Below are positions 1 through 64,000 of a stretch of 64,000 nt of DNA, one piece after another. Position 1 is the stretch's first letter. Each line of letters begins with the position of its first letter. Below the pieces are notes generated by a model that saw only the letters and a program-made list of their open reading frames with translations, was not told the origin of the DNA and ran no database searches. Where the stretch lies: positions 3,626,501-3,690,500 of the forward strand of contig NC_007645.1 in NCBI RefSeq assembly GCF_000012985.1, in the 5' to 3' direction. The position numbers and the translations under genes were made by a program. Source of the DNA: Hahella chejuensis KCTC 2396 (GTDB taxonomy: Bacteria; Pseudomonadota; Gammaproteobacteria; Pseudomonadales; Oleiphilaceae).

Positions 1-1299
1 AGGAGCGGCCTGAGATTGCGTCTCTCTCGCTGGAGCCTCCCTGTCCCCGCGCAATGCCGCCATTCCCTCTGCTGCGCCGTCGTAGATCACCAGATGGCGC
101 TCTCCCGTGACCAAGGCGGATAGCATGCGCTCACAGGCGGGGCCAGGCTCCATGGGACGCAGTGCTGATCCGTCGGTCATCTGCATGCCCTGAGAGCGCC
201 ACAGGCCCCAGGCGAAGCTATACCAGTTGGGCAATTGCTCCGACGCCAGTTCGACGAACTCATTGGCCGCCCCATAGGCGCATTGCCCAATGTTGCCGAG
301 CGTCGCCGTCAGGGAACTGAAGTTGACCACGTACTGGGGTCGGTAATCCTGCTGCAACGCCGCCAGATTCAACACCACGCCGACTTTGGCGAGCAAGGTC
401 CGGTGCAGGCGCTCCGCGCTCAGGTTATGAAAAAGACAATCGTCCAGCGTTCCCGCCAGATTGAACACCGCCTTGATCGGACCGAATCCTTGCTCGATAT
501 GAGTGAAAGCCGCTTTCAGCACGCCATAGTCCGTGGCGTCGACGCGCAGGTAACTTTTCACGCCATACGCCTTCAAAGTCTGCGTCAAGGCGGCGTCAGG
601 CGCTTTGCGGCCCAGTACGAATAAATTCAGGCGACGGGAAGACTGCAGCACGCGAATCAGTTCCTGACCCACGCCGCCGGCGCCGCCGATCAGCACAATA
701 TTGTCGCCGTCGTTGAACGGGGTTTGACTCGCATCGCCCTGCCCCGCGGCGATCCAGGACTCCGTGCGCAGGCCCGACTCGTCAAAGCGCAGGCGGCGTC
801 CCGGCCAGGCGAGCGCGGCGGCGATGCGGCCTGATAACGATGCGCCAACAGGACCGGAGGGAATGCGTGCGGAAGTGAAGACGCAACGGGGCATTTCCAG
901 ACAGGCGGAACGGGCCAGCCCGTCGAATAATGCACTGAGCGCATCGGATTGCGAATGGAACGACAGCAGGCGCATCTGGCGATTCTGAGCGAATACCCAG
1001 CGCAGCAACTCAAGGCTGCGACGGCTATGGGACATCCAGCTCCCCTGAGTCAGCGAGGCCACAGCCTGATTGCGTCCGGCAATCACTGCAACAATATCCC
1101 GACCGCCGTCGATCCGGGCCAATTCAGCCTGCATGGCCGCCTCATCCGCGACCTGATCCAGGCGCAAAACCGCCGCGCCCATATGGCGTGCGGCCTCCGC
1201 CGCCTCGGCGCTGTCCGTCGCCAGCAGCACTCGCTCCGCTTGAATTTCGCCGAAGGGAGGCGCGGCGACCTCCGTCAATTGCCGTCTTAATATTTCCAT
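1..1299 (-). CDS. PKS, ketoreductase-starting, 3' part outside window
   Basis: The frame is open from the ATG at 1299 to the left edge, so at least 433 residues are seen and the C-terminus is missing. A complete ketoreductase domain is visible: a degenerate N-terminal structural half, the NADPH-binding motif GGAGGVGQ near residue 203, and the catalytic Ser-Tyr-Asn in NFSSL (about 325) and CAYGAAN (about 341). Known role of such domains: reduction of a beta-ketoacyl group on an ACP. The gene is the last one seen in the minus-strand biosynthetic operon, 119 bp after the isochorismatase-like gene. Starting with a KR means it completes a module whose KS-DH lies at the end of the 1911-residue PKS, so the module is split across polypeptides. 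In the lankacidin system this would correspond to LkcF (from memory). ACP and KS domains are expected beyond the edge. Confidence 0.88.
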   Translation of the reverse strand, partial: MEILRRQLTEVAAPPFGEIQAERVLLATDSAEAAEAARHMGAAVLRLDQVADEAAMQAELARIDGGRDIVAVIAGRNQAVASLTQGSWMSHSRRSLELLRWVFAQNRQMRLLSFHSQSDALSALFDGLARSACLEMPRCVFTSARIPSGPVGASLSGRIAAALAWPGRRLRFDESGLRTESWIAAGQGDASQTPFNDGDNIVLIGGAGGVGQELIRVLQSSRRLNLFVLGRKAPDAALTQTLKAYGVKSYLRVDATDYGVLKAAFTHIEQGFGPIKAVFNLAGTLDDCLFHNLSAERLHRTLLAKVGVVLNLAALQQDYRPQYVVNFSSLTATLGNIGQCAYGAANEFVELASEQLPNWYSFAWGLWRSQGMQMTDGSALRPMEPGPACERMLSALVTGERHLVIYDGAAEGMAALRGDREAPARETQSQAAP

Positions 1300-1418
1300 T
1301 CAAACACCACTGTAAATATGCGTTGAGTCTTCCGTGTTGCTGCGCCGAAGCCTTCTACAGCCAAACCATCCCCATAGCGCCGCCAGCGACGCTATGTTTT
1401 CGCCCACAGCCGGCGCGA

Positions 1419-1973
1419 TTAACGAATGTAGCGCCCGTCCAGATATTTCATCGCCAGATCCAGATAATTGGGGTATTCGGAATGCCGGATCAGCTCGAAA
1501 AAGAACATTTCCCGAGTGATCAGCTGCACGCTGTTTTGTTCAAGGCGCCGCAACGCCGCCTCGTGATCGGTGCGCGAACGCGCGGAGCAGGTGTCCGCCA
1601 GCACAAACACCTCTTTGCCCTGGGCTTTTAAGCGCAGCGCAGATTGCAACAGGCAGACGTGGGTTTCCGCTCCCGCCAGCACGTAATGATCGCGTCTGGC
1701 GGCCTCCACAGAATGGGCGACGGCCTGTTCCTGCATGAAATCGAAGTGGGTTTTCTCCAGATATTCCGCGCCTTTCGCCACCTCGGTCAGAGATTGCGAC
1801 AGCTTGCCGAGCTTTTTGTGCTCGATGATCTGGGTGGGAACCTGCAGATCGCAACACATGTCCGCCAGCCAGCGGCAGTCGTTCAATAACTGGGTGCCGT
1901 TTTGCAGCAGCGGTATCAATTCCAGCTGCATGTTGAAAATAACCACGGAAGCTTTGTCTTTTTGTAACAACAT
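1419..1973 (-). CDS. isochorismatase-family (cysteine hydrolase fold) protein
   Basis: 184 residues, the usual length for the YcaC/nicotinamidase-like cysteine hydrolases. The family triad is Asp-Lys-Cys. Lys74 (EKTHFDF) and the nucleophile Cys107 (GAETHVC) are present, but the Asp normally found in the first strand (DMQ or DVQ) is Asn14 here (FNMQ). Family members cleave C-O or C-N bonds of small substrates. Whether this one is catalytically normal is uncertain. It lies between the amine oxidase and the downstream PKS in the same operon. An isochorismatase-like gene also occurs in lankacidin-type clusters (from memory), which suggests a biosynthetic or tailoring role rather than siderophore metabolism. 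Confidence 0.85.
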   Translation of the reverse strand: MLLQKDKASVVIFNMQLELIPLLQNGTQLLNDCRWLADMCCDLQVPTQIIEHKKLGKLSQSLTEVAKGAEYLEKTHFDFMQEQAVAHSVEAARRDHYVLAGAETHVCLLQSALRLKAQGKEVFVLADTCSARSRTDHEAALRRLEQNSVQLITREMFFFELIRHSEYPNYLDLAMKYLDGRYIR

Positions 1974-2005
1974 CGTCTGATTCCTTTTAAACCCGTTTGA
2001 TTCCG

Positions 2006-2145
2006 TTAAACCATTAAGTCTTTGATGAATTTGTGGGATTGCTCTTTGTGAAGGGATAGCGCCTTGGCCGTCTTGAAGATCAGGTCGCCAACCCAGGAGG
2101 CGAATTTTTCCCCCGGCTTGTTGACGCCCATGATGTCCTGATCAC
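2006..2145 (-). other. displaced C-terminal coding segment of the amine oxidase
   Basis: The frame that ends at 2006 encodes QDIMGVNKPGEKFASWVGDL and a further lysine-rich helix ending KFIKDLMV. This continues naturally from the ...YVQFKVI that precedes the stop-bound tail of the amine oxidase frame; related FAD amine oxidases, as I recall them, have a YPF..D...A..QF..I..IM tail. The shift needed lies at about 2140-2152. An internal ATG (MGVNKPG) could start a 41-residue peptide, but no clear ribosome site supports that. The segment is best read as the true C-terminus separated by a one-base indel, a sequencing error or a programmed shift. Confidence 0.6.
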
Positions 2146-3423
2146 TTTGAACTGTACGTAGGCCAGCGTGTTGTCCCGATAGGGATAGGCGGCGCCCAGC
2201 CGATCCGCGATCACCATCGCCGAGACAATGGCGCCTTCGTGTCCGGTCAGGCTGGTGTCGGTTCCGCAGAACCAAAGATTATTAACGCCCTGAATCTCTT
2301 TGATGCGGGTCTTGCGATAGAAGTCCACGGGCCTGAGCTTGGGCAGCTTCCATGATCTTTCGCAGGCGATGCGCTCCGGTTTGATCTCCGCTTTCGGATC
2401 GAAAGTGACCAATAGCGGCTTGTCCACGCCCCGATACGGCGGCAGCGCGTTATTGACCCGGGTCAGCGTGCCGAATTGCGCCTCCGGGGCCGTAATATCG
2501 AAGCTGTCCGGCATTTTGAACTGACAGTAGAGACCCTCGCCCTGGGCGCTGATCCAGCTCTCGTCATGATGCAGGTAACTCTTCACGGGAACATGTTCGA
2601 AGCCGCCTAAAATCTCCTGATAGACGGTTTCCGTGGTGGCCAGCATCGATAAAGTCACATCCGCATGAGTAGCGAATATCACCTGGTCGAAACGCTGACT
2701 CTTGCCGTTGAACTCCACGGTGACGCCCGAGGCGGACGGGGTCACGCGCTGCACCGGCGTATTCAGTTTCACCCGGTCGCCCAGTTCCTGCGCGATGCAT
2801 TTCAGGTAGCCGTTTATCCCGCCTTTGGCTTTACGCCAGTAACCCGGCGAAAAGAACGACAGCAGATTCATGTTGAAGGAAATAGCGACGTACATCAGCG
2901 TATAGTCCAGGGACGGCGCGTTGCAACCCGAATAGACGGTCATCAGCGGCGCCAGCGCCTGATGTTTGAACGCCTCCGAATAGCCGTTTGCGTCCAGATA
3001 CTGGCCGATGCTCATTTTCTTGTAACGCTCATCCCCGGAACTGAGCACGGCGGCCATGTCCAGATGAAAGCGGTCAAACTCCTGCAACAGCTCCGCGCCT
3101 AACTCGCCTTTGCCGTTGAGATTGTTCCAGAACCGCCCTTCCCCGGGAAAATCCACGTGCATGGTCAGCGGGGCCACATAACTGTCGACGCCGAAATGCG
3201 TCAGCAACGCGCATAAGTTAGGAGACAGGCGCTCATTGAAATACTCCACGCCCATGTCGATATACTGCGTTCCCGTCTCGGTTGCGACAGGGTGACTGTA
3301 GGCGTGTCCGCCCAGATAGTCGCTGGCTTCGAACAGGGTGACCTGATTGTCTTTACTGAGCAGCCACGCGGCCATTGCGCCTGCGCCGCCCCCGCCGATC
3401 ACGGCGATGTTGCTTCCTTTCAT
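2080..3423 (-). CDS. FAD-dependent amine oxidase, LkcE-like macrocyclase candidate
   Basis: 447 residues as read. The N-terminus has the Rossmann FAD motif GGGGAGAMAA (about residues 10-19) followed by the acidic FEAS strand end and GGHA, typical of flavin monoamine oxidase/phytoene desaturase-like enzymes. The C-terminal FAD-contacting motif is present (WFCGTDTSLTGHEGA). It sits 18 bp after the acyltransferase gene in the PKS operon. In lankacidin biosynthesis the homologous flavoenzyme LkcE oxidises the amide/amine of the linear chain and drives an intramolecular Mannich-type ring closure, so the same role is inferred here. The last 13 residues (RTSWASTSRGKNS...) look non-native: the expected tail continues in another frame to 2006. 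The residues lost are not in the FAD site, so the protein may still work. Confidence 0.85.
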   Translation of the reverse strand: MKGSNIAVIGGGGAGAMAAWLLSKDNQVTLFEASDYLGGHAYSHPVATETGTQYIDMGVEYFNERLSPNLCALLTHFGVDSYVAPLTMHVDFPGEGRFWNNLNGKGELGAELLQEFDRFHLDMAAVLSSGDERYKKMSIGQYLDANGYSEAFKHQALAPLMTVYSGCNAPSLDYTLMYVAISFNMNLLSFFSPGYWRKAKGGINGYLKCIAQELGDRVKLNTPVQRVTPSASGVTVEFNGKSQRFDQVIFATHADVTLSMLATTETVYQEILGGFEHVPVKSYLHHDESWISAQGEGLYCQFKMPDSFDITAPEAQFGTLTRVNNALPPYRGVDKPLLVTFDPKAEIKPERIACERSWKLPKLRPVDFYRKTRIKEIQGVNNLWFCGTDTSLTGHEGAIVSAMVIADRLGAAYPYRDNTLAYVQFKVIRTSWASTSRGKNSPPGLAT

Positions 3424-3441
3424 CTTGTTTACCTCTATGCG

Positions 3442-4323
3442 TTAAGCCTGTGCGGGGGGGGCGACCGCATGCTGAATTTTTCCCTGCAGGTTGGTGAGCA
3501 CCCGTCCCGGCCCCAATTCGACAAAACGCGCCTGCGGGTAGCGCCGCAACAGGCTCTGAATGGTCAGCGACCAGCGCACGGGTTTTACCAGCTGAAAAGC
3601 CATTTCTTCGATGAGGTGCTCGCCGCCAATGGGGTCGCCACTGGTGCTGGAAATCACCGTCTTCTGCGGCGCTTTCAACTCAAGGCCCAGCAAAAAGTCG
3701 GTGAGCTGCACCCGGCAGGGCTCCATGTAGCGGGAATGAAACGCCCCGCTGACCGGCAACGGCACACAGCGCAGCCCGTCCTTTTCCAGCAGCGGAGATA
3801 GCCGCCGCATGCGCTCTTCCCTGCCGCTCAACACCACTTGCCCCGGCGCGTTGTCGTTCGCCACATCCACATCGAAACAATCAAGCTGGATCAGCTTTTC
3901 TCTTAACCTGTCGGCGCTGACGCCCAGCACCGCCAACATGCCGCCGCCACGGATGGCCTGCATCAGCTCTCCGCGTCTGGCGACAATGCGAAGCCCGGTC
4001 ATCAGGTCAAACACGCCGGCCGCGAACAGGGCCGGAAACAGCCCCAGGCTGTGTCCGAGCAAACAACTGTCATGGGGGTCATGAACGCTTCGGCCGGCCT
4101 GACTCAGGTGGTCCAGGTAGGTCAGACAGCACACAAAGTACAGCGCCGGCTGCGTATAGGCGGTCTGGTTCAAGCGCCCTTCCCGGTCCTGCAGACACAA
4201 TTCGGTGAGGGAGTAACCCAGGACCGCTTCCGCATCCTGACACTGGGTCGGGTAGCGCTCGAACACGTCTTTTCCCATGCCCGGATGTTGCGATCCCTGG
4301 CCGGGAAACATCAGTATTTCCAT
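3442..4323 (-). CDS. discrete malonyl-CoA:ACP acyltransferase (trans-AT)
   Basis: 293 residues, FabD fold. The N-terminal PGQGSQ motif, the nucleophile in GHSLG (about residue 92), the conserved Arg in VARRGELM and the catalytic His in GAFHSRYM are all present. The F in the AFHS motif is the malonyl-type signature. Because none of the PKS proteins in the window carries an AT, this stand-alone enzyme should load malonyl units onto their ACPs in trans. It lies 60 bp after the large PKS and 18 bp before the amine oxidase, and corresponds in position to LkcD of the lankacidin cluster. Confidence 0.93.
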   Translation of the reverse strand: MEILMFPGQGSQHPGMGKDVFERYPTQCQDAEAVLGYSLTELCLQDREGRLNQTAYTQPALYFVCCLTYLDHLSQAGRSVHDPHDSCLLGHSLGLFPALFAAGVFDLMTGLRIVARRGELMQAIRGGGMLAVLGVSADRLREKLIQLDCFDVDVANDNAPGQVVLSGREERMRRLSPLLEKDGLRCVPLPVSGAFHSRYMEPCRVQLTDFLLGLELKAPQKTVISSTSGDPIGGEHLIEEMAFQLVKPVRWSLTIQSLLRRYPQARFVELGPGRVLTNLQGKIQHAVAPPAQA

Positions 4324-4383
4324 GGTTTCAACACTTCCATCGTTGTGGTTTATCAGACTGTTTCACTGTCGTTCCGGGCGGCC

Positions 4384-7300
4384 TCAGCTCAGGTCAAAGA
4401 CTTCAAACCGGGGCTCTGGCCGCACTTGCCGGGGTCGCGTATCGACATCGTCCTCCGTGTGCGGACGCGCCACGACAGACACCATGTCTTCGAGCATGAT
4501 CAGCACGTCTCCGCGCCTGTCGGTGAAGTAGAAATCAAAGCGTCGGGCTTTACTGGCCTGAGCGCTGGTTTTCTCCAGGCAATAGGCATACACGGCTTCA
4601 TTGTCCGGCAACCGGTTGACCGCCAAACGCCCCAGGTGATAGGGCATAAAGACGGCTTTCTCGCCGCCGCCGTTATTTGCGGTAGCGCCCTCCGGCGCCA
4701 GAATCGCCAGTTGCAGGCCGGCGTCCAGCAGTGCGGGAGACACCAGCTGTCCCCAGTCGTGATCGACCTGTAAAAAGGCTCTGACCAGGCCCGGTCTGAT
4801 GTGCGCCCAGCGAATGCCCTGCAGCGGCTGACCATAGTCATAACCGCGCTGCTTGAAGCCCGCATAGATTTCCGCCTGAGACCGGCGCGGAGCGTTGTCT
4901 GTCTCCATCGCCTGTAAAGGGTTTTCCATGCCCAGACGCGCCAGTACGGCGGAGATATTTTGCGGAGCGCTGACGTCCTGGGTTCGTTCCGCACTGCAAT
5001 ACTGGGTAAAGCCGCCGCGTCCGACGAAAAGCGTGCGGCCGCCCTCCTCAATCACCTCCACCTTGTGCGGATCGGTGATCATGTCTTTCCACATAATGTT
5101 GACGAAGCCGCCTTCATCGGCGTTTTCGCACAGGGTCGACAAAGTCCAGGCGGCGGGCGCCATGGTGCGACCGTTAATGCGGTGAGCCTGCGTCAACGAG
5201 TGGAAGCCCTTGAAGTTGGATTCAACAGAGTCAATCCAGTGACGGTGGCGAATAAACACATACTCCGGGACCGCCGCCAGCCGCCGCTGCGGGTAGAAAT
5301 CGCGCCAGGGCAAATCGTTTCCGGCTTCGTACAGGGCGGCGACGCTTTCCGCGTTGTCGCGGGTCAGTTGTTGTGGGGACGCTTGTTGCGCTTGTCCCGA
5401 TGTCTCTTTCTGTGACGCGACGCCTGTCATTTGCAGATCCCGTCCCAGTTGTTGAATCAGATCAGCCTGATCGCGACACACCAGAGCGCGGCGGAAGCGC
5501 TCGTGATCCCGCGCGCACGCCAGCGTATACGCCAGCGCGTCCATATCCACCCGCCGTCCCTGCAGCCACTCGCGCAGGCCGTCCAGGGTCTGTTGCAGTC
5601 CTGCGCTGCTGTGATGGGACAGCGGAATGACATAAGTCTCTGGTTGGGGTGCGCTCTGCGCAGCGTCGCTCAGGGTTCGCGCCTGCGCCACGCCCTGAAT
5701 CACTACATGGGCGTTGCCGCCGCCGGCGCCGAAGGAGCTGACCGCTGACACTCTGGGCGCCGCGGCGTCCCATGCGCGCCGCTCTCTGTTCAACTGAAAC
5801 GGAGTCTGAGTGAAATCCAGATGGGGATTGAGTTGCTCCGCGTGCAGTGAGGGAACCCACTCGCCGTGATGCATTTGCAGAACGGCTTTTAGCACGCCGC
5901 AAAGACCCGCCGCCGATTCCAGATGCCCCACGTTCGATTTGACCGACCCCAGACGAATACTCTGGGGCGCGGCCGCCCCGTAGCTTTTGCTTAACGCGCG
6001 CAGTTCGATGGGGTCGCCCAGCTCCGTGCCGGTGCCATGCGCCTCCACATAGCCCACCTCCTGGGCGGATACGCCGGCGGCTCGCAGCGCTTTGCCGATC
6101 AACGCCGCCTGAGCCTCCGGATTGGGCGCGGTATAGCCGTTGGAGCGGCCGCCGGCGTTGATGGCGGAGCCTTTGATGAAGGCGTAAACGCGATCATTGT
6201 CGCGCATGGCGTCTTGCGCCCGTTTCATCACCAGACAGACCACGCCTTCGCCATCGACAAATCCGTCCGCATTGGCGCCGAAAGGCTTGCATTGTTCGCT
6301 GCGGGACAGCATATGCAGACCGCATAGCTGCTCGTAGTGCCGGGGATGGGTAATGAGATTCACGCCGCCCACTACCGCCTGTTCGCAGTCGCCGTTTTTC
6401 AATGCCTGACAGGCCAGGTGCAATGCGGTGAGCGAAGCGGAACACGCCGTATCCACCGCCATGCTGGGACCGCGCCAGTCAAAGAAGTAGGACGCGCGAT
6501 TCGCCATCGACCAGAACAGCGAGGTCGCCGGCGCAGTGGTCGTTTGAACTGGGGTGTGCCAGGCGTAATCGCCGTTCATCACCCCCACGAACACCGCGGT
6601 GTCGCTGCCCGCCCACTGCCTGCGGGTATAACCTGCGTCCAGCATTGAGCGGTAAGTCTGTTCCAGCATGATCCGCTCTTGCGGGTCCATTCGCGCGGCT
6701 TCGTTGGGCGTCAGATTGAAAAACACATGATCGAAGGCGTCCACGTCGTCAATAAACGCGCCGCGATTGGTGTAGCTGCCGCGACCATTAAGAGGCGTCT
6801 CCGTGAGGAATCCCTCCTGCTTCCAGCGCTCCGCCGGAATCACATCGGTGCAGTCTCGACCCTGGCGCAGATTGTCCCAGAAACGCGCCACATCCTGCGC
6901 CTTGGGTAATCGCGCCGACATGCCGATAATGGCGATGTCGCCAGGACGCCATAACGACGCTGCTGGATCGACAGGGGATAGCTGCGCATCTGGATCACTA
7001 TGATCGTCGGGATACTCACCGGTCTCCGAGACCGGCGCAGACGCGCTGTCAGCCCCCGCCTCGTCTGAGGACGCCGTCGCTACAGTAGTCGCCAGGTATT
7101 CCGCCAGTTGGCGCAGGCTGGGATATTCGAACAGCACTGTGGCGGGCAGATAACCGAATATCTCCTTCAATGGCCGAATCAGCTCCAGCGAAATAATGGA
7201 GTCAACGCCGTACTCCTGAAACGGCGTGTCCGCCTCCACGTCCTCCGGCTCCATCATCATGGTGTCCGCAATGACCGCGCGAACCTGATTCATGATTTCC

Positions 7301-10119
7301 GCCAGACTGTCCCGTTTCGGCGGCGTTTCCTCTACTGCGACCTGAGGCGCAACCGGCGCTGCGCTTGTCTCGCTTTCACTCCAGCCCAGCCCGGCGGTCA
7401 ATATATGCTCCGCCAGCTGTCGGATAGTGGGATATTCGAACAGGATCGTGGCGGGCAAATATCCCGTTTTTTCCTTGATCGGCTTCAATAGCTCCATGGA
7501 GATCAATGAGTCGACGCCCATTTCACTGAACGGCATGTCACGCTCGATTTCGCTGGGGTCGAATTGCAGCACCTCGGCGATAACCTGCTGTAAAAACGCC
7601 TCAATGGACGCCTGACTGGCGACGCCTTCCTGAGGCGCGGTTTGCGCAGGCTCCGCGTCAGCCTGAGACGTCTCTTCGAACGGAAAATCCTGCGCCTGAA
7701 GCGCAGCCTGTTGAGGCGCTGCGCTTTGCTGCACGGCCGCCCCGGCGAAGCCGACGATGACTTGCTGATCTTCGCCGCCGTGGGCGTCCACACCCTGGAA
7801 TCCCGCCTGCAAAATCAAACGCCGCCAACTGTCTCCAGACAGTAAGGGACTGTTGGGAATGCGATACGAGTCCTGGCTCAGCCACCAGCCGTCCGTGAGG
7901 CCGAAGGTCAGGGTCGCGTAATCCTGGCAGGAAGTGATTTCGTTGAGCACGAATACGCCGTCGTCACGCAACAAACGCCGCACCTGACGCAAGGTTTCCG
8001 GCAAGTCCGACGTGGCGTGGATGACGTTGGTGGCGATGACTACGTCGAAGGGCTGCTCAAACGCGGGCGGCTTCTCGATATTGCAGATTTTATATTCCAC
8101 AAAGGGATAGTCGGCGAACCGGCGTCTGGCTTTGTTCAAAAACGCAAAAGACAGGTCGGTAAAGGTGTAGCTGACGTTGTCCGGCGTCAGTTGCGGCAAC
8201 ACAAACTGAGTAGTGCTGCCGGTGCCGGCGCCGATTTCGATAATGCGCAGAGGACGTCCCGCGCGCGCCTTTTGCAAGTTGGCGACGATTCTGGCCGCCA
8301 CCTGGTTGAAGTAGTCCGCAATGGGGTTGTCCCGATACACCGGCTCCACCAGCTCAAAGCCGCCATCAGGGAAGATCACGCTCAGCGGATTGGTCTCCCC
8401 GCGCAAAATGGCGGGCAGATTTTCGATGCATTGATCCAGCAGGCGGATATGCCCTTGCAGCTCTGGATAGCGGCGCACCACTTCCTCCCGTTGCGGTGAA
8501 TGTCCCGCCTTAATGCTTCTAAGCGCCGCCGCCAGCTTGCCGAACTTGGGCGCAATGGCCTCCGGCATGGATGTTTGGCCCAGACGCCAGCGCGCGTACT
8601 CCTGCAACGCGGCGGACATCGCTTCGTTACGGGCGACTAACGGGTCTTGCGTGCGATAAGCCGGGATCAAGTCGGCGTCGGCGCCGCTTGCAGGCGTTGT
8701 ATTTTGATTAATTACAGTTGTATTTTGATTCGTTGTCTTTTGATTAATTACATGAGGCGTAATATGCAGGCGTTTCAACGCCAGATCTGAGGCCTTCACC
8801 ACCGTAATTTGCCTGCCCTCCGTCACCAGAAAACGTTCGATGACGGCGAGGCCCTCGTCCGCTTCAATGGAGCCGATTTGCAGCTTTTTCATGCGCTCTC
8901 GGTAGTGCTCCGAGGCCACCACGCCCACCGAACCCCAGAAGCCCCAGTTGATGACCTTGCTGTTGATCATCAGTCCGTTGTGCAATAAATCCGCGAAGGC
9001 GTCTTTGGCCACACAGGCGGCGGTGTAGTTGCCCTGCCCCGGATTGGCGATATAGGACTGAATGGAAGAGAAAAACAGGCAGAAATCCAGCGTCCGTCCC
9101 TTCAACGCCCGCGCCAGATTGTAGGCGCCGTGAACTTTCGGCCGCAGCACATTGAACAGCGTCTGCTCGGACATCGCCGTCAAGGACGCGTCTTCCAGCA
9201 CCAGCGCGGAATGCACCACGCCATGAATCACCGCGTACTGGTCCAGCACCGCCTGCAATGCGGCGCGGTCACTGAGATCGACGGAGTGATAGCGCGCCTC
9301 CGCAGCGCCCAGGTTGCGCAGTCGCATCAGTAAGTCTTGAGCCTCAGGGCGACGCCCGAGGATAACCAGTTTCGCCTGATAGCGAACGGCCAGATATTCC
9401 GCCAGCTTTCCGCCCAACCCGCCGGCGCCGCCGAGAATCACATAGGTTCCCTGCTGGCGGAAAGCGGACTGCGCAGGCCATGGGCGCAAGGTCGTCGGCT
9501 GCATGTCGGCGACGCCATAGCGTCCGTCTGCGATGCAGACTGGCGTTCCGGGCAGCGTCGGCAGCGATATGCGCAACAGGTCCTGCAGTGCGTCCGCCGT
9601 CAGTTTTTGCAGCGAGAAACTGCGCACCGTCCATTCCGGACGCTCCTTGGCCAGAGTCTGCGCCAGCCCCACGTAGACGCCATCCACAGGATGGGTGACG
9701 CTGTCAAACATCGGACAGGCGACGGCTTTGTCCGTGAACACGTCCAGCTTGATCACAGGTTTGTCCCCCAGCGCTTTAAGCAGCTGAAAAAAGGCGCTGA
9801 CGTCTTCATCCGGCACGGCGGCGCGCCAGGGAGTGCGAGTCACGAAACATAGACGCAGCGCGGCGTTGTCAGCCACAGCCCGCGCCAGATCATCAATGGA
9901 TTGAGGGTTCAGCAGGCGCACGTCCGCCTGAGGCGAACGCTCGGCAATTTCCTGACGCAGCGCCGCTTGCGATGGTGGAACAATGATGATCCGGGGCTGC
10001 TCCTCTTCCTCCACCTCGTCCTCCGGGGCCGCCGGTAAAGGCAGGGTTTTCCATTCGGGAGAAAATACCAGCGAATCAATAGCCGTTTGAGAAATTCCGG
10101 CAAACTCCATATCCCTCAT
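4384..10119 (-). CDS. trans-AT PKS: KR-cMT-ACP-ACP-KS-DH
   Basis: 1911 residues. Domains by approximate residue: KR (220-400; YVILGGAGGLGG at 226, Ser and Tyr in FFSSIQSY and GQGNYTAAC); C-methyltransferase (510-750; EIGAGTG at 628); two tandem ACPs with GVDSL (869) and GVDSI (972); KS (1060-1475) with the full Cys-His-His set in DTACSAS (1224), EAHGTGTELGDP and VGHLESAAG; and a C-terminal DH with HRINGRTMAP (1646) and DAGLQ (1798). No AT is present. The N-terminal KR-MT-ACP-ACP finishes the module begun by the KS of the upstream NRPS-PKS and the free DH. The C-terminal KS-DH opens a module completed by the KR of the next PKS. Methylation implies branched carbons in the product. Tandem ACPs fit the iterative use proposed for LkcC. 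The start is 5 bp after the DH gene stop. Confidence 0.95.
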   Translation of the reverse strand: MRDMEFAGISQTAIDSLVFSPEWKTLPLPAAPEDEVEEEEQPRIIIVPPSQAALRQEIAERSPQADVRLLNPQSIDDLARAVADNAALRLCFVTRTPWRAAVPDEDVSAFFQLLKALGDKPVIKLDVFTDKAVACPMFDSVTHPVDGVYVGLAQTLAKERPEWTVRSFSLQKLTADALQDLLRISLPTLPGTPVCIADGRYGVADMQPTTLRPWPAQSAFRQQGTYVILGGAGGLGGKLAEYLAVRYQAKLVILGRRPEAQDLLMRLRNLGAAEARYHSVDLSDRAALQAVLDQYAVIHGVVHSALVLEDASLTAMSEQTLFNVLRPKVHGAYNLARALKGRTLDFCLFFSSIQSYIANPGQGNYTAACVAKDAFADLLHNGLMINSKVINWGFWGSVGVVASEHYRERMKKLQIGSIEADEGLAVIERFLVTEGRQITVVKASDLALKRLHITPHVINQKTTNQNTTVINQNTTPASGADADLIPAYRTQDPLVARNEAMSAALQEYARWRLGQTSMPEAIAPKFGKLAAALRSIKAGHSPQREEVVRRYPELQGHIRLLDQCIENLPAILRGETNPLSVIFPDGGFELVEPVYRDNPIADYFNQVAARIVANLQKARAGRPLRIIEIGAGTGSTTQFVLPQLTPDNVSYTFTDLSFAFLNKARRRFADYPFVEYKICNIEKPPAFEQPFDVVIATNVIHATSDLPETLRQVRRLLRDDGVFVLNEITSCQDYATLTFGLTDGWWLSQDSYRIPNSPLLSGDSWRRLILQAGFQGVDAHGGEDQQVIVGFAGAAVQQSAAPQQAALQAQDFPFEETSQADAEPAQTAPQEGVASQASIEAFLQQVIAEVLQFDPSEIERDMPFSEMGVDSLISMELLKPIKEKTGYLPATILFEYPTIRQLAEHILTAGLGWSESETSAAPVAPQVAVEETPPKRDSLAEIMNQVRAVIADTMMMEPEDVEADTPFQEYGVDSIISLELIRPLKEIFGYLPATVLFEYPSLRQLAEYLATTVATASSDEAGADSASAPVSETGEYPDDHSDPDAQLSPVDPAASLWRPGDIAIIGMSARLPKAQDVARFWDNLRQGRDCTDVIPAERWKQEGFLTETPLNGRGSYTNRGAFIDDVDAFDHVFFNLTPNEAARMDPQERIMLEQTYRSMLDAGYTRRQWAGSDTAVFVGVMNGDYAWHTPVQTTTAPATSLFWSMANRASYFFDWRGPSMAVDTACSASLTALHLACQALKNGDCEQAVVGGVNLITHPRHYEQLCGLHMLSRSEQCKPFGANADGFVDGEGVVCLVMKRAQDAMRDNDRVYAFIKGSAINAGGRSNGYTAPNPEAQAALIGKALRAAGVSAQEVGYVEAHGTGTELGDPIELRALSKSYGAAAPQSIRLGSVKSNVGHLESAAGLCGVLKAVLQMHHGEWVPSLHAEQLNPHLDFTQTPFQLNRERRAWDAAAPRVSAVSSFGAGGGNAHVVIQGVAQARTLSDAAQSAPQPETYVIPLSHHSSAGLQQTLDGLREWLQGRRVDMDALAYTLACARDHERFRRALVCRDQADLIQQLGRDLQMTGVASQKETSGQAQQASPQQLTRDNAESVAALYEAGNDLPWRDFYPQRRLAAVPEYVFIRHRHWIDSVESNFKGFHSLTQAHRINGRTMAPAAWTLSTLCENADEGGFVNIMWKDMITDPHKVEVIEEGGRTLFVGRGGFTQYCSAERTQDVSAPQNISAVLARLGMENPLQAMETDNAPRRSQAEIYAGFKQRGYDYGQPLQGIRWAHIRPGLVRAFLQVDHDWGQLVSPALLDAGLQLAILAPEGATANNGGGEKAVFMPYHLGRLAVNRLPDNEAVYAYCLEKTSAQASKARRFDFYFTDRRGDVLIMLEDMVSVVARPHTEDDVDTRPRQVRPEPRFEVFDLS
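8697..8753. repeat. AT-rich short direct repeats inside the PKS gene
   Basis: Three near-copies of TTGTATTTTGATT (the last has TTGTCTTTTGATT) lie in an otherwise GC-rich gene. On the coding strand they give an Asn/Gln/Thr-rich stretch (INQKTTNQNTTVINQNTT) at about residues 456-475, between the KR and the methyltransferase. The repeats keep the frame and form an interdomain linker that looks recently expanded by slippage. Confidence 0.7.
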
Positions 10120-10124
10120 ACTCC

Positions 10125-10982
10125 TTATTGTAAATGTGATGGTTTGACGCCCAGGTCAAAAACAGACAGCAAGGGGGTGTAGGCTTCGTCAAAAATGGTG
10201 AGGTTGGTGCGAAACGGAGACAGCTTCTCCGTCAGCACAAAGGCGCTGCCCAGGGCCTGGTCGGGCAATGCCTGATGCAAGGTCAGTCGGCCCAGGGAAT
10301 ACGGCATCAGACTCTCCCTGCGCTCGCCAATGGAAATCGCCATGCCCGCCTGAAACGCGCAGTCCAGCAGGCTGGCCCAGCCCAGAAAAACGCCGTCGTT
10401 GTTGCTGAGCCAGGACAACGCCTTATTGGAGAGGCGTTGCACGTAGCTGATGCGCTGAAAGTATGGGCCGTAGACGATCCCCATGTCGGCGAAGGCGGCG
10501 TAGACCTCGCTTCGCGGAAAGTGATCCCGGGTTTCCGCACCGACCTGGCTGCGCACGCACAAAGGCGTCGCCAATGGATCAGCGCTCCCTGATGCTGTTT
10601 GCGCGTTCACAACGCCGCCGCCGCACATCTCTCCCCCATGTTCTATGCGGAACTCAAAGCGCGTGGGGCTTATCGGCGCCAATTGCACGTCAATGTCCGT
10701 CACCGGCGTACTCGCGAGAACGGGACGCAACCAGACCACGTCGTCGATAAATCCGGTTTTGAAGTCCGGCCGCGCCTTGGCGATGGCGCTCAGGGCCAGC
10801 TCCAGATACACCACGCCGGGCAGGACTTTCCAGCCGCGCACGCGATGGTGCGAAAAGTAAGGGTGATCGTCTCGCAGGCTGACGCGAAATCCATCGCCGG
10901 CTGGCAGGCTGCGCCATTGTCCTTCGGTATCAAAAAAAGAGTCTCTGGGTCTAACGCTTGCGCTCATAATCTGTCTCGCCAT
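10125..10982 (-). CDS. free-standing PKS dehydratase (LkcB-like)
   Basis: 285 residues, a single DH double-hotdog domain. The catalytic His lies in HHRVRGWKVLPG (about residue 44, HxxxGxxxLP) and the catalytic Asp in LLDCAFQ (about 206, DxxxQ). Known chemistry: syn or anti loss of water from a beta-hydroxyacyl-ACP to give an enoyl chain. The start overlaps the end of the upstream NRPS-PKS gene by 32 bp and the stop is 5 bp from the next PKS start, so translation is probably coupled. Having the DH as its own polypeptide between a KS and a KR is unusual for modular PKSs and is shared with lankacidin LkcB. Confidence 0.92.
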   Translation of the reverse strand: MARQIMSASVRPRDSFFDTEGQWRSLPAGDGFRVSLRDDHPYFSHHRVRGWKVLPGVVYLELALSAIAKARPDFKTGFIDDVVWLRPVLASTPVTDIDVQLAPISPTRFEFRIEHGGEMCGGGVVNAQTASGSADPLATPLCVRSQVGAETRDHFPRSEVYAAFADMGIVYGPYFQRISYVQRLSNKALSWLSNNDGVFLGWASLLDCAFQAGMAISIGERRESLMPYSLGRLTLHQALPDQALGSAFVLTEKLSPFRTNLTIFDEAYTPLLSVFDLGVKPSHLQ

Positions 10983-13900
10983 CCTTAGCTGTTGTTGTTA
11001 CCTGCGCCAATCCTGCTTGCTGTTTGGCGTACTGCCCTGTCTGGTTCTTGGTATACCAATAGTCGCGTTCGTCGAACACATAGGTCGGCAGCCTTATTTT
11101 GGCGCCGCCGGCGCCTTCGTACAGACGCCGCCAGTCAATATGGAGCCCTTGCAGGAAACGCGATTGCAGCTGCGCCAGACAGGCCAGATCATCAAGGCTT
11201 CCAGGGGCTGTCGCCTCATCTGCAGCCAGCGTGTGATTATCCTCGCTTGGTTCATTCTGAGATTGGCCGTGTCGAGGCGCATGCACGCCAACATGACCGG
11301 ATCGGAGTTGCGTCAGTAATTCATCCACGCCGCTCACCAGCCAGGCGTGGCGATGCTCGAAATGTTCGCGCCCGTTGCTCAACGTGAAGGCCAGATCGAG
11401 CAATCCGCTCTCCCCTAGCTCCACGCGGCGTTCAGCCACGAAATGCGCCAGCGCCGCCACCTGTTTCTGCAACGCGCCGGCGGTGCGCGCGGAAACAGGA
11501 ATCAGGTATTTGTGGTACTGACTCACTGCACGGCGCTCCCGCCGCGGGGGCGCGGAAAGAACCACGTGGGCGTTGGCGCCGCCGAAACCAAAGGAACTGA
11601 CTCCCGCCGTCAACGGGTGCTCGCTGCGCCAGGGAATGGCGTCCGCCAACACCTGAAATGGCGACGCTGACAGATCGATCTCCGGGTTCAGATGCTGGAA
11701 ATGCAGATTCGCGGGCAGCTGTTCATGCTCGAAGGCTTTGATGACTTTCACCACTGACGCTACGCCAGCCGCCGGCTCCAGATGGCCGATGTTGGATTTG
11801 ACCGCGCCAAGCCAGACCGTTTGAGCGGTATTGCCGTCGGTCAACTCCTGTAAGGCGCGTTTCAGCGCCGCCACTTCGATGGGGTCGCCCAGGCGGGTGC
11901 CTGTGCCGTGGGTTTCGATATAGCTGACCCGTTGCGCCAGTTCCGGCGTGTAAGCATCCAGCAGCAGGCGATACTGGGCATTGGGATTCGGCGCCGTCAG
12001 CGAATTGGCCTTGCCGCCGTGGTTCTCCGCCACGCTTTCAATCACAGCGTGAATGAGGTCTCCGTCCGCCTGCGCGTCCTGCAAGCGCTTGACCATAAAG
12101 CAGCCCACGCCTTCCCCTCTTACATAGCCATTGGCGCTGGCGTCGAAAGTGGCGCAACGACTGTCCGGGGACATAAAACGCCCCGCCTCCAGGCCTTCGT
12201 TGATCTGCGCATCCAGAATCAGGTTGACGCCTCCCACCATGGCGGCGTCGCAGACCCGTGACTGCAGATCCCGGCAGGCCTTCACCAGCGCCGTCAACGC
12301 CCCGGAGCAGGCCGTGTCCAGGGTAAATGACGGACCATTCCAGTCAAAAAAGGCGGAAATGCGGTTGGCCAGAATGCTCAGCGAATGTCCCGACAGCGAA
12401 TACGGCGTCTGCTTTTCGCCATCGCGGGCCTGTAATAAGGCGTAGTCGCTGCCGGTGGCCGCCATATAACATCCGATACGCTCGCCAGCTAATTGAGATG
12501 GCGCATAGCCCGCGTCCTCCAGCGCTCTCCAGGCGGCCTGCAGCAACATTCGCTGACGCGGGTCCATTCTGGTGGCTTCCAGGGGCGATATAGAGAAAAA
12601 GCGCGCGTCAAAACGTCTGACCGAGGAAATATATCCGGCGCGGTAGCCCGACAAAGAGCGGTCCGCCGGCGCAGCGGCGATACAGTCCTTACGGTCCAAT
12701 AAGGCTCGCCAGAAGCTTTCCGCATCGTCTCCGCCCGGCAAAGTGGCCGCCATTCCGACGATGGCCAGTCTGTCATCGTTGTTTCGGTTTTGGTTTTTGT
12801 CACGGCGACGATCAATTCGGCGCTCTTGCGAGTTGGCGATCCGCTGCGGAGATTGACGCTGACGGACAGCCCCGGCCACCTCATTGATGGTGTTGAACTG
12901 ATAGAATTCATAGCTGCGAAACCTGATACCGAAACGCTGCTGAATCGCCGCGGCAAGCAGGTTGTAGCTGATGGAGTTCAGACCCAGCCACCCAAGAGGC
13001 TGATCAAGGTCCGGCGCGGTGACATCGAGTTTTTCCAGCAGCAGGTTCCGTATCTCCTGCTGAAGCCCCGGCTCTTGCAGAGCCGTTTCTGACGCAGCTG
13101 GCGACGCCGGCAACGGCTGCGTTGCAAGCGGTAGATCCGCCAACGGGGCTTCGCTCAGGAGTTTAACGTCCGCCTTGCCGTTGGCGGTTAACGGAATACG
13201 GCTCAAACGATGCAGCGCTTTCGGCGCCATGTAATAAGGCAAGGCGCGCTGGAGCCATTGCATCGCGACTGCAATGTCGAGTCCGCTGCTCTCCGGGGCC
13301 CAGACAAAACAACACAGATGCGCTTCCGGTTTATGCCTGACCACGGTGAAAACGGCGGCGTCCGGGGCGAATTCTTTCAGGCGGTGACTCACCTCGCCGG
13401 TATCGACCCGATAGCCGTTCACTTTGTACTGACTGTCCCGGCGGCCGACGTATTCTATGTCCTGATGGGACAGGTAGTGCACGATATCGCCGGTTTTGTA
13501 GGCGCGGACGCCATTCGGCAAGGTGACAAAAGCCTGCTCTGAGGGCGCGTTCAAATAGCCTTTGCCAACGCATTCGCCCGCGATCGTCAGTTCGCCCTGC
13601 ATTCCCGGCAGCACGGAGTCGCCCTCCGCATCCAGAATGTAGTAGTCGCTATTGAAGACTGGCCGCCCCAGAGGAATCCGGTCCGCGTCCGTCACCCGGC
13701 GACAGCTGGCCCAGATCGTCGCCTCGGTGGGCCCGTACATGTTGTATAACTGTCCGGTCTGTTGCAGCAGGTATTGCGCCAGCTCTTTATCCAACGCTTC
13801 GCCGCCGCACAGAATGGTCAGTTCGCCGGCGGCGCGCCAGCCCGCCTGCTGCAACATACGCCAGGTTGACGGCGTCGCCTGCGCCACGTCCGCCTGCCAT

Positions 13901-16032
13901 TGATTGAGCGCGTCCCCCAGCAGCTCCGCGCTCACGCGGGTCTGATCGGAGACGATATGCAGCTCACCGCCGCACATCAGCGGCAATAACAACTCCAGGA
14001 TGGAAATATCGAAACTGATGGGCGTCAGCGCGAGCATCCGCTCGCCTGCCTGAAAGCCCGGCGAGGCCTGCATTGACAGGAGAAAGTTCGCCAGATTGCC
14101 AGCACTGATAGCCACGCCTTTGGGCCTGCCAGTCGACCCGGAGGTGAACATCACATAGGCTGTGGCGTCAGGGTTCGCGTTCGTCACCAGCGCCAGTTCA
14201 ATACCATCAACGCTGACCGATTCCTGAATCGCCAGGGCGAGTGAGGCGTCGACGTTGATGATCGCGGCGCCGGGAAACAGCGTTTCCGCTCGGGCGCGCG
14301 TGCGCGCATCCACCAGGAGGACGCCGACCTTGGCCACATCCATCATGTAGCTGAGCCGTTCATCGGGCAGCAGTGGGTCCATGGGCGTAAAGGCGCGCTG
14401 ACACGCCAGGGCGCTGAGATAAGCTACCGGCAGCGCCACCGTCCGCTCAAGAAATACGCCTATGCTACTGTGCGCCGCAAAGGCATTTGTGGAGACATTT
14501 GTGGAGACATTTGCAGGAGCCTCCAAAAGCGCCATGATTTCGCTGTACAGGCGTCCGATGGCGGCGCAGGTTTGGCCATACGTCAGGTTCGTCCGCTCAT
14601 CGCTGATGGCGGGCGCTTTAGCGTAGAGTCTGGCGGCGTGCGCCACTCTTTCCAGAATGCGCGTATGCGGTGTGGACTCGTCACGTTCGCCGCAACTAAC
14701 CGGCGTCAAAGGCTGGCTGAGGCGGCATTCACGCAGTGGGCGCTCTGGCGATGAGGCGAGGAAAGCCGCGACTTTGACAAAATTATCCGCCAGCGCCGTC
14801 AGGGTTTCCCTCGCCATAAAACGGGAGGAAGAATCGAAGGACAAAAACAGTTGATCGCCATCGCAACTGAAGTTGATGGCGAGATCATTCTGGCCTCCGG
14901 TATCTGGACGTTCGCTCAGCTTCACTTGGCATCCCGTCAACGCCGGTGCGGCGTAAGGCACAAGTCCATCAGAAGCGTTCACCACCAGATTAAGCAATCG
15001 GCCGCCATGATTAGCGCGCGGGTCCGCCCACTCAACCCATTGCAGCGTGGGCGTGTGTTGATGCGGGCGTACGGCCTGTCGCGCTTGCTTGACGCTATTG
15101 AGCAATGCCGCGCCGTCTTGATCAGGGTTAACCTTGACGAATAGCGGAATCAGATTGGTGAAACAGCCAAAGGCCTGCTGCTCGCCCCGACAATTGACCG
15201 TATGAGCGATAGTGACGCGTTCCTCGTCATGGTCTTCCGTCGCAGAGTACAGTTTTATAACTGCGGCGGTAACCGCGACGACGAACTGAAACAGGGTGAG
15301 ATCGCGCTGTTCCAACAAGGCTCCGATTGGAGTGGCGCTCCCTTCGTCCAGTGCTGGTATCCCGGTCGGCAAAGGCTTGGCAGCCAGCGTAGGGTTGATC
15401 GCCAGCGTACGCTTAACCGAGAGATACACGCCTTTCTCTTTCGGGGTTTTGAAACAAAACGGCAGCGTCTGCGACAATCGTGCGCCTTGCAGGTTCGCCT
15501 TCCAGTAGTCTACGGACGCTTCATTAACCGGCGTTTCGCCGATTTGCGTAAACGATATTTTCGTTTCTTCCCTGCCCTGATCATCCAGGCGCTCCCGACG
15601 ACGCCAATAGTCAGACAATGTATTTATAAAGGGTTGATAGCACTCGCCGTCAAAGACCAAATGGCTAAATTCTAACTTCAGCCCAGTGACCTTATTATCC
15701 TCAGTAAAACAAGTAAATCTGAACAACTTGTCGCCGGCGGGATCAATGGGTTCTGAATGCATCCATTGCGACTTATCGGTAACGATATCCACCACTCTAT
15801 CGGGCAATCTATAACAGCCGACTAAAAGCGCATCATCCCTTTCTGAAAAGAAACTTAACAGGCAATTAAATCCATTTAAAAGCGTTACTTTTAAAGCCTC
15901 ATTTAACACCTGAAAATCAATGTTTCCAGCTAATTCAAACCGATACTTTAGTGTCAGGCCAGGATCATCAGGGTTACGTCGATAGCGCAGCCACTGAAAC
16001 TGTTCATAACGGGTTGCCTTACGTAATTTCAT
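10951..16032 (-). CDS. hybrid NRPS-PKS: C-A-PCP-KS
   Basis: 1693 residues, first gene of the operon. Domains: condensation (1-430) with SHLVFDG at about 124, keeping the second His and the DG of HHxxxDG; adenylation (470-960) with TSGSTGRPKG (626), FDIS (673), YGPTE (764) and NGK (951); PCP with LGLNSISY (1017), where the usual Asp/His before the phosphopantetheine Ser is Asn; KS (1092-1490) with DTACSGA (1238), ETHGTGTRLGDP and IGHLEPAAG; and a post-KS LPTYVF tail. A hand-derived specificity code is D-I-L-(Q or A)-I-C-M-I-W-K, closest to the glycine class DILQLGLIWK. That fits the glycine start of lankacidin and chejuenolide. A leading C domain suggests N-acylation of the amino acid before PKS extension. 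Counterpart of LkcA. Confidence 0.95.
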   Translation of the reverse strand: MKLRKATRYEQFQWLRYRRNPDDPGLTLKYRFELAGNIDFQVLNEALKVTLLNGFNCLLSFFSERDDALLVGCYRLPDRVVDIVTDKSQWMHSEPIDPAGDKLFRFTCFTEDNKVTGLKLEFSHLVFDGECYQPFINTLSDYWRRRERLDDQGREETKISFTQIGETPVNEASVDYWKANLQGARLSQTLPFCFKTPKEKGVYLSVKRTLAINPTLAAKPLPTGIPALDEGSATPIGALLEQRDLTLFQFVVAVTAAVIKLYSATEDHDEERVTIAHTVNCRGEQQAFGCFTNLIPLFVKVNPDQDGAALLNSVKQARQAVRPHQHTPTLQWVEWADPRANHGGRLLNLVVNASDGLVPYAAPALTGCQVKLSERPDTGGQNDLAINFSCDGDQLFLSFDSSSRFMARETLTALADNFVKVAAFLASSPERPLRECRLSQPLTPVSCGERDESTPHTRILERVAHAARLYAKAPAISDERTNLTYGQTCAAIGRLYSEIMALLEAPANVSTNVSTNAFAAHSSIGVFLERTVALPVAYLSALACQRAFTPMDPLLPDERLSYMMDVAKVGVLLVDARTRARAETLFPGAAIINVDASLALAIQESVSVDGIELALVTNANPDATAYVMFTSGSTGRPKGVAISAGNLANFLLSMQASPGFQAGERMLALTPISFDISILELLLPLMCGGELHIVSDQTRVSAELLGDALNQWQADVAQATPSTWRMLQQAGWRAAGELTILCGGEALDKELAQYLLQQTGQLYNMYGPTEATIWASCRRVTDADRIPLGRPVFNSDYYILDAEGDSVLPGMQGELTIAGECVGKGYLNAPSEQAFVTLPNGVRAYKTGDIVHYLSHQDIEYVGRRDSQYKVNGYRVDTGEVSHRLKEFAPDAAVFTVVRHKPEAHLCCFVWAPESSGLDIAVAMQWLQRALPYYMAPKALHRLSRIPLTANGKADVKLLSEAPLADLPLATQPLPASPAASETALQEPGLQQEIRNLLLEKLDVTAPDLDQPLGWLGLNSISYNLLAAAIQQRFGIRFRSYEFYQFNTINEVAGAVRQRQSPQRIANSQERRIDRRRDKNQNRNNDDRLAIVGMAATLPGGDDAESFWRALLDRKDCIAAAPADRSLSGYRAGYISSVRRFDARFFSISPLEATRMDPRQRMLLQAAWRALEDAGYAPSQLAGERIGCYMAATGSDYALLQARDGEKQTPYSLSGHSLSILANRISAFFDWNGPSFTLDTACSGALTALVKACRDLQSRVCDAAMVGGVNLILDAQINEGLEAGRFMSPDSRCATFDASANGYVRGEGVGCFMVKRLQDAQADGDLIHAVIESVAENHGGKANSLTAPNPNAQYRLLLDAYTPELAQRVSYIETHGTGTRLGDPIEVAALKRALQELTDGNTAQTVWLGAVKSNIGHLEPAAGVASVVKVIKAFEHEQLPANLHFQHLNPEIDLSASPFQVLADAIPWRSEHPLTAGVSSFGFGGANAHVVLSAPPRRERRAVSQYHKYLIPVSARTAGALQKQVAALAHFVAERRVELGESGLLDLAFTLSNGREHFEHRHAWLVSGVDELLTQLRSGHVGVHAPRHGQSQNEPSEDNHTLAADEATAPGSLDDLACLAQLQSRFLQGLHIDWRRLYEGAGGAKIRLPTYVFDERDYWYTKNQTGQYAKQQAGLAQVTTTAKDGETDYERKR
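14484..14513. repeat. 12-bp tandem duplication in the adenylation domain
   Basis: Two perfect copies of CATTTGTGGAGA plus a partial third lie head to tail. They encode the VSTNVSTN repeat in a surface loop of the A domain, before the core motifs. The frame is kept, consistent with recent slippage. Confidence 0.7.
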
Positions 16033-16133
16033 GAAGTTTTCTCAAGCATTAAAATCCCTAATTTCACTTGATAAAATGCCGACGCAAAGTTGCAGGGAAC
16101 AACTAGCGACAATACAACACCAGAGGAAACAGC

Positions 16134-16196
16134 ATGCAGTCGCCGTCCCTCTCAGAAGCGCTGGAAATGTTTGAATGGCCCGCGCCATCCGCGTAA
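16134..16196 (+). CDS. possible 20-residue leader or small protein
   Basis: ATG preceded by AGAGGA at a spacing of about 7-8 bases, then 20 codons (MQSPSLSEALEMFEWPAPSA) to TAA. A stem with a 3' T run begins at the stop codon. It is divergent from the PKS operon, with its start 102 bp from the PKS start. The good ribosome site and terminator-like context are the only support; it could be chance. Confidence 0.25.
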   Translation: MQSPSLSEALEMFEWPAPSA

Positions 16197-16240
16197 AACA
16201 AGCCAAAAGCCGCCCAGAATATGTCTAGACGCTTGTTTTT
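16195..16240 (+). terminator. terminator-like hairpin
   Basis: AAAACAAGC (16195-16203) pairs perfectly with GCTTGTTTT (16231-16239), followed by T and G. The 27-base loop is long for an intrinsic terminator, so the call is tentative. Confidence 0.35.
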
Positions 16241-16474
16241 GTTAGCTTATTTTTTGAGATTAAATTGCGGGCGGACGAGTGCGTCCTAGCGAAAGTCGGA
16301 AAAGTACATCCATCACTTATTTACTCCTCGCGGGGAAACCCCAGCTTGCTACCCTTCTAGTCACAACATTGATATGAGACTGCATGCAAAAAAAGAAACT
16401 ATGCTTTCCTTTAATTACAACACATCTGAAGACATGCTGATTCTGCTATGCCTTCAGAGATAGATTCATGAATT

Positions 16475-16492
16475 TAACATTAAAAAATGTTA
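16475..16492. promoter_or_regulatory. palindrome TAACATT-AAAA-AATGTTA
   Basis: A perfect 7-4-7 inverted repeat in the AT-rich spacer. The size fits an operator for a dimeric regulator. No regulator is assigned. Confidence 0.35.
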
Positions 16493-16799
16493 GGAAGCGG
16501 ATACATCAATGCGCTCTTTTAGCGCTACAACACACCCTCTGCAATCTATGTCACAGCCGTCAATATACAGCCAGCTTCCACAGACCATTTGCAACCAATT
16601 GTTCACAAATGGCCAGCTCACGTTAGCGCATTATTTAAAACAGTTCAACCGGTAAAGAACAAGGTTATTAATACTTGGGAACGTTTACTTAAATTGATCT
16701 TATATTAATTTGATTTGGCGCATTCTTTTAATTTTTATCTTTGTCAACCGTAGAAAATAACGTTGCGCAGTATGAATTGGCTACCAATAGAGGATTGTC

Positions 16800-16824
16800 T
16801 ATAAATAGAGTAGCTCTATTTATA
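16800..16824. promoter_or_regulatory. 25-bp perfect palindrome, operator candidate
   Basis: TATAAATAGAG (16800-16810) and CTCTATTTATA (16814-16824) form an 11-3-11 perfect inverted repeat. It lies about 365 bp before the HTH regulator start and about 770 bp before the PKS operon start. No T tract follows a GC stem, so it does not look like a terminator. It may bind the neighbouring regulator or another dimeric protein. Confidence 0.45.
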
Positions 16825-17188
16825 ATCAAACTTAAAAATTAGTTAATAAATACACGCCATTCAAATCGCAACATTACCTCATCTTTTAAACGCCCCAGCG
16901 CCACGGCCCCCATTACCTAACAGAAGCGTAACCTCACCGGCGTCCGCATTTTGGATCGCCTGTAAGTTCAGCGCAGGGCAGTAAAGAAGAAGGGGCAAAG
17001 CGCCATAACCGTCTCGTTGTGAAGTGTTGGCGACTGCAGTCGTAATTGGGGGCGCAGGCTTTCGATAATGGCCCTGGGCTTACGCTTTTTTGCTAGCACC
17101 GAATTACGAAGGCGTCTGGTATGATCCGAAGGAGTTAAACGCCTCTTGGGCGAGCATCCTAACAACAAAAATCACGGAGTCTGGCGAG

Positions 17189-17953
17189 ATGCATATCGGG
17201 CCGAAGTTTTTACTTGCCGCCATCAGAAGAAGAATCAAAGACGAGGGGCTGAGTTACGGCTATTTGTCGGAGAAAACCGGCATCCCCCTGTCGAGCATCA
17301 AGCGTCACCTGCACAACCCGTCACTGGGACTGGATAAGATCCTGATGTATGTCGGCTACCTTAATACCGATCTGGTGGAGCTGACCAAACTCGCCAACAA
17401 GCTGCAGCATGAGAACGAGCAGTTTATTTCCGACAAACAGAGCGAGCTGTTTCTGGAGCACCCTTACCTGCTCGATTTCATCAACATGGTGACGTCCCAC
17501 AATATGACGCCGGAAGCTGTGGCGGAGAAACATGGGCTCAGCGAGACCAGTCTGCGCTTTTATCTGCGCATCGCCGAGATCCTCGGCTACATCGATGACT
17601 TTGGCGACGGCTCCTTTTATCAGTCCGGACGTCGCTATTTATTGGAGGAAGGCTCCGCCCTGGACAGCCTGTTTCGACGCCGCTTCCAGGAGGAATCCCT
17701 GTCCCACAACATCCACCCTGGCGTCTGCGTCGGCCGCATCAGAATGACGGAGGCGCAGAGAGTCCAACTCGAAGACGACCTTTACGACAAACTCATCGAA
17801 CTCAACGCCGTCAACTCCTCCAACGACGAAGGCGAACCCACCAACGTCCTCATGCGCTGCACCCCAGGCAAACTAACCCAGTTTTCCGACGGCCTGCCGA
17901 ATATCGATGGGCAACTGCTGAAGTATGTGTCGGAGATGTTTGCTAAGGCTTAG
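17189..17953 (+). CDS. XRE-type helix-turn-helix transcriptional regulator
   Basis: 254 residues from the ATG at 17189, which has GGAG about 10 bases upstream; the upstream in-frame extension to 17090 is not convincing. An N-terminal HTH (about residues 5-60: LLAAIRRRIKDEGLSYGYLS, then EKTGIPLSSIKRHL) is followed by a second winged-helix-like segment (TPEAVAEKHGLSETSLRFYL) and an acidic C-terminus. It is transcribed away from the PKS operon across the AT-rich spacer, so it is a candidate cluster regulator by position only. It may equally be an unrelated neighbour. Confidence 0.75.
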   Translation: MHIGPKFLLAAIRRRIKDEGLSYGYLSEKTGIPLSSIKRHLHNPSLGLDKILMYVGYLNTDLVELTKLANKLQHENEQFISDKQSELFLEHPYLLDFINMVTSHNMTPEAVAEKHGLSETSLRFYLRIAEILGYIDDFGDGSFYQSGRRYLLEEGSALDSLFRRRFQEESLSHNIHPGVCVGRIRMTEAQRVQLEDDLYDKLIELNAVNSSNDEGEPTNVLMRCTPGKLTQFSDGLPNIDGQLLKYVSEMFAKA

Positions 17954-17979
17954 GGGACGGCTTCAGGGCGACCAAGCGG

Positions 17980-18003
17980 GAAGCGGACCATCGAGTCCGC
18001 TTC
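17980..18003. terminator. bidirectional hairpin between convergent genes
   Basis: GAAGCGGAC-CATCGA-GTCCGCTTC, a perfect 9-bp stem with a 6-base loop, lies between the stops of the HTH regulator (17953) and the oxidoreductase (18016). The T tracts are weak. Confidence 0.5.
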
Positions 18004-18015
18004 GAATAGAGAAAT

Positions 18016-18966
18016 TCAGTCTATCTCAATCACGATTTTTCCTTTTCGCCCGCCGCTCTCTATAAGCTGATGGGCTTCTGCAATGTCATCCAGCTTCATA
18101 TGTTTCTCGATTACAGGAGATAAGTGACCGGCCTCTACCGCAGCGGCGAGCTTTGACAACCTGATTGAAGACTGTGTCGTAAACACGAAATGTATCTCGC
18201 CATTCACAGGCCACCCAGAAAACAGGTTTTGCGGCTGTGATTGATCTACGATCGATATCACTTTTCCCTTGTTGGCCAACAGCCCCAAACTCAATTCAAT
18301 CGTTTTCTGGCCAACAGTGTCCAAGATGATATCAAACCCGCCCGGGTGGTCATTTTGTATACGCTCATAAACATTGTCTTTGCGGTAATCGTAAACACCT
18401 TCCGCCCCAAGAGACTTAACAAAATCAATACTCCCCTCAGAGCAAGTAGTGATCGCATAGGCTCCAAACATCCTGGCTATTTGCAGTGCGTATACGCCAA
18501 CGCCTCCGGCGCCTCCGTGGATAAGCACTTTATCGCCTGCCTGTATCCGGCCCCGTTCAACCAGACATTCCCATGCCGTGCCGCACGCCAAAGGGAGCGC
18601 AGCCGATTCCAGGTGTGAAAGGTTCTTAGGTTTTTTTGCAAGTAAACAGGCTTTTTCTACGTGGTGTGAAGCGTAGCCGCCCTCATTCTGGAGAAGCCTC
18701 GGAACGTAAAACACCTCATCTCCAATCGACAGGTTCTCGACATTACTTCCTACATTTTCAACTACACCAGAAATATCCACACCGAGTCTGGCGGGTAACT
18801 TTATTTCACTAGCATAATCTCCCCGCCTTGTTTGGATATCGACGGGATTAACTGATGTTGCATGAACTCTCACCAGTACCTCGTCGTCATTAGGCGTGGG
18901 TGTTGGCGCCGTTTTTAGCCGCATGTTAGACGCCGCCCCAAACTCTTCAATAACAATCGCTTTCAC
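18016..18966 (-). CDS. zinc-less alcohol dehydrogenase / quinone oxidoreductase
   Basis: 316 residues from a GTG at 18966 with GGAG 7 bases upstream. The longer ATG-started frame would add 65 residues that overlap the divergent HxlR promoter and look non-coding. MDR superfamily: an N-terminal GroES-like fold and the nucleotide motif GGAGGVGVYALQ. Zinc ligands are absent, as in QOR-type enzymes that reduce quinones or enals with NADPH. The divergent HxlR-family gene is probably its redox- or electrophile-sensing regulator, a common pairing. Confidence 0.88.
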   Translation of the reverse strand: MKAIVIEEFGAASNMRLKTAPTPTPNDDEVLVRVHATSVNPVDIQTRRGDYASEIKLPARLGVDISGVVENVGSNVENLSIGDEVFYVPRLLQNEGGYASHHVEKACLLAKKPKNLSHLESAALPLACGTAWECLVERGRIQAGDKVLIHGGAGGVGVYALQIARMFGAYAITTCSEGSIDFVKSLGAEGVYDYRKDNVYERIQNDHPGGFDIILDTVGQKTIELSLGLLANKGKVISIVDQSQPQNLFSGWPVNGEIHFVFTTQSSIRLSKLAAAVEAGHLSPVIEKHMKLDDIAEAHQLIESGGRKGKIVIEID

Positions 18967-19020
18967 TTTACGTCTCCGTTTCGTTATGACGAGGCGGATA
19001 ATAAATAACAGGCTTAATTT

Positions 19021-19032
19021 GCGTAAGTACGC
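19021..19032. promoter_or_regulatory. operator candidate GCGTA-AG-TACGC
   Basis: A perfect 5-2-5 inverted repeat lies centrally in the 108-bp gap between the divergent oxidoreductase and HxlR genes. HxlR-family proteins (YodB, HypR) bind short GTA/TAC dyads in such gaps, so it is a plausible shared operator. Confidence 0.45.
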
Positions 19033-19074
19033 ACATTTATGATACCTAGTGTCTATTTTTATACTGCCTTGATT

Positions 19075-19404
19075 ATGAATTACGACGAACCTTTTGGCTG
19101 CTCTGTGACGACCACACTCAATGTTATTGGAGGACGTTGGAAGCCGGTGATTCTGTTTCACCTGCTTGAGAACGGAGTAGTCCGCTTTAATCAGTTAAAA
19201 CGAATGACGGACGGGATTACCCAGCGCATGCTGACGAATCAGCTCAAAGAGCTTGTATCTGACGGTATTGTTGAGAGAAAAGTGATAGAAGTCGTGCCGC
19301 CTCACGTTGAGTATCTATTGACCGACTACGGAAAAACTCTCACACCGATTCTTATTGAAATGCGCGAATGGGGCGCCAAACATGCTGAAAAGCAATCGCT
19401 TTAA
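19075..19404 (+). CDS. HxlR-family transcriptional regulator
   Basis: 109 residues from ATG 19075 (MNYDEPFGCSVTTTLNVIGG). It has the single winged-helix HxlR/DUF24 fold with the family signatures CSVTTTL, GGRWK and ITQRMLT. The N-terminal Cys (GCSV) is the residue that senses diamide, quinones or aldehydes in YodB and HypR. An ATG at 19039 is in frame but lacks family similarity upstream. It is divergent from the quinone-oxidoreductase-like gene and presumably controls it. Confidence 0.88.
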   Translation: MNYDEPFGCSVTTTLNVIGGRWKPVILFHLLENGVVRFNQLKRMTDGITQRMLTNQLKELVSDGIVERKVIEVVPPHVEYLLTDYGKTLTPILIEMREWGAKHAEKQSL

Positions 19405-19530
19405 AAACTGAAGTCTGTTAAGAAGTAACAATCCGTTTATCAATTCATAAGGATATTAATTTCAGGAGGGGTATCGCACATGTGTAAGCAAGATATAAAC
19501 GCCAAAAGAAAATCAAATAAATAAGGTGGA

Positions 19531-20067
19531 TTATAACCAGAAATTTATGGTAGCGCTGATAAGCAACGCGAAGACCAGGATTGCAAATACTCTCCACCCA
19601 TAATCCCAGATGCTTTTTTGGTGCTTCTTTGAAAGAAGCTGACATTTTATCAGCAAAGTATCTTTGGGAATATCCAACTTAAAAGATATCGGGCATGGAG
19701 AGAAGGCTAAGTACTCTCCAGCCCACATAGACTTTTTATCTACGCCTAAAAAAGCACCGTCTTTATCGTAATAGGAGAAGCAAGCGTGGAAATCGTCTCC
19801 ATCAATTAGACCCGGCGCCTCTATCCGCGCCTGAAAGGATGTCCTCGGTGTTTCTTCCTCATCGTCCACAATCGAGTGTTCTCGTACTACGTATTCAAGA
19901 ATCTTGATTTCATTATCGACATTTTCCAGTTCGATGTTCAATTTAATACGCCCCCAATCCCATTGTTTATATGATCTTTTACCACTTCGATTCTCGTACG
20001 ATCTACTAACCAGATTAATTTTTAGGCTGGATAGATCAGCGCCTCCCTGGTTGATCGAAGTTCTCAC
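19531..20067 (-). CDS. orphan protein with C-terminal membrane anchor
   Basis: 178 residues. A soluble beta-rich N-terminal region is followed by a single hydrophobic segment at the very C-terminus (VFAILVFALLISATINFWL), suggesting a tail-anchored inner-membrane protein. The family is not recognised. Last of five AT-rich minus-strand genes, 2 bp after the 103-residue gene, so probably co-transcribed with it. Confidence 0.6.
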   Translation of the reverse strand: MRTSINQGGADLSSLKINLVSRSYENRSGKRSYKQWDWGRIKLNIELENVDNEIKILEYVVREHSIVDDEEETPRTSFQARIEAPGLIDGDDFHACFSYYDKDGAFLGVDKKSMWAGEYLAFSPCPISFKLDIPKDTLLIKCQLLSKKHQKSIWDYGWRVFAILVFALLISATINFWL

Positions 20068-20069
20068 TC

Positions 20070-20381
20070 TTATAAGTTGTGAGTATGCTTAACCCCCTTT
20101 GGGAGAACCATAAACCCATCTCCTTGAAAACCCAGATATAGGGGGCGCCCTTTTTCATTGGGATTCCAGCCATTCTTCAGACCAAAGATTATAGCATCTC
20201 GTACAGTCTTTGGTCTTACCTCCACTCCCCAGGCATAAGGGTCTATAAATAAAACCTGCCCACTCTTTTCGGCCATAAAAACAGTAATATGACTAGCTCT
20301 ACTTTCTAAGCAGTTCCCGCGAATGCACCAGTTATAGGCAACGCCTTCCACTACTATTTTTCGAATGCTTGCCTGGGTCAT
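20070..20381 (-). CDS. small orphan protein
   Basis: 103 residues with a strong ribosome site (AGGAGG about 11 bases upstream of ATG 20381). The pattern YNWCIRGN...HITVFMAEKSGQVLFIDPYAWGVEVRPKTV...GWNP recalls short hypothetical proteins often found singly in accessory regions. No function is recognised. It is followed closely by the tail-anchored orphan, so the two may act together. Confidence 0.65.
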   Translation of the reverse strand: MTQASIRKIVVEGVAYNWCIRGNCLESRASHITVFMAEKSGQVLFIDPYAWGVEVRPKTVRDAIIFGLKNGWNPNEKGRPLYLGFQGDGFMVLPKGVKHTHNL

Positions 20382-20494
20382 TTTAATTATTACCTCCTAA
20401 AAAATATATAAAATTCAGGGAGGATATATTTGAGCCATTTAAATCGCCGCATAATAACAAATAAATACATACATAAGGTGAAACAGTTTATTCA

Positions 20495-20896
20495 TTAACA
20501 CTTCTCCTTAACTATATTTACATCTTGGTTTTGATAGAGTTTATCTTTAAGCCTTGTTAAAAGCCCAGTAAAAAGATCAAGTGTTTCCTTACTCCTTCCT
20601 CTAATGGGCTCTTCCATCTCTAAGAAGCAGCTCCATGTAATCCCTTGCTCTTCTTCGTCAAAATACTCTCTGGTAAACTCTGCTCCTCGCTCACCAGTGC
20701 AGCCTATCCACACGTATTGCGGATGCTGCATCAAGTTTACTCGCCAAGTTCCGTCTTTTTGCACAACATTTTTTTCAGGAAATTCATCCGCTTGAAAGAA
20801 AAGGCCCAAGAATCTAGCCAAACACTCACCAGGGTTATCCTGAGGCGATTGGACATTGATCAAATCAGAAACAAAATAAATGGTTTCACTTTTCAT
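20495..20896 (-). CDS. orphan protein of the AT-rich island
   Basis: 133 residues, acidic, no membrane segment or signal peptide. The family is not recognised. A conserved-looking core (TWRVNLMQHPQYVWIGCTGE) and a C-terminal helical segment are visible. Context: the AT-rich minus-strand series 19.5-22.3 kb, where gene size and composition resemble polymorphic-toxin immunity genes. Confidence 0.6.
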   Translation of the reverse strand: MKSETIYFVSDLINVQSPQDNPGECLARFLGLFFQADEFPEKNVVQKDGTWRVNLMQHPQYVWIGCTGERGAEFTREYFDEEEQGITWSCFLEMEEPIRGRSKETLDLFTGLLTRLKDKLYQNQDVNIVKEKC

Positions 20897-20936
20897 CGAA
20901 AGGATTGCCGAAGCCTTTACTCTTTATAACATCAAA

Positions 20937-21380
20937 TTATTGAGTAAATGTAATAGCACTGCACTTTTCCGCAATATCTCGCTGCATGATTTCTGAACCG
21001 AGAGCAACCAGTTGTACTATTACTGAGCGAGATTCAGTGCTTTTCGCAAATTCAAGCTGAATTCCATCAAAGTAGCCTTGCTGATTATGAAGCACCCAAG
21101 ACCATAGCAGCGGATTCCCAATTGCTAATGACCAAGGCCGTCTTTTCATAAACGATATGGTTGTCCATTTAGGATCACTGCACCAATCGTTTGGATGCAG
21201 TACAAAGCTGTCATCCTCTTGGACCACAATGTAAAATTTTGACTTCTCGAAAATGAACCCCATCGCGCATAAAACACACTCGAGACTGCTTTCTTCACAA
21301 TTCTCAAAATACCCAACAACATCTACTAACTTTTGCTCAGAGTTTGCGTAGTTTGATAATATTTGTTGATTTACGCTCAT
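20937..21380 (-). CDS. orphan protein, possibly DUF6334-like
   Basis: 147 residues, soluble. The pattern of an early V..YF, a middle EDDSFVLHP strand and a late FAKSTESRSVIVQLVALGSE strand reminds me of small DUF6334-type proteins found with secreted toxins, but I cannot confirm it. It is 40 bp upstream of the 133-residue orphan on the same strand. Confidence 0.55.
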   Translation of the reverse strand: MSVNQQILSNYANSEQKLVDVVGYFENCEESSLECVLCAMGFIFEKSKFYIVVQEDDSFVLHPNDWCSDPKWTTISFMKRRPWSLAIGNPLLWSWVLHNQQGYFDGIQLEFAKSTESRSVIVQLVALGSEIMQRDIAEKCSAITFTQ

Positions 21381-21506
21381 ACCTAATACTTTCGCCCTTT
21401 ATTCCCGCCGGTTTGATAGTCTTGAGAGCAGTCTCCGCTTTCAGCCATGTTCGCTATTCTCTCCAAACGATTTCCCTCTCAAACTTATCACTACAGTGTC
21501 TGGAGC

Positions 21507-22256
21507 CTAACCCGCATCAGACTTTAAATTGCCAAAGTCTTTTTGTATAAGTTTTGATTTTTCGATAAAAATCATTAATTTATCACCATCATGCCAGCAC
21601 CATTCAAGCTCATCATGCGATGATAGCGTAAGCAACGAAACCCAGTCCTCACCAGGTGTTGGATCGTAGGCAAGCGAAGAGTGAGACGGATAGCCCAGTA
21701 TGTAATCATCACAAATCCCCTCAAGATCTTGTATTGCATACAACGCATCCGTATCAAAAGGCCAGTCCTGTCTTAGCTCCTCATGCCTTGGAATTTCAAC
21801 TCCAGTTTGAAGAAGAATCTTCCTGGCTTGCACTACACCTTCGGGGTCTGGATACAATGATAGTTCTTCGGTATTAGGCCAGTAATATCCCAAAACATAG
21901 CCGTCATCCCCCCAAAATACCTCGCCATTTTCGTCAAAGGCGTAAAAAAGAGAAAGAAGCCCTACTTTGGGCAACGACGCAGGGCCATTCTGAATTTCTG
22001 AAAAATTGATTTGCCCAAGAAACCGATACTCGCCAATATCATGGACTGGCCATTCATTCAATGTCTGCGGCGACGGCGCCAGACGCCGCCATATCAGTCT
22101 CAAAGGCGTATCTTTACCTGCACGCCGTATTCTGGGTTTGGCAATAAACACATAAAAACATAGAGATATGGCGGAGCATGGAAAGTGGGGCGGTTCCTGC
22201 GATTCGGGATAACGAACGGGACACCATAACCGACATGGAGAGTCGCTTCCAGTCAC
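21507..22256 (-). CDS. YwqG-like DUF1963 protein, N-terminus abnormal
   Basis: 249 residues as read. From about residue 65 the sequence is a good DUF1963/YwqG match: EWP...YRFLGQINFSEI, SLPKVGLLSLFYAFDE, ILGYPS, and a C-terminal WCWHDGDKLMIFI. The first 60 or so residues (Cys/Arg/Pro-rich) do not look like the family's N-terminal half and run into the promoter of the divergent lipoprotein gene. The gene is therefore probably 5'-truncated or starts internally. DUF1963 proteins commonly occur as candidate immunity proteins in polymorphic toxin loci. No toxin gene is adjacent here. Confidence 0.65.
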   Translation of the reverse strand: MTGSDSPCRLWCPVRYPESQEPPHFPCSAISLCFYVFIAKPRIRRAGKDTPLRLIWRRLAPSPQTLNEWPVHDIGEYRFLGQINFSEIQNGPASLPKVGLLSLFYAFDENGEVFWGDDGYVLGYYWPNTEELSLYPDPEGVVQARKILLQTGVEIPRHEELRQDWPFDTDALYAIQDLEGICDDYILGYPSHSSLAYDPTPGEDWVSLLTLSSHDELEWCWHDGDKLMIFIEKSKLIQKDFGNLKSDAG

Positions 22257-22282
22257 AGCTTTTCGAGATATAGGAGGCGATT

Positions 22283-22777
22283 ATGAAAACAGTTTTATCC
22301 CTGACGCTTTGCGCCGCATCCATCGTCCTGGCGTCCGGGTGCGCCAGTATTGTAAGCGGCAACTCTTACCCTCTCGCTATAGAAAGCCATCCCTCCCAGG
22401 CTCAGTTTGTCATCACCAACAAAAACGGCGACGCCATTCACTCAGGCGTGACGCCGGAAACAGTAACCTTGCAAAGTGGAAGCGGCTATTTTTCCAGCGA
22501 GAAATATAAAGTTCGCTTCAGCAAAACCGGTTTTCACGAGAAAGAAGTTGAAGTAAACACCACGCTGGATGGATGGTATTTCGGCAATATTTTATTGGGT
22601 GGACTGATCGGATTGCTGGTAGTGGACCCGGTCACCGGGGCCATGTGGAAACTGCCGGAAAAAACAGAAGTCACCCTGGACGAAGTGGTCGCCAATGGGA
22701 GCCAAACACACATCAAGATCGTCACCATAGACGACGTTCCCATGGCGGATCGCAACAGGCTGATTCCCTTGCGTTAA
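22283..22777 (+). CDS. putative lipoprotein with PEGA-like domain
   Basis: 164 residues. The N-terminal signal MKTVLSLTLCAASIVLASGC ends in a lipobox (LASGC, lipidated Cys20). The following region (SHPSQAQFVITNKNGDAIHS, then GVTPETVTL, KVRFSKTGFHEKEV) resembles a PEGA-type beta sandwich found in surface lipoproteins. A GWYFGNILLGGLIGLLVVDP segment follows, typical of small outer-membrane-associated lipoproteins. The ribosome site GGAGG lies 6 bases upstream. A hairpin follows the gene. Confidence 0.85.
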   Translation: MKTVLSLTLCAASIVLASGCASIVSGNSYPLAIESHPSQAQFVITNKNGDAIHSGVTPETVTLQSGSGYFSSEKYKVRFSKTGFHEKEVEVNTTLDGWYFGNILLGGLIGLLVVDPVTGAMWKLPEKTEVTLDEVVANGSQTHIKIVTIDDVPMADRNRLIPLR

Positions 22778-22786
22778 TACAGAAAG

Positions 22787-22808
22787 GGCCAAGCACAGGC
22801 GCTTGGCC
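22787..22808 (+). terminator. hairpin after the lipoprotein gene
   Basis: GGCCAAGC-ACAGGC-GCTTGGCC, a perfect 8-bp stem, lies 9 bp past the stop. The T tract is poor (GAGTTTG). Confidence 0.5.
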
Positions 22809-22872
22809 GAGTTTGCATACGGCCTCTCAATTTGTGGATTAATAGAGTGTTTGACTTGCAACTGTACAGGGA

Positions 22873-24597
22873 TCAGCTCCGCCCCAGTTTCAGCCCGATC
22901 GCGGCAATGACGCCTTCTTTAACTTCTTTCACCACAAACTGCACCGGCCCGAGTTGGACCCGGTCGCCCACCACCGGTTTGCCATGAAACTGACGAAGGA
23001 TGAAGCCGGCCACAGTCTGCTCCGGGTCTTTGTCACTGACGTCAAAGCAATACAACTGCGCCAGCTCCGCCAGTCTGGCGTTGGGCTGAATGGCGAATTC
23101 GCCGAAAAACAGACTGGCGTCCAGTGGTCGAAGCTGTTCCGGGGCGAAATATCGTCCCAACGCGCCTCCCGCCCTTTCCGTCGCCAGCGCCATCACATAG
23201 TCATCCAACGCCAACGTCTGCTCCGCAGGCGCTTCTAGCAGAACGCCCCGACGAATAACGCCAATCAACTGGGCGCCCTCCGATAGCGGTAACTGGCTCC
23301 CCTGTTTTCCCAGCGCGCGGCAGCTTGCCGACACTTGATATAGCAGCACGGATTTTTCATGCTCGTCTGGAACTTTCAGCATCAGATGTTCCGGCTCCCG
23401 CACCGGCGGCGGTAATTCCACCCGCAGCCATCTGGCGATGGGCGCAATAGTCCAGCCTTGCAGAATCAACGAAATCAGCACCACGAAGAACACCAGTTCG
23501 AAATAGATGCGGGTGTTCTCCAGCCCCGCCAAAGAGGGGAACAGGGCAAGGATAATCGGCACCGCGCCGCGCAAGCCGCACCAGCTGATAAAGACCTGTT
23601 CGCGCCACGGAAAATGAAAGGGAGCCAGGGACAGCAGCACCGCCAGGGGGCGAGCGAAAAAGATCAGCACGAACGCGATGGCGATCGCCGGCGCGATAAT
23701 CGGCGTCATTTTGCTCGGCGTAATCAACAGCCCCAACATCAGAAACATGATGATCTGGCTCAACCAGGCCAGCCCATCATGAAAACGATGGATGTCGCCG
23801 CCGTAGGGCAACGATTTAGCGCCGATCATCACCCCCACGATATAGATCGCAAGAAAGCCGCTGCCGCCCAACAGGTTGGTCACGCCGAAGAGGCTCAGCG
23901 CCCCGGTCAACGCCAACAGCGGATACAGAGAAGCGGATAATTGCAGCCGGGCGAGCAGCCTCGACAATATGTAACCACCAGCGCCCCCCGCCGCCAGCCC
24001 CAGCCCCATTTGAATCGCCAGTTCGCTTAACAGGGACCAGCCGGGGTTGCCGGTAGGCGCGCTCAATAACTGCACCAGGGTGATGGTCAGAAATATCGCC
24101 ATCGGATCATTGGAGCCGGATTCGATTTCCAGGGTGGCGCCGGTGCGTTCTTTCAACTCCAGACCCGCGCTGCGTAGCAGGCCGAACACCGCCGCAGCGT
24201 CCGTGGAGCCGACAATCGCCCCAATCAACAGACCTTCTTGCCAAGACAGGTCGAGAATCCAGTGGGCGGCCAGCCCGGTCAAACCCGCGGTCACCAGAAC
24301 GCCAACGGTGGCCAGCGACAATGCCGGGCGCAGGCTGACGCGGAAGGTATCCCGGCGCGCGCCCAGACCGCCGTCAAAAATGATCACCGCCAACGCCAGG
24401 TTGCCGACCAGAAACGCCAGGCCGAAATCGTCGAACTTAATGCCTCCGGGCCCGTCCTCCCCCGCCAGCATGCCCAGGACCAAAAACACCAGCAACAGCG
24501 GCGCTCCGAGTCGACGCGACAGCACACTGGTGAATACGCAAAGCAACGCCAATAAGGCGCTACCGAAAATAAACTGGTAAGTAGTTTCTATTGTCAT
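22873..24597 (-). CDS. nhaP2: NhaP2/CvrA-type potassium/proton antiporter
   Basis: 574 residues, the usual length for NhaP2. About 12-13 hydrophobic segments of the CPA1 fold fill residues 1-390, including the acidic ion-site stretch FDGGLG and GSTDAAAVF. A soluble C-terminal part carries a RCK_C/TrkA-C-like domain (about 410-480) and a CorC/HlyC-type transporter-associated domain (about 490-570), the arrangement known from CvrA. The family exports K+ (or Na+) in exchange for protons across the inner membrane and helps growth at low osmolarity or alkaline pH. Monocistronic here. Confidence 0.93.
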   Translation of the reverse strand: MTIETTYQFIFGSALLALLCVFTSVLSRRLGAPLLLVFLVLGMLAGEDGPGGIKFDDFGLAFLVGNLALAVIIFDGGLGARRDTFRVSLRPALSLATVGVLVTAGLTGLAAHWILDLSWQEGLLIGAIVGSTDAAAVFGLLRSAGLELKERTGATLEIESGSNDPMAIFLTITLVQLLSAPTGNPGWSLLSELAIQMGLGLAAGGAGGYILSRLLARLQLSASLYPLLALTGALSLFGVTNLLGGSGFLAIYIVGVMIGAKSLPYGGDIHRFHDGLAWLSQIIMFLMLGLLITPSKMTPIIAPAIAIAFVLIFFARPLAVLLSLAPFHFPWREQVFISWCGLRGAVPIILALFPSLAGLENTRIYFELVFFVVLISLILQGWTIAPIARWLRVELPPPVREPEHLMLKVPDEHEKSVLLYQVSASCRALGKQGSQLPLSEGAQLIGVIRRGVLLEAPAEQTLALDDYVMALATERAGGALGRYFAPEQLRPLDASLFFGEFAIQPNARLAELAQLYCFDVSDKDPEQTVAGFILRQFHGKPVVGDRVQLGPVQFVVKEVKEGVIAAIGLKLGRS

Positions 24598-24867
24598 CCG
24601 TTAGTCAGCTCGCCGCCCATCTCGCGTCACTCCTTATACTCGCAAAAATCGGGCGTATGGCGCCGCTTAGAGACGCGCTTCCACCCCAATTTTCTCCGGT
24701 TGCTAAATCCCCTGACTGTACTAAGATAGCCATCTCGCGACCGCTGTCTCTGAGTGGACGATTTCACGCCGTACTGATCAAGCTTGTTTCTGATTAGGAA
24801 ACACCCGCCTTAAATATCGCGATTACCCCAACATTGCATGTTAAGCACAATAAAACGGAGACCCGTA

Positions 24868-27144
24868 ATGGAAATGACTTCCCCAAGAAGGAAATTTGTC
24901 TCACGCGATGTTCTAAAACAAGTTAAATCCCATTTAAAACAAGGCCTGGTCGGCGCCCCCTTACTGGACGACACCTCCATCGCCGGCTGGTTTATGGGCA
25001 CAAAAGGCGAAAATCTTGAAGTAGTGAAGAAGTTGTTGACCGCCGTTGTCGACAAAACCCTGGAAGGGCGCACCAATCTGTTTCCGGAAGATCCCGGATA
25101 CATCACGGATAAAGTGAAGTCTTCCGATGCGTACATTCAGGCGTTGCAGAATATCGAGCAGCGCAGCGACGATCTTCTCAGTCTGTTGACGCAGTACTCC
25201 GTCCCCTTCTCCAGCCTGCGCTATCAAGGGCATATGACCTGGGACATCACTCTGCCTGCGATTATCGGCTACCTGTCCGGCATGCTGCAGAACCAGAATA
25301 ACGTCACGCCCCAGGCCGCGCCGGCGACGACATTGTTGGAAATCGTGGCCGCCAACGACGTGGCGCAAATGGCCGGTTTCAACGTGCGTCCGCTGGAGAA
25401 CGACAGCGAGTCCGCCGAACCGCGTTCCTGGTCGCATATCACCAGCGGCGGTACGGTCGCCAATATCGAAAGCGTGTGGGCCGCCCGTGAGCTCAAATAC
25501 ATGCCTCTGGGCATAAAATATGCGCTGGAGGACGGACAACCCTATGCCTCTATCCGCAACAGCCTCACCCTGCCTGACGGCCAGCGGGTCGCAGACGCCA
25601 GCGCCTGGCGTCTGCTTAACCTGATGCAGGACGACGCGTTGAATCTGCCAGGCAAAATAGCCGGTTTGCTCAACGTGGACGAAGCGGACGTCTGGAAAAC
25701 GTTGGGAGAAGGCTATTCGCTCAACGCCCGAGGCATGACCTTCTTCCAGAACAAATATCTGGCGGCGGAGAACATCAAGGCGCCGGCGATCATTGTACCC
25801 TCCACCAAGCATTACTCCTGGGTGAAGTCCGCCGCCGTACTTGGCCTGGGCGGCGGTCAGAAAGGCTTGACCGAAGCGCAGATGGCGGACATCAACGTGA
25901 TTGGCGACGACGCCGTGCTGAATGTCTATGTGGACGAAGAAGGCAGAGTAAAAACCGATCTGCTGCAGGCCGTGTTGAACACCTGCAAGCAGAATAAAAA
26001 GCCCATCCTGATGAATGTGGCGGTATTCGGCTCCACCGAAGAAGGCGCGGTGGACCCGGTGGAAAAAATTCTGCAAATCCGCGAAGACTTCCGTCGCGAC
26101 GCCGAGCCATTCGAGTATGCGGTGCATACCGACGGCGCCTGGGGCGGCTACTTCATGGCCTGTATCCGCAAGCCGTTCGAGATGGGTTCCGAGCCACAAC
26201 AGGGCAAGCTGGCCACAGATCAGTTTGACAATGGCGACACCTGGTTCAGAGCGTCCGTGTACGAAAGTATGGCCCATGTGCATCGTTGCGACAGCGCCAC
26301 GATCGATCCGCACAAAATGGGTTACATCCCCTACCCGGCGGGCAGCCTGACTTACCGCAATGAGAAAATCATCAACCTGCTAAGCTTCAGCGCGCCTTAC
26401 ATCAGCTCGGAAGGCGACAGCGACAGCATCAACACCCGCAATATCGGCGAGTCCGGCCTGGAAGGCTCCAAACCGGGCGCGGCGGCGACGGCGGTTTACC
26501 TCAGCCATCAAACCATCCGTCCAGACAAGCGCGGCTATGGCCATATCATCAATCAGAGCATGTTGAACTCGAAGTTGTTCTATCTGTATCTGGCGACCAT
26601 GGACATCGCCTTCCCGGACGACAAGTTCGATCTGGTGCTGCTGACTCCCATGCCCAAAGAACAGGAAATGCAGCGTAAAGCCATCGCTGAGATGTTGTGG
26701 AAACGTCAGGTCTCCAAGCGTGACCTGTTGCAGCATCGGGAGATCAGCTCATTCCTGCGCAAAATCTCCGGCGACCAGAATATCGTGGACTATGTGTTCG
26801 TCGACAAGAATGACCGCTCTGTGGAGCGGACGCTGCAGCTCAACAACGCCCTGTTTGACAAGCTCAGCGTGCCGCCGGGACAACCGGTATCTCCAGATCA
26901 AGTGTTCGTGTCCATGACCACTTTCAACCGGGATGACTACGGCAATGACTTTATGAACGCCCTGGGCGAGCGTCTGTTTGAGAACCCCCAGCAAGTAAAC
27001 GCCATTCCCTGCATCCGCTCGGTGATCCTGGACCCATGGGCGATCTATACCCATGAGCATGATCAAATGGGGCTGTATAACTTCTTTACCGATATTTTCC
27101 TGCCGAAGTTGAGAAAAGAAGTGAATCTGTTGTGCGGGCAATAA
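24868..27144 (+). CDS. large PLP-dependent group II decarboxylase
   Basis: 758 residues from ATG 24868, which has GGAG 7 bases upstream; the upstream ATG at 24838 lacks a site. Fold type I decarboxylase of the glutamate/aspartate decarboxylase group. HTDGAWGGYF contains the cofactor-stacking and Asp region, and the PLP Lys lies in TIDPHKMGY. SGGTVANIESVWAARE is the substrate/cofactor loop. At over 750 residues it is longer than standard GadB or PanP and matches a marine gammaproteobacterial subgroup annotated as putative aspartate 1-decarboxylase. Substrate unassigned. A strong terminator follows. Confidence 0.88.
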   Translation: MEMTSPRRKFVSRDVLKQVKSHLKQGLVGAPLLDDTSIAGWFMGTKGENLEVVKKLLTAVVDKTLEGRTNLFPEDPGYITDKVKSSDAYIQALQNIEQRSDDLLSLLTQYSVPFSSLRYQGHMTWDITLPAIIGYLSGMLQNQNNVTPQAAPATTLLEIVAANDVAQMAGFNVRPLENDSESAEPRSWSHITSGGTVANIESVWAARELKYMPLGIKYALEDGQPYASIRNSLTLPDGQRVADASAWRLLNLMQDDALNLPGKIAGLLNVDEADVWKTLGEGYSLNARGMTFFQNKYLAAENIKAPAIIVPSTKHYSWVKSAAVLGLGGGQKGLTEAQMADINVIGDDAVLNVYVDEEGRVKTDLLQAVLNTCKQNKKPILMNVAVFGSTEEGAVDPVEKILQIREDFRRDAEPFEYAVHTDGAWGGYFMACIRKPFEMGSEPQQGKLATDQFDNGDTWFRASVYESMAHVHRCDSATIDPHKMGYIPYPAGSLTYRNEKIINLLSFSAPYISSEGDSDSINTRNIGESGLEGSKPGAAATAVYLSHQTIRPDKRGYGHIINQSMLNSKLFYLYLATMDIAFPDDKFDLVLLTPMPKEQEMQRKAIAEMLWKRQVSKRDLLQHREISSFLRKISGDQNIVDYVFVDKNDRSVERTLQLNNALFDKLSVPPGQPVSPDQVFVSMTTFNRDDYGNDFMNALGERLFENPQQVNAIPCIRSVILDPWAIYTHEHDQMGLYNFFTDIFLPKLRKEVNLLCGQ

Positions 27145-27196
27145 TCGTCTGACTCAACAGATACTAGGTTGTAAGCACATGCAGTGACGTATCTTC

Positions 27197-27231
27197 CACG
27201 CGGCCGCGCCTTCCCGGTCGCGTGTCTTTTT
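27197..27231 (+). terminator. intrinsic terminator of the decarboxylase gene
   Basis: CACGCGGCCG (27197-27206) pairs with CGGTCGCGTG (27215-27224) with one G-U pair and an 8-base loop, followed by TCTTTTT. Classic GC stem plus T tract, 53 bp after the stop. Confidence 0.9.
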
Positions 27232-27255
27232 GCGCCATCGTTTTCTGGATGGGTC

Positions 27256-28609
27256 TCAGGCGTAACCGTAGTTATTCTTGCCCTTGCGTTTAATCTGATA
27301 CATCGCCGCATCCGCATTGCGCAGTAATGCTTCCGGGTCATCGCCATTTTGCGGATAGGACGCCACGCCAATACTGGCCCCGATATAGACTTCCACTTCG
27401 CTGCCGTCGTTTGAAGTCACCGTCACCGGCATGGAGAGCGTCTTGATAATCTGATGGGCGATCACGCCGGCATGCTCACGACGTTGCAGATCCGGGATCA
27501 GCACGATGAATTCGTCGCCGCCAATTGTCCGATGCTCGCACAGAGGATTGCAGGCGCACCGCTACCTCCTTCAAAAGACAGCCGCCGCCGTCATGGCCAT
27601 GCTGGTCATTCACCGCCTTAAACCCGTCCAGATCGATGAACAACAACGCCGCGATGGCCTCATTGCGCCTGGCGACGGCGATCATGCGGCCGAGCCGGTC
27701 CTTGCACAAGCGCACCGTAGGCACGCCGGTCAGCGCATCGTAATGCGCCAGCTTTTTAAGTTCCGCCTTGGCTTTTTCCGACTCATCCAGGGCGTTCTGC
27801 AATGCGCTGATATCGTATTCGGACACCAGTATCACGTATTCTCCGCTCACCGGATGCCGGCTGGCGCGCATATCCACCGTGTGCTTGCGAACGCCGCGAC
27901 GGGTGATCATCAAGTGGTCCTGCGAACTGTCCAGCAACGCCTGCCCTTGACGCAGCCTTTCTCTGCCTTCCTCCAGATCATGAAAGCGGCTTTCGAACAC
28001 GGAAACCCCTGTCGGCGCCCCCTCTCTCACCGCATACCCATAGAGTTCTGTGGCGGCGGGATTTTCAAACAATGGCTGTCCGTCCAGAGAGAAACTTGTC
28101 ACAGCGACCGAGGTGTAATGTATCGCCTCCGCAAACAGGCATTGCTCCGGGTTGTCTCCCGCCTCCCCGCCGCCGGAAATAAACGCAATGGTCCCGCGAT
28201 GACGCTCAGGCCCCAACAGAACCGCTTTGTGACGAATATGCAGGCGCGTAGGTTGCTCGTTGGGATAGGCGGTCCAGGGATCGACGGATACGCCTTCCAG
28301 CGCCGCCTTTTCGAAGGTCTGCTGCATGCGGCGTCGCGCGCTGGCGGTATCCCCCGACATGTCCTTGTCGATCACCTGCTGGACGTTATCCAGCCCCCAG
28401 AACGCCACGCCCGCCGCATTGGCCCACCAGAAAGCGTGCACATCCAGGTCGAAAATAAAGATCACATCGGGATGCAAATCAAAGAACGCAACGTCAGCGC
28501 GGGACTCCAATACCGGAAGGCGACTGATATCAATGTCTTTGTACAAAGGACACGCTCCTTCCGGCCACTGCGACAAGGCCCCGGCTTCATGGTTGTAAAG
28601 GAAGTCCAA
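27256..28609 (-). pseudogene. PAS-GGDEF diguanylate cyclase gene broken at the GGDEF motif
   Basis: The first frame (28609-27476, probably a TTG start with GGGA just upstream) encodes two PAS-like sensory segments and the beginning of a GGDEF domain: YDALTGVPTVRLCKDRL, FIDLDGFKAVNDQHGHDGGG, then VRASD. It then shifts into a short nonsense tail. The rest of the domain, starting IGGDEFIVLIPDL and ending with the usual YQIKRKGKNNYGYA, continues in another frame to 27256. Comparison with the family pattern VRxSDTVARxGGDEF suggests loss of about 11 bases directly before GGDEF rather than a one-base slip. If real, the enzyme cannot make c-di-GMP. Confidence 0.8.
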
Positions 28610-28732
28610 GATCCCTGTCCGCTCATCCTTGTGACCGACTATGTATAAGAATTAGTCAGAAATGGTGGAAGCGCCAGTTATGGGCAGGCCAATTCACAGT
28701 ATCCGGAACCGCCCATGCAGTAGGTTTGTCGC

Positions 28733-28780
28733 CAGGTTGGCAGGTTGGCAGGTCAGCAGGTCAGCAGGTCAGCAGGTCGG
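28733..28780. repeat. six 8-bp tandem repeats
   Basis: Units read CAGGTTGG x2, CAGGTCAG x3 and CAGGTCGG, perfectly in register, in the gap between the broken GGDEF gene and map. Non-coding, slippage-prone. The rest of the 28610-28962 gap holds only the REP-like palindrome listed next. Confidence 0.9.
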
Positions 28781-28890
28781 AAAAGCGCAGCGCCTTCCGA
28801 CACACCAAGTCAGTAGTCCAAGCGGCGCTTTCGATTGAACGACATTTGTTGCGCATGGTGCGTCTCCCCTGAGATAGACTCCACGCCCAC

Positions 28891-28923
28891 GTTGGATGGC
28901 GCTTTGCTTATCCAACCTACGGA
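28891..28923. repeat. REP-like palindrome GTTGGAT...ATCCAAC
   Basis: GTTGGAT-GGCGCTTTGCTT-ATCCAACCTACGG: a 7-bp stem in the widespread gammaproteobacterial (C)GTAGGTTGGAT...ATCCAACG class of extragenic repeats. It lies 40 bp past the 3' end of map and could act as a transcript end stabiliser. Confidence 0.6.
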
Positions 28924-28962
28924 TAGCCTCGGAGGCGCGTAAACCTGGGGAAAGTGAGGATG

Positions 28963-29718
28963 TTAGGCGGTCTGTGGAACCGTCACTAATATGGGCTGTC
29001 CGTTGGTGATCACCATCGTATGTTCAAACTGGGCGGATAAATTCCCTGCGGCGCCAACCAGGGTCCAGCCGTCGCTGGCTTCCGTGACATGTTTACTCTT
29101 GGTGGACAGGAAGGGCTCGATGGTGATGACCAGTCCTTTGTGCAGGCGTCGTTCTTCACGCGGGTCGTAATAGCCGAGAATCTCTTTGGGTTCTTCATGC
29201 AAACTGCGCCCAACGCCATGGCTGCACAGATTTCTGATAATTTTGAAGCCTTTGTCCTTAGCGACTTTCTGGATCTCCTTGCCGATGACATTCAGATTCT
29301 CCCCCGCTCGCGCTTTCGCCGCGGCGTTGCGCAACGCCAGCTTCGTCGCGTGTAACAACCGGTCTTTTTGAGGCGTGGATGGCGGCACGATAAAAGTGCC
29401 CCCTGTGTCTGCGAAATAACCGTTCTTTTCGCCCGAAACATCAATATTGACGATATCTCCGGGACGAATAACGCGACCGCCCGGAATGCCGTGCGCCGCT
29501 TCCTCATTCACGCTGATGCAGGTGTAACCGGGAAAGTTATAAGACACCAACGGAGCCGACTCGGCCTCATATTTTTCAAACAATCCCTTGCCGATCTGAT
29601 CCAGCTCCCCAGTCGTCATCCCCGGCTCGGTGCGCGTTATCATCTCCTGCAAAATCGTCGCGACAATGCCGCCGATATGTTTCAGGTGAAGTAAGTCTTG
29701 CTCTGTTTCTATGGTCAT
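28963..29718 (-). CDS. map: methionine aminopeptidase type I
   Basis: 251 residues, standard type Ia length. The five metal ligands are visible: Asp in NIDVSG, Asp in ADTGG, His in SHGVGRSLHE, Glu in TIEPF and Glu in QFEHTM. It removes the initiator Met co-translationally in the cytoplasm. It is not next to rpsB, so this may be a second copy; organisms of this group often carry more than one map. Divergent from the LRR gene. Confidence 0.95.
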   Translation of the reverse strand: MTIETEQDLLHLKHIGGIVATILQEMITRTEPGMTTGELDQIGKGLFEKYEAESAPLVSYNFPGYTCISVNEEAAHGIPGGRVIRPGDIVNIDVSGEKNGYFADTGGTFIVPPSTPQKDRLLHATKLALRNAAAKARAGENLNVIGKEIQKVAKDKGFKIIRNLCSHGVGRSLHEEPKEILGYYDPREERRLHKGLVITIEPFLSTKSKHVTEASDGWTLVGAAGNLSAQFEHTMVITNGQPILVTVPQTA

Positions 29719-29890
29719 CGACCGGCTCCTCAGGTGCTTGGATTATCTCGCACTCATACCAAAAGTCATTGAAAAGATAAACAAAATGGACGTTTTTTCC
29801 TATATAGTCCGCCACAAATACGCTAATTTTGAAATGATAAAGGCGGCTTTTCCCGTACTTTTTACTTGTAGGCGGCCTTAGGGGTTGGAC

Positions 29891-31003
29891 GTGATCAATA
29901 GCAGTGAGAATTACCAAAGAGCATTCGAGTTCTTAAGAGACTATATTCCAGATAGTCAGCCGCCACGCCTTCCCTATGCACTCAGAGAGCTTAAACAGCT
30001 TCCTGAGCTTTATCTCTCGGATCGACTGTTAGAGGACCTTTCCCCCGCCATCAGCGCTTTTCAAAAGTTAGAGCGACTCAGCCTGTCAGGTAATCAACTG
30101 CGACAATTGCCAGAAACGATAGGTAAATTATCCAGTCTTAATCACTTGTATTTGGATAGCAACAAACTGACAAGCCTGCCATCTTCGATCGGAAGTCTAT
30201 CTCGGCTAAAAAGCCTGACGCTCTTCGATAATAGTCTGGAGAAGCTACCAAGAGAGGTTGGCGATCTGGCGGAGCTTGAACTTCTATCGCTGGGTCAGAA
30301 CGCTCTTAGTACGCTACCTAACGAAATAGGCGGGCTGTCCAAATTGAGCCTACTGTACTTACATAACAACCGCTTGGTAGCGCTGCCCGAAACTATAGGG
30401 CGCATGCATTCACTCAGCACGCTGGAGCTGGATTACAACAAGCTGGAGCAGCTTCCCCAAAGTATTGGAGACCTTTCCGCATTAGGCTCCCTATCTCTAA
30501 TTGGCAATCAATTCAGATCTGTTCCTGAAGTTCTTTTGCAACTTGAAAAACTGGCCTATTTGTCTATTGATATCAGTAGTATCGCCACCTCAACAGACCT
30601 TCCGCGTAATGTTTCTCATTTATGCCTCAGCCTTGATACGGATAACATAGACCAAGCGCTAATGCGCCTGGAAAAATTCGCTGGCGTTAGATCTCTCTCA
30701 CTGAAAACTCATAATAGGGAGACATTGCCGCCGACGATTGGGTTACTGAAGAACCTTCCCAACCTGGTGGGATTAGATCTAAGCTTTAACAAGCTCAAGA
30801 AATTGCCTCCAGAAATCGGCGAGATAACCCAGTTAACGCACCTGCATCTGAATGACAACCAGTTCACTGAGGCGCCATCAGAAATTCTGAACCTGAAGCA
30901 GCTGAAAGAATTAAACATTTACCGCAACAACATCCCTGAAGAACAACAACGAAAGCTGTGCGATCAACTGGACGCCGAGTTGGGAATCATATTGTTTGAT
31001 TAA
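29891..31003 (+). CDS. leucine-rich repeat protein
   Basis: 370 residues from GTG 29891, with AGGGG 6 bases upstream; a TTG at 29885 is also in frame. About ten 23-residue repeats of the pattern LxxLxLxxNxLxxLPxxIGxL run from residue 30 to 350, the bacterial small-protein LRR class also seen in IpaH- and PIDD-like proteins. Two central repeats (about 220-260) are degenerate. There is no signal peptide, membrane segment or effector domain, so the protein is a cytosolic or non-classically exported binding scaffold. The ligand is unknown. AT content is higher than in the flanking map gene, which suggests transfer. Confidence 0.88.
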   Translation: MINSSENYQRAFEFLRDYIPDSQPPRLPYALRELKQLPELYLSDRLLEDLSPAISAFQKLERLSLSGNQLRQLPETIGKLSSLNHLYLDSNKLTSLPSSIGSLSRLKSLTLFDNSLEKLPREVGDLAELELLSLGQNALSTLPNEIGGLSKLSLLYLHNNRLVALPETIGRMHSLSTLELDYNKLEQLPQSIGDLSALGSLSLIGNQFRSVPEVLLQLEKLAYLSIDISSIATSTDLPRNVSHLCLSLDTDNIDQALMRLEKFAGVRSLSLKTHNRETLPPTIGLLKNLPNLVGLDLSFNKLKKLPPEIGEITQLTHLHLNDNQFTEAPSEILNLKQLKELNIYRNNIPEEQQRKLCDQLDAELGIILFD

Positions 31004-31021
31004 GCCCAGCCGTCGCTTCTA

Positions 31022-31684
31022 TCACCACCGAAACACTAACGGCAAATGAGGCCGGAAGTCGTGATGCTTTCCCTCTCTTTCGTGATCAAAGCCTATTTCC
31101 AATAGATTCTCGTCTCCCACCGTCATTTCAAATCCGCTCACAGTGGTCGCCTGAATGGCGGCGTCGGAGGGCGTTTCTCTATTGGGGGATGTCACACGCA
31201 CTCGTGTTATTTCCCTGAAACCGGTAGCGTGCGCCAACGGCTGGGCGCGCTCTGGGGCGGCTTGGTCTGGTCTGGCGGCAAACCCCAGGTAGAACCACAT
31301 GGGTTCGCTTAATGGCGATTCCCCGACTTCCACGCGCAGTGTTTCCGGCAGGTATTGGGGGTGGTAGTCCCAGCTTTTGAACGGCGCAGGGCCTCGCTTC
31401 TTGCCTGCCTCAGGTCGAAAGCAGACGCCAAATGGTGAAACGCCTGCACCGCATTGGGTGAGTCGTTCCAGAAGCATAGTAGGCCGCGTCAGCTCACTGC
31501 CCGCTTCTTGGGGATCGTTTAAATACAACAGTTCGATAAAAGCGTTGTGAAAGAAAAAGCGACGATTGGCGGTGCCCTGGCCTGGGTGCGTATTCGCAGA
31601 GCCTTCCGTCAAACCAAAGGCGGTCAGCAAATCCCCTTCAGGGGCTTTTTCCGTTACGCAGATAAAAATATGGTCCAATTCCAT
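31022..31684 (-). CDS. glyoxalase-like (VOC) domain protein
   Basis: 220 residues. It starts MELDHIFICV with the first VOC strand and a His ligand position, and a second beta-alpha module (ITRVRVTSPN...) completes the fold. It resembles the PF13468 glyoxalase-like group. Metal-dependent small-molecule enzymes or binding proteins share this fold; the substrate is unknown. Convergent with the LRR gene, 18 bp apart. Confidence 0.75.
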   Translation of the reverse strand: MELDHIFICVTEKAPEGDLLTAFGLTEGSANTHPGQGTANRRFFFHNAFIELLYLNDPQEAGSELTRPTMLLERLTQCGAGVSPFGVCFRPEAGKKRGPAPFKSWDYHPQYLPETLRVEVGESPLSEPMWFYLGFAARPDQAAPERAQPLAHATGFREITRVRVTSPNRETPSDAAIQATTVSGFEMTVGDENLLEIGFDHEREGKHHDFRPHLPLVFRW

Positions 31685-31719
31685 GGCGATGCTCTTCGTT
31701 CAATGAAAGTTCTGGACGC

Positions 31720-32013
31720 CTAGTTTGCCGGCTCTTCCTTACGCGACCGGAACCGAAGCCAGCTCACCAGCTTTCTGAGTCCATGGATTATTGCAAAATA
31801 TCCCAGATATTGAGCGAGTATTCCCGCAATTATCAGTGGCAAGCTAGTGTGAATAACGTTTTCCAATAGCGAAACAATCAACCCTCCCGGCGCCAAAAAG
31901 ACAACAAGAAAAGTGAAAGAGCCATGCAACATCGCATAGCTGAAATAGACGGCAAAAAGAGTGATTGGAATACTGATTAAGGCCCACAGGGCGGATTTAC
32001 GGACATCCTTCAT
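31720..32013 (-). CDS. small integral membrane protein
   Basis: 97 residues with three hydrophobic segments (about 8-32, 35-50 and 55-78) and a basic C-terminus (RFRSRKEE), so the C-terminus is probably cytoplasmic. Family not recognised. It lies 35 bp upstream of the VOC gene on the same strand, so the two may share a transcript. Confidence 0.65.
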   Translation of the reverse strand: MKDVRKSALWALISIPITLFAVYFSYAMLHGSFTFLVVFLAPGGLIVSLLENVIHTSLPLIIAGILAQYLGYFAIIHGLRKLVSWLRFRSRKEEPAN

Positions 32014-32217
32014 TCTTCATCCTTATCAATATGGCAGGGTAGCGTTATAACGCTTTTGAGGGGATTCAACAATCGTCGATTGTTGCGGCCGCCAGGAGAT
32101 GCGCCTCCCGTCGAATACGAAAACCTGTATTATCAACAAGCCGAGTCTGCAGTTGCATGACTCAAATAAAATTGCCTCCGACAAAACCGGAGGGATTCAG
32201 GTAGGATGCGTAAGAAA

Positions 32218-32392
32218 AGCCACTATCACTATTAATCAGGCAGACAAATAGCTTCCTTCTATTTGTCTGCAACGACAGGGCCTGCCCATGTCAGGCCCTG
32301 TCTCCCGCGGCTAACAGTCGCGCAGGCGCATCCATGCGCCAGATATTAACATGTCAATATCATTGCCATATTAATATAGAAGGATAGTGGCT
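32218..32392. repeat. 145-bp multi-hairpin repeat, copy A (reverse), with flanking 10-bp inverted repeat
   Basis: The element spans 32231-32375 and has ATTAAT at both ends. It is the reverse complement of copies B, C and D. It contains, in forward sense, an ATTAATATGGCAATGAT end, a GGCGCATGGATGCGCC hairpin, a GCGGC region, an ACAGGGCCTG...CAGGCCCTGT hairpin and a CAGACAAATAG...CTATTTGTCTG hairpin. Outside it, AGCCACTATC (32218-32227) and GATAGTGGCT (32383-32392) form a further inverted repeat not seen at the other copies. The surrounding gap 32014-32463 also holds a CTCCG...CGGAG hairpin near 32177 and nothing else. Confidence 0.85.
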
Positions 32393-32463
32393 ACAGATAT
32401 TAGATAGCAGCTATAGATAGTTGGTACCTACTGTTGTCTTATGAATATGCTACTGTCGCCTTA

Positions 32464-33024
32464 TTAATAAAAATGGAAATAGCGGACACAGTAATAACCG
32501 CTATCATAGCCATCATCCGTACGATCTTGTGAAGACACATTCCAATCTAAGAATTCATTAAGAAAGGAATCTATATTTGTCGTATTGATCTTGCAGAGAG
32601 CATGCTTGTCCGTATCATCATTAATGCCGTTACCGGGGCGCTCAAGCCTTACTCGCTCAAAATAGGTCCCGAGCACTTTGCCTCCGGTTGTCAAGATGCT
32701 CAGCTCAAGGTTATGGTATTCACGTTTCCCCTTTTTAACGAAACTATCGTATTTAAGATATTTGTCGCGGTCTGTCAGGGGAGGGTTGACGATAAACGTT
32801 TCGATTCGGTTACGGGACTGAAAGCCTTGACCTGGCTGTAGCCACATTTCGTCGTAGATAACGCCATTTTCAGACAGCTTTATGTACAGTGTTTGTCCCG
32901 TATCATTGGTGAAACCATAGTAAGCGCGCCCGTGAGCGCCTTCTTCCGCCGTTGCTTGAAAGGGTAAAGTTGCGAGAAGCCCCAGGCCAGCCAATGTAGC
33001 GCAATTCTTGATGATGCGTTTCAT
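32464..33024 (-). CDS. secreted orphan protein
   Basis: 186 residues. The signal peptide MKRIIKNCATLAGLGLLATL...ATA has cleavage expected after ATA (about residue 26). The mature part is beta-rich, with GFTNDTGQTLYIKLSENGV near its start, a pattern seen in small periplasmic or extracellular proteins. Two Cys may pair. Function unknown. It lies between inverted repeat copies A and B. Confidence 0.7.
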   Translation of the reverse strand: MKRIIKNCATLAGLGLLATLPFQATAEEGAHGRAYYGFTNDTGQTLYIKLSENGVIYDEMWLQPGQGFQSRNRIETFIVNPPLTDRDKYLKYDSFVKKGKREYHNLELSILTTGGKVLGTYFERVRLERPGNGINDDTDKHALCKINTTNIDSFLNEFLDWNVSSQDRTDDGYDSGYYCVRYFHFY

Positions 33025-33283
33025 TTGTTTTCTATCCTTTGTTTATTAAGTTATTGATCCGATTAGATATAAATCCAACTTCATCTGACGCTTAAAGTAC
33101 GCTCTAACCCTCAAGAAGAAGGTTGGTAACTTCAGCGGGCGGCATTCTACAATTTAAAAAAGGAATGATTAGACCTCGTTTGGAAACAGAATGTTTTCAA
33201 AATCAGTACATATCTGATCTTGTTTGTGTGGAGCCCAGAGGTTATGCATAGAAAGATGCAGAGGTCGAGCCGCATAGGCGGAT

Positions 33284-34183
33284 CTACAGAATGCCGGACT
33301 CAAGCACAAAATCTATAAATGCCCGTACTCTACGTTTGACCGATTTCCGATCCGGGTACACCAGCCATAATTGATTCTCGTTACTTATCCACTCTTCAAA
33401 TAAGGATACGAGACTAGCTTCTGCAATATGTTTGGCTACAAAAAAATCAGAACAATAGAGAATACCTGCATGTCGGTGGCAGGCTTGTACGAGGGTGGTG
33501 ACGCTATCTGAGTATATGCAGGCATTAATCTCTAATTGGAGTACCTGTTGGTTTTGCGGATTTTTGAACGACCATACTGCATTTTTGGGGGAAAGTTGAT
33601 CCGAATAGGCGAGGCAGGACAATCGAGTGATATCTTGGATTTCCTTCGGGCTATGTGTTTTGATGAATTGAGGGCTCGCACATAAACGGTATGGTGCGCG
33701 TCTAAGTGGTCGAGCGATAAGGTTTGGATCTATGGTGGGAGATAATCGGAATGCCAAGTCGAACGGCTGCTCAACCAGATCAATGCACTGTATGGAAACA
33801 TTGGTGACGAAAGTGACGTCAGGGTGTAACTGCTGGAACTTGCATATTGGTTCCATCAGCAGTGATTCTCCAATTCCAGGAGGTAAGGATACAACAATAG
33901 GCCCGGATAAGTGCTCTTGTGTTTCGATGACCAATTGATCATTTTGCTCTAATGTCTTTAGCAATTTCGTTGAATGTTCGAAATAAACTTCACCCGCACT
34001 TGTCAGCACTAAGCGTCGGTTACTCCGATGCAACAATGTTACCCCAAGACGAGTTTCAAGGTGGGTGATCTTCTTGCTGATATTTGATTTGGTTGTACCT
34101 AAGTATTCGGCTGCCGATGTGAATGAACCATACTTGGCCGCAGTAACGAATTCTTGAATGCCGATCCATTTATCCATATGCAC
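33284..34183 (-). CDS. LysR-family transcriptional regulator
   Basis: 299 residues, typical length. The N-terminal winged HTH (residues 5-65: FVTAAKYGSFTSAAEYLGTT, then KSNISKKITHLETRLGVTLL) is followed by a periplasmic-binding-like co-inducer domain. It belongs to the CrgA/DsdC-like LTTR group by its C-terminal VYPDRKSVKRRVRAFIDF. No divergent target gene is adjacent: the RND pump on the other side is separated by repeat copy B. More AT-rich than neighbours. Confidence 0.9.
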   Translation of the reverse strand: MHMDKWIGIQEFVTAAKYGSFTSAAEYLGTTKSNISKKITHLETRLGVTLLHRSNRRLVLTSAGEVYFEHSTKLLKTLEQNDQLVIETQEHLSGPIVVSLPPGIGESLLMEPICKFQQLHPDVTFVTNVSIQCIDLVEQPFDLAFRLSPTIDPNLIARPLRRAPYRLCASPQFIKTHSPKEIQDITRLSCLAYSDQLSPKNAVWSFKNPQNQQVLQLEINACIYSDSVTTLVQACHRHAGILYCSDFFVAKHIAEASLVSLFEEWISNENQLWLVYPDRKSVKRRVRAFIDFVLESGIL

Positions 34184-34336
34184 TATTCTGTATTTCCGGT
34201 ACGAGGTTGGAGAACCCTCTGTAGTCTTAGCCCTGATTAAATTTTAGTGAAAATAGGGGTGGCCGCTCTTCGCATTAAAAATCAAGCGTTATACCACAAT
34301 ACATCATGTTTCCATGATGATGTCTTCTGCTGTGTT

Positions 34337-34481
34337 ATTAATATGGCAATGATATTGACATGTTAATATCTGGCGCATGGATGCGCCTGCGCGGCGGCTA
34401 GCCGCGGGAGACAGGGCCTGACATGGGCAGGCCCTGTCGTTGCAGACAAATAGAAGGAAGCTATTTGACTGCCTAATTAAT
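34337..34481 (+). repeat. 145-bp multi-hairpin repeat, copy B (forward)
   Basis: Full-length copy with ATTAAT ends, equal in length to copy A and in the opposite orientation. All hairpins are present; the last stem has TTTGACTG in place of TTTGTCTG. It lies in the 34184-34798 gap between the LysR gene and the RND operon. The rest of that gap shows only an AT-rich stretch that should hold the two promoters. Confidence 0.9.
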
Positions 34482-34798
34482 AGTAACTTTTCCCCTGCAG
34501 TCGTTACTTAATCGGATGAAATTCTATTAAGGGTCCTCTTGCAATTATCACAATAACTTGATTTCCTTAGCTTATTCTCAATCAAAATTTTTTCATTTCG
34601 CTCTGTCGAAATTCGCATTCGCCGTTCGACAAGGTGTAAATCCCCACTCTATTCCAGGCTTCCATATGCCTGCCGGCGTCCATTGGCGACAACCGGGACA
34701 CAGGGATTTGACAGGTTTATGATCATATTTTCGCGACAAGGTCCGATATTTGGCGAAAGTGGTCCAACGCTTTAACTCACTTTGCAGAGGAAGTGCAT

Positions 34799-35938
34799 AT
34801 GCTTAAAAAGCTCCTATGGGTGTTCGCTGGCCTTGTCGTCGTGGCGCTCATCGTTGGGGGAATCGTCCAGGTCAAGATGCAGCAGTTCGACACTATGGGG
34901 ACCGCCGCAGCGCAGATGACCATGCCGCCGACGCCGGTCAACACCTATACCGTCGAACAGTCGCAATGGCGTCCGCGCGTCTCCTTGGTGGGTTCCGTCA
35001 AACCGGTGCAGGGAACGGTAATCAACACCGAAATTGATGGGACGGTGAAAGAAATCAAATTCTCCGCTGGCGCGGACGTGAAAGCCGGCGATGTTCTGGT
35101 GCTGTTCGACGATGAGATCGAGCGGGCCGAGTTACGGGAGGCGGAAGTAGCCGCCGACCGCGCCCAGTTAAGCCTGACTCGCGCCAAAGAACTGAGCAAG
35201 ACGCGCAATATCTCCCAGCTGGAATTCGACAACGCGGAAAACGACGTAAAGCAGGCGCAGGCGCGACTGAATTACAACCGCGCCGTGATCGCCAAGAAAA
35301 CGTTGCGCGCTCCATTCGACGGCAAGTTGGGTATTCGCCAGATCAGCGTCGGTCAGTTCCTGAACAGGGGCACGCCCGTGGTGTCCCTGCAATCGCTGAA
35401 TCCGGTGTATGTGGAGTTTTCGCTGTCGCAACGGCGTCTGGGGGAGCTGGCGGAAGGCCTGAAAGTGGAAGTCGTCACCGATGCTTATCCAGAGCAAAAG
35501 TTTGTCGGCAAAATCACCGCATTCAACCCGGACATCGACCCCAACACTCGGAACGTGCGGGTGCAGGCGACGCTGGACAATCCTGAGGGCAAACTGCGTC
35601 CAGGCATGTTCGTCGCGATTGAGATGATTCTGGCGCAGGCGCGAGACGTGCTTTTCATTCCTTCCACTGCTGTGTTGCACGGCCCTTACGGTTCCTCCAT
35701 CTACGTGGTCGATAAAGGCGAAGCCAAAGACGGCGGCGACGCCCCTTTGGTATTACGTCAACAACTGGTGCGACTGGGAGAGACCCAGGGCGATTTTGTG
35801 ATCGTGGTCGAAGGCGTGAAACCCGGCGATCAGATCGTTTCCACCGGCTCGTTCAAGCTGATGCCCGGCATGTCCGTGGTGATTGACAATAAACTGGCGC
35901 CGGATTTCAAACTTAATCCGCAACCCAAGAATACCTGA
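34799..35938 (+). CDS. RND efflux membrane fusion protein
   Basis: 379 residues from ATG 34799, with AGAGG about 8 bases upstream. An N-terminal inner-membrane anchor (LLWVFAGLVVVALIVGGIV) precedes a barrel-sandwich/lipoyl domain split by an alpha-hairpin (GTVKEIKFSAGADVKAGDVL ... LRAPFDGKLGIRQISVGQFL), then beta-barrel and membrane-proximal domains. It couples the RND pump to an outer-membrane channel in the periplasm. Operon with the permease 14 bp downstream. No outer-membrane factor gene follows, so a TolC-like channel elsewhere must serve. Confidence 0.93.
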   Translation: MLKKLLWVFAGLVVVALIVGGIVQVKMQQFDTMGTAAAQMTMPPTPVNTYTVEQSQWRPRVSLVGSVKPVQGTVINTEIDGTVKEIKFSAGADVKAGDVLVLFDDEIERAELREAEVAADRAQLSLTRAKELSKTRNISQLEFDNAENDVKQAQARLNYNRAVIAKKTLRAPFDGKLGIRQISVGQFLNRGTPVVSLQSLNPVYVEFSLSQRRLGELAEGLKVEVVTDAYPEQKFVGKITAFNPDIDPNTRNVRVQATLDNPEGKLRPGMFVAIEMILAQARDVLFIPSTAVLHGPYGSSIYVVDKGEAKDGGDAPLVLRQQLVRLGETQGDFVIVVEGVKPGDQIVSTGSFKLMPGMSVVIDNKLAPDFKLNPQPKNT

Positions 35939-35952
35939 CAGGGCCGCCGATT

Positions 35953-38900
35953 ATGAAAGCTTTTACCGACATATTCGTGCGGCGTCCGGTGCTGGCCCTG
36001 GTGGTCAACATCGTCATCATCATCGCCGGCGTTCAGGCCTGGAACTCACTCAGCGTAAGACAGTACCCACAGAGCGAGAACGCTTCCGTCACAGTGGCCA
36101 CCACATACGTGGGCGCCAGCGCGGACGTAGTGAGGGGGTTTGTCACCACCGCGATTGAGCGCGCTATCGCTTCCGCGGACGGGGTGGATTACATCGAATC
36201 CAAGAGTATGCTGGGCCTGTCCCTGGTGACGGCGCGCCTTAAGCTCAACTACGATCCGACCAAGGCGCTGGCTGACATCACCGCCAAAGTGAATCAGGTG
36301 CGCAATGAACTGCCCGCCGGCTCGGAGCTGCCCGCGATCAGCGTGCAATCCGCCGACTCGGAGTTCGCCGCCGCTTATCTCAGCTTCTGGTCCGAGTCGT
36401 TGTCGCAGAGCGAAATCACCGACTATCTGGTGCGGGTGGTGCAGCCGCGACTGGCGGCCTTGTCCGGCGTACAGCGGGCGGATATTTTCGGCGCCCGCAC
36501 TTTCGCCATGCGCATCTGGCTGAAGCCGGACCACATGGCGGCGCTGAACATCAGCCCCACGCAAGTACGCGACGCCCTCGCCGTTAACAACTATCTGGCG
36601 CCGGTGGGCAGCACCAAAGGCAGTTTCGTACAGACTTATCTGACCGCCAATACCGACCTGCATACGGTTGAGCAGTTTCAGGAGCTGGTGATCCGCCAGG
36701 AGAATGACACCATCATCCGTCTGCAGGATATCGCCGACGTGGAATTGGGCGCCGAGGAATACGACACCGAAGTCAGCTTCAACGGCCAGACCGCCGTGTT
36801 CATGGGCATCTTCCCGCTTCCCAGCGCCAATACCATCGAAGTAGTGGAGCGGGTGCGCAAGGATCTGGAAGCCATTAAGGAAGACCTGCCTCCCGGCCTG
36901 CAGGGCGGCATCGGTTATGACGCCTCGGAATACATCAACAACGCCATTCATGAAGTGGTGGGCACCCTCACCGACACGTTGTTGATCGTGGTAGTGGTGA
37001 TCTTCCTGTTCCTGGGCTCTTTCCGTTCCGTGCTGGTGCCCATCGTGGCGATTCCCGTCTCGTTGATCGGCGCTATCTTTTTGATGCAGATGTTCGGGTT
37101 CACGCTAAACCTGCTCACGCTGCTGGCGATAGTGCTTTCCGTGGGGCTGGTGGTGGACGACGCCATCGTCGTGGTGGAGAACGTCGAACGGCATCTGCGG
37201 GAAGGCCGCAGTCCGGTGGAAGCCGCGCGTATCGGCGCGCGAGAGTTGATCGGCCCGGTCATCGCCATGACCATCACCCTGGCGGCGGTGTACACCCCTA
37301 TCGGTTTACAGGGCGGCCTTACCGGCGCGCTGTTCCGTGAGTTCGCTTTGACCCTGGCGGGGGCGGTGACTATCTCAGGCATCGTCGCCCTCACTTTGTC
37401 GCCCATGATGAGCGCCAAGTTGCTGCGCAGCGCAGAGAGCGAGGAAAAAGGCTTCACGGGCTGGGTCAACCACCGTTTCGATCGTCTGCGCGACGGGTAT
37501 GGCAAAGTGCTGGAAAAAGTGCTGCGCGCGCGTCCGGCGGTTTACACCATCTGGGCGGGGCTCAGTCTGATGGTGATCCCCATGTATATGTTTTCACCCA
37601 AAGAACTGGCGCCGCTGGAAGACCAGGGCTTTATGTTCGGCATCATCAACAACGCCGCCAATGCGTCGGCGGACCAGAAAGCGCACTTCGGTCATGCGGC
37701 GGAACAAATCTTTCTGAACGCGCCAGAACGCGATCTGACTTTCCAGATACTGCTGTCGCCTTCCGACCCTTTTGCGGCGGCGCTGGGCGTCGGCGGCTTC
37801 AGCGGCATGGTGGTGAAGCCATGGAATCAACGGGATCGCTCTATCGCTGAGATCGTGATGGATATGCAGAATCAGCTGAACGCGATACCTGGTTTGCAGG
37901 TATTCGCGGCGCAACCGCCCGCCCTGCCCGGCGGCAGCAACTTCCCGGTGGAGTTCGTGATCGCCTCCACTGCGGAGCCGGAGCAGATGTTGCAGTTTGC
38001 GCAACAACTGCAAATGAAAGCCATGGAAAGCGGCCTGTTCTACTTCCCGCCGGATATCGACCTGAAGTACGACCAGCCGCAGTCTGAAGTGGTCATTGAC
38101 CATCGCAAAGTGGCGGCGCTGGGCCTTAACAACGCGCAGATTGGCGCAGACTTGAGCGCGGCTCTGGGCGGCAATTACGTCAATCGTCTGAACATGGACG
38201 GACGCGCCTACAAGGTCATCCCGCAAGTGTCGCGAGTGGAGCGCTTGAATCCGGATCAGCTTAAGGACATTTATGTTTCCGGCCCCGAAGGGCAATTGAT
38301 GCCGCTCAGCGCCGTAGCCACGATTACGGACAGCACTGTGCCGCGCTCGTTGAACCGCTTTCAACAGCTTAATGCGGTGAAGCTGTCCGGCATGACCGCA
38401 CAATTGGACGAGGGCTTGAAAGCGCTGGAAAAAGCGGCGGAAGAAATCCTGCCGCCGGGCTACACCATCAACTACACCGGCGAGTCCCGTCAGCTGCGCA
38501 CGGAGGGAGGCAAGTTCCTGCCCGCGCTGGGACTGGCCATTCTGATGATCTTCCTGGTGCTGTCGGTGCAGTTCAATTCCTTCCGCGACCCGTTTGTGAT
38601 TCTGTTGGGCTCCGCCCCATTAGCCATGTTCGGCGCCCTGCTCTTCACCACCTTGAAGATGCCAGACCCGAATATGCCGTACTGGACCAACGGCTGGACC
38701 ACCACCATGAACATCTACGCTCAGGTGGGGCTGGTGACCCTGGTCGGTTTGATCTCCAAAAACGGCATTCTTATCGTGGAGTTCGCCAACAAACTGCAAA
38801 TGCAGGGCATGGATAAACTCAACGCCGTACATCAGGCCGCCATGACCCGTCTGCGCCCGGTGTTGATGACCTCCGTCGCCACCGTGGCGGGCCACTTCCC

Positions 38901-39096
38901 GCTGACCCTGGTGGAAGGCCCCGGCGCCGCCGCCCGTAACTCCATCGGCCTGGTGCTGGTGGGCGGCATGGCCATCGGCACGTTGTTCACGCTGTTTGTG
39001 ACGCCGGCGTTGTATGTGCTGTTGGCGCGGCAGCATAAGGACGATCCCGTCGCCGAAGAAATCGAGTCCGGCCACGCTCAGCCGGCGCCAGGCTAA
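35953..39096 (+). CDS. RND multidrug efflux permease
   Basis: 1047 residues, normal for HAE-1 pumps such as AcrB/MexF. The layout is one N-terminal membrane segment, a periplasmic porter loop, five more helices, then a second repeat of the same. The proton-relay Asp pair is in GLVVDDAIVVVEN. Inner-membrane antiporter that exports drugs or lipophiles with its fusion-protein partner. Substrate not predictable. The stop is followed by paired hairpins including a good terminator. Confidence 0.95.
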   Translation: MKAFTDIFVRRPVLALVVNIVIIIAGVQAWNSLSVRQYPQSENASVTVATTYVGASADVVRGFVTTAIERAIASADGVDYIESKSMLGLSLVTARLKLNYDPTKALADITAKVNQVRNELPAGSELPAISVQSADSEFAAAYLSFWSESLSQSEITDYLVRVVQPRLAALSGVQRADIFGARTFAMRIWLKPDHMAALNISPTQVRDALAVNNYLAPVGSTKGSFVQTYLTANTDLHTVEQFQELVIRQENDTIIRLQDIADVELGAEEYDTEVSFNGQTAVFMGIFPLPSANTIEVVERVRKDLEAIKEDLPPGLQGGIGYDASEYINNAIHEVVGTLTDTLLIVVVVIFLFLGSFRSVLVPIVAIPVSLIGAIFLMQMFGFTLNLLTLLAIVLSVGLVVDDAIVVVENVERHLREGRSPVEAARIGARELIGPVIAMTITLAAVYTPIGLQGGLTGALFREFALTLAGAVTISGIVALTLSPMMSAKLLRSAESEEKGFTGWVNHRFDRLRDGYGKVLEKVLRARPAVYTIWAGLSLMVIPMYMFSPKELAPLEDQGFMFGIINNAANASADQKAHFGHAAEQIFLNAPERDLTFQILLSPSDPFAAALGVGGFSGMVVKPWNQRDRSIAEIVMDMQNQLNAIPGLQVFAAQPPALPGGSNFPVEFVIASTAEPEQMLQFAQQLQMKAMESGLFYFPPDIDLKYDQPQSEVVIDHRKVAALGLNNAQIGADLSAALGGNYVNRLNMDGRAYKVIPQVSRVERLNPDQLKDIYVSGPEGQLMPLSAVATITDSTVPRSLNRFQQLNAVKLSGMTAQLDEGLKALEKAAEEILPPGYTINYTGESRQLRTEGGKFLPALGLAILMIFLVLSVQFNSFRDPFVILLGSAPLAMFGALLFTTLKMPDPNMPYWTNGWTTTMNIYAQVGLVTLVGLISKNGILIVEFANKLQMQGMDKLNAVHQAAMTRLRPVLMTSVATVAGHFPLTLVEGPGAAARNSIGLVLVGGMAIGTLFTLFVTPALYVLLARQHKDDPVAEEIESGHAQPAPG

Positions 39097-39117
39097 GCAA
39101 TCAGCCTGCTTTGCAAT

Positions 39118-39183
39118 CTGGCGGACAAACAGATTCCCTGTATTTGTCCGCCAGCGACAGGGCCTGCTTCCAGCAGGCCTTTT
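39118..39183 (+). terminator. hairpin pair ending the RND operon, related to the repeat family
   Basis: CTGGCGGACAAA (39118-39129) pairs perfectly with TTTGTCCGCCAG (39143-39154). A GGCCTGC-TTCCA-GCAGGCC stem with TTTT then follows (39161-39183), a sound intrinsic terminator. The hairpins and the linking GCGACAGGGCCTGC resemble the CAGACAAATAG and ACAGGGCCTG hairpins of the 145-bp repeat, so this looks like a diverged part of that family now working as a terminator. Confidence 0.75.
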
Positions 39184-39194
39184 CGTACGCTCCC

Positions 39195-39503
39195 CAGCAA
39201 GTCCCGACGTTTCCCTTATCAACGCCCATAGCGCTAGCTGGCGCCGTCTTTCTGCTGTTTCTGCTGCGGTACGGCGGACTGGCTTTCTCATGCAGGTGAA
39301 AACCATGCATTCCCGGCTCCAGTCCTTCGAGAATCGGCCGGATTAATACGCCATGAGACGTGGGCTCCAGAATAACGGCGCCTATTTTATCTCCAACGTC
39401 CTGGTCGCTGATTTTGCTGACGGAAACCCGGATGGCGTTTTGCGCATGAGCGCCCAACGCGCCGCTCAGCGCAAGAGTCGCGGCGGCGATGGTTTCGGTT
39501 CAT
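39195..39503 (-). pseudogene. sodC: decayed Cu-Zn superoxide dismutase
   Basis: A clear SodC N-terminal third is visible: ISDQDVGDKIGAVILEPTSH, GVLIRPILEGLEPGMHGFHL, HEKAS. This includes the His pair that starts the copper site. A signal peptide (TIAAATLALSGALGAHAQ) precedes it, but its Met (ATG 39503, MNR) is in another frame by one base. After HEKAS the reading loses SodC similarity and runs into the repeat-like hairpins at 39118-39183. The catalytic second half (zinc loop, electrostatic loop) is gone. At least two lesions make this non-functional. Confidence 0.8.
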
Positions 39504-39533
39504 CGTCCATGAGTGCGGCCTTCGCTGGCGCCT

Positions 39534-40199
39534 TTAGAAAATCGCCCGATGTAAATCCGACTTGCAGTGTTGTCCAGGATCACCCTGATTATTGCCGACC
39601 CGCGTCCAATGGCTCTTGACGTTATCGGTCATAACAGAAGTCGCTCCCGCGCTGGAAAAAGCTTCATGCAAGGCTTTCTGTGGCATTCTCGGATTGTTAT
39701 GGTGGCTGTATGTCCAGAAATTAAGTTCGCCGCTGTACGCCAGCGCGTCTGCGGCTTCCCTGAGAGCAACGCAGACGTTTTGGTATAACGCCTGATTCCC
39801 ATTCACCAAGGCCTGCGGCGACGGGATTTGCGCATCCCCCACATCCAGATTCTTGACATAGACGTCACGCAACAGGGTATCCGCCGTCACATTGAAAAAG
39901 AACATCCCCACACGAACGGCCTGAACGATGTCTTGCGTTCGCGTTGCGTCCACACTGAAAACCCAGACTTCGCGACTGTCTACGACAGCGGCCTCTACGT
40001 TTTCGCCGCGTATCCAGGCAAGAAACGGAAATGGAAAGCCGTAAACATGGCAGGTCGCCCGCCACTCTTCAAATGAGAGCAAGCTGCTCCTTACCACAAC
40101 GTTTTTTTCTTGCGCCTCTTTATCCAATGCGAGAGAAACGCTGGTTTTGCAGTCATAACGCCCCTCGGCGAGGGTCAACGCTCCCCTAACCTTCTTCAT
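39534..40199 (-). CDS. orphan protein, downstream member of a coupled pair
   Basis: 221 residues from ATG 40199, which overlaps the upstream gene's stop region by 14 bp, so translation is probably coupled. No signal peptide or membrane helix. Aromatic-rich central part (CHVYGFPFPFLAWIRGENVE) and a His-rich C-terminus. Family not recognised. The longer frame to 40295 overlaps the upstream gene and is unlikely. Confidence 0.6.
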   Translation of the reverse strand: MKKVRGALTLAEGRYDCKTSVSLALDKEAQEKNVVVRSSLLSFEEWRATCHVYGFPFPFLAWIRGENVEAAVVDSREVWVFSVDATRTQDIVQAVRVGMFFFNVTADTLLRDVYVKNLDVGDAQIPSPQALVNGNQALYQNVCVALREAADALAYSGELNFWTYSHHNNPRMPQKALHEAFSSAGATSVMTDNVKSHWTRVGNNQGDPGQHCKSDLHRAIF

Positions 40200-40554
40200 G
40201 GCCAAGCTCTTCACCATATTCCAATGCTTCAGAGGAGATGCCGCCAACATAGTAGATACAGTCATTCTCCAAAGCCTGTGACGCGGTGACGCCAAGCTCA
40301 GGCTCGTTCAGAGACGGCTCATGAATAGGTCCTCCTATGCCAATAGGTCCTTTGTACTGTTCGCACTTCCACAGGTCCATCAACGTCATTTTGCTTTCAG
40401 CCAGATACTTGTCGAACAGATCCAGCGCTTCTCTCATGGACGTGGCGGGAACCACGCCAACGCCAACCATGTACTCAGACCCATCTAAATTCATTGGCGA
40501 GAAAGGGTCCATGGAAGCTCGATGGTAGAGCAGCCAGGCGGACACTATTTCCAT
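40186..40554 (-). CDS. orphan protein, upstream member of a coupled pair
   Basis: 122 residues with a good ribosome site (GAGGAG 5 bases before ATG 40554). Acidic, soluble, Gly/Pro loop GPIGIGGPIHEPSLNEPE in the middle. Family not recognised. Coupled to the 221-residue gene, so the two may form a complex or a toxin/antitoxin-like or immunity-like pair; that is only a context guess. Confidence 0.6.
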   Translation of the reverse strand: MEIVSAWLLYHRASMDPFSPMNLDGSEYMVGVGVVPATSMREALDLFDKYLAESKMTLMDLWKCEQYKGPIGIGGPIHEPSLNEPELGVTASQALENDCIYYVGGISSEALEYGEELGHEEG

Positions 40555-40629
40555 AAACGCTCCTCAAAACTCATTACTGTATGCGGCATAACATTCCCCT
40601 TTATCACAGAACGTTAAAACTTCATAAAT

Positions 40630-40775
40630 ATTAACGTGGCAATGATATTAGCATGTTATTAATCAGGCGCAGGGATGCGCCTGCGCGGCGGCTGGCCGCG
40701 GGAGACAGGGCCTGACATGTGCAGGTCCTGTCGTTGCAGACAAATAGCTTCCTTCTATTTATCCGCCTGATTAAT
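40630..40775 (+). repeat. 146-bp multi-hairpin repeat, copy C (forward, terminal loop inverted)
   Basis: Same orientation as copies B and D, with the first end reading ATTAACGTGGCAATGAT. In the last hairpin the loop reads AGCTTCCTTCT, whereas copies B and D (and A when turned round) read AGAAGGAAGCT, its exact reverse complement. It fills most of the 40555-40902 gap between the orphan pair and a substrate-binding protein gene. Confidence 0.88.
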
Positions 40776-40902
40776 AATAACGTCGTATATCAGGTAAGCT
40801 ATACTTTTCTACAAACGCATGACCACCACAAACCATGGCGCCAGGGGCCGCTCATGTGCGGTTCAATGCCGCACCACGCTTTATCTGAAAGGGTGAATCT
40901 TT

Positions 40903-41658
40903 ATGAAGCATAGGACCTGGAAGATAATGGGCGTCCTCGCCCTTATTGTCTCTGTGATGTTAAGTTCCAGGCCGGTTTTCGCGGAAAAAAAAGCGCTCGT
41001 GGTTGCTGGCGATGAGGAAAAGAAAGGCGGCTATCTGGTTGAAATTACCCAGGCCGCCTTCAGCAGAGTGGGCTACGCCACCGATTTTCGTTTTGTTCCC
41101 TGGTCCAGGGCGCTCACCAAAAGCATCGCCGGGGAATACGATGTATTGCTGGCCGCCTACTACACCCACGAACGCGCGGAGAAGCTGTTGTATTCCAAAC
41201 CCATCGGCGTCGCCGAGGTCATGTTGCTGCAGCGAAAAGGCAGCGATATCACCTACCGCAAGCTCGAAGATTTAAAGCCCTACCGGATCGGCCATATCAG
41301 CAACTCCAAAGTCAGCCCTGAATTCGACAAGGCGGAAGCGGAATATCTGAACATTGAATACGCGTTCGACGCCGAAACCAATATTCGCAAACTGCTGGCG
41401 GGAAGGCTTGATCTGATGGTGGAGAAAAAGCAACGGATCGTGCAACTGGTGAATACTGAGTTCGCCTCCGAGGCCCATAAGCTGGCGTTTGTGAACCCTC
41501 CCCTGCACATCAATTACTTCCACAACTGCGTAACAAAGATAAATCCCGACCATCAAAAAATCATCCACGACTTCAACCTGGGTCTGGATATCATTCGCAA
41601 AGACGGCACCGAAGCCCGCATCCTGAAGAAACACGGGGAAGACAAGCAAGACCTGTAG
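40903..41658 (+). CDS. periplasmic solute-binding protein (SBP_bac_3 type)
   Basis: 251 residues. Signal peptide MKHRTWKIMGVLALIVSVML...VFA with cleavage near residue 27. The mature part has the polar amino acid-binding protein fold (family 3): GGYLVEITQAAFSRVGYATD, VPWSRALTKSIAGEYD, LDLMVEKKQ. No ABC permease or ATPase gene is adjacent. Such lone family-3 proteins are common in Hahella-type genomes and may serve sensing rather than transport. Confidence 0.85.
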   Translation: MKHRTWKIMGVLALIVSVMLSSRPVFAEKKALVVAGDEEKKGGYLVEITQAAFSRVGYATDFRFVPWSRALTKSIAGEYDVLLAAYYTHERAEKLLYSKPIGVAEVMLLQRKGSDITYRKLEDLKPYRIGHISNSKVSPEFDKAEAEYLNIEYAFDAETNIRKLLAGRLDLMVEKKQRIVQLVNTEFASEAHKLAFVNPPLHINYFHNCVTKINPDHQKIIHDFNLGLDIIRKDGTEARILKKHGEDKQDL

Positions 41659-41761
41659 CTGCTCCTGCTCATTTCGAATATATGCCCCATGGCGTCCGTT
41701 TCGGCGTAACGGGGAAACAGCCCGTAGCGAACTCCGTTTCCAGTTTCAAAGCCCTGCTATT

Positions 41762-41808
41762 ATTAATCAGACGCATCCATGCGCCTGATTATTAACATGT
41801 CAATATGG
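41762..41808 (-). repeat. fragment E of the multi-hairpin repeat
   Basis: ATTAATCAG, ACGCATCCATGCGCCTG hairpin, then ATTAACATGTCAATATGG; reverse orientation, truncated before the last 15 bases of the consensus end. The convergent gene at 41800 terminates inside it and uses its CAATATGG as the stop and last codons. Confidence 0.8.
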
Positions 41809-42648
41809 CTGCTCTGCATTGGTTTCCTGCACCCCCGCGCCCTGCCACTTTGCGTTGATCTTGTAAAAAATCCCTTTCTCTACAATGCGTCGTTTGCCCG
41901 CATCGAAAACGCCCAACAGTTTTTCTCCGTCAGGGTTTTTCTTGGCGCTGACGGCGAATTCGTCGGTGGAGTCGAACACGGGAAGTTTTTTGTAATGATT
42001 GCGCCAGTTCGCCTGCTGCAGGGCGTAGTCGAAGTTCAGCTCATATCCGGCGAGACCGTCCAGGTGCCCTTTGTCCAGCATGGCGAAGCCTTGCAGAATC
42101 TCGCCCACGTCATACTTGACGATGCGGGACTGCCGCTCCCATTCCAGACCGTAATTCCAACCCCGCAACACGCCGATGGTTTTACCTTCCAAAGACGCCA
42201 GCCCATTCCAGCGCAGCTTGGCGTCCGGCTTTATATAGATCAGGAAGTCCACATGATTGATGGCCTCCTTGGAGTAATTGAAGTAGCTGGCGCGTTCCTG
42301 ATTGAATCCAGTGGGAAACAGGATGTCCAGCTTGCCGGCCTTCACTTGATCGAAGGCGCGAATCCAGGGATAGATATAAAGTTGAATGGTGTAGCCCATT
42401 TCATGATAACTCTCCCTCAGAACATCCCAGCTATATCCTTGCAGACGATCTGAGTCCAGGCCTGGCGGAATGGTTTCCCGTTGCACTTTTTCAGCAAAAC
42501 GCTTATCGAAAGTGAATGGCGGGTTATTGGTCAGGGTGGCGACCCTCACCAGTTTTTCCGCATCCGGTTCGTCAAAATGATCTTTCGCCCAGGAAAAAGG
42601 CGCGCCCAAGAGCAAAACGGTGAAAACTAGAATCAAAATCTGCACAGG
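41800..42648 (-). CDS. periplasmic solute-binding protein, 3' end within a repeat
   Basis: 282 residues from ATG 42648, which begins a clear signal peptide (MPVQILILVFTVLLLGAPFS); the longer frame adds 23 non-signal residues. The mature part is a family-3-type binding protein: VRVATLTNNPPFTFDKRF, SWDVLRESYHEMGYTIQLYI, YPWIRAFDQVKAGKLDILFP, TIGVLRGWNYG. The last codons and TGA stop (QPY*) lie in repeat fragment E, so the insertion or a later rearrangement probably replaced the native end. No transporter genes adjacent. Confidence 0.82.
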   Translation of the reverse strand, partial: PVQILILVFTVLLLGAPFSWAKDHFDEPDAEKLVRVATLTNNPPFTFDKRFAEKVQRETIPPGLDSDRLQGYSWDVLRESYHEMGYTIQLYIYPWIRAFDQVKAGKLDILFPTGFNQERASYFNYSKEAINHVDFLIYIKPDAKLRWNGLASLEGKTIGVLRGWNYGLEWERQSRIVKYDVGEILQGFAMLDKGHLDGLAGYELNFDYALQQANWRNHYKKLPVFDSTDEFAVSAKKNPDGEKLLGVFDAGKRRIVEKGIFYKINAKWQGAGVQETNAEQPY

Positions 42649-42794
42649 CATCCCCCGCGTGTCGACGACGATAGACCCCAAGCTGGTTTCATCCCGAACG
42701 GCGACGAGGGGGCGCAACGTCGCCGTGATGAACGTCCGTGCTTACTTGCCAGTATAGACCTTCAACAGCGCTTGAGCCTTGTCATTGCGCCGCC

Positions 42795-44192
42795 TCATTT
42801 GGCAGTGGGTCCGGTGAAGCGACTGGGTTTGACCACCCGTCGCTCGGGGCGATAGGCGTCCGTAACTTCGAAAAACACATCGCTGGAGCGTTGCAGAATC
42901 TGACTCGGGCGCATCGATAAGGTTACGGGAACGCGGACGGAGCTTTCCGGCCCGACCTGTATCCTGCGCTCGCCGCCCATCGCCAGCCCTTCCAGACCCG
43001 ACGCGCTGATCAGGAACGTTTTTGGTTCATTTTCTTTATTAAGAATATCCAGTATGTAGCCGTTTTCTATACGGTTTTCTGAATTGTAGCGAAACAGTCC
43101 CCGGTCCTTGGCCACATCCAGGGACAGCAGCGGCCGCGTCGCCATTACCCAGGAAAACACCCCGATCATCAGCAATAACACCGCCGCATACCCTACCAGC
43201 CGAGGCCGCAGAATACGCGCTTTTTCCCCTCGCAATGCACGCTCGCCGGTATAGCGCACCAGACCCGCGTCATAGCCCATCTTCTGCATGACCGTATCAC
43301 AGGCGTCGATACAGGCCGCACATCCGATGCACTCCATTTGCAGTCCGTCACGGATATCAATGCCGGTGGGACACACCTGCACGCACAGGCTGCAATCGAC
43401 GCAATCCCCCAGTCCTTGCGCGCGGTAGTTCGCGTTTTTCTTGCGCGGACCGCGGGATTCGCCTCTGGCGGCGTCATAGGTGACCACCAGAGAATCTTCG
43501 TCCAGCATGGATGACTGAAATCGTCCGTAGGGACACATGTGGAAGCACACCTGTTCCCGCAACCAGCCCGCGTTCAGATAGGTGGCCACCGTGAAAAAGC
43601 CGATCCAGAACAGACTCCAGCCGCCGACCTGCAACGTGGCCAGATCCGCCGCCAGGGCGCGAATGGGCGTGAAGTAACCGACAAAGGTCACCGCCGTGGC
43701 CACACTGATGACGACCCACAGCCCGTGTTTGAGGATACGTCGAGTCGCTTTGTCCAGGCTTGGGGGCGCTTTATCCAGCTTGATACGCTGGTTACGGTCT
43801 CCCTCCGTGACCTTCTCCGCCCACATGAACACCCAGGTCCACATGCTTTGCGGACAGGCGTAGCCGCACCAGGCGCGTCCCGCGAACACGGTCAGAAAGA
43901 ACAGGCCGAAAGCGCTGATGATGAGAATGCCGGAAAGCAGGATGAAGTCCTGGGGCCAGAAGGTGTTTCCGAAAATATGAAACTTGCGCGACGCAATATC
44001 CCACAGCACCGCCTGTCGTCCTCCCCAGTTCAGCCAGGCTACGCCGAAATACAAAGAGAACAGAAGGAATCCGCCCAACAGGCGCAGGCGCCTGTATCTT
44101 CCACTGAAACTTCGGGTATGAACCTTGGTTCGGGATTCATACAGATCAACCGTCACCGCATCAACATTGTGAACCGGGATATGCTCGCTCAT
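42795..44192 (-). CDS. ccoG: cytochrome c oxidase accessory protein CcoG (FixG/RdxA)
   Basis: 465 residues. About five membrane helices, an upstream CGYACPQSMW motif, two ferredoxin-type [4Fe-4S] motifs (CVDCSLCVQVCP and CIGCAACIDACD) and a periplasmic Ig-like C-terminal domain are in the family order. CcoG reduces copper for cbb3 oxidase assembly. It is usually next to ccoNOPQ and ccoIS, but none is seen here, so it is separated or a second copy. Confidence 0.95.
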   Translation of the reverse strand: MSEHIPVHNVDAVTVDLYESRTKVHTRSFSGRYRRLRLLGGFLLFSLYFGVAWLNWGGRQAVLWDIASRKFHIFGNTFWPQDFILLSGILIISAFGLFFLTVFAGRAWCGYACPQSMWTWVFMWAEKVTEGDRNQRIKLDKAPPSLDKATRRILKHGLWVVISVATAVTFVGYFTPIRALAADLATLQVGGWSLFWIGFFTVATYLNAGWLREQVCFHMCPYGRFQSSMLDEDSLVVTYDAARGESRGPRKKNANYRAQGLGDCVDCSLCVQVCPTGIDIRDGLQMECIGCAACIDACDTVMQKMGYDAGLVRYTGERALRGEKARILRPRLVGYAAVLLLMIGVFSWVMATRPLLSLDVAKDRGLFRYNSENRIENGYILDILNKENEPKTFLISASGLEGLAMGGERRIQVGPESSVRVPVTLSMRPSQILQRSSDVFFEVTDAYRPERRVVKPSRFTGPTAK

Positions 44193-44330
44193 TCGCCGCC
44201 ACCGTCCTTTTTACTTCCAAACGTTTGGCGGGATTATTCAGGGGAGCGCGACAAACAAACAGTTTCAGAAAGCGTTTAAAAAACCATATCAGATGATCAC
44301 AGGCTTTCTGTCTAGAGCCTTCGCCAGTAT

Positions 44331-45743
44331 TCAGAAAGAGCGAGCAAGGCGACCCAACACGTCCATCGCCTGCTCGAACTCAGCTCCCCACGGGTGGCCG
44401 TAGTTGAGGCGAATATAATTGCGAAACTGGCGCGTGGCGGAGAATATCGGCCCCGGAGCGATACTGACGCCCTGCTCCAGCGCCAGTTTGAACAGGGCCA
44501 GCGAATCCACGGCGGGAGGCAGTTGCAACCACAAAAAGTAGCCCCCATCCGGACGCGTCACCCGGGTCTGCGACGGGAAGTAGCGGTCGATGGCCGCCAG
44601 CATCTGATTTTGCTGGACCTCCAGATTATGACGCAGCTTGCGCAGATGACGATCATAACCGCCATGTTGCAGATAGTCCGCGATAGCCGCCTGGGCGGGA
44701 ATGGAGGCGGAAATCGTGGTCATCAGGCGCAGCCGCTCCACCTGTTGCGCAAACCGTCCGGCGGCGGTCCAACCGATGCGATAGCCGGGAGCGAGGCTTT
44801 TCGAAAACGAACCGCAATGCATAACCAGCCCCTCTTCATCAAAGGCTTTGGCGGGTTTGGGCGCATGGGCGCTGAAGTACAGTTCGCTGTAGACGTCGTC
44901 TTCGATCAGGGGGACCTGATGTCGTCGCAACAGTGCAACCAGTCTGCGTTTCTTTTCCTCCGCCAGGGTGACGCCCACCGGGTTCTGAAAGTTGGACATC
45001 AGCCAGCAGGCCTTGATCGGATGGTTGCCCAGCGCCTGCTCCAGCACGTCCAGGTCCATACCTGCGCCAGCGTCCACGGGAATCTCCACCGCTTTAAGCT
45101 GTAGACGCTCCAGAACCTGCAGACTGGCGTAGAAAGCGGGAGATTCTATCGCCACCAGATCGCCCGGTTGCGTCACCGCCTGTAAACACAGGTTCAGCGC
45201 CTCCATAGCCCCGCTGGTGACGACCAGTTCCTCCATCGGCGCGGACACGCCTTCCATGACATATCGCAACGCAATCTGACGGCGCAAATCCCGGTTGCCC
45301 GGCGGCAGATCGGCGACCACGGAGCGCAGGTCCATCAAGCGCGTGGCCTTGGCCATGGAGCGCGCCAGTCTCTGCATGGGAAATAACGTCGGACTGGGAA
45401 ACGCGGAGCCCAGGGGCGTAATGGCGGGATCGCGCACGGAGCCAAGTACTGAAAACACCAGTTCACTGACGTCCACCGAGGTGGAGGCCAGCGTCTGCTG
45501 GCGACGCTTTTGCGCAGCCGGCGCCGGCTGCTTGAGCTGGTTGCATACGAAATAACCTGATCGCGGTCTGGAGCGGATCAAACCGCGATTCTCCAGCAGG
45601 TAATAGGCTTCGAACACCGTTGAAGCGCTGACGCCATAGGTCTTACTGGCGTTACGCACCGATGGAACCCGGCTGCCCGCCGGCAACACGCCGGAGCGGA
45701 TCAAGTCCGCGATCTCATTCGCCAATTGCTCGTAACGTTTCAT
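44331..45743 (-). CDS. MocR/PdxR-type GntR-aminotransferase regulator
   Basis: 470 residues from ATG 45743 (MKRYEQLANEIADLIRSGVL); the 55-residue upstream extension is read from repeat fragment F and is rejected. N-terminal GntR winged helix (1-70) and a C-terminal fold type I aminotransferase domain with the PLP Lys in HCGSFSKSLAPGYRIGW. MocR proteins use PLP or its adducts as effectors, for example in PLP synthesis (PdxR) or GABA use (GabR). No divergent target is obvious: the neighbour is the convergent-side lyase gene beyond the repeat. Confidence 0.92.
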   Translation of the reverse strand: MKRYEQLANEIADLIRSGVLPAGSRVPSVRNASKTYGVSASTVFEAYYLLENRGLIRSRPRSGYFVCNQLKQPAPAAQKRRQQTLASTSVDVSELVFSVLGSVRDPAITPLGSAFPSPTLFPMQRLARSMAKATRLMDLRSVVADLPPGNRDLRRQIALRYVMEGVSAPMEELVVTSGAMEALNLCLQAVTQPGDLVAIESPAFYASLQVLERLQLKAVEIPVDAGAGMDLDVLEQALGNHPIKACWLMSNFQNPVGVTLAEEKKRRLVALLRRHQVPLIEDDVYSELYFSAHAPKPAKAFDEEGLVMHCGSFSKSLAPGYRIGWTAAGRFAQQVERLRLMTTISASIPAQAAIADYLQHGGYDRHLRKLRHNLEVQQNQMLAAIDRYFPSQTRVTRPDGGYFLWLQLPPAVDSLALFKLALEQGVSIAPGPIFSATRQFRNYIRLNYGHPWGAEFEQAMDVLGRLARSF

Positions 45744-45762
45744 CTTGCGGCTGTCATTATCT

Positions 45763-45819
45763 GTGCAGGCCCGGTCGTTGCAGACAAATAGAAGGACGCC
45801 ATTTGTCTGCCTGATTAAT
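45763..45819 (+). repeat. fragment F of the multi-hairpin repeat
   Basis: The right end only: GTGCAGGCCCGGTCGTTG, CAGACAAATAG...CATTTGTCTG hairpin and CCTGATTAAT. It starts 20 bp upstream of the MocR gene start and ends 10 bp before the lyase gene stop, so it fills almost the whole gap. Confidence 0.85.
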
Positions 45820-45828
45820 AAGTCTGCG

Positions 45829-46704
45829 CTAATCCCGCGCCAGAATGCGTCGGGCGAGAGCGACCACAGGCGCATCCAGCATGCGGCCGTCCATGTTCGC
45901 CGCGCCATGGCCTTGTTGCTCCGCCTGCGCCATGGTGGAGACCACTCGCTGCGCCCATTGTTTTTGCTCCTCGCTGTAGGTGAAAGCGCGATTCACGCAG
46001 GGAATCTGACTGGGATGCACGCACAAAGCGCCGCTGAAGCCCAGCGCTTTAGCCTTGGCGAGATGGGCGGCATAGCTGTCCAGATCTTTGAACTCACCGA
46101 TGGAGCCGGGCAGCCCCAACGCGTCGATACGCCGCTCGCCCGCTACCAGCGCCATCTGCTGACAGGCCGCCAGCAGGCTGTCGGGCGAGGCCATGGCGCC
46201 CAGCTCCGCCGCCAGATCTTCCGAGCCGATCGCCAGCGCTTTTATACGGGGCGACGCCGCCGCAATCTCACGTAAATCCAGTACGCCCTTGCAACTTTCA
46301 ATCTGCGGCGTCAACGCCGTGACGCCAGGCGTCAGCGACCGCCGCGCCTCCAGCACGTTCAAATACTGGCAGATCATACGGATCACGCCGGCTTCCTGGG
46401 TTTTGGGCAGAAACACCGAATGCAGATCCGCCAGCGGCAGCGCCTGCAGGTCTGCGGCCAGATGCTCAAGATCCCCATTGATGCGCACCGCCACCTGTTT
46501 GTCCCGCTCCCGCAACTCCGCCACAATGCCCGGCAATGCCATTCGAGCTTTGTCTTTATCGTCGCCGGGCACGCTGTCTTCCAGATCGACGATAATCACG
46601 TCCGCATCCAGACCGCCCGCCTTGGCGACAAACTCCGGCCGATTAGCGGGAATAAACAGGTAACATCTGGCGTGGCGATAGGAGGTGACCTGATGTTGCT
46701 CCAT
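45829..46704 (-). CDS. HpcH/HpaI-type CoA-ester lyase (CitE-like)
   Basis: 291 residues from ATG 46704 (GGAG 6 bases upstream). TIM-barrel citrate-lyase-beta-like family: RCYLFIPANRPEFVAKA, DLEDSVPGDDK with the acidic metal-binding site, VRING, PKTQEAG, AIGSEDLAAELGA and CVHPSQIP. Stand-alone homologues cleave malyl-, citramalyl- or HMG-type CoA esters. No citrate lyase alpha or gamma gene is present, so it is not part of a citrate lyase complex. Confidence 0.88.
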   Translation of the reverse strand: MEQHQVTSYRHARCYLFIPANRPEFVAKAGGLDADVIIVDLEDSVPGDDKDKARMALPGIVAELRERDKQVAVRINGDLEHLAADLQALPLADLHSVFLPKTQEAGVIRMICQYLNVLEARRSLTPGVTALTPQIESCKGVLDLREIAAASPRIKALAIGSEDLAAELGAMASPDSLLAACQQMALVAGERRIDALGLPGSIGEFKDLDSYAAHLAKAKALGFSGALCVHPSQIPCVNRAFTYSEEQKQWAQRVVSTMAQAEQQGHGAANMDGRMLDAPVVALARRILARD

Positions 46705-46880
46705 GATAGTCTCCAATGTTGTCGTCGGTTCAGCCCGAGGTAATAAAAGCGCTTAACATGATAAGCTACTTTGTTGTTATATTTGAGCTTTTATCGCTTA
46801 AACCGGTCTCGCTATAACTGGCGCACTCTGGACGGGGTCCCACTGGTTGTATCGCTCAATAGTTAGAACAGGGTTGCTGT

Positions 46881-47378
46881 ATGGACGTGGTCGTAAAGAA
46901 TTTAAAGATCCGCAGAATGCGGGACGAAGACAAACCGGCGGTGCTGGCGCTACAAGTCCATGAGGAGCAAGTCCCCTATGTCGGTCGCACGCGGGAGATT
47001 CTGCAGGCGGTGAGACCAGACCATCACTGTCATGTGCTGACGCTGAGCAACGAAATCGTCGGCTTTTTCATTATCGACGTCGCCTATCACCAGAGTTTCG
47101 AATTCACACTGGATCACGAGTTGGGGTTGCGCGCCTTTCTGATCGACGCCGGCAGGCAGGGGCAAGGCATTGGCAAAAGCGCCGCCCGCGCGTTGAAGCC
47201 TTATCTGGAGGCGGCGTACAGCGACAGACCTTCCATCGCGCTTACCGTGAATTGCCGAAACCCGGCCGCCTACCATTGCTACATCGGCGGCGGTTTTATC
47301 GACACCGGCGCACAGTATCTGGGCGGCAAGGCCGGCCCACAGTACATCCTCAGAATGCCTGTGGGCGAATCGCTTTAA
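46881..47378 (+). CDS. GNAT-family N-acetyltransferase
   Basis: 165 residues. The acetyl-CoA-binding motif A is GRQGQGIGKSAARAL (R/QxxGxG/A) near residue 95, with family strands before and after. Substrate unknown. It starts VKNLKIRRMRDEDKPAVLALQV, standard for the fold. The last 4 bases overlap the stop of the convergent NemA-type gene. Confidence 0.9.
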   Translation: MDVVVKNLKIRRMRDEDKPAVLALQVHEEQVPYVGRTREILQAVRPDHHCHVLTLSNEIVGFFIIDVAYHQSFEFTLDHELGLRAFLIDAGRQGQGIGKSAARALKPYLEAAYSDRPSIALTVNCRNPAAYHCYIGGGFIDTGAQYLGGKAGPQYILRMPVGESL

Positions 47379-48445
47379 GCCATCGCCTCGCTCAGGCTGG
47401 GGTAATCCACATAGCCTTCAGCGCCTAGCTGCATAAACGTCTCAGGGTGCGGATCGTTAAAGTCGGCGTCGACTTTAAAGCGCTCTGGCAAATCCGGGTT
47501 AGCGATGAACAGACGTCCGAAGGCCACCGCTTCCGCTTTGTTCTCAGCCACCAGCTGCTCCGCCCGTTCCTTGGACATCTCTTCATTGGCGATAATTGCG
47601 CCGCCGAAGTTTTTGCGCAGGGTTCCGCCCAGTTCATCGTCAACGATCGGGTCGCGGGAGAAGATAAAGGCGATTCCGCGCTCGCCCAGTTGTTGCGCGA
47701 CATAACCGAAAGTGGCGACCGGATTGGAATCCGACATGGAGTGGGAAGGACTGCGCGGCGCCAGATGCACCCCGACGCGCCCTGCGCCCCAGACAGAGAT
47801 ACAGGCGTCCGTGACTTCCAACAGCAACCGCGCGCGATTTTCCACAGAACCGCCGTAATCATCGGTGCGTCTGTTCACGCCGTCCTGAAGAAACTGATCC
47901 AGCAGGTAGCCATTGGCCGCGTGGATTTCCACGCCATCAAACCCAGCCTCTTTCGCGTTTTCCGCGCCTTTGCGGAAGCCTTCCACAATGCCGGGAATTT
48001 CATCCAGCTCCAAAGCGCGTGGGGTGACGAACGGGCGCATGGGACGCAGCAGGCTGACGTGGCCTTCCGCCGCGATGGCGCTGGGCGCCACAGGCAATTC
48101 TCCATCCAGGAAAACCGGGTCGGAGATTCTCCCAACATGCCAGAGCTGAAGAATGATTTTGCCGCCGGCGGCGTGCACGGCGTCGGTGACTTTTCTCCAG
48201 CCCTGCACCTGTTCTGCAGACCAGATGCCCGGCGTGTTGGCATAGCCGACGCCTTGCGGGATCACTGCGGTCGCCTCGCTGACGATCAGACCCGCAGAAG
48301 CGCGCTGTGCGTAATACTGCGCCATGAGTTCGTTGGGAACGCGCCCTTCCCCGCCTGCGCGGCTGCGAGTCAGTGGGGCCATGACGATGCGGTTGGAAAG
48401 CTCAAAATCGCCGATGCGGATCGGATCAAACAATGAAGCCATCAT
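47375..48445 (-). CDS. nemA: Old Yellow Enzyme, NemA-type
   Basis: 356 residues with GGGAG 5 bases before ATG 48445. FMN TIM barrel: LFDPIRIGDFELSNRIVMAP, LTRSRA, QLWHVGR, GVEIHAANGYLLDQFLQDGV with the NAD(P)H/substrate His-Asn pair, NRRTDDYGGS, FGRLFIANPDLP. It reduces activated alkenes, N-ethylmaleimide, nitro esters and methylglyoxal-type electrophiles. It lies 119 bp after the Rrf2-family gene and has its own operator candidate, so a redox-controlled detoxification unit is likely. Confidence 0.92.
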   Translation of the reverse strand: MMASLFDPIRIGDFELSNRIVMAPLTRSRAGGEGRVPNELMAQYYAQRASAGLIVSEATAVIPQGVGYANTPGIWSAEQVQGWRKVTDAVHAAGGKIILQLWHVGRISDPVFLDGELPVAPSAIAAEGHVSLLRPMRPFVTPRALELDEIPGIVEGFRKGAENAKEAGFDGVEIHAANGYLLDQFLQDGVNRRTDDYGGSVENRARLLLEVTDACISVWGAGRVGVHLAPRSPSHSMSDSNPVATFGYVAQQLGERGIAFIFSRDPIVDDELGGTLRKNFGGAIIANEEMSKERAEQLVAENKAEAVAFGRLFIANPDLPERFKVDADFNDPHPETFMQLGAEGYVDYPSLSEAMA

Positions 48446-48522
48446 TTAGTCTCCCTGGATAGCGATGAAAAAAGTGAGAGGGCGCCGACAACAACAGGTC
48501 GCCGCCCGACAGTGAGAAACAA

Positions 48523-48541
48523 TGTAACCAACACGGTTACA
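48523..48541. promoter_or_regulatory. operator candidate TGTAACC-AACAC-GGTTACA
   Basis: A perfect 7-5-7 inverted repeat lies between the Rrf2-family gene and nemA, 78-96 bp upstream of the nemA start. Its size suits an Rrf2 dimer; the upstream gene product is the obvious candidate. Confidence 0.5.
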
Positions 48542-48564
48542 CTTAGCAAGAAAATTTTTGCGCC

Positions 48565-49035
48565 TTAATCGACGTCTTCAGAGACTTGCTGGTTGGCGCA
48601 GTGGTAATGCATGCCTGCATTGTCGGCCACCTGACGCGCCACATCGGCAATAGTGGTCTGCGCCAGAGAAGCGTCCATGGTGGCGGAGATGCGCTGAAAC
48701 TCGTCTTCCAGCACCGAGGTGATGTTGCAGCCGATATAGCATTTGGGGTTGGGTTTGGAGCGATGCAATACGAAGTAATTAGGCTCCTCAACCGCCTGGT
48801 AGACATCCAACAGTGTGATTGCGTCAGCGGGCCTGGCGAGCAAAGCGCCGCCGCCCACGCCCAATTGCGAGCGCGTCATGCCCGCTTCCGCCAGCACGCC
48901 CAGAAGACGCCTCACTACCGCCGCATTGGTGTTCACGCTGCAGGCGATATCCTCAGAGCGCACGGCCTTGCCTTTATGCAGAGCCAGGTCGGCGAGAATA
49001 TGGATCGCTACAGCGAAACGGGTGGATGTGGGCAC
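48565..49035 (-). CDS. Rrf2-family redox regulator
   Basis: 156 residues. Rrf2 winged HTH (RFAVAIHILADLALHKGKAV, RSEDIACSVNTNAAVVRRLL) and the dimerisation helix are clear. Cys in PKCYIGCNI are spaced like a thiol or Fe-S site, though not in the exact IscR/NsrR three-Cys pattern; it resembles the YwnA/BmrR-type electrophile sensors that control OYE genes. Followed by nemA on the same strand. Confidence 0.88.
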   Translation of the reverse strand: MPTSTRFAVAIHILADLALHKGKAVRSEDIACSVNTNAAVVRRLLGVLAEAGMTRSQLGVGGGALLARPADAITLLDVYQAVEEPNYFVLHRSKPNPKCYIGCNITSVLEDEFQRISATMDASLAQTTIADVARQVADNAGMHYHCANQQVSEDVD

Positions 49036-49160
49036 AACATTACCTTTGACGTCGGTGGAATCTGGCGCAGGCCGCTTATTTCAAGGGCTACGGGCGAAGT
49101 ATTGTATTTTGGGGTGGAAAACGCAAGCGCAGGACCGGGCGTGGCCTGTATCCCTCATGA

Positions 49161-49207
49161 TTAATACAATGTCCAACTCTGTCTCCACCACCATCGTATT
49201 GTATTAA
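49161..49207. promoter_or_regulatory. TTAATACAAT...ATTGTATTAA inverted repeat
   Basis: A perfect 10-bp inverted repeat with a 27-base spacer, upstream of the Rrf2-family gene (start 49035). Its right arm overlaps the first bases of repeat copy D. It may be an operator pair for autoregulation, a hairpin, or a by-product of the repeat insertion. Confidence 0.4.
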
Positions 49208-49348
49208 TATGGCAATGATATTGGCATGTTAATGATCAGGCGCATGGATGCGCCTGCGTGGCGGCAAGTCGCGGGAGACAGGGCCTGACCTGTGCAGGCC
49301 CTGTCGTTGCAGACAAATAGAAGGAAGCTATTTGTCTGCCTGATTAAT
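49203..49348 (+). repeat. 146-bp multi-hairpin repeat, copy D (forward)
   Basis: Full copy with ATTAAT at both ends and all hairpins, nearest in sequence to copy B. It lies in the 49036-49661 gap between the Rrf2-family gene and vgrG. The remainder of that gap (49349-49661) reads open in the vgrG frame but does not resemble VgrG and probably holds its promoter and leader. Confidence 0.9.
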
Positions 49349-49661
49349 AACGCCGCGCCAGAAACCCCGCCAAGCTTGCCTTACACTTATACGCCACCCA
49401 CTTTATCGTTAAATAACAACAACTTGTAGCGTTTCGCCCCATGGCGTCGTTATGGAGATTTATGATCTAATGAACGCAAGAAAACCTCAGCGTTTTCGCT
49501 ACAGTCAGGCCAGGAGAAGGCATCGCTATCACCTCTTGCGCAGTAGGAGTCAGCCCTCCTCGCCAGCCGCTCAGGCCGCCTGTGCGCAACGTTGCAGATC
49601 ACATAATTTCGGCGGGAATGGCGGGAGAATCCGCGCCACTCTCGCCAAGATGGAGTTCCTT

Positions 49662-51815
49662 ATGGACGCCTTATTTATTGAAGAGGGTCGTTACACCCAG
49701 GACACCCGCCCCATCCGCATCGACACGCCACTGGGCAAGGACGTGTTTCTGTTGCGCCATTTTCGGGGTCAGGAAGGGTATTCGCAGTTGTTCCAGTATG
49801 ACGTGGACTTGCTGTCCCACAAGCGGGATATTCGCGCGGAAGACATCATCGGGGAAGCGGTGCAAGTCACCATTGGCGCTGATGGCGGCGCCCCTCGCGT
49901 GTTCAGCGGGCACGTGAGTTATTTCGAGTCCACCGGTCTGGAGAAACGGGGGTTGTACGGTTACAAAGCCGTTCTCGTCCCCTGGCTATGGTTTCTCGGC
50001 AAGAACACCGACTGCCGGGTGTTTCAAAACATGACCGCTCCCAAAATCCTGGAAGCCGTGTTCACGGAAGCGGGCTTTTCCGACTTCCGCTTCACCGGCC
50101 TGTATAACGAATACCCGGAACTGGAGTATTGCGTGCAGTACCGGGAGTCCGACCTGAATTTCGCTCTGCGCCTGATGGAGCAGGAAGGCATTTATTTCTA
50201 TTTCGAGCAGGCGCAGAAGCGGCATCTGCTGGTGCTGGCGGACGACAAATCCACCAACGCCCTTATGGAGCCCCGCAAGATTGAACATAGCTCCCGCCCC
50301 CGCAACGGCGGCTACATTCAGGAGTGGCGCCGCACCTATCAATACTTCTCCGGCAAATGGAGCCTGAGCGACTTCAACTTTGAAAAATCCGATCAGTCCC
50401 TGCTGGCGGAATGCTCCGCCCTGAACGAACTGCGAGGGGCCTCCGCTTACGAGCGCTTCGACTACCCCGGCGCCTTTGGCGATCAGGATCGCGGTCGCCG
50501 CTTGACCAAGCTGCGCATGGAGGAAGAGGAAAGCCGCTTCACCCGGGTCAATGGCAGAAGCAATCTGCCGCACCTGCTGGTGGGCCGAAAGTTCATGCTG
50601 GAATCAGAAGAATGCGTCACGGACAACCGCAAGAGTTTCGTCGTCACGGCGGTGCGTCATTACGCTTATGAAGGCGGTTACACCAGTGCGGACAGCCCGG
50701 AGAGCGCAGATAAAGAGAAAAGCGTGTATTTCAACCGCTTTGAATGTCTGCCGGACAACGTCAGTTTCCGCCCCGCCCTGAGCACGCCCAAACCCCGTAT
50801 AGACGGCGTCCAGACCGCCATCGTCTGCGGCAAAAGCGGCGACGAGATTTATACTGACGAGTACGGCCGCATCAAAGTCCAGTTCCATTGGGACCGCTAC
50901 GGCGAACGCAACGAAAACAGCTCCTGCTGGGTGCGGGTGGCCACGCCCTGGGCGGGTAAAAAATGGGGCAGCATGGGCATCCCCCGCGTTGGCCAGGAAG
51001 TGGTGACCACTTTTCTGGAAGGCGACCCGGACCGCCCGCTGGTCATAGGCGGCGTCTACAACAAGGGCAATATGCCTCCCTACTCCCTGCCGGACAACAA
51101 GTCCCGTTTCGGCGTGAAGTCGCAATCCACCAAAGGCGGACAAACCTCCAACTACAACGAAATTTCGTTCGACGACAAGAAAGGCGAAGAGTCGTTGAAT
51201 ATCCATGCTGAGAAAGACTTCAACATGGAGGTGAAAAACAACATCGGCGCCAACGCCAAAGGCCACTCCACCAGCAGTATTGGCGGCAATGCGTCGGATT
51301 CGGTGGCGGGAAACAGTTCTCTCAGCGTCGGCGGCGATCATTCCGTGTCTGTGACCGGTAAGCAGAACGTGTCGGTGACCGGCGCGCAGACTCACTCTGT
51401 CACCGGGGCGCAAACCCTCAATGTGGGCGCGGATCAGACGGAGTCCGTCTCCGGCAATATCACCCAGAACGCCACCAACCAGACGCTCACCCTGTCGGCG
51501 GACCAGACCGTCAGCGCGACCAACCAGAAGGTCAACCTGGGCGCCGCGCAGGAAGTAACCGCGTCCAGTCAGAAATTCACGATCAGCGGTTTGCAAAGCG
51601 TGCAGGCGGATGCGCAAACGGTGACTGTCACCGGCAAGACCACTACCACCGCCACGGACATCGATCTGGCGGCGGGGGGCAATATTTCCCTGCGAGTGGG
51701 CGGGACAAGCATTCAAATTAACGACGGAGGCGTCACCATCACCATTGGCGGCAGCTCCATCAAAGTCGACGGCGCCGGGGTGTCCGTGTCCGGTCCGATG
51801 ATCAAGTTGAACTGA
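49662..51815 (+). CDS. vgrG: type VI secretion spike protein VgrG
   Basis: 717 residues from ATG 49662 (GGAG 6 bases upstream), starting MDALFIEEGRYTQDTRPIRI; the frame is open 70 codons further but without similarity. gp27-like domain (about 20-370: LRHFRGQEGYSQLFQYDV, YCVQYRESDLNFALRLMEQE, GIYFYFE), gp5 OB fold (YTDEYGRIKVQFHWDRYG), then WVRVATPWAGKKWGSMGIPR. A C-terminal beta-helix of short QT/QS-rich repeats follows (about 560-700). There is no C-terminal effector, so the cargo is the downstream Rhs protein. First gene of a VgrG-adaptor-Rhs-immunity unit; no T6SS core genes are in the window. Confidence 0.95.
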   Translation: MDALFIEEGRYTQDTRPIRIDTPLGKDVFLLRHFRGQEGYSQLFQYDVDLLSHKRDIRAEDIIGEAVQVTIGADGGAPRVFSGHVSYFESTGLEKRGLYGYKAVLVPWLWFLGKNTDCRVFQNMTAPKILEAVFTEAGFSDFRFTGLYNEYPELEYCVQYRESDLNFALRLMEQEGIYFYFEQAQKRHLLVLADDKSTNALMEPRKIEHSSRPRNGGYIQEWRRTYQYFSGKWSLSDFNFEKSDQSLLAECSALNELRGASAYERFDYPGAFGDQDRGRRLTKLRMEEEESRFTRVNGRSNLPHLLVGRKFMLESEECVTDNRKSFVVTAVRHYAYEGGYTSADSPESADKEKSVYFNRFECLPDNVSFRPALSTPKPRIDGVQTAIVCGKSGDEIYTDEYGRIKVQFHWDRYGERNENSSCWVRVATPWAGKKWGSMGIPRVGQEVVTTFLEGDPDRPLVIGGVYNKGNMPPYSLPDNKSRFGVKSQSTKGGQTSNYNEISFDDKKGEESLNIHAEKDFNMEVKNNIGANAKGHSTSSIGGNASDSVAGNSSLSVGGDHSVSVTGKQNVSVTGAQTHSVTGAQTLNVGADQTESVSGNITQNATNQTLTLSADQTVSATNQKVNLGAAQEVTASSQKFTISGLQSVQADAQTVTVTGKTTTTATDIDLAAGGNISLRVGGTSIQINDGGVTITIGGSSIKVDGAGVSVSGPMIKLN

Positions 51816-51820
51816 ACGCC

Positions 51821-53137
51821 ATGACGGATAAGAACCCAATCGAAAGAGAGCTGGAAAAGCTCGACGCACAGTGGGAGACGTTCGTGGAAAGCGAGCGCCC
51901 TATCCTACGCTGGTGTATTGACCCGGACGCCGGCCAACTGGTCGCCGCCTTTCTGAAAATGCGGGAGCAGTTTGACGAAACCTCCGGCGAGTTCTTTGTC
52001 GCCCTGCATTCGGAGTTTTTAAGCCTGGAAAGTTTCGGCTATGACCTGGCGGAGGAACTGAACCGGGAAATCGCAGCCGGCGTCGCCGCCAGTGCGGAAG
52101 ACGAGGATGGGGACGAAGAAGTGTTTTCCTGGCGCGCCCCCGACCCGAACAAAGCGCTCAGCGGCCACGACGCCTTGTACAAAAGCTGTCACCAGATTCT
52201 GGATGCTTTCTCTGATTACTTCTCCACCCTGGTGATCGCCATCCAGCCTCACGCAGTCAGCGACATCAAGAAACTGCAACGCTGGCTGCAACTGGCCTGC
52301 GAGATTCATCGCGACTATAAGCTGTGGGGCGGCAATCTGAAGTGGATCATTATCGACAACGCGCAGCGCCCCGCCTTCGCCAAACTGGCCCAGGATTATT
52401 CCGCGCAGATTTTCAGCCAGACGCCGCCTTTGAATCTGCGGGAGGCCATGAACAAAATCATGGAGGAAGCAGATGACGGCTCCCCCGGCGCGGAATTCCG
52501 ACAGTGTTTCGTGGATATGAACTACGCCGTGCAGAACAACGACCTGCCCGCCCTGCAGCGGCGCTCGGAACGCGCGCTGGTGATCGCCGCAGAACAAGCC
52601 TGGTTTGACATGCAGTGTTCAACGTTGCTGTTGCGGGCCTCCGGCTATCTGAACGCCAAACTTCCCGAAAAAGCGCTCATGGACTACCAACAGGCGCAAC
52701 AGTGCGCGTTGAAAGGCGTCGAGGCGGAGCGTCCCGGTTGCGACAAGTTGCTGTTTCAGGCCCACATGAGCGAAGCCAGCGCCTATTTGAGCGAAAAGCG
52801 CTATGAGGAAGCCGCCAAGCGTTTCCGCCGCAGCGCCGATATCGCAGAGACGCAGGAGGACGCCATGATGTGTGTGGAAAGCTGGCGCCTGCAAAGTTAT
52901 TGCCTGGAGCGCCTGAAGCTCAAAGGTTACGCCTGGGAAAGCGCGCTGCGAGGACTCAAGGCGGCGGAAGCTATTGAGCCGGAGCAACGGCGATACACCA
53001 CGCTGTCCTACCTGGGCGAAACGCTGTTGCGGGTGGCGCCGACCAAAGAGGACAAAGACTACGTTCACGCAACGATGAGTGAACTACTGGGCGAGGCCTG
53101 GCGGGAAGCTCCCGCCGCCAAAGCGGAGACAGTCTGA
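51821..53137 (+). CDS. unrecognised 438-residue protein between VgrG and Rhs
   Basis: Starts 5 bp after vgrG and its stop overlaps the Rhs start (TGATG), so all three are translationally coupled. Acidic and highly helical. The C-terminal half (about 240-430) reads like TPR repeats (LLRASGYLNAKLPEKALMDY, AHMSEASAYLSEKRYEEAAK, AWESALRGLKAAEAI). It is not an EagR, DUF4123 or DUF2169 adaptor that I recognise. By position it should be a chaperone or loading factor for the Rhs effector. Confidence 0.85.
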   Translation: MTDKNPIERELEKLDAQWETFVESERPILRWCIDPDAGQLVAAFLKMREQFDETSGEFFVALHSEFLSLESFGYDLAEELNREIAAGVAASAEDEDGDEEVFSWRAPDPNKALSGHDALYKSCHQILDAFSDYFSTLVIAIQPHAVSDIKKLQRWLQLACEIHRDYKLWGGNLKWIIIDNAQRPAFAKLAQDYSAQIFSQTPPLNLREAMNKIMEEADDGSPGAEFRQCFVDMNYAVQNNDLPALQRRSERALVIAAEQAWFDMQCSTLLLRASGYLNAKLPEKALMDYQQAQQCALKGVEAERPGCDKLLFQAHMSEASAYLSEKRYEEAAKRFRRSADIAETQEDAMMCVESWRLQSYCLERLKLKGYAWESALRGLKAAEAIEPEQRRYTTLSYLGETLLRVAPTKEDKDYVHATMSELLGEAWREAPAAKAETV

Positions 53138-56100
53138 TGCTGGCGGCCAAGCACTTTGATCCCATACTGGGTATCGATATTCATTTGTTGGCGTTGCCGC
53201 CGGGAACGCCCATTCCTATCCCCCATCCGCACATCGGCATTATTTTCGATGTGCTGGACTACCTGCCGATATTCGGCGGCACGGTGAAAGTCAACGGCGT
53301 ACCCCGCGCAACGGCAGGCACGGCGGGCAAACCCATCCCCCATATTCCCATGGGCGGTCCGTTCGTCATGCCGCCTGGGAACGAAGACGAGATTTTCATG
53401 GGCGGCGCGACAGTAGTGGCGGACGGCGCGCCCTTCAGCTTCACCGCGCTGCCGGTGCTGAGTTGTCAGAGCGTAGGCATGCTGGCGCCCATTCGCGCCA
53501 AGAAGCCCAAAAAGTCCTACGGCATGGTGCTGCCCACCACCACCGTACTGCCCATTCCCATTGGCGCGCCGGTCATGATCGGCGGCCCGCCCACGGTGGA
53601 CGCCATGGGGATGGCTGTCACCGCCGGGCTGGCGGGGCTGGGCGCAGCGTTCAAAAAGATGCGCAAGATGCAGAAAAGCAGTAAGCGCGTCAAAAAGATC
53701 TCCGACGCCATCCATAAGAAAGCCGACAAGCTCATGGACAAACTGGGCGCGCCGCCCAGCGTCCGCAACCGCGTTCACAAAGGCGTTTGCGCGGTCACCG
53801 GGCACCCGGTGGATGTCGCCTCCGGCAAGGTTTTTACAGACTGGATCGATTTCCAGTTGCCCGGCCCGATTCCGCTGACCTGGGAGCGCACCTGGTTCAG
53901 CTCGTCCACCTATCAGGGATCTCTCGGTCACGGCTGGCATCACAACTATGACTGGAAGCTGATCGAAGAAGACGGCGCGGTCGCGGTGATGATGCAGGAC
54001 GGCCGACATATGGCGTTTCCCGCGCTGAAGCAGGGAGAAGAAAGCTTTAACCGCCAGGAACGCATGACGCTGCATCGGGACGACCAGGGCTATCGCCTCA
54101 AACATACCGACGGCAACTGGCTGCGCTTCACGCCGGCGGCGACGTCCAGCCATTCGCAGGCGACAACGGTGCATTATCTGAGCGCCATCACCGACGCCAC
54201 TGGCGACGCCAGCATTCAGTTTCACTACACCGCAGGCGGCTGTCTGAGCCGGATCATCGACAGCGGCGGGCGGCGCATTCAGTTTGAAAGTGATATGGAC
54301 AATCGCATCCGTCGCATCTTGCTGCCGCATCCCGATAACGCCGGCGAGTTTTACTGCGCCGTGGAATACGATTATTACGGCGGCGACCTGGTGACCACGC
54401 GGGACGCGCTGGGCAGTGAGTTTAGCTATCAATACCAGAATCACCTGCTTTGTCAGGAGACCAGCTACAGCGGCCTGAATTTCTATTTCAAATACGATGG
54501 CGTTGACCACAACGCCCGCTGCATTCACACCTGGGGCGATGGCGGCATTTATAACCACCAGCTTGTCTACGACGATGAGAAAAGCCTCACCATCGTACAA
54601 AACTCCCTCGGCTATCAGACCGTTTATCACCATGACGGCGCCCTGCCCCATAGAATCGAAAACGCCTCCGGCGGCGTGGTCGTCAACGAATACAACAGGT
54701 TTTATCAAGTCACCTGCGAAACCAACGAACTGGGCCTGTCGACGCGCTACGAGTATGACCCGCGCGGCAACCTCACCCAAATCACCCAGCCGGACGGCTC
54801 CGTGCTGCAGATGGAGTATGATGAGCGGGATAATGTGGTTAAAGCGCAGGACGCCAATGGCGGCGCCTGGTTATGGGAATATGACGAGCACTGTCGCCTC
54901 ACCGCCAAGGTGGACCCACTGGATCGCCGGACCCGCTACAGCTACGAAGGAGCCATGCTGACGTCTGTCGCAGGTCCTGCCGGACAAGAAACCCATATCG
55001 AATACGACGGGTACAACAACCCCATCGGCTTCGCCACGCCTGACGGCGGCTTGCCTGAATGGCGCTATGACAACCATGGCCGCATTACTCTCGCCATCGA
55101 CGCACAAGGCGTACAACGCCGTTTGCAATATGATCTGCTAGGCCGCGTCACCCAGGTCAACGAACCTGACGGCAATCTCAGAACGTTCTCCTATGACCCT
55201 GAAGGCAACCTCGTTCGCGCCACAGACGCTCAGTTTGACGTGCATTTCACTTATCAGGGCATGGGACGGATCGCCTCTCGCACCCAAGCGGGAACCACGA
55301 TTCAGTTTGAATACGATACCGAAGAGCAGCTGACGGCGATTACTAACGAGCACGGCGATGTCTATCGCTTTGAGCTGGGTCCAACAGGGGAAACACTGTC
55401 TGAATCTGGATTCGATGGACTATTGCGTCGATATGAGCGCAATGCCGCCGGCCAGGTTCGCCGCCTCCTCAAGCCCGGCGGGCGCCATACTGATTACGCC
55501 TACGATACGCTTGGCCGCGTGATGCGAATCTTGCACAGCGATGGCGAAGAGGAACGTTTTCAATACCGCCCCGACGGCGAACTGATGATGGCCGTCAATA
55601 GCAGCGCAACGCTGTCTTTCGAACGCAACGCATTAGGCCAGGTGACAAAAGAAATCTGCGGCGATCTCTGGGTTTCGTCAGAGTATGACGCACTGGGCTT
55701 ACGCTCACGCATGCGCTCTTCTCTTGGCGCAGGGCAGCAAATTCAGCGCAATGTTGCTGGCGACGTTATGGGCGTGACAACAGGCGACGCCCAATTCTCC
55801 GCACAGTTCAAACGAGATGAGCTAGGGCGCGAACTAGAACGAAGTTTGCCAGGAGGCGTCCGAAGCCGGTGGCGCCGGGATCGCCTGGGGCGCCCCTCGC
55901 TGCATGAAGTACTCAAAGCCGACGTCCCAGAGTCCGCAAGGACCTATTTCTGGGGTGTGAACGGCCGTCTGGAAAAAATACACGACTCACTTAACGGCGT
56001 TTCCGTCTTCGAGCATGACGAATTAGGCAATCTGGTTTCCGCCCGTTATGGCGACGGCGTCATGGACTTGCGTATGCCAGACGCCATCGGCGCCCTATTC

Positions 56101-57495
56101 CAGTCCTATAACCGGAAAGATCGCGAATACGGCCCAGCCGGTCAGCTGCTGTCGATGCGCCGGCCTAATGGTCTTGTGCGCTTTGAATACGATGCGGAAG
56201 GGAATCTGATTACCAAGTCGGAACCCGGGGGCAAAATCTGGCGCTATGAATGGAATGTTTCCGGCACACTGAAAAAAGTCATTCGACCGGATGGCCGCAT
56301 CGTCACATTCGAATATGACGCGCTTGGCCGGCGCCTCAGCAAAGCTTTCAACGGTCGCATCACACGCTGGGTCTGGGACGGCAATAATCCGTTGCATGAA
56401 TGGGTGGAAATGCAAGACGCTCAGGAAGCGCGCGCAGCATTCGATCTGTCTTCCGCCCCCGCTGAAACCGTCTCAGGACGCCCGGCCATCGCCCGCAGCC
56501 CCATTCAACCGCAGGCGCCTCCTGCTACTTCACCACAAGCGCATCCCGCTGGCGCCGGCGGAGAAAGTAAACTCATCACCTGGCTGTTTGAGCCGGAAAG
56601 CTTCACCCCCATGGCTAAACAGGTGGGAGACGCTTATTTCTCTATCCTCGCGGATTATCTGGGAACGCCCAACGCCATGTACGACAGCGAGGGACGGCAG
56701 GTATGGTCGGCTAATATCAGCGTCTGGGGCGAACTGCGCAACCTTAAGGGTAATAGAGGCGCCTGCCCTTTCCGCTGGCCAGGCCAATACGAGGATGAAG
56801 AGACCGGCTTATATTACAACCGGTTCCGGTATTATGATCCAGACTCGGGCCAGTATATTCGGCAGGATCCGATTCGTATAAAAGGAGGACTGAACCTTTA
56901 TAAATACGTTAGTGATGTAACAACTTGGATAGACACTTTAGGTTTACAAGGCGGTTCTGCTTCCTATGGAAGATCTGGAAGGCGAATTGGACATGCGGAT
57001 ACAGACGGTTTAGAAAAAATTGGAGAACTAAACGCAGTTAAAGCAGGGGGAGATGATCGCCTCCCAAGTATTCTTTATGAAGGTGATCGAACCAGCTTAT
57101 TTCATTACACAAGCGAAGAAAATTTGGAGAATATTTTAAGAACGAAGAAGCTTTTCAACTCTAAGGGGTTTGAGCACGGTAGGCATGGCGATGGCCAATA
57201 TATGGCGGACATCTCACCCGATGAGATTGTTGCGATGGCTAAAGGTGATTTGACCCAAGCTCAACGGCAAGCTAAAAAAATGTCGCTTGTCCAGCTTTCA
57301 TCCTTGTTCTACAACAAAGGTAACATGACGGATCAGCTTAGCCACTATATTGAGATAGACGTTTCAGACCTTATTGTTCGGCATGGGGTTACAGCCAAAG
57401 GCAATCAGACAAGGAAGGGCGTCCAGTTTGTGCTAAACGATGAAAACCTGGATCTGACAGATCGTATTGTTAGCTCAGGAAAGGTGCTTGATTAG
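53137..57495 (+). CDS. PAAR-Rhs type VI effector with HYD1-type ADP-ribosyltransferase C-terminus
   Basis: 1452 residues. N-terminal PAAR spike tip (1-135; PIPHIPMGGPF, DEIFMGGATVVADG), a helical linker (165-200), a DUF6531-like entry (GHPVDVASGKVFTDW), about 20 Rhs/YD repeats (for example YEYDPRGNLTQITQPDG) forming the cocoon, and the core end GLYYNRFRYYDPDSGQYIRQ ... LGLQ near residue 1270. After the core the base composition turns AT-rich. The last 180 residues match the Tox-ART-HYD1 pattern as I recall it: LFHYTSEENLENIL (His about 1321), GDGQYMADISPDE (Tyr about 1354), THYVEIDVSGL-like HYIEIDVSDL, and DRIVSSGKVLD. Such domains transfer ADP-ribose from NAD. Delivered on VgrG into rival cells; the next gene is the likely immunity. 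Confidence 0.92.
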   Translation: MLAAKHFDPILGIDIHLLALPPGTPIPIPHPHIGIIFDVLDYLPIFGGTVKVNGVPRATAGTAGKPIPHIPMGGPFVMPPGNEDEIFMGGATVVADGAPFSFTALPVLSCQSVGMLAPIRAKKPKKSYGMVLPTTTVLPIPIGAPVMIGGPPTVDAMGMAVTAGLAGLGAAFKKMRKMQKSSKRVKKISDAIHKKADKLMDKLGAPPSVRNRVHKGVCAVTGHPVDVASGKVFTDWIDFQLPGPIPLTWERTWFSSSTYQGSLGHGWHHNYDWKLIEEDGAVAVMMQDGRHMAFPALKQGEESFNRQERMTLHRDDQGYRLKHTDGNWLRFTPAATSSHSQATTVHYLSAITDATGDASIQFHYTAGGCLSRIIDSGGRRIQFESDMDNRIRRILLPHPDNAGEFYCAVEYDYYGGDLVTTRDALGSEFSYQYQNHLLCQETSYSGLNFYFKYDGVDHNARCIHTWGDGGIYNHQLVYDDEKSLTIVQNSLGYQTVYHHDGALPHRIENASGGVVVNEYNRFYQVTCETNELGLSTRYEYDPRGNLTQITQPDGSVLQMEYDERDNVVKAQDANGGAWLWEYDEHCRLTAKVDPLDRRTRYSYEGAMLTSVAGPAGQETHIEYDGYNNPIGFATPDGGLPEWRYDNHGRITLAIDAQGVQRRLQYDLLGRVTQVNEPDGNLRTFSYDPEGNLVRATDAQFDVHFTYQGMGRIASRTQAGTTIQFEYDTEEQLTAITNEHGDVYRFELGPTGETLSESGFDGLLRRYERNAAGQVRRLLKPGGRHTDYAYDTLGRVMRILHSDGEEERFQYRPDGELMMAVNSSATLSFERNALGQVTKEICGDLWVSSEYDALGLRSRMRSSLGAGQQIQRNVAGDVMGVTTGDAQFSAQFKRDELGRELERSLPGGVRSRWRRDRLGRPSLHEVLKADVPESARTYFWGVNGRLEKIHDSLNGVSVFEHDELGNLVSARYGDGVMDLRMPDAIGALFQSYNRKDREYGPAGQLLSMRRPNGLVRFEYDAEGNLITKSEPGGKIWRYEWNVSGTLKKVIRPDGRIVTFEYDALGRRLSKAFNGRITRWVWDGNNPLHEWVEMQDAQEARAAFDLSSAPAETVSGRPAIARSPIQPQAPPATSPQAHPAGAGGESKLITWLFEPESFTPMAKQVGDAYFSILADYLGTPNAMYDSEGRQVWSANISVWGELRNLKGNRGACPFRWPGQYEDEETGLYYNRFRYYDPDSGQYIRQDPIRIKGGLNLYKYVSDVTTWIDTLGLQGGSASYGRSGRRIGHADTDGLEKIGELNAVKAGGDDRLPSILYEGDRTSLFHYTSEENLENILRTKKLFNSKGFEHGRHGDGQYMADISPDEIVAMAKGDLTQAQRQAKKMSLVQLSSLFYNKGNMTDQLSHYIEIDVSDLIVRHGVTAKGNQTRKGVQFVLNDENLDLTDRIVSSGKVLD

Positions 57496-57756
57496 ATGAA
57501 GTATTACAAGTCTTACACTGAGTCTCACGATGGGGAGGAAGGTTTTTACTATTGTGAGGTGAAGAATGGCCTAATTACTCGACAGATAAACGCCTTCAAT
57601 AATGTGCTTTATTGGGCGACGCCATCAGATGAGTACGATGAAGAATACTTTTTTACAGACCAGCCTGAGTTTAGCTTATCCAAAAATGACCTAGAGATAT
57701 CTTCAGATGAATTTTTAGACCTCTGGAAGGTCGCGACAACACAGAAGCCTGACTAG
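57496..57756 (+). CDS. candidate immunity protein for the Rhs toxin
   Basis: 86 residues; ATG directly abuts the Rhs stop (TAG-ATG). Small, strongly acidic (DEYDEEYFFTD, DLEISSDEFLDLW), AT-rich like the toxin tip, no signal peptide, so it should act in the cytoplasm. The family is not recognised. The place immediately after a polymorphic toxin tip is the standard position for immunity genes. Confidence 0.75.
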   Translation: MKYYKSYTESHDGEEGFYYCEVKNGLITRQINAFNNVLYWATPSDEYDEEYFFTDQPEFSLSKNDLEISSDEFLDLWKVATTQKPD

Positions 57757-57777
57757 CAGAGCTTCCTTAAGCTCTGC
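57756..57777 (+). terminator. hairpin at the end of the VgrG-Rhs unit
   Basis: GCAGAGCTT-CCTT-AAGCTCTGC, a perfect 9-bp stem starting at the last base of the immunity stop codon. No T tract directly follows. Confidence 0.5.
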
Positions 57778-57829
57778 TCTGGACTGTCCCAGAGAAGCTC
57801 TAAAAAGCCACTTCGCGAGAGTGCATTAT

Positions 57830-58444
57830 TTATTCACTTTTTCCATAACGCCCCAAAAACATCTCCACCGCAGCGGCGACGATTTCACGTCGCTCCGCCT
57901 GCGTGGGGTTGGGCGCGTGGCCAACGATTTGCGGCCAGAAGGCGAAGGCTTTTATCTGGCTCATGAATTGGGTGGCGGCGAATTCCGGGTCGACCTTGAT
58001 CAGTCTTTTATCCGCCATGGCGGCTTTTAGCCAGCGTTTGGTTCCGCCCTCGTTTTCCTGCATTTTCTGCATCGCCTGCCGCGCCAGGTCGGGAGACAGC
58101 ATGTATTCCGCCAACACCATGCGCGCCATGGCGATATAGCCTTCCGATCCCAGCAGCTCCAGTTCCTGTTCTGCAATGGCGGTGAGTTGTGGAGCCAGGG
58201 GGGCGTCGCTTTGGTAAGGAAACTCTGTGGCGTCCATCGCCTTGCGCCATACCTGCTCCGTGATTTCAATAAATAAGGCTTCTTTGCTGGTGAAATGATT
58301 GTACACCGTGCGTTTGGACACCTGCGCCCGCTCGGCGATGCGATCCATGCTCGCGCCTTGAAAGCCGGACTCCTGAAACACACTGACCGCAGCGTTCAGA
58401 ATCGCTTCACGTTTACGTTCGCTCAGACTTTTTTTCTTTTCCAT
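57830..58444 (-). CDS. TetR/AcrR-family repressor
   Basis: 204 residues from ATG 58444 (MEKKKSLSERKREAILNAAV); a TTG-started frame from 58480 is longer but less likely. TetR HTH (residues 10-55: FQESGFQGASMDRIAERAQV, SKRTVYNHFTSKEALF) and a ligand-binding C-terminal domain of the AcrR C-like type. Divergent from the MBL-fold hydrolase gene, which it probably controls. Confidence 0.9.
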   Translation of the reverse strand: MEKKKSLSERKREAILNAAVSVFQESGFQGASMDRIAERAQVSKRTVYNHFTSKEALFIEITEQVWRKAMDATEFPYQSDAPLAPQLTAIAEQELELLGSEGYIAMARMVLAEYMLSPDLARQAMQKMQENEGGTKRWLKAAMADKRLIKVDPEFAATQFMSQIKAFAFWPQIVGHAPNPTQAERREIVAAAVEMFLGRYGKSE

Positions 58445-58526
58445 TGCCTTATCCAGGTCGTGTTGGGTAGAAGTGAACAATGCAGAGAAGTTTACACTCT
58501 CCAGTTTACTTTTGAAAATTTACGAG

Positions 58527-58542
58527 TACACTGCTCGGTGTA
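58527..58542. promoter_or_regulatory. operator candidate TACAC-N6-GTGTA
   Basis: An inverted repeat in the 136-bp gap between the TetR gene and the MBL gene, flanked by several GTTTACA-like words (58490-58550). The size suits a TetR dimer. Confidence 0.4.
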
Positions 58543-58580
58543 GTTTACAAACAATTGAACAGACCGGTTGGATACACATC

Positions 58581-59750
58581 ATGAAAAAACGCCTGTTATT
58601 CGGCTTGGTTGTTATCACATTGGGAGCTTTAGCCATGCAAAACGACGACACTCTCGCCACATTGACCGGTCTGGGCGCGCCGACATCGCCAGTCGCTTCC
58701 TCCGACGCATACAGCGACAACTTCCACGAAGGCAAATTTCATAATTCCATCCCGACGCTGGCGAACGCAGGCATGGGCAAAATGCTGAAAAGCTTCCTGT
58801 TTGATAAAAGCGCCGCCGCTCGTCCGGATAAGGCGATTCCACTGCAGCCAATGCAATCTGAGCAATTGCTTAGCGAAGAACGTAACGCGGTATACCGCCT
58901 GGGCCATTCCACCGTGTTAATTCGCTTCGAAGGCGACTTCTGGCTGACTGATCCGGTATTCTCGGACAGGGCCTCCCCGGTGCAGTGGGCCGGCCCCAAA
59001 CGTTTCCACCCTGCCCCCATTGAGATGGAGCAACTGCCGCCAATCAAGGGCGTGCTGATTTCACACAATCACTACGATCATTTGGATGCAGGCTCCATCA
59101 AGGCGCTAAACTCTCGCGTCGAGCATTTCTATACCCCCCTTGGCGTGGGCCGACAGCTAAAGGCCTGGGGCGTCCCTGCGGAAAAAATCACCGAGCTGGA
59201 CTGGTGGTCGTCAGTGCAGGTTGGGCCTGTGACGTTGGCGGCGACGCCTGCGCAGCACTTTTCCGGTCGCGGCCTGTTCGACGGCAATACGACTCTGTGG
59301 GCGTCCTGGGTGATGCTGGGAGCAAAAGAACGCCTGTTCTTCAGCGGCGACAGCGGTTACTTCCCAGGCTTCAAGGAGATTGGCGACAAGTACGGCCCCT
59401 TCGACCTGACCATGATCGAAACCGGCGCTTACAACCACAACTGGCCCGGCGTGCATATGCACCCGGAAGAAAGCATCCAGGCTCATATCGATCTGCAGGG
59501 CAAGCAGATGATGCCGATTCACAACAGCACTTTCGACTTGGCGATGCACGCCTGGTATGACCCCCTTGAACGCATTGCGGAACTGGCGCGAGAGCGTCAG
59601 GTGACGTTGCGTACGCCAAAAATCGGCGCGCCCCTGGTGCTGGCGGAGCCCGCGCAGCAAACCTACTGGTGGCGGGAACTGATGCCCGCAAATGCAGAGG
59701 CGACCGAGTACGCGGACAAAGAGCCGTCGGCACAACCGGAGTTTCTATAA
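58581..59750 (+). CDS. MBL-fold metallohydrolase, NAPE-PLD/UlaG-like
   Basis: 389 residues from ATG 58581. N-terminal hydrophobic signal or anchor (MKKRLLFGLVVITLGALAM). The metallo-beta-lactamase metal motif is SHNHYDHLD (about 160), with further ligands in AQHFSGR, SGDSGYF and MPIHNSTF. It belongs to the group that includes NAPE-PLD and RomA-like outer-membrane-associated proteins, which cleave phosphoester or lactone bonds. Substrate unknown. Divergent from a TetR gene, as with inducible lipid-detoxifying enzymes. Confidence 0.88.
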   Translation: MKKRLLFGLVVITLGALAMQNDDTLATLTGLGAPTSPVASSDAYSDNFHEGKFHNSIPTLANAGMGKMLKSFLFDKSAAARPDKAIPLQPMQSEQLLSEERNAVYRLGHSTVLIRFEGDFWLTDPVFSDRASPVQWAGPKRFHPAPIEMEQLPPIKGVLISHNHYDHLDAGSIKALNSRVEHFYTPLGVGRQLKAWGVPAEKITELDWWSSVQVGPVTLAATPAQHFSGRGLFDGNTTLWASWVMLGAKERLFFSGDSGYFPGFKEIGDKYGPFDLTMIETGAYNHNWPGVHMHPEESIQAHIDLQGKQMMPIHNSTFDLAMHAWYDPLERIAELARERQVTLRTPKIGAPLVLAEPAQQTYWWRELMPANAEATEYADKEPSAQPEFL

Positions 59751-59763
59751 GCGCTCAGCCATT

Positions 59764-59801
59764 ATTAATATGGCGATGATACTGGCATGTTATTAATCAG
59801 G
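59764..59801 (+). repeat. fragment G of the multi-hairpin repeat
   Basis: Left end only: ATTAATATGGCGATGATACTGGCATGTTATTAATCAGG. It starts 13 bp after the MBL gene stop. The rest of the 59751-60361 gap has no repeat and one weak ORF. Confidence 0.8.
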
Positions 59802-60003
59802 TGATTATTTGCAATGACAGCCTCGCCACCGATCTGGAACCAAGACGCCTCCGCATCTCTCGATCTCTGGCGAGGCGTCATGAGAAGCTTCATAGAACCA
59901 GCCGCGCTGTCGAGTGGTATTGGCGGTCAGCGCGGCGTATCGCTGTGAATAATCCGAAATCTATCATCACTGCCCAGCCTGTTCGTGGTCAGGCTTGGCC
60001 GCC

Positions 60004-60231
60004 TTATCCCTTCTTTCCAATTTCGTTTTTATGGGTGTTCAGTTTGTCGGCTTCGGATCGCAGGAATTTTTTATACTTTTCTATCGAACGCTCCAACGTC
60101 TGTGAATTATTTTTGGGCGCTGACGTGGAGTCTGTACCGCCAGGGCGCGAAGACATCACGTCTTCATGCCTTGCGACCGGGCAGACTGAACTCTCATCAG
60201 CCCAATTCGGCCACACATTCCAATTGGTCAC
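60004..60231 (-). CDS. doubtful 75-residue ORF
   Basis: GTG start at 60231, no clear ribosome site. The C-terminal half (QTLERSIEKYKKFLRSEADK, LNTHKNEIGKK) looks like a real basic amphipathic helix. The N-terminal half does not look natural. It may be the remains of a longer gene within the otherwise empty 59.8-60.36 kb gap. Confidence 0.25.
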   Translation of the reverse strand: MTNWNVWPNWADESSVCPVARHEDVMSSRPGGTDSTSAPKNNSQTLERSIEKYKKFLRSEADKLNTHKNEIGKKG

Positions 60232-60361
60232 TATTAGATCCCTCTTGTTGTGTTTTCAATACCGCCATTTGATAACGTCATTACAAGATTAGAAGGAATG
60301 GGAATAGCTGGAAATACCCCAATTGGGGGCGCTTTCAGGTCAGGAGACAGCCTTCACAACA

Positions 60362-61444
60362 TCATGGCATGGTGATGCTCAGCACCAGGCGCACCAACTC
60401 CGACTGAGAGTGCGCGCCCATCTTATGCATGGCTCTTTTGACATGGGTTCTGACTGTTTCCGGCGCCTTCGACAACTCAGAGGCGAGCAACTTGTTATGG
60501 GGCTTTTGGGAAAAGTGCAGCGTGGTTTCCGCTTCCGTTCTGGTGAGTCCGTAGCAGTCCATCAGCTTCTTTAAATGAATCACGCAGCGGTGGCGGTCGT
60601 ACACGGCGATCACCACGCCTTTGGGCGGTATCTCCCACGGCAGCAGTCCCCGCAGCAGCGATGTGGGCGCCATCGCGATATCATAGGTAAAGTCGGAGTC
60701 TGTCGCAGGGTACGTCATCATGGCGCCGAAGCGAGCGGACATATCGAGGATATTCGCCAGCCCCGGCTCATAGATATGAACTTTTTGGTTCTCGATTTTT
60801 ATCTGCTTTTTGACAAACAGGAAAACCAGATCGGAATCCATATCAACCACATTCATTTTGTCGTCAACGATGACATAGCCAAGCAGGCCTCCCAGGCTGC
60901 CTGTAGCGTTGAGCAAGGATCGCGCAAAATTTTTTCTGCGTTCGTTATTGAGTATTTCCTGGACTGCCAAACGAATGGAATGGGTCGAGCGGGCCAGCCT
61001 CTTTCTGTCGTTTTCTGAGAAATCGCCGTCCCGACACAAGTACAGATTCGTCACATAGTTGTTGCTGCGGGGGAAAGCGAACGCGGCGCGTCCCTTGTAT
61101 CCGTTGGGCGCCATGAAATCATTCTCGACTTCCCGACTGGTCAACGCTTCAGGAAGATCCTGCACAAACACCAGATCCTGTCGGCAAGTCGAGATGGTCT
61201 CGTTCGTCTTGTCTATCTGATCGTAGTAGCTTTCATAGATGTTTTGATGCTCAACCGGGACGTTGTAGATGTAGTCGCTGTGAGAATCGCCGAGGTTATT
61301 CAGATCCGTAATCAGAAACACCGCGCTATCGCAGCCGGTACTCTCGGTGAGCAACCTCAGGAAAGACTGGAAGAGTGAGTCTGAGTTAGGAGATTGCGCT
61401 ATCAAGTTCAGTATCGTCTGGTAATAACTTTCCATCGCCGACAT
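60362..61444 (-). CDS. LuxR-type HTH regulator with unassigned sensor domain
   Basis: 360 residues. The C-terminal 65 residues are a LuxR/FixJ HTH (YGLTRTEAETTLHFSQKPHN, KLLASELSKAPETVRTHVKR, AMHKMG). The N-terminal 290 residues are GAF/PAS-like in length and pattern, but no acyl-homoserine lactone-binding Trp/Tyr set is evident, so this is a LuxR-type solo rather than a typical quorum receptor. It reads toward the empty gap and is divergent from the TRAP operon, 306 bp away. Confidence 0.85.
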   Translation of the reverse strand: MSAMESYYQTILNLIAQSPNSDSLFQSFLRLLTESTGCDSAVFLITDLNNLGDSHSDYIYNVPVEHQNIYESYYDQIDKTNETISTCRQDLVFVQDLPEALTSREVENDFMAPNGYKGRAAFAFPRSNNYVTNLYLCRDGDFSENDRKRLARSTHSIRLAVQEILNNERRKNFARSLLNATGSLGGLLGYVIVDDKMNVVDMDSDLVFLFVKKQIKIENQKVHIYEPGLANILDMSARFGAMMTYPATDSDFTYDIAMAPTSLLRGLLPWEIPPKGVVIAVYDRHRCVIHLKKLMDCYGLTRTEAETTLHFSQKPHNKLLASELSKAPETVRTHVKRAMHKMGAHSQSELVRLVLSITMP

Positions 61445-61625
61445 TCCCTAATCGTTTTTCCTATATTCCCTACTCCTGCTATAACTCTGAATTAACGCAT
61501 AAAAACCCGATTCGATAAGTACCCTAACTTTAGCATATTGATCACTATTTGATCTGACTTTGATGAAAAAAGCGTGCACTGCCGTCATCGTCATATTGAT
61601 AGTTGTTATTTATTAATTTTTAAAA

Positions 61626-61664
61626 GTTACCGGTAACAAATTTATTAGAATGTTACCGGTAACA
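61626..61664. promoter_or_regulatory. twin GTTACCGGTAAC operators before the TRAP operon
   Basis: Perfect 12-bp palindromes at 61626-61637 and 61652-61663, centres 26 bp apart; the second extends to TGTTACCGGTAACA. This is the operator shape of LacI-family sugar-acid regulators such as GntR. Two sites at 2.5 turns suggest cooperative binding. They lie 87-125 bp before dctP. No LacI-family gene is in the window, so the regulator may lie beyond the right edge. Confidence 0.75.
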
Positions 61665-61750
61665 CGCCTAGCATGAATTGCGTTAACCCTGAAGCCGTCA
61701 TTAACTAACGGCGGCGATACTCCGTTAAAAATAAGAATTGGAGCGATCAT

Positions 61751-62767
61751 ATGAAGTTATCGACCTCTCTCGCAGCGGGCGCTTTGGCGGCTGCTCTGTC
61801 CTTCGGAACCGCAAGCGCTGCGGATTTCAAACTCAAATTTCAGTCATCCGACCCTTCCGGGGTGAAGAATTTCAAAGTGCAGCAGGAATGGGCCGAGCGC
61901 GTTGAGCGTATGAGCGGCGGCCGCCTGCACATCGAATTACTGCCAGTGGGCAGCGTGGTGAGCCACACGGAAACCTTGGACGCCATGGGCATGGGCGTGC
62001 TCCACGGACATATTTCCGTCACCGGTTACTTCTCCGGTAAAGACCCCGCGTTCGGCTTGATCGGCAACACCGTTGGCGCCTGGTCGTCGCCGGATCAGTT
62101 GATTACTTATATCAACTACGGCGGCGGCTACGAGCTCATGAACGAGCTGTACGAACCCTATGGCGTCAAATTCGTGGGCGGCGGCGCCACGGGACTGGAA
62201 GCGTTCGTCTCCAAGAAACCATTGAATGGCGTGGCGGACTTAAAAGGCCTGAAACTACGAGCGCCGGAAGGGCTGGTGCAGTCGGTGTTCGCCGCCGCGG
62301 GGGCGGCTCCGGTGAACCTGCCCGGCTCGGAAGTGTTCACCGCCTTGAGCAAAGGGGTGATCGACGCAGCGGATTACACCGTGTTCTCCACCAACCAGGA
62401 GGCGGGCATGAACGATGTGGCGCCGCATCCGGTATACCCAGGCTTCCATTCCCTGCCCTTGCTGGAAATCGCCATGGGTATGAAGCAGTGGGACAAGCTG
62501 CCGGCGGACATTCAGGAGATCCTCACCACCTCCGCCCGGGATTTCGCTCATGACATCAGCACACAGCTGCGTATGGCGGATATCGAGGCGGTCAAAACCG
62601 CACGCGCCAATCCCAAAATCACCATCCATGACTGGCCGGCGGAAGAGCGTAAGAAATTCCGCGAAATCGCCCGCAGTCAGTGGGAGGAATTCGCCAAGCA
62701 ATCTCCCAACGCCAAGAAGGTCTATGAATCCGTGACCACTTATCTGAAGCAACAAGGGCTGCTATAG
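61751..62767 (+). CDS. dctP: TRAP transporter solute-binding protein
   Basis: 338 residues; GGAG 8 bases before ATG 61751. Signal peptide MKLSTSLAAGALAAALSFGT...ASA. The mature part is a DctP/SiaP-like fold with FVSKKPLNGVADLKGLKLRA and the conserved Arg that binds the ligand carboxylate (LKLRAPEGLVQSVFAAAGAA). Periplasmic; hands a carboxylate, probably a sugar acid given the operator type, to the DctQM permease encoded next. Confidence 0.93.
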   Translation: MKLSTSLAAGALAAALSFGTASAADFKLKFQSSDPSGVKNFKVQQEWAERVERMSGGRLHIELLPVGSVVSHTETLDAMGMGVLHGHISVTGYFSGKDPAFGLIGNTVGAWSSPDQLITYINYGGGYELMNELYEPYGVKFVGGGATGLEAFVSKKPLNGVADLKGLKLRAPEGLVQSVFAAAGAAPVNLPGSEVFTALSKGVIDAADYTVFSTNQEAGMNDVAPHPVYPGFHSLPLLEIAMGMKQWDKLPADIQEILTTSARDFAHDISTQLRMADIEAVKTARANPKITIHDWPAEERKKFREIARSQWEEFAKQSPNAKKVYESVTTYLKQQGLL

Positions 62768-62852
62768 CCCACTGGCGTCAAACTTCCCAACTGTGCCTAT
62801 GGGCGAGCGCAGGCCGCATTGACCGGCGTCGCCCTGATTCAGGAGCCGCTTT

Positions 62853-63437
62853 ATGTCCGATCTGATGCAAGAGCTGGAGGAGGCGAGAACGCCCGCTCCG
62901 GCCAATCCGCTCGACCGCTGCATCAACTGGCTGGGCCGCCAACTCAGTCTGCTGTTTATTCTGGTCGTAGTGATTTCCTTCTATGAAGTGGCCATGCGTT
63001 ACGTGTTCAATTCGCCCACTATCTGGGTGCACGAAACCGCCACCTTTATTGGGGCGGCGCTGTTCGTCGTCGGCGGCCTCTATGCCTTCGCCAACGACCA
63101 GCATGTGCGGGTAGTGGTGATCTACGACGCCGTCGGCCCCAAAGTCCGCGCCTGGCTGAAACTGTTGCATCATCTGCTGGGGCTGAGCTTCTGCGGCATG
63201 ATGATCTACGGCTCCTGGTTCATGGCGCAAAAGGCCTGGTTCGCGCCCTGGGGCGACCTGCGACTGGAATCCTCCGGCTCCGCCTGGAATCCGCACTTCC
63301 CCGCGTATCTGAAAGGTCTGATATTCGCCGCGTTTTGCATACTGGCGGTGCAAATGATTCTGCACCTGATCCGCGATCTCAGACGACTGTTCGCCATTAA
63401 CAATCCGTCCGCCAAGGAGACGTCCGAGGATGTTTGA
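62853..63437 (+). CDS. dctQ: TRAP transporter small permease
   Basis: 194 residues, AGGAG 7 bases before ATG 62853. Four hydrophobic segments and the family signature (VISFYEVAMRYVFNSPTIWV) are seen. It pairs with DctM in the inner membrane for Na+-driven uptake. The stop overlaps the dctM start by 8 bp, so translation is coupled. Confidence 0.93.
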   Translation: MSDLMQELEEARTPAPANPLDRCINWLGRQLSLLFILVVVISFYEVAMRYVFNSPTIWVHETATFIGAALFVVGGLYAFANDQHVRVVVIYDAVGPKVRAWLKLLHHLLGLSFCGMMIYGSWFMAQKAWFAPWGDLRLESSGSAWNPHFPAYLKGLIFAAFCILAVQMILHLIRDLRRLFAINNPSAKETSEDV

Positions 63438-64000
63438 TTTATCTTCCATCGGCATCGCCTACGGCAGTCTGCTGATGCTGGTTATGTTGATCGTTTTGCT
63501 GCTTACCGGCATGCAACTGGCGTTCGCCACCGGGCTGGTGGCGCTGACCTTCGCCCTGGGCTGGTTCGGCCCGCAGGCGCTGCCTCTGGTCAGCAGCCGC
63601 ATGTACAGTTTTGTCGGCAGTTACGTCTTTCTGGCGGTGCCCATGTTTGTGTTGATGGCCGCCCTGCTCGATCACTCAGGCATCGCCCGCGACCTGTTCG
63701 ACGCCATGAACCGGTTGGGCCGCAAGGTCCGCGGCGGCGTGGCGGTGCAGACGCTGGTTGTAGCGGTCATTCTCGCTTCCATGTCCGGCGTCATCGGCGG
63801 TGAAACCGTGTTGCTGGGCCTGCTGGCGCTGCCGCAGATGCTGCGTCTGCGTTATCACCGTCGTCTGGCCATCGGCGTCACCTGCGCCGGCGGCGCCTTA
63901 GGCACCATGCTGCCCCCCAGTATCGTGTTGATCATTTACGGGCTGACCGCCAATGTGTCTATCGGCGACCTGTTCAAAGGCGCCTTTGCGCCGGCGTTGA
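63430..64000 (+). CDS. dctM: TRAP transporter large permease, 3' part outside window
   Basis: ATG 63430 overlaps the dctQ stop. At least 190 residues are open to the right edge; the full family length is about 425-430. Hydrophobic segments and the signature GMQLAFATGLVALTFALGWF, VPMFVLMAALLDHSGIARDL, SGVIGGETVLLGLLALPQML, GTMLPPSIVLIIYG are all DctM. Forms the ion-coupled elevator channel. Confidence 0.93.
   Translation, partial: MFDLSSIGIAYGSLLMLVMLIVLLLTGMQLAFATGLVALTFALGWFGPQALPLVSSRMYSFVGSYVFLAVPMFVLMAALLDHSGIARDLFDAMNRLGRKVRGGVAVQTLVVAVILASMSGVIGGETVLLGLLALPQMLRLRYHRRLAIGVTCAGGALGTMLPPSIVLIIYGLTANVSIGDLFKGAFAPAL

Follow-up and report, generated by a model that had tools for sequence, protein, structure and literature searches.

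The repeats and their structure

The window, a stretch of 64,000 nucleotides of Hahella chejuensis KCTC 2396 (NC_007645.1, positions 3,626,501 to 3,690,500), holds four full-length copies of a short repeat, a to d, and four decayed pieces. Each full copy measures 147–148 bp including the terminal TA on each side, and the four align end to end. We built a family profile from 35 copies of four genomes and ran it on sequence stretches that included 400 kb around the window. The profile placed all four copies within a few bases of the original prediction, with E-values of 9e-41 to 2e-51. The three fragments and the hairpin pair that had also been predicted were recovered as the four pieces (E 3e-15 to 8e-5).

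32230..32376, minus strand: full copy a (profile match, 168.6 bits)
34336..34482, plus strand: full copy b (profile match, 171.1 bits; chimeric junction)
34337..34367, plus strand: hairpin 1 of copy b, left TIR then its imperfect inverse (DNA fold)
34372..34387, plus strand: hairpin 2 of copy b (DNA fold)
34390..34406, plus strand: hairpin 3 of copy b (DNA fold)
34410..34438, plus strand: hairpin 4 of copy b (DNA fold)
34442..34472, plus strand: hairpin 5 of copy b (DNA fold; repeat family D4)
39115..39185, minus strand: decayed piece, model positions 75–144, hairpins 4 and 5 (31.4 bits, E 1e-7)
40629..40776, plus strand: full copy c (profile match, 138.9 bits)
41768..41812, minus strand: internally deleted copy, model positions 11–55 joined directly to the right end (31.1 bits, E 2e-7)
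45757..45820, plus strand: 3' piece, model positions 85–148 (56.1 bits, E 3e-15)
49202..49349, plus strand: full copy d (profile match, 173.8 bits)
59763..59803, plus strand: solo hairpin-1 piece (22.3 bits, E 8e-5)

Positions 1–32229 of the window gave no profile match at E 0.01, in line with the predicted absence from the first 31 kb. Because the surrounding 400 kb contain 31 matches, pieces included, this 32-kb gap is unremarkable.

Inverted repeats (TIRs) of the form TATTAAY..GGC lie at both ends of the element. With the target TA included the ends read TATTAAT...ATTAATA, so the predicted ATTAAT ends were right; TA is present at the start of 87 and at the end of 86 of 89 full copies. Folding confirmed that the interior consists of five hairpins in the predicted order. 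The DNA fold of copy b has an energy of −45.5 kcal/mol (z −9.1) and its RNA fold a z of −5.7, and none of 200 shuffles was as good in either case. Thus, the hairpin structure is beyond chance. The 148-bp element carries no transposase gene. Its longest consensus frame, 47 codons, is open across the reverse strand, and the predicted lack of any ORF holds only with that qualification.

The original prediction hinged on further copies in the genome, and these are abundant: 40 scored copies came from 270 first-look candidates, at least 51 full-length copies were verified, and extrapolation from one hairpin pattern gives ∼125 loci. Among 97 genomes searched, family matches were confined to the genus Hahella. 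One pattern occurred 32 times in forward and 14 times in reverse chromosomal orientation, and the 40 scored copies, inspected by eye, divided 22 to 18. Six groups of two to four identical full copies (18 of 89 copies) sit in different flanks, which points to recent movement. As predicted, the copies are intergenic: by the gene calls made in this analysis, 88 of the 89 full copies lie between genes. Of 6000 TA sites drawn at random 25% do so, and of 1858 sites resembling the target 40%. Rfam gave no gathering-score match within the window, and the literature matches listed included no paper on this family. The family itself is new; its kind is already known.

Insertion sites and a chimeric copy

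The original prediction had proposed a search for empty sites. We examined 25 full copies and found an orthologous locus for 11, of which eight were used together with copy a. Left out were G000:3675702, where the relatives carry 115–118 bases of other sequence, G005:3782302 (133–342 bases, possibly a filled site), and G005:4018798 (decayed). One TA fitted better than none or two in 12 of 15 comparisons at nine loci, and seven of the nine loci were unanimous, copies a and c among them. Copy a interrupts the loop of an intrinsic-terminator-like hairpin that is intact at the empty site in G003; for copy c, G005 has an empty site with a single TA. Copy d had no clean empty site, its orthologous loci being diverged. 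Among the eight of the 15 junctions that were inspected, the TA was intact in six and read AA in two. Three comparisons did not favor one TA: G005:3741990 fitted better with two TAs against both G001 and G004, and G001:2028830 with none against G000; their flanks are diverged. Around the target, of 54 copies (L028 and L034 having been dropped beforehand), position −1 was T in 38, position +1 a purine in 49, and position +2 T in 31. The empty-site comparisons thus indicate that the element targets a TA and duplicates it on inserting.

The idea that insertion favors hairpins or terminators was rejected: the mean flank-palindrome score of the 54 copies was 4.65, versus 4.66 for shuffled pairings. 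Three copies scored at least 8, a weak excess over the expected 0.7; in 40 shuffles no more than 2 ever did.

The junction at copy b is different. Its left flank is as in G003 and its right flank as in G001, G004, and G005; the flank homologies end within the terminal TA, and all four relatives have a TA there. The flanks brought together at copy b lie apart in the relatives, and therefore copies have probably recombined with one another. This chimeric junction probably marks a deletion between two direct copies. A search of the same genome did not find the reciprocal product, although without a positive control such a negative carries little weight. We also considered copies a and b as a composite transposon, an inverted pair around a LysR gene. 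This was rejected because copy a is a simple insertion with an empty site in G003, and because homology with the relatives reaches no more than one outer end at copy b.

A candidate IS630-family partner and the alternatives

The genomes that carry the repeat also carry a strong candidate mobiliser, a 1.1-kb IS630-family insertion sequence encoding a 344-aa DDE transposase. The protein scored 235 bits against NCBIfam NF033545 (IS630 family; cut-off 100) and 136 bits against Pfam DDE_3 (PF13358; cut-off 28.6). We compared each end of the repeat with a single G001 copy of the IS at 2158 26-base positions, counting both strands. For each end, the two IS ends ranked first and second. The left end equaled them at 21 and 19 of 26 bases (next best position, 14) and the right end at 17 and 17 (next best, 15). 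A fragmentary IS copy in G001 starts TATTAATCAGGCA, which is the right end of the repeat over 13 bases. Past the first 13 bases the TIR match is partial, and no IS copy examined had ends identical to those of the repeat. Since only the end matches stand out and the interiors are unrelated, the repeat did not arise from the IS copies seen by simple deletion.

IS and many repeats occur together in G000, G001, G004, and G005. G002 and G003 have neither the repeat nor a full IS of the partner type (in G002 a 42-aa stretch matches the IS marginally, E 1e-8), and G006 lacks the IS and has three diverged repeat matches. As the seven genomes are related, ancestry confounds this co-occurrence.

Taken together, these comparisons make it very likely that the repeats are a MITE family, short DNA transposons that lack a transposase of their own, mobilised in trans by the IS630-family transposase of the same genome. 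The transposase would bind the MITE ends and move the element in trans, and insertion would go to targets resembling TAT-TA-RTA. The five-hairpin interior would be passenger DNA without a gene. Copies would later decay, lose internal parts, and recombine with one another. The original prediction had left a choice between a MITE and a BIME-type REP moved by an unknown transposase. TIRs, TA duplication, the lack of a transposase, intergenic location, and identical copies in different flanks bear out the MITE. The unknown transposase gives way to an IS630-family element of the same genomes, which has matching ends.

The other half of that choice, a REP/BIME-type family whose single-stranded hairpins a Y1 (RAYT) transposase would move, is highly improbable. 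The strong hairpins, high copy number, and intergenic location resemble those high-copy intergenic palindromes, and Y1 matches do exist, three in this genome and 20 in the genus. However, REPs are described as 20–40 bp (PMC3733652), whereas the Hahella unit is a 147–148-bp element with defined ends, and its TIRs and duplicated TA are features of DDE transposons. Nineteen of the 20 Y1 loci had no element motifs in flanks of up to 1.5 kb, in a scan that would miss decayed copies. The remaining locus, L055, has a MITE copy ∼1.1 kb away, but by our own estimate ∼0.3 such neighbours are expected from 270 candidates in 7.2 Mb and three Y1 genes. G002 and G003, moreover, carry Y1 matches yet no MITE match. 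It is also unlikely that another TA-targeting transposase moves the MITE and that the IS630 element is a distant cousin of the true parent. The partial TIR identity beyond 13 bases (17–21 of 26) and the unrelated interiors would fit this reading, and several lineages coexist, since the genome holds a second DDE_3 type (the L062 group). The transposase search covered the DDE_3 and Y1 families, and other families could also have such ends. Against it, no position in the IS matches either MITE end as well as the two IS ends do, and IS presence tracks the MITE within the genus. The L062 group was itself rejected as the partner because its ends differ (six copies).

Selection could instead keep the hairpins for a host function (RNA processing, a terminator, or a protein-binding site), with mobility secondary; we consider this unlikely. 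In its favor, 10 of 52 hairpin pairs have changed on both sides (17 cells), where shuffles gave a mean of 2.1 pairs and a maximum of 7 in 200. Two other species, G001 and G004, carry pieces like the solo hairpin-1 piece at 59763..59803 in the same context, and some of the remaining decayed pieces occur in G005 as well. Yet standard pairs, at 95.0%, hardly exceed column shuffles (mean 94.5%, maximum 94.7%), and one amplified sub-type, 10 of 77 distinct rows, leaves a position of hairpin 5 unpaired. There is no orientation bias: between co-oriented genes (n = 49), 25 copies run with them and 24 against. Copies are mildly in excess in convergent gaps, with 19 of 88 (22%) where target-like intergenic sites would give 15%. 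A promoter, terminator, or IHF role was rejected: the consensus lacks an IHF pattern, and the scanned stretch 32150–34600 has one promoter-like site versus 6.3 expected and four terminator-like sites versus 2.2, none of them inside copies a or b.

A more tentative idea is that arm-to-arm correction, by template switching within a hairpin during replication or transposition, keeps the five hairpins palindromic, so that the element would re-copy its own stems; this is possible but doubtful. In a pair of identical copies there are just four departures from the consensus, and these make up two matched pairs of hairpin 4. In copy c, unlike the other 88 aligned full copies, the loop of hairpin 5 is inverted, which is what a within-hairpin template switch would leave.

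Related systems and significance

The proposed pairing of a MITE with an IS630 element has a parallel in RUP of Streptococcus pneumoniae, described as a 107-bp non-coding, intergenic element of 108 copies with a TA target and TIRs like those of an IS630 element, IS630-Spn1 (PMC2229807). By description RUP resembles the Hahella MITE in being short, non-coding, intergenic, and high in copy number, and in its TA target and IS630-like TIRs. It belongs to another genus, and the Hahella element has 148 bp and five hairpins; RUP is also reported to tend to land in IS elements. The enterobacterial ERIC (IRU, RU-1) is likewise described as a short (127-bp) intergenic element with TIR, target-site duplication (TSD), and TA at its termini (PMC2229807). 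About 30 copies are given for E. coli K-12 (PMC10969869), but a blastn search of 20,395 E. coli records with copy b, run at E up to 10, found nothing. Correia/NEMIS of Neisseria, by description, resembles the Hahella MITE as a short TIR element with TSD and TA termini. Its TIR is given as 24 bp and its transcripts are said to form stem-loops. Promoters and an IHF site are reported for it, whereas the Hahella consensus has no match to the IHF consensus.

Hahella offers a compact MITE/IS630 pair that lends itself to testing: empty sites and a target consensus are at hand, some copies are identical, and the candidate transposase is encoded in the same cell. For annotation, the family explains probably more than 100 intergenic repeats in a Hahella genome. 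Copy b suggests that such repeats act as rearrangement points. The family also offers hairpins with paired changes that are open to study and, if template switching does operate, its copies would keep a natural record of such events at hairpins.

The repeat family and its distribution

The window, which lies at 3,626,501-3,690,500 of a single contig of 7,215,267 bp, contains four copies of the repeat at full length and four decayed pieces, confirming the copies and fragments listed in the original prediction. The full copies are:

32230-32376 (-), copy a
34336-34482 (+), copy b
40629-40776 (+), copy c
49202-49349 (+), copy d

The consensus reads TATTAAY-ATGGCAATGATATTGGCAT...GCCTGATTAATA. Hairpin 1 spans the 31 bases that follow the first T and is an imperfect palindrome (the left end, then its inverse); four further hairpins lie 3' of it. 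The element folds far better than its shuffles (z -9.1 as DNA, z -5.7 as RNA). Standard pairs fill 95.0% of the pair cells over 77 distinct rows, a share that alone says little because column shuffles average 94.5%. Changes on both sides occurred in 10 of 52 hairpin pairs (17 cells), versus a mean of 2.1 pairs and a maximum of 7 in 200 shuffles that ignore relatedness among copies, and versus 4-6 pairs when the partners were slid. A pair of identical copies departs from the consensus at just four positions, which all fall within two complementary pairs of hairpin 4. The hairpin-5 loop is inverted in one of 89 copies, copy c of the window.

Further copies are present elsewhere in the genome. 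Of 270 first-look candidates from a search with copy b, 40 were scored, each of them 92-100% identical. An exact hairpin-5 pattern gave 109 forward and 106 reverse matches (control, 0); perfect palindromes match twice, and the 100 rows listed collapse to 59 loci, a ratio that extrapolates to a family of ~125 loci. A profile search of the fetched stretches returned 156 matches, corresponding to 89 distinct full copies.

Distinct full copies by genome (G001-G006, other members of the genus Hahella)
H. chejuensis KCTC 2396 (G000): 51
G005: 15
G001: 15
G004: 6
Hahella sp. HN01 record: 1
G006: 1

Matches at E 0.001 were found in 5 of 97 genomes (H. chejuensis included), all of the genus Hahella; at this threshold there were none in two of the seven genus members (G002 and G003) or in the 90 genomes that represent other genera of the same family and order. 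A 26-base core scan of named genomes returned one record, Hahella sp. HN01 (NZ_JAHMIN010000037.1). Copy b had no match among E. coli records or plasmids, and an Rfam search of the window gave no match. No paper on this repeat was among the matches listed by a literature search that covered few subscription papers; neither PMC3733652 nor PMC2817692 mentions Hahella.

Two elements at different sites (G000:C1:3705798-3705962 and 3814989-3815102, the second also internally deleted) have a common partial duplication in hairpin 5, and this derivative seems to have been amplified.

Insertion sites and the junction at copy b

The original prediction called for empty sites. At nine loci, we joined the flanks with zero, one or two TAs and aligned them to relatives. 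A single TA was the best fit in 12 of 15 comparisons and unanimously so at seven loci. Two loci, both with diverged flanks, depart from this: two TAs gave the better fit at G005:3741990 in two of the three genomes compared, and the best fit at G001:2028830 had no TA. At eight printed junctions, the TA was intact in six and AA in two. The site of copy a is occupied in G003 by an intact terminator-like hairpin with TA in its loop, and an empty site for copy c is present in G005. The target consensus over 54 copies resembles TAT-TA-RTA.

The predicted intergenic placement held for 88 of 89 full copies, the remaining one overlapping a weak ORF (gene calls from a home-made hexamer model), versus 25% of random TA sites and 40% of target-like sites. 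Between co-oriented genes, 25 of 49 copies run with the genes and 24 against.

Copy b sits at a junction. To its left, window 32462-34337, which holds a LysR gene, matches G003 at 86%; to its right, from 34481, the sequence matches G001, G004 and G005 at 90-91%. Both homologies stop inside the terminal TA of copy b. At the breakpoint, all four relatives have the TA with another neighbour on the far side. The alternative segment is ~850 bp in G005 and G004 and ~1.3 kb in G001, and that of G005 has no match in H. chejuensis. Past the break, G003 matches H. chejuensis only in its first 41 bases (the left flank of copy b) and in one short stretch elsewhere. The simplest account, inferred from these alignments, is that two MITEs recombined and the intervening DNA was deleted. 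Near copy a, window 32065-32199 (~135 bp) has two matches in G001 (94% and 92%), and syntenic homology in G001, G004 and G005 ends just before it.

Neighbouring features

The window also holds:

49452-51815, VgrG-like gene, with the RHS-repeat protein gene downstream
53137-57495, 1452-aa RHS-repeat protein whose C terminus carries a Tox-ART-HYD1 (ADP-ribosyltransferase-like) domain

The RHS-repeat protein resembles an RHS effector of a type VI secretion system.

A second repeat, REP-like and built around AAGCCCTTCGACAGGCTCAGGGCGAACGG, matches 11 times within 400 kb of the H. chejuensis genome and has further matches in G001, G004 and G005 stretches. A core pattern of this repeat was not found in the window or in the examined flanks of 20 Y1 (RAYT-type) transposase loci. 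Positions outside the window, on G000:C1, are:

3720975-3721013, REP-like repeat
3722063, REP-like repeat
3722550, REP-like repeat
3725231, REP-like repeat
3805689-3806072, REP-like repeat
3871129-3871364, REP-like repeat

The candidate IS630 partner and the kind of element

The original prediction invoked an unknown transposase with matching ends. A search with DDE_3 revealed that G000, G001 and G005 carry an IS630-type element of 1.1 kb, whose transposase belongs to the IS630 family (NCBIfam) and carries DDE_3 (Pfam). When each MITE end was compared with the 2158 26-base positions, on both strands, of one IS copy from G001, the two best matches were the two IS ends. A candidate with matching ends thus exists, and "unknown" is superseded.

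Seven IS copies keep an uninterrupted full 344-aa frame (one in G000, three each in G001 and G005). All seven left ends start with TATTAA, which six of the right ends also show, the right end of the seventh copy (L064) being off by one base. An additional G000 copy contains two interrupting stops. The IS appears in G004 as 19 short matches, and all eight with loci lie no more than 3 bases from where a contig ends, a pattern that a multi-copy element is expected to leave when it breaks a draft assembly. G003 and G006 gave no IS match, and the sole match in G002 is marginal (42 aa). At E 1e-80, a sample of 194 genomes of the order gave matches only in H. chejuensis and in one genome of another family (66-67% identical). 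At G000:C1:6030900-6034295 (L081), a broken IS630 copy ends directly beside a solo MITE hairpin 1.

Recent movement is supported by 18 copies that fall into six groups, identical within each group but located at different sites. Part of the family is older than the split between the G000 and G005 species because some decayed pieces have common flanks. Such pairs are G000:C1:3531733-3531780 with G005:C1:4017821-4017869, and G000:C1:3533482-3533587 with G005:C1:4019754-4019859.

Taken together, the predicted MITEs, well documented from sequence alone, are a new IS630-type family of Hahella, an ordinary kind of element. RUP and IS630-Spn1, as described in PMC2229807, are paralleled by the Hahella pair of MITE and IS630-type IS.
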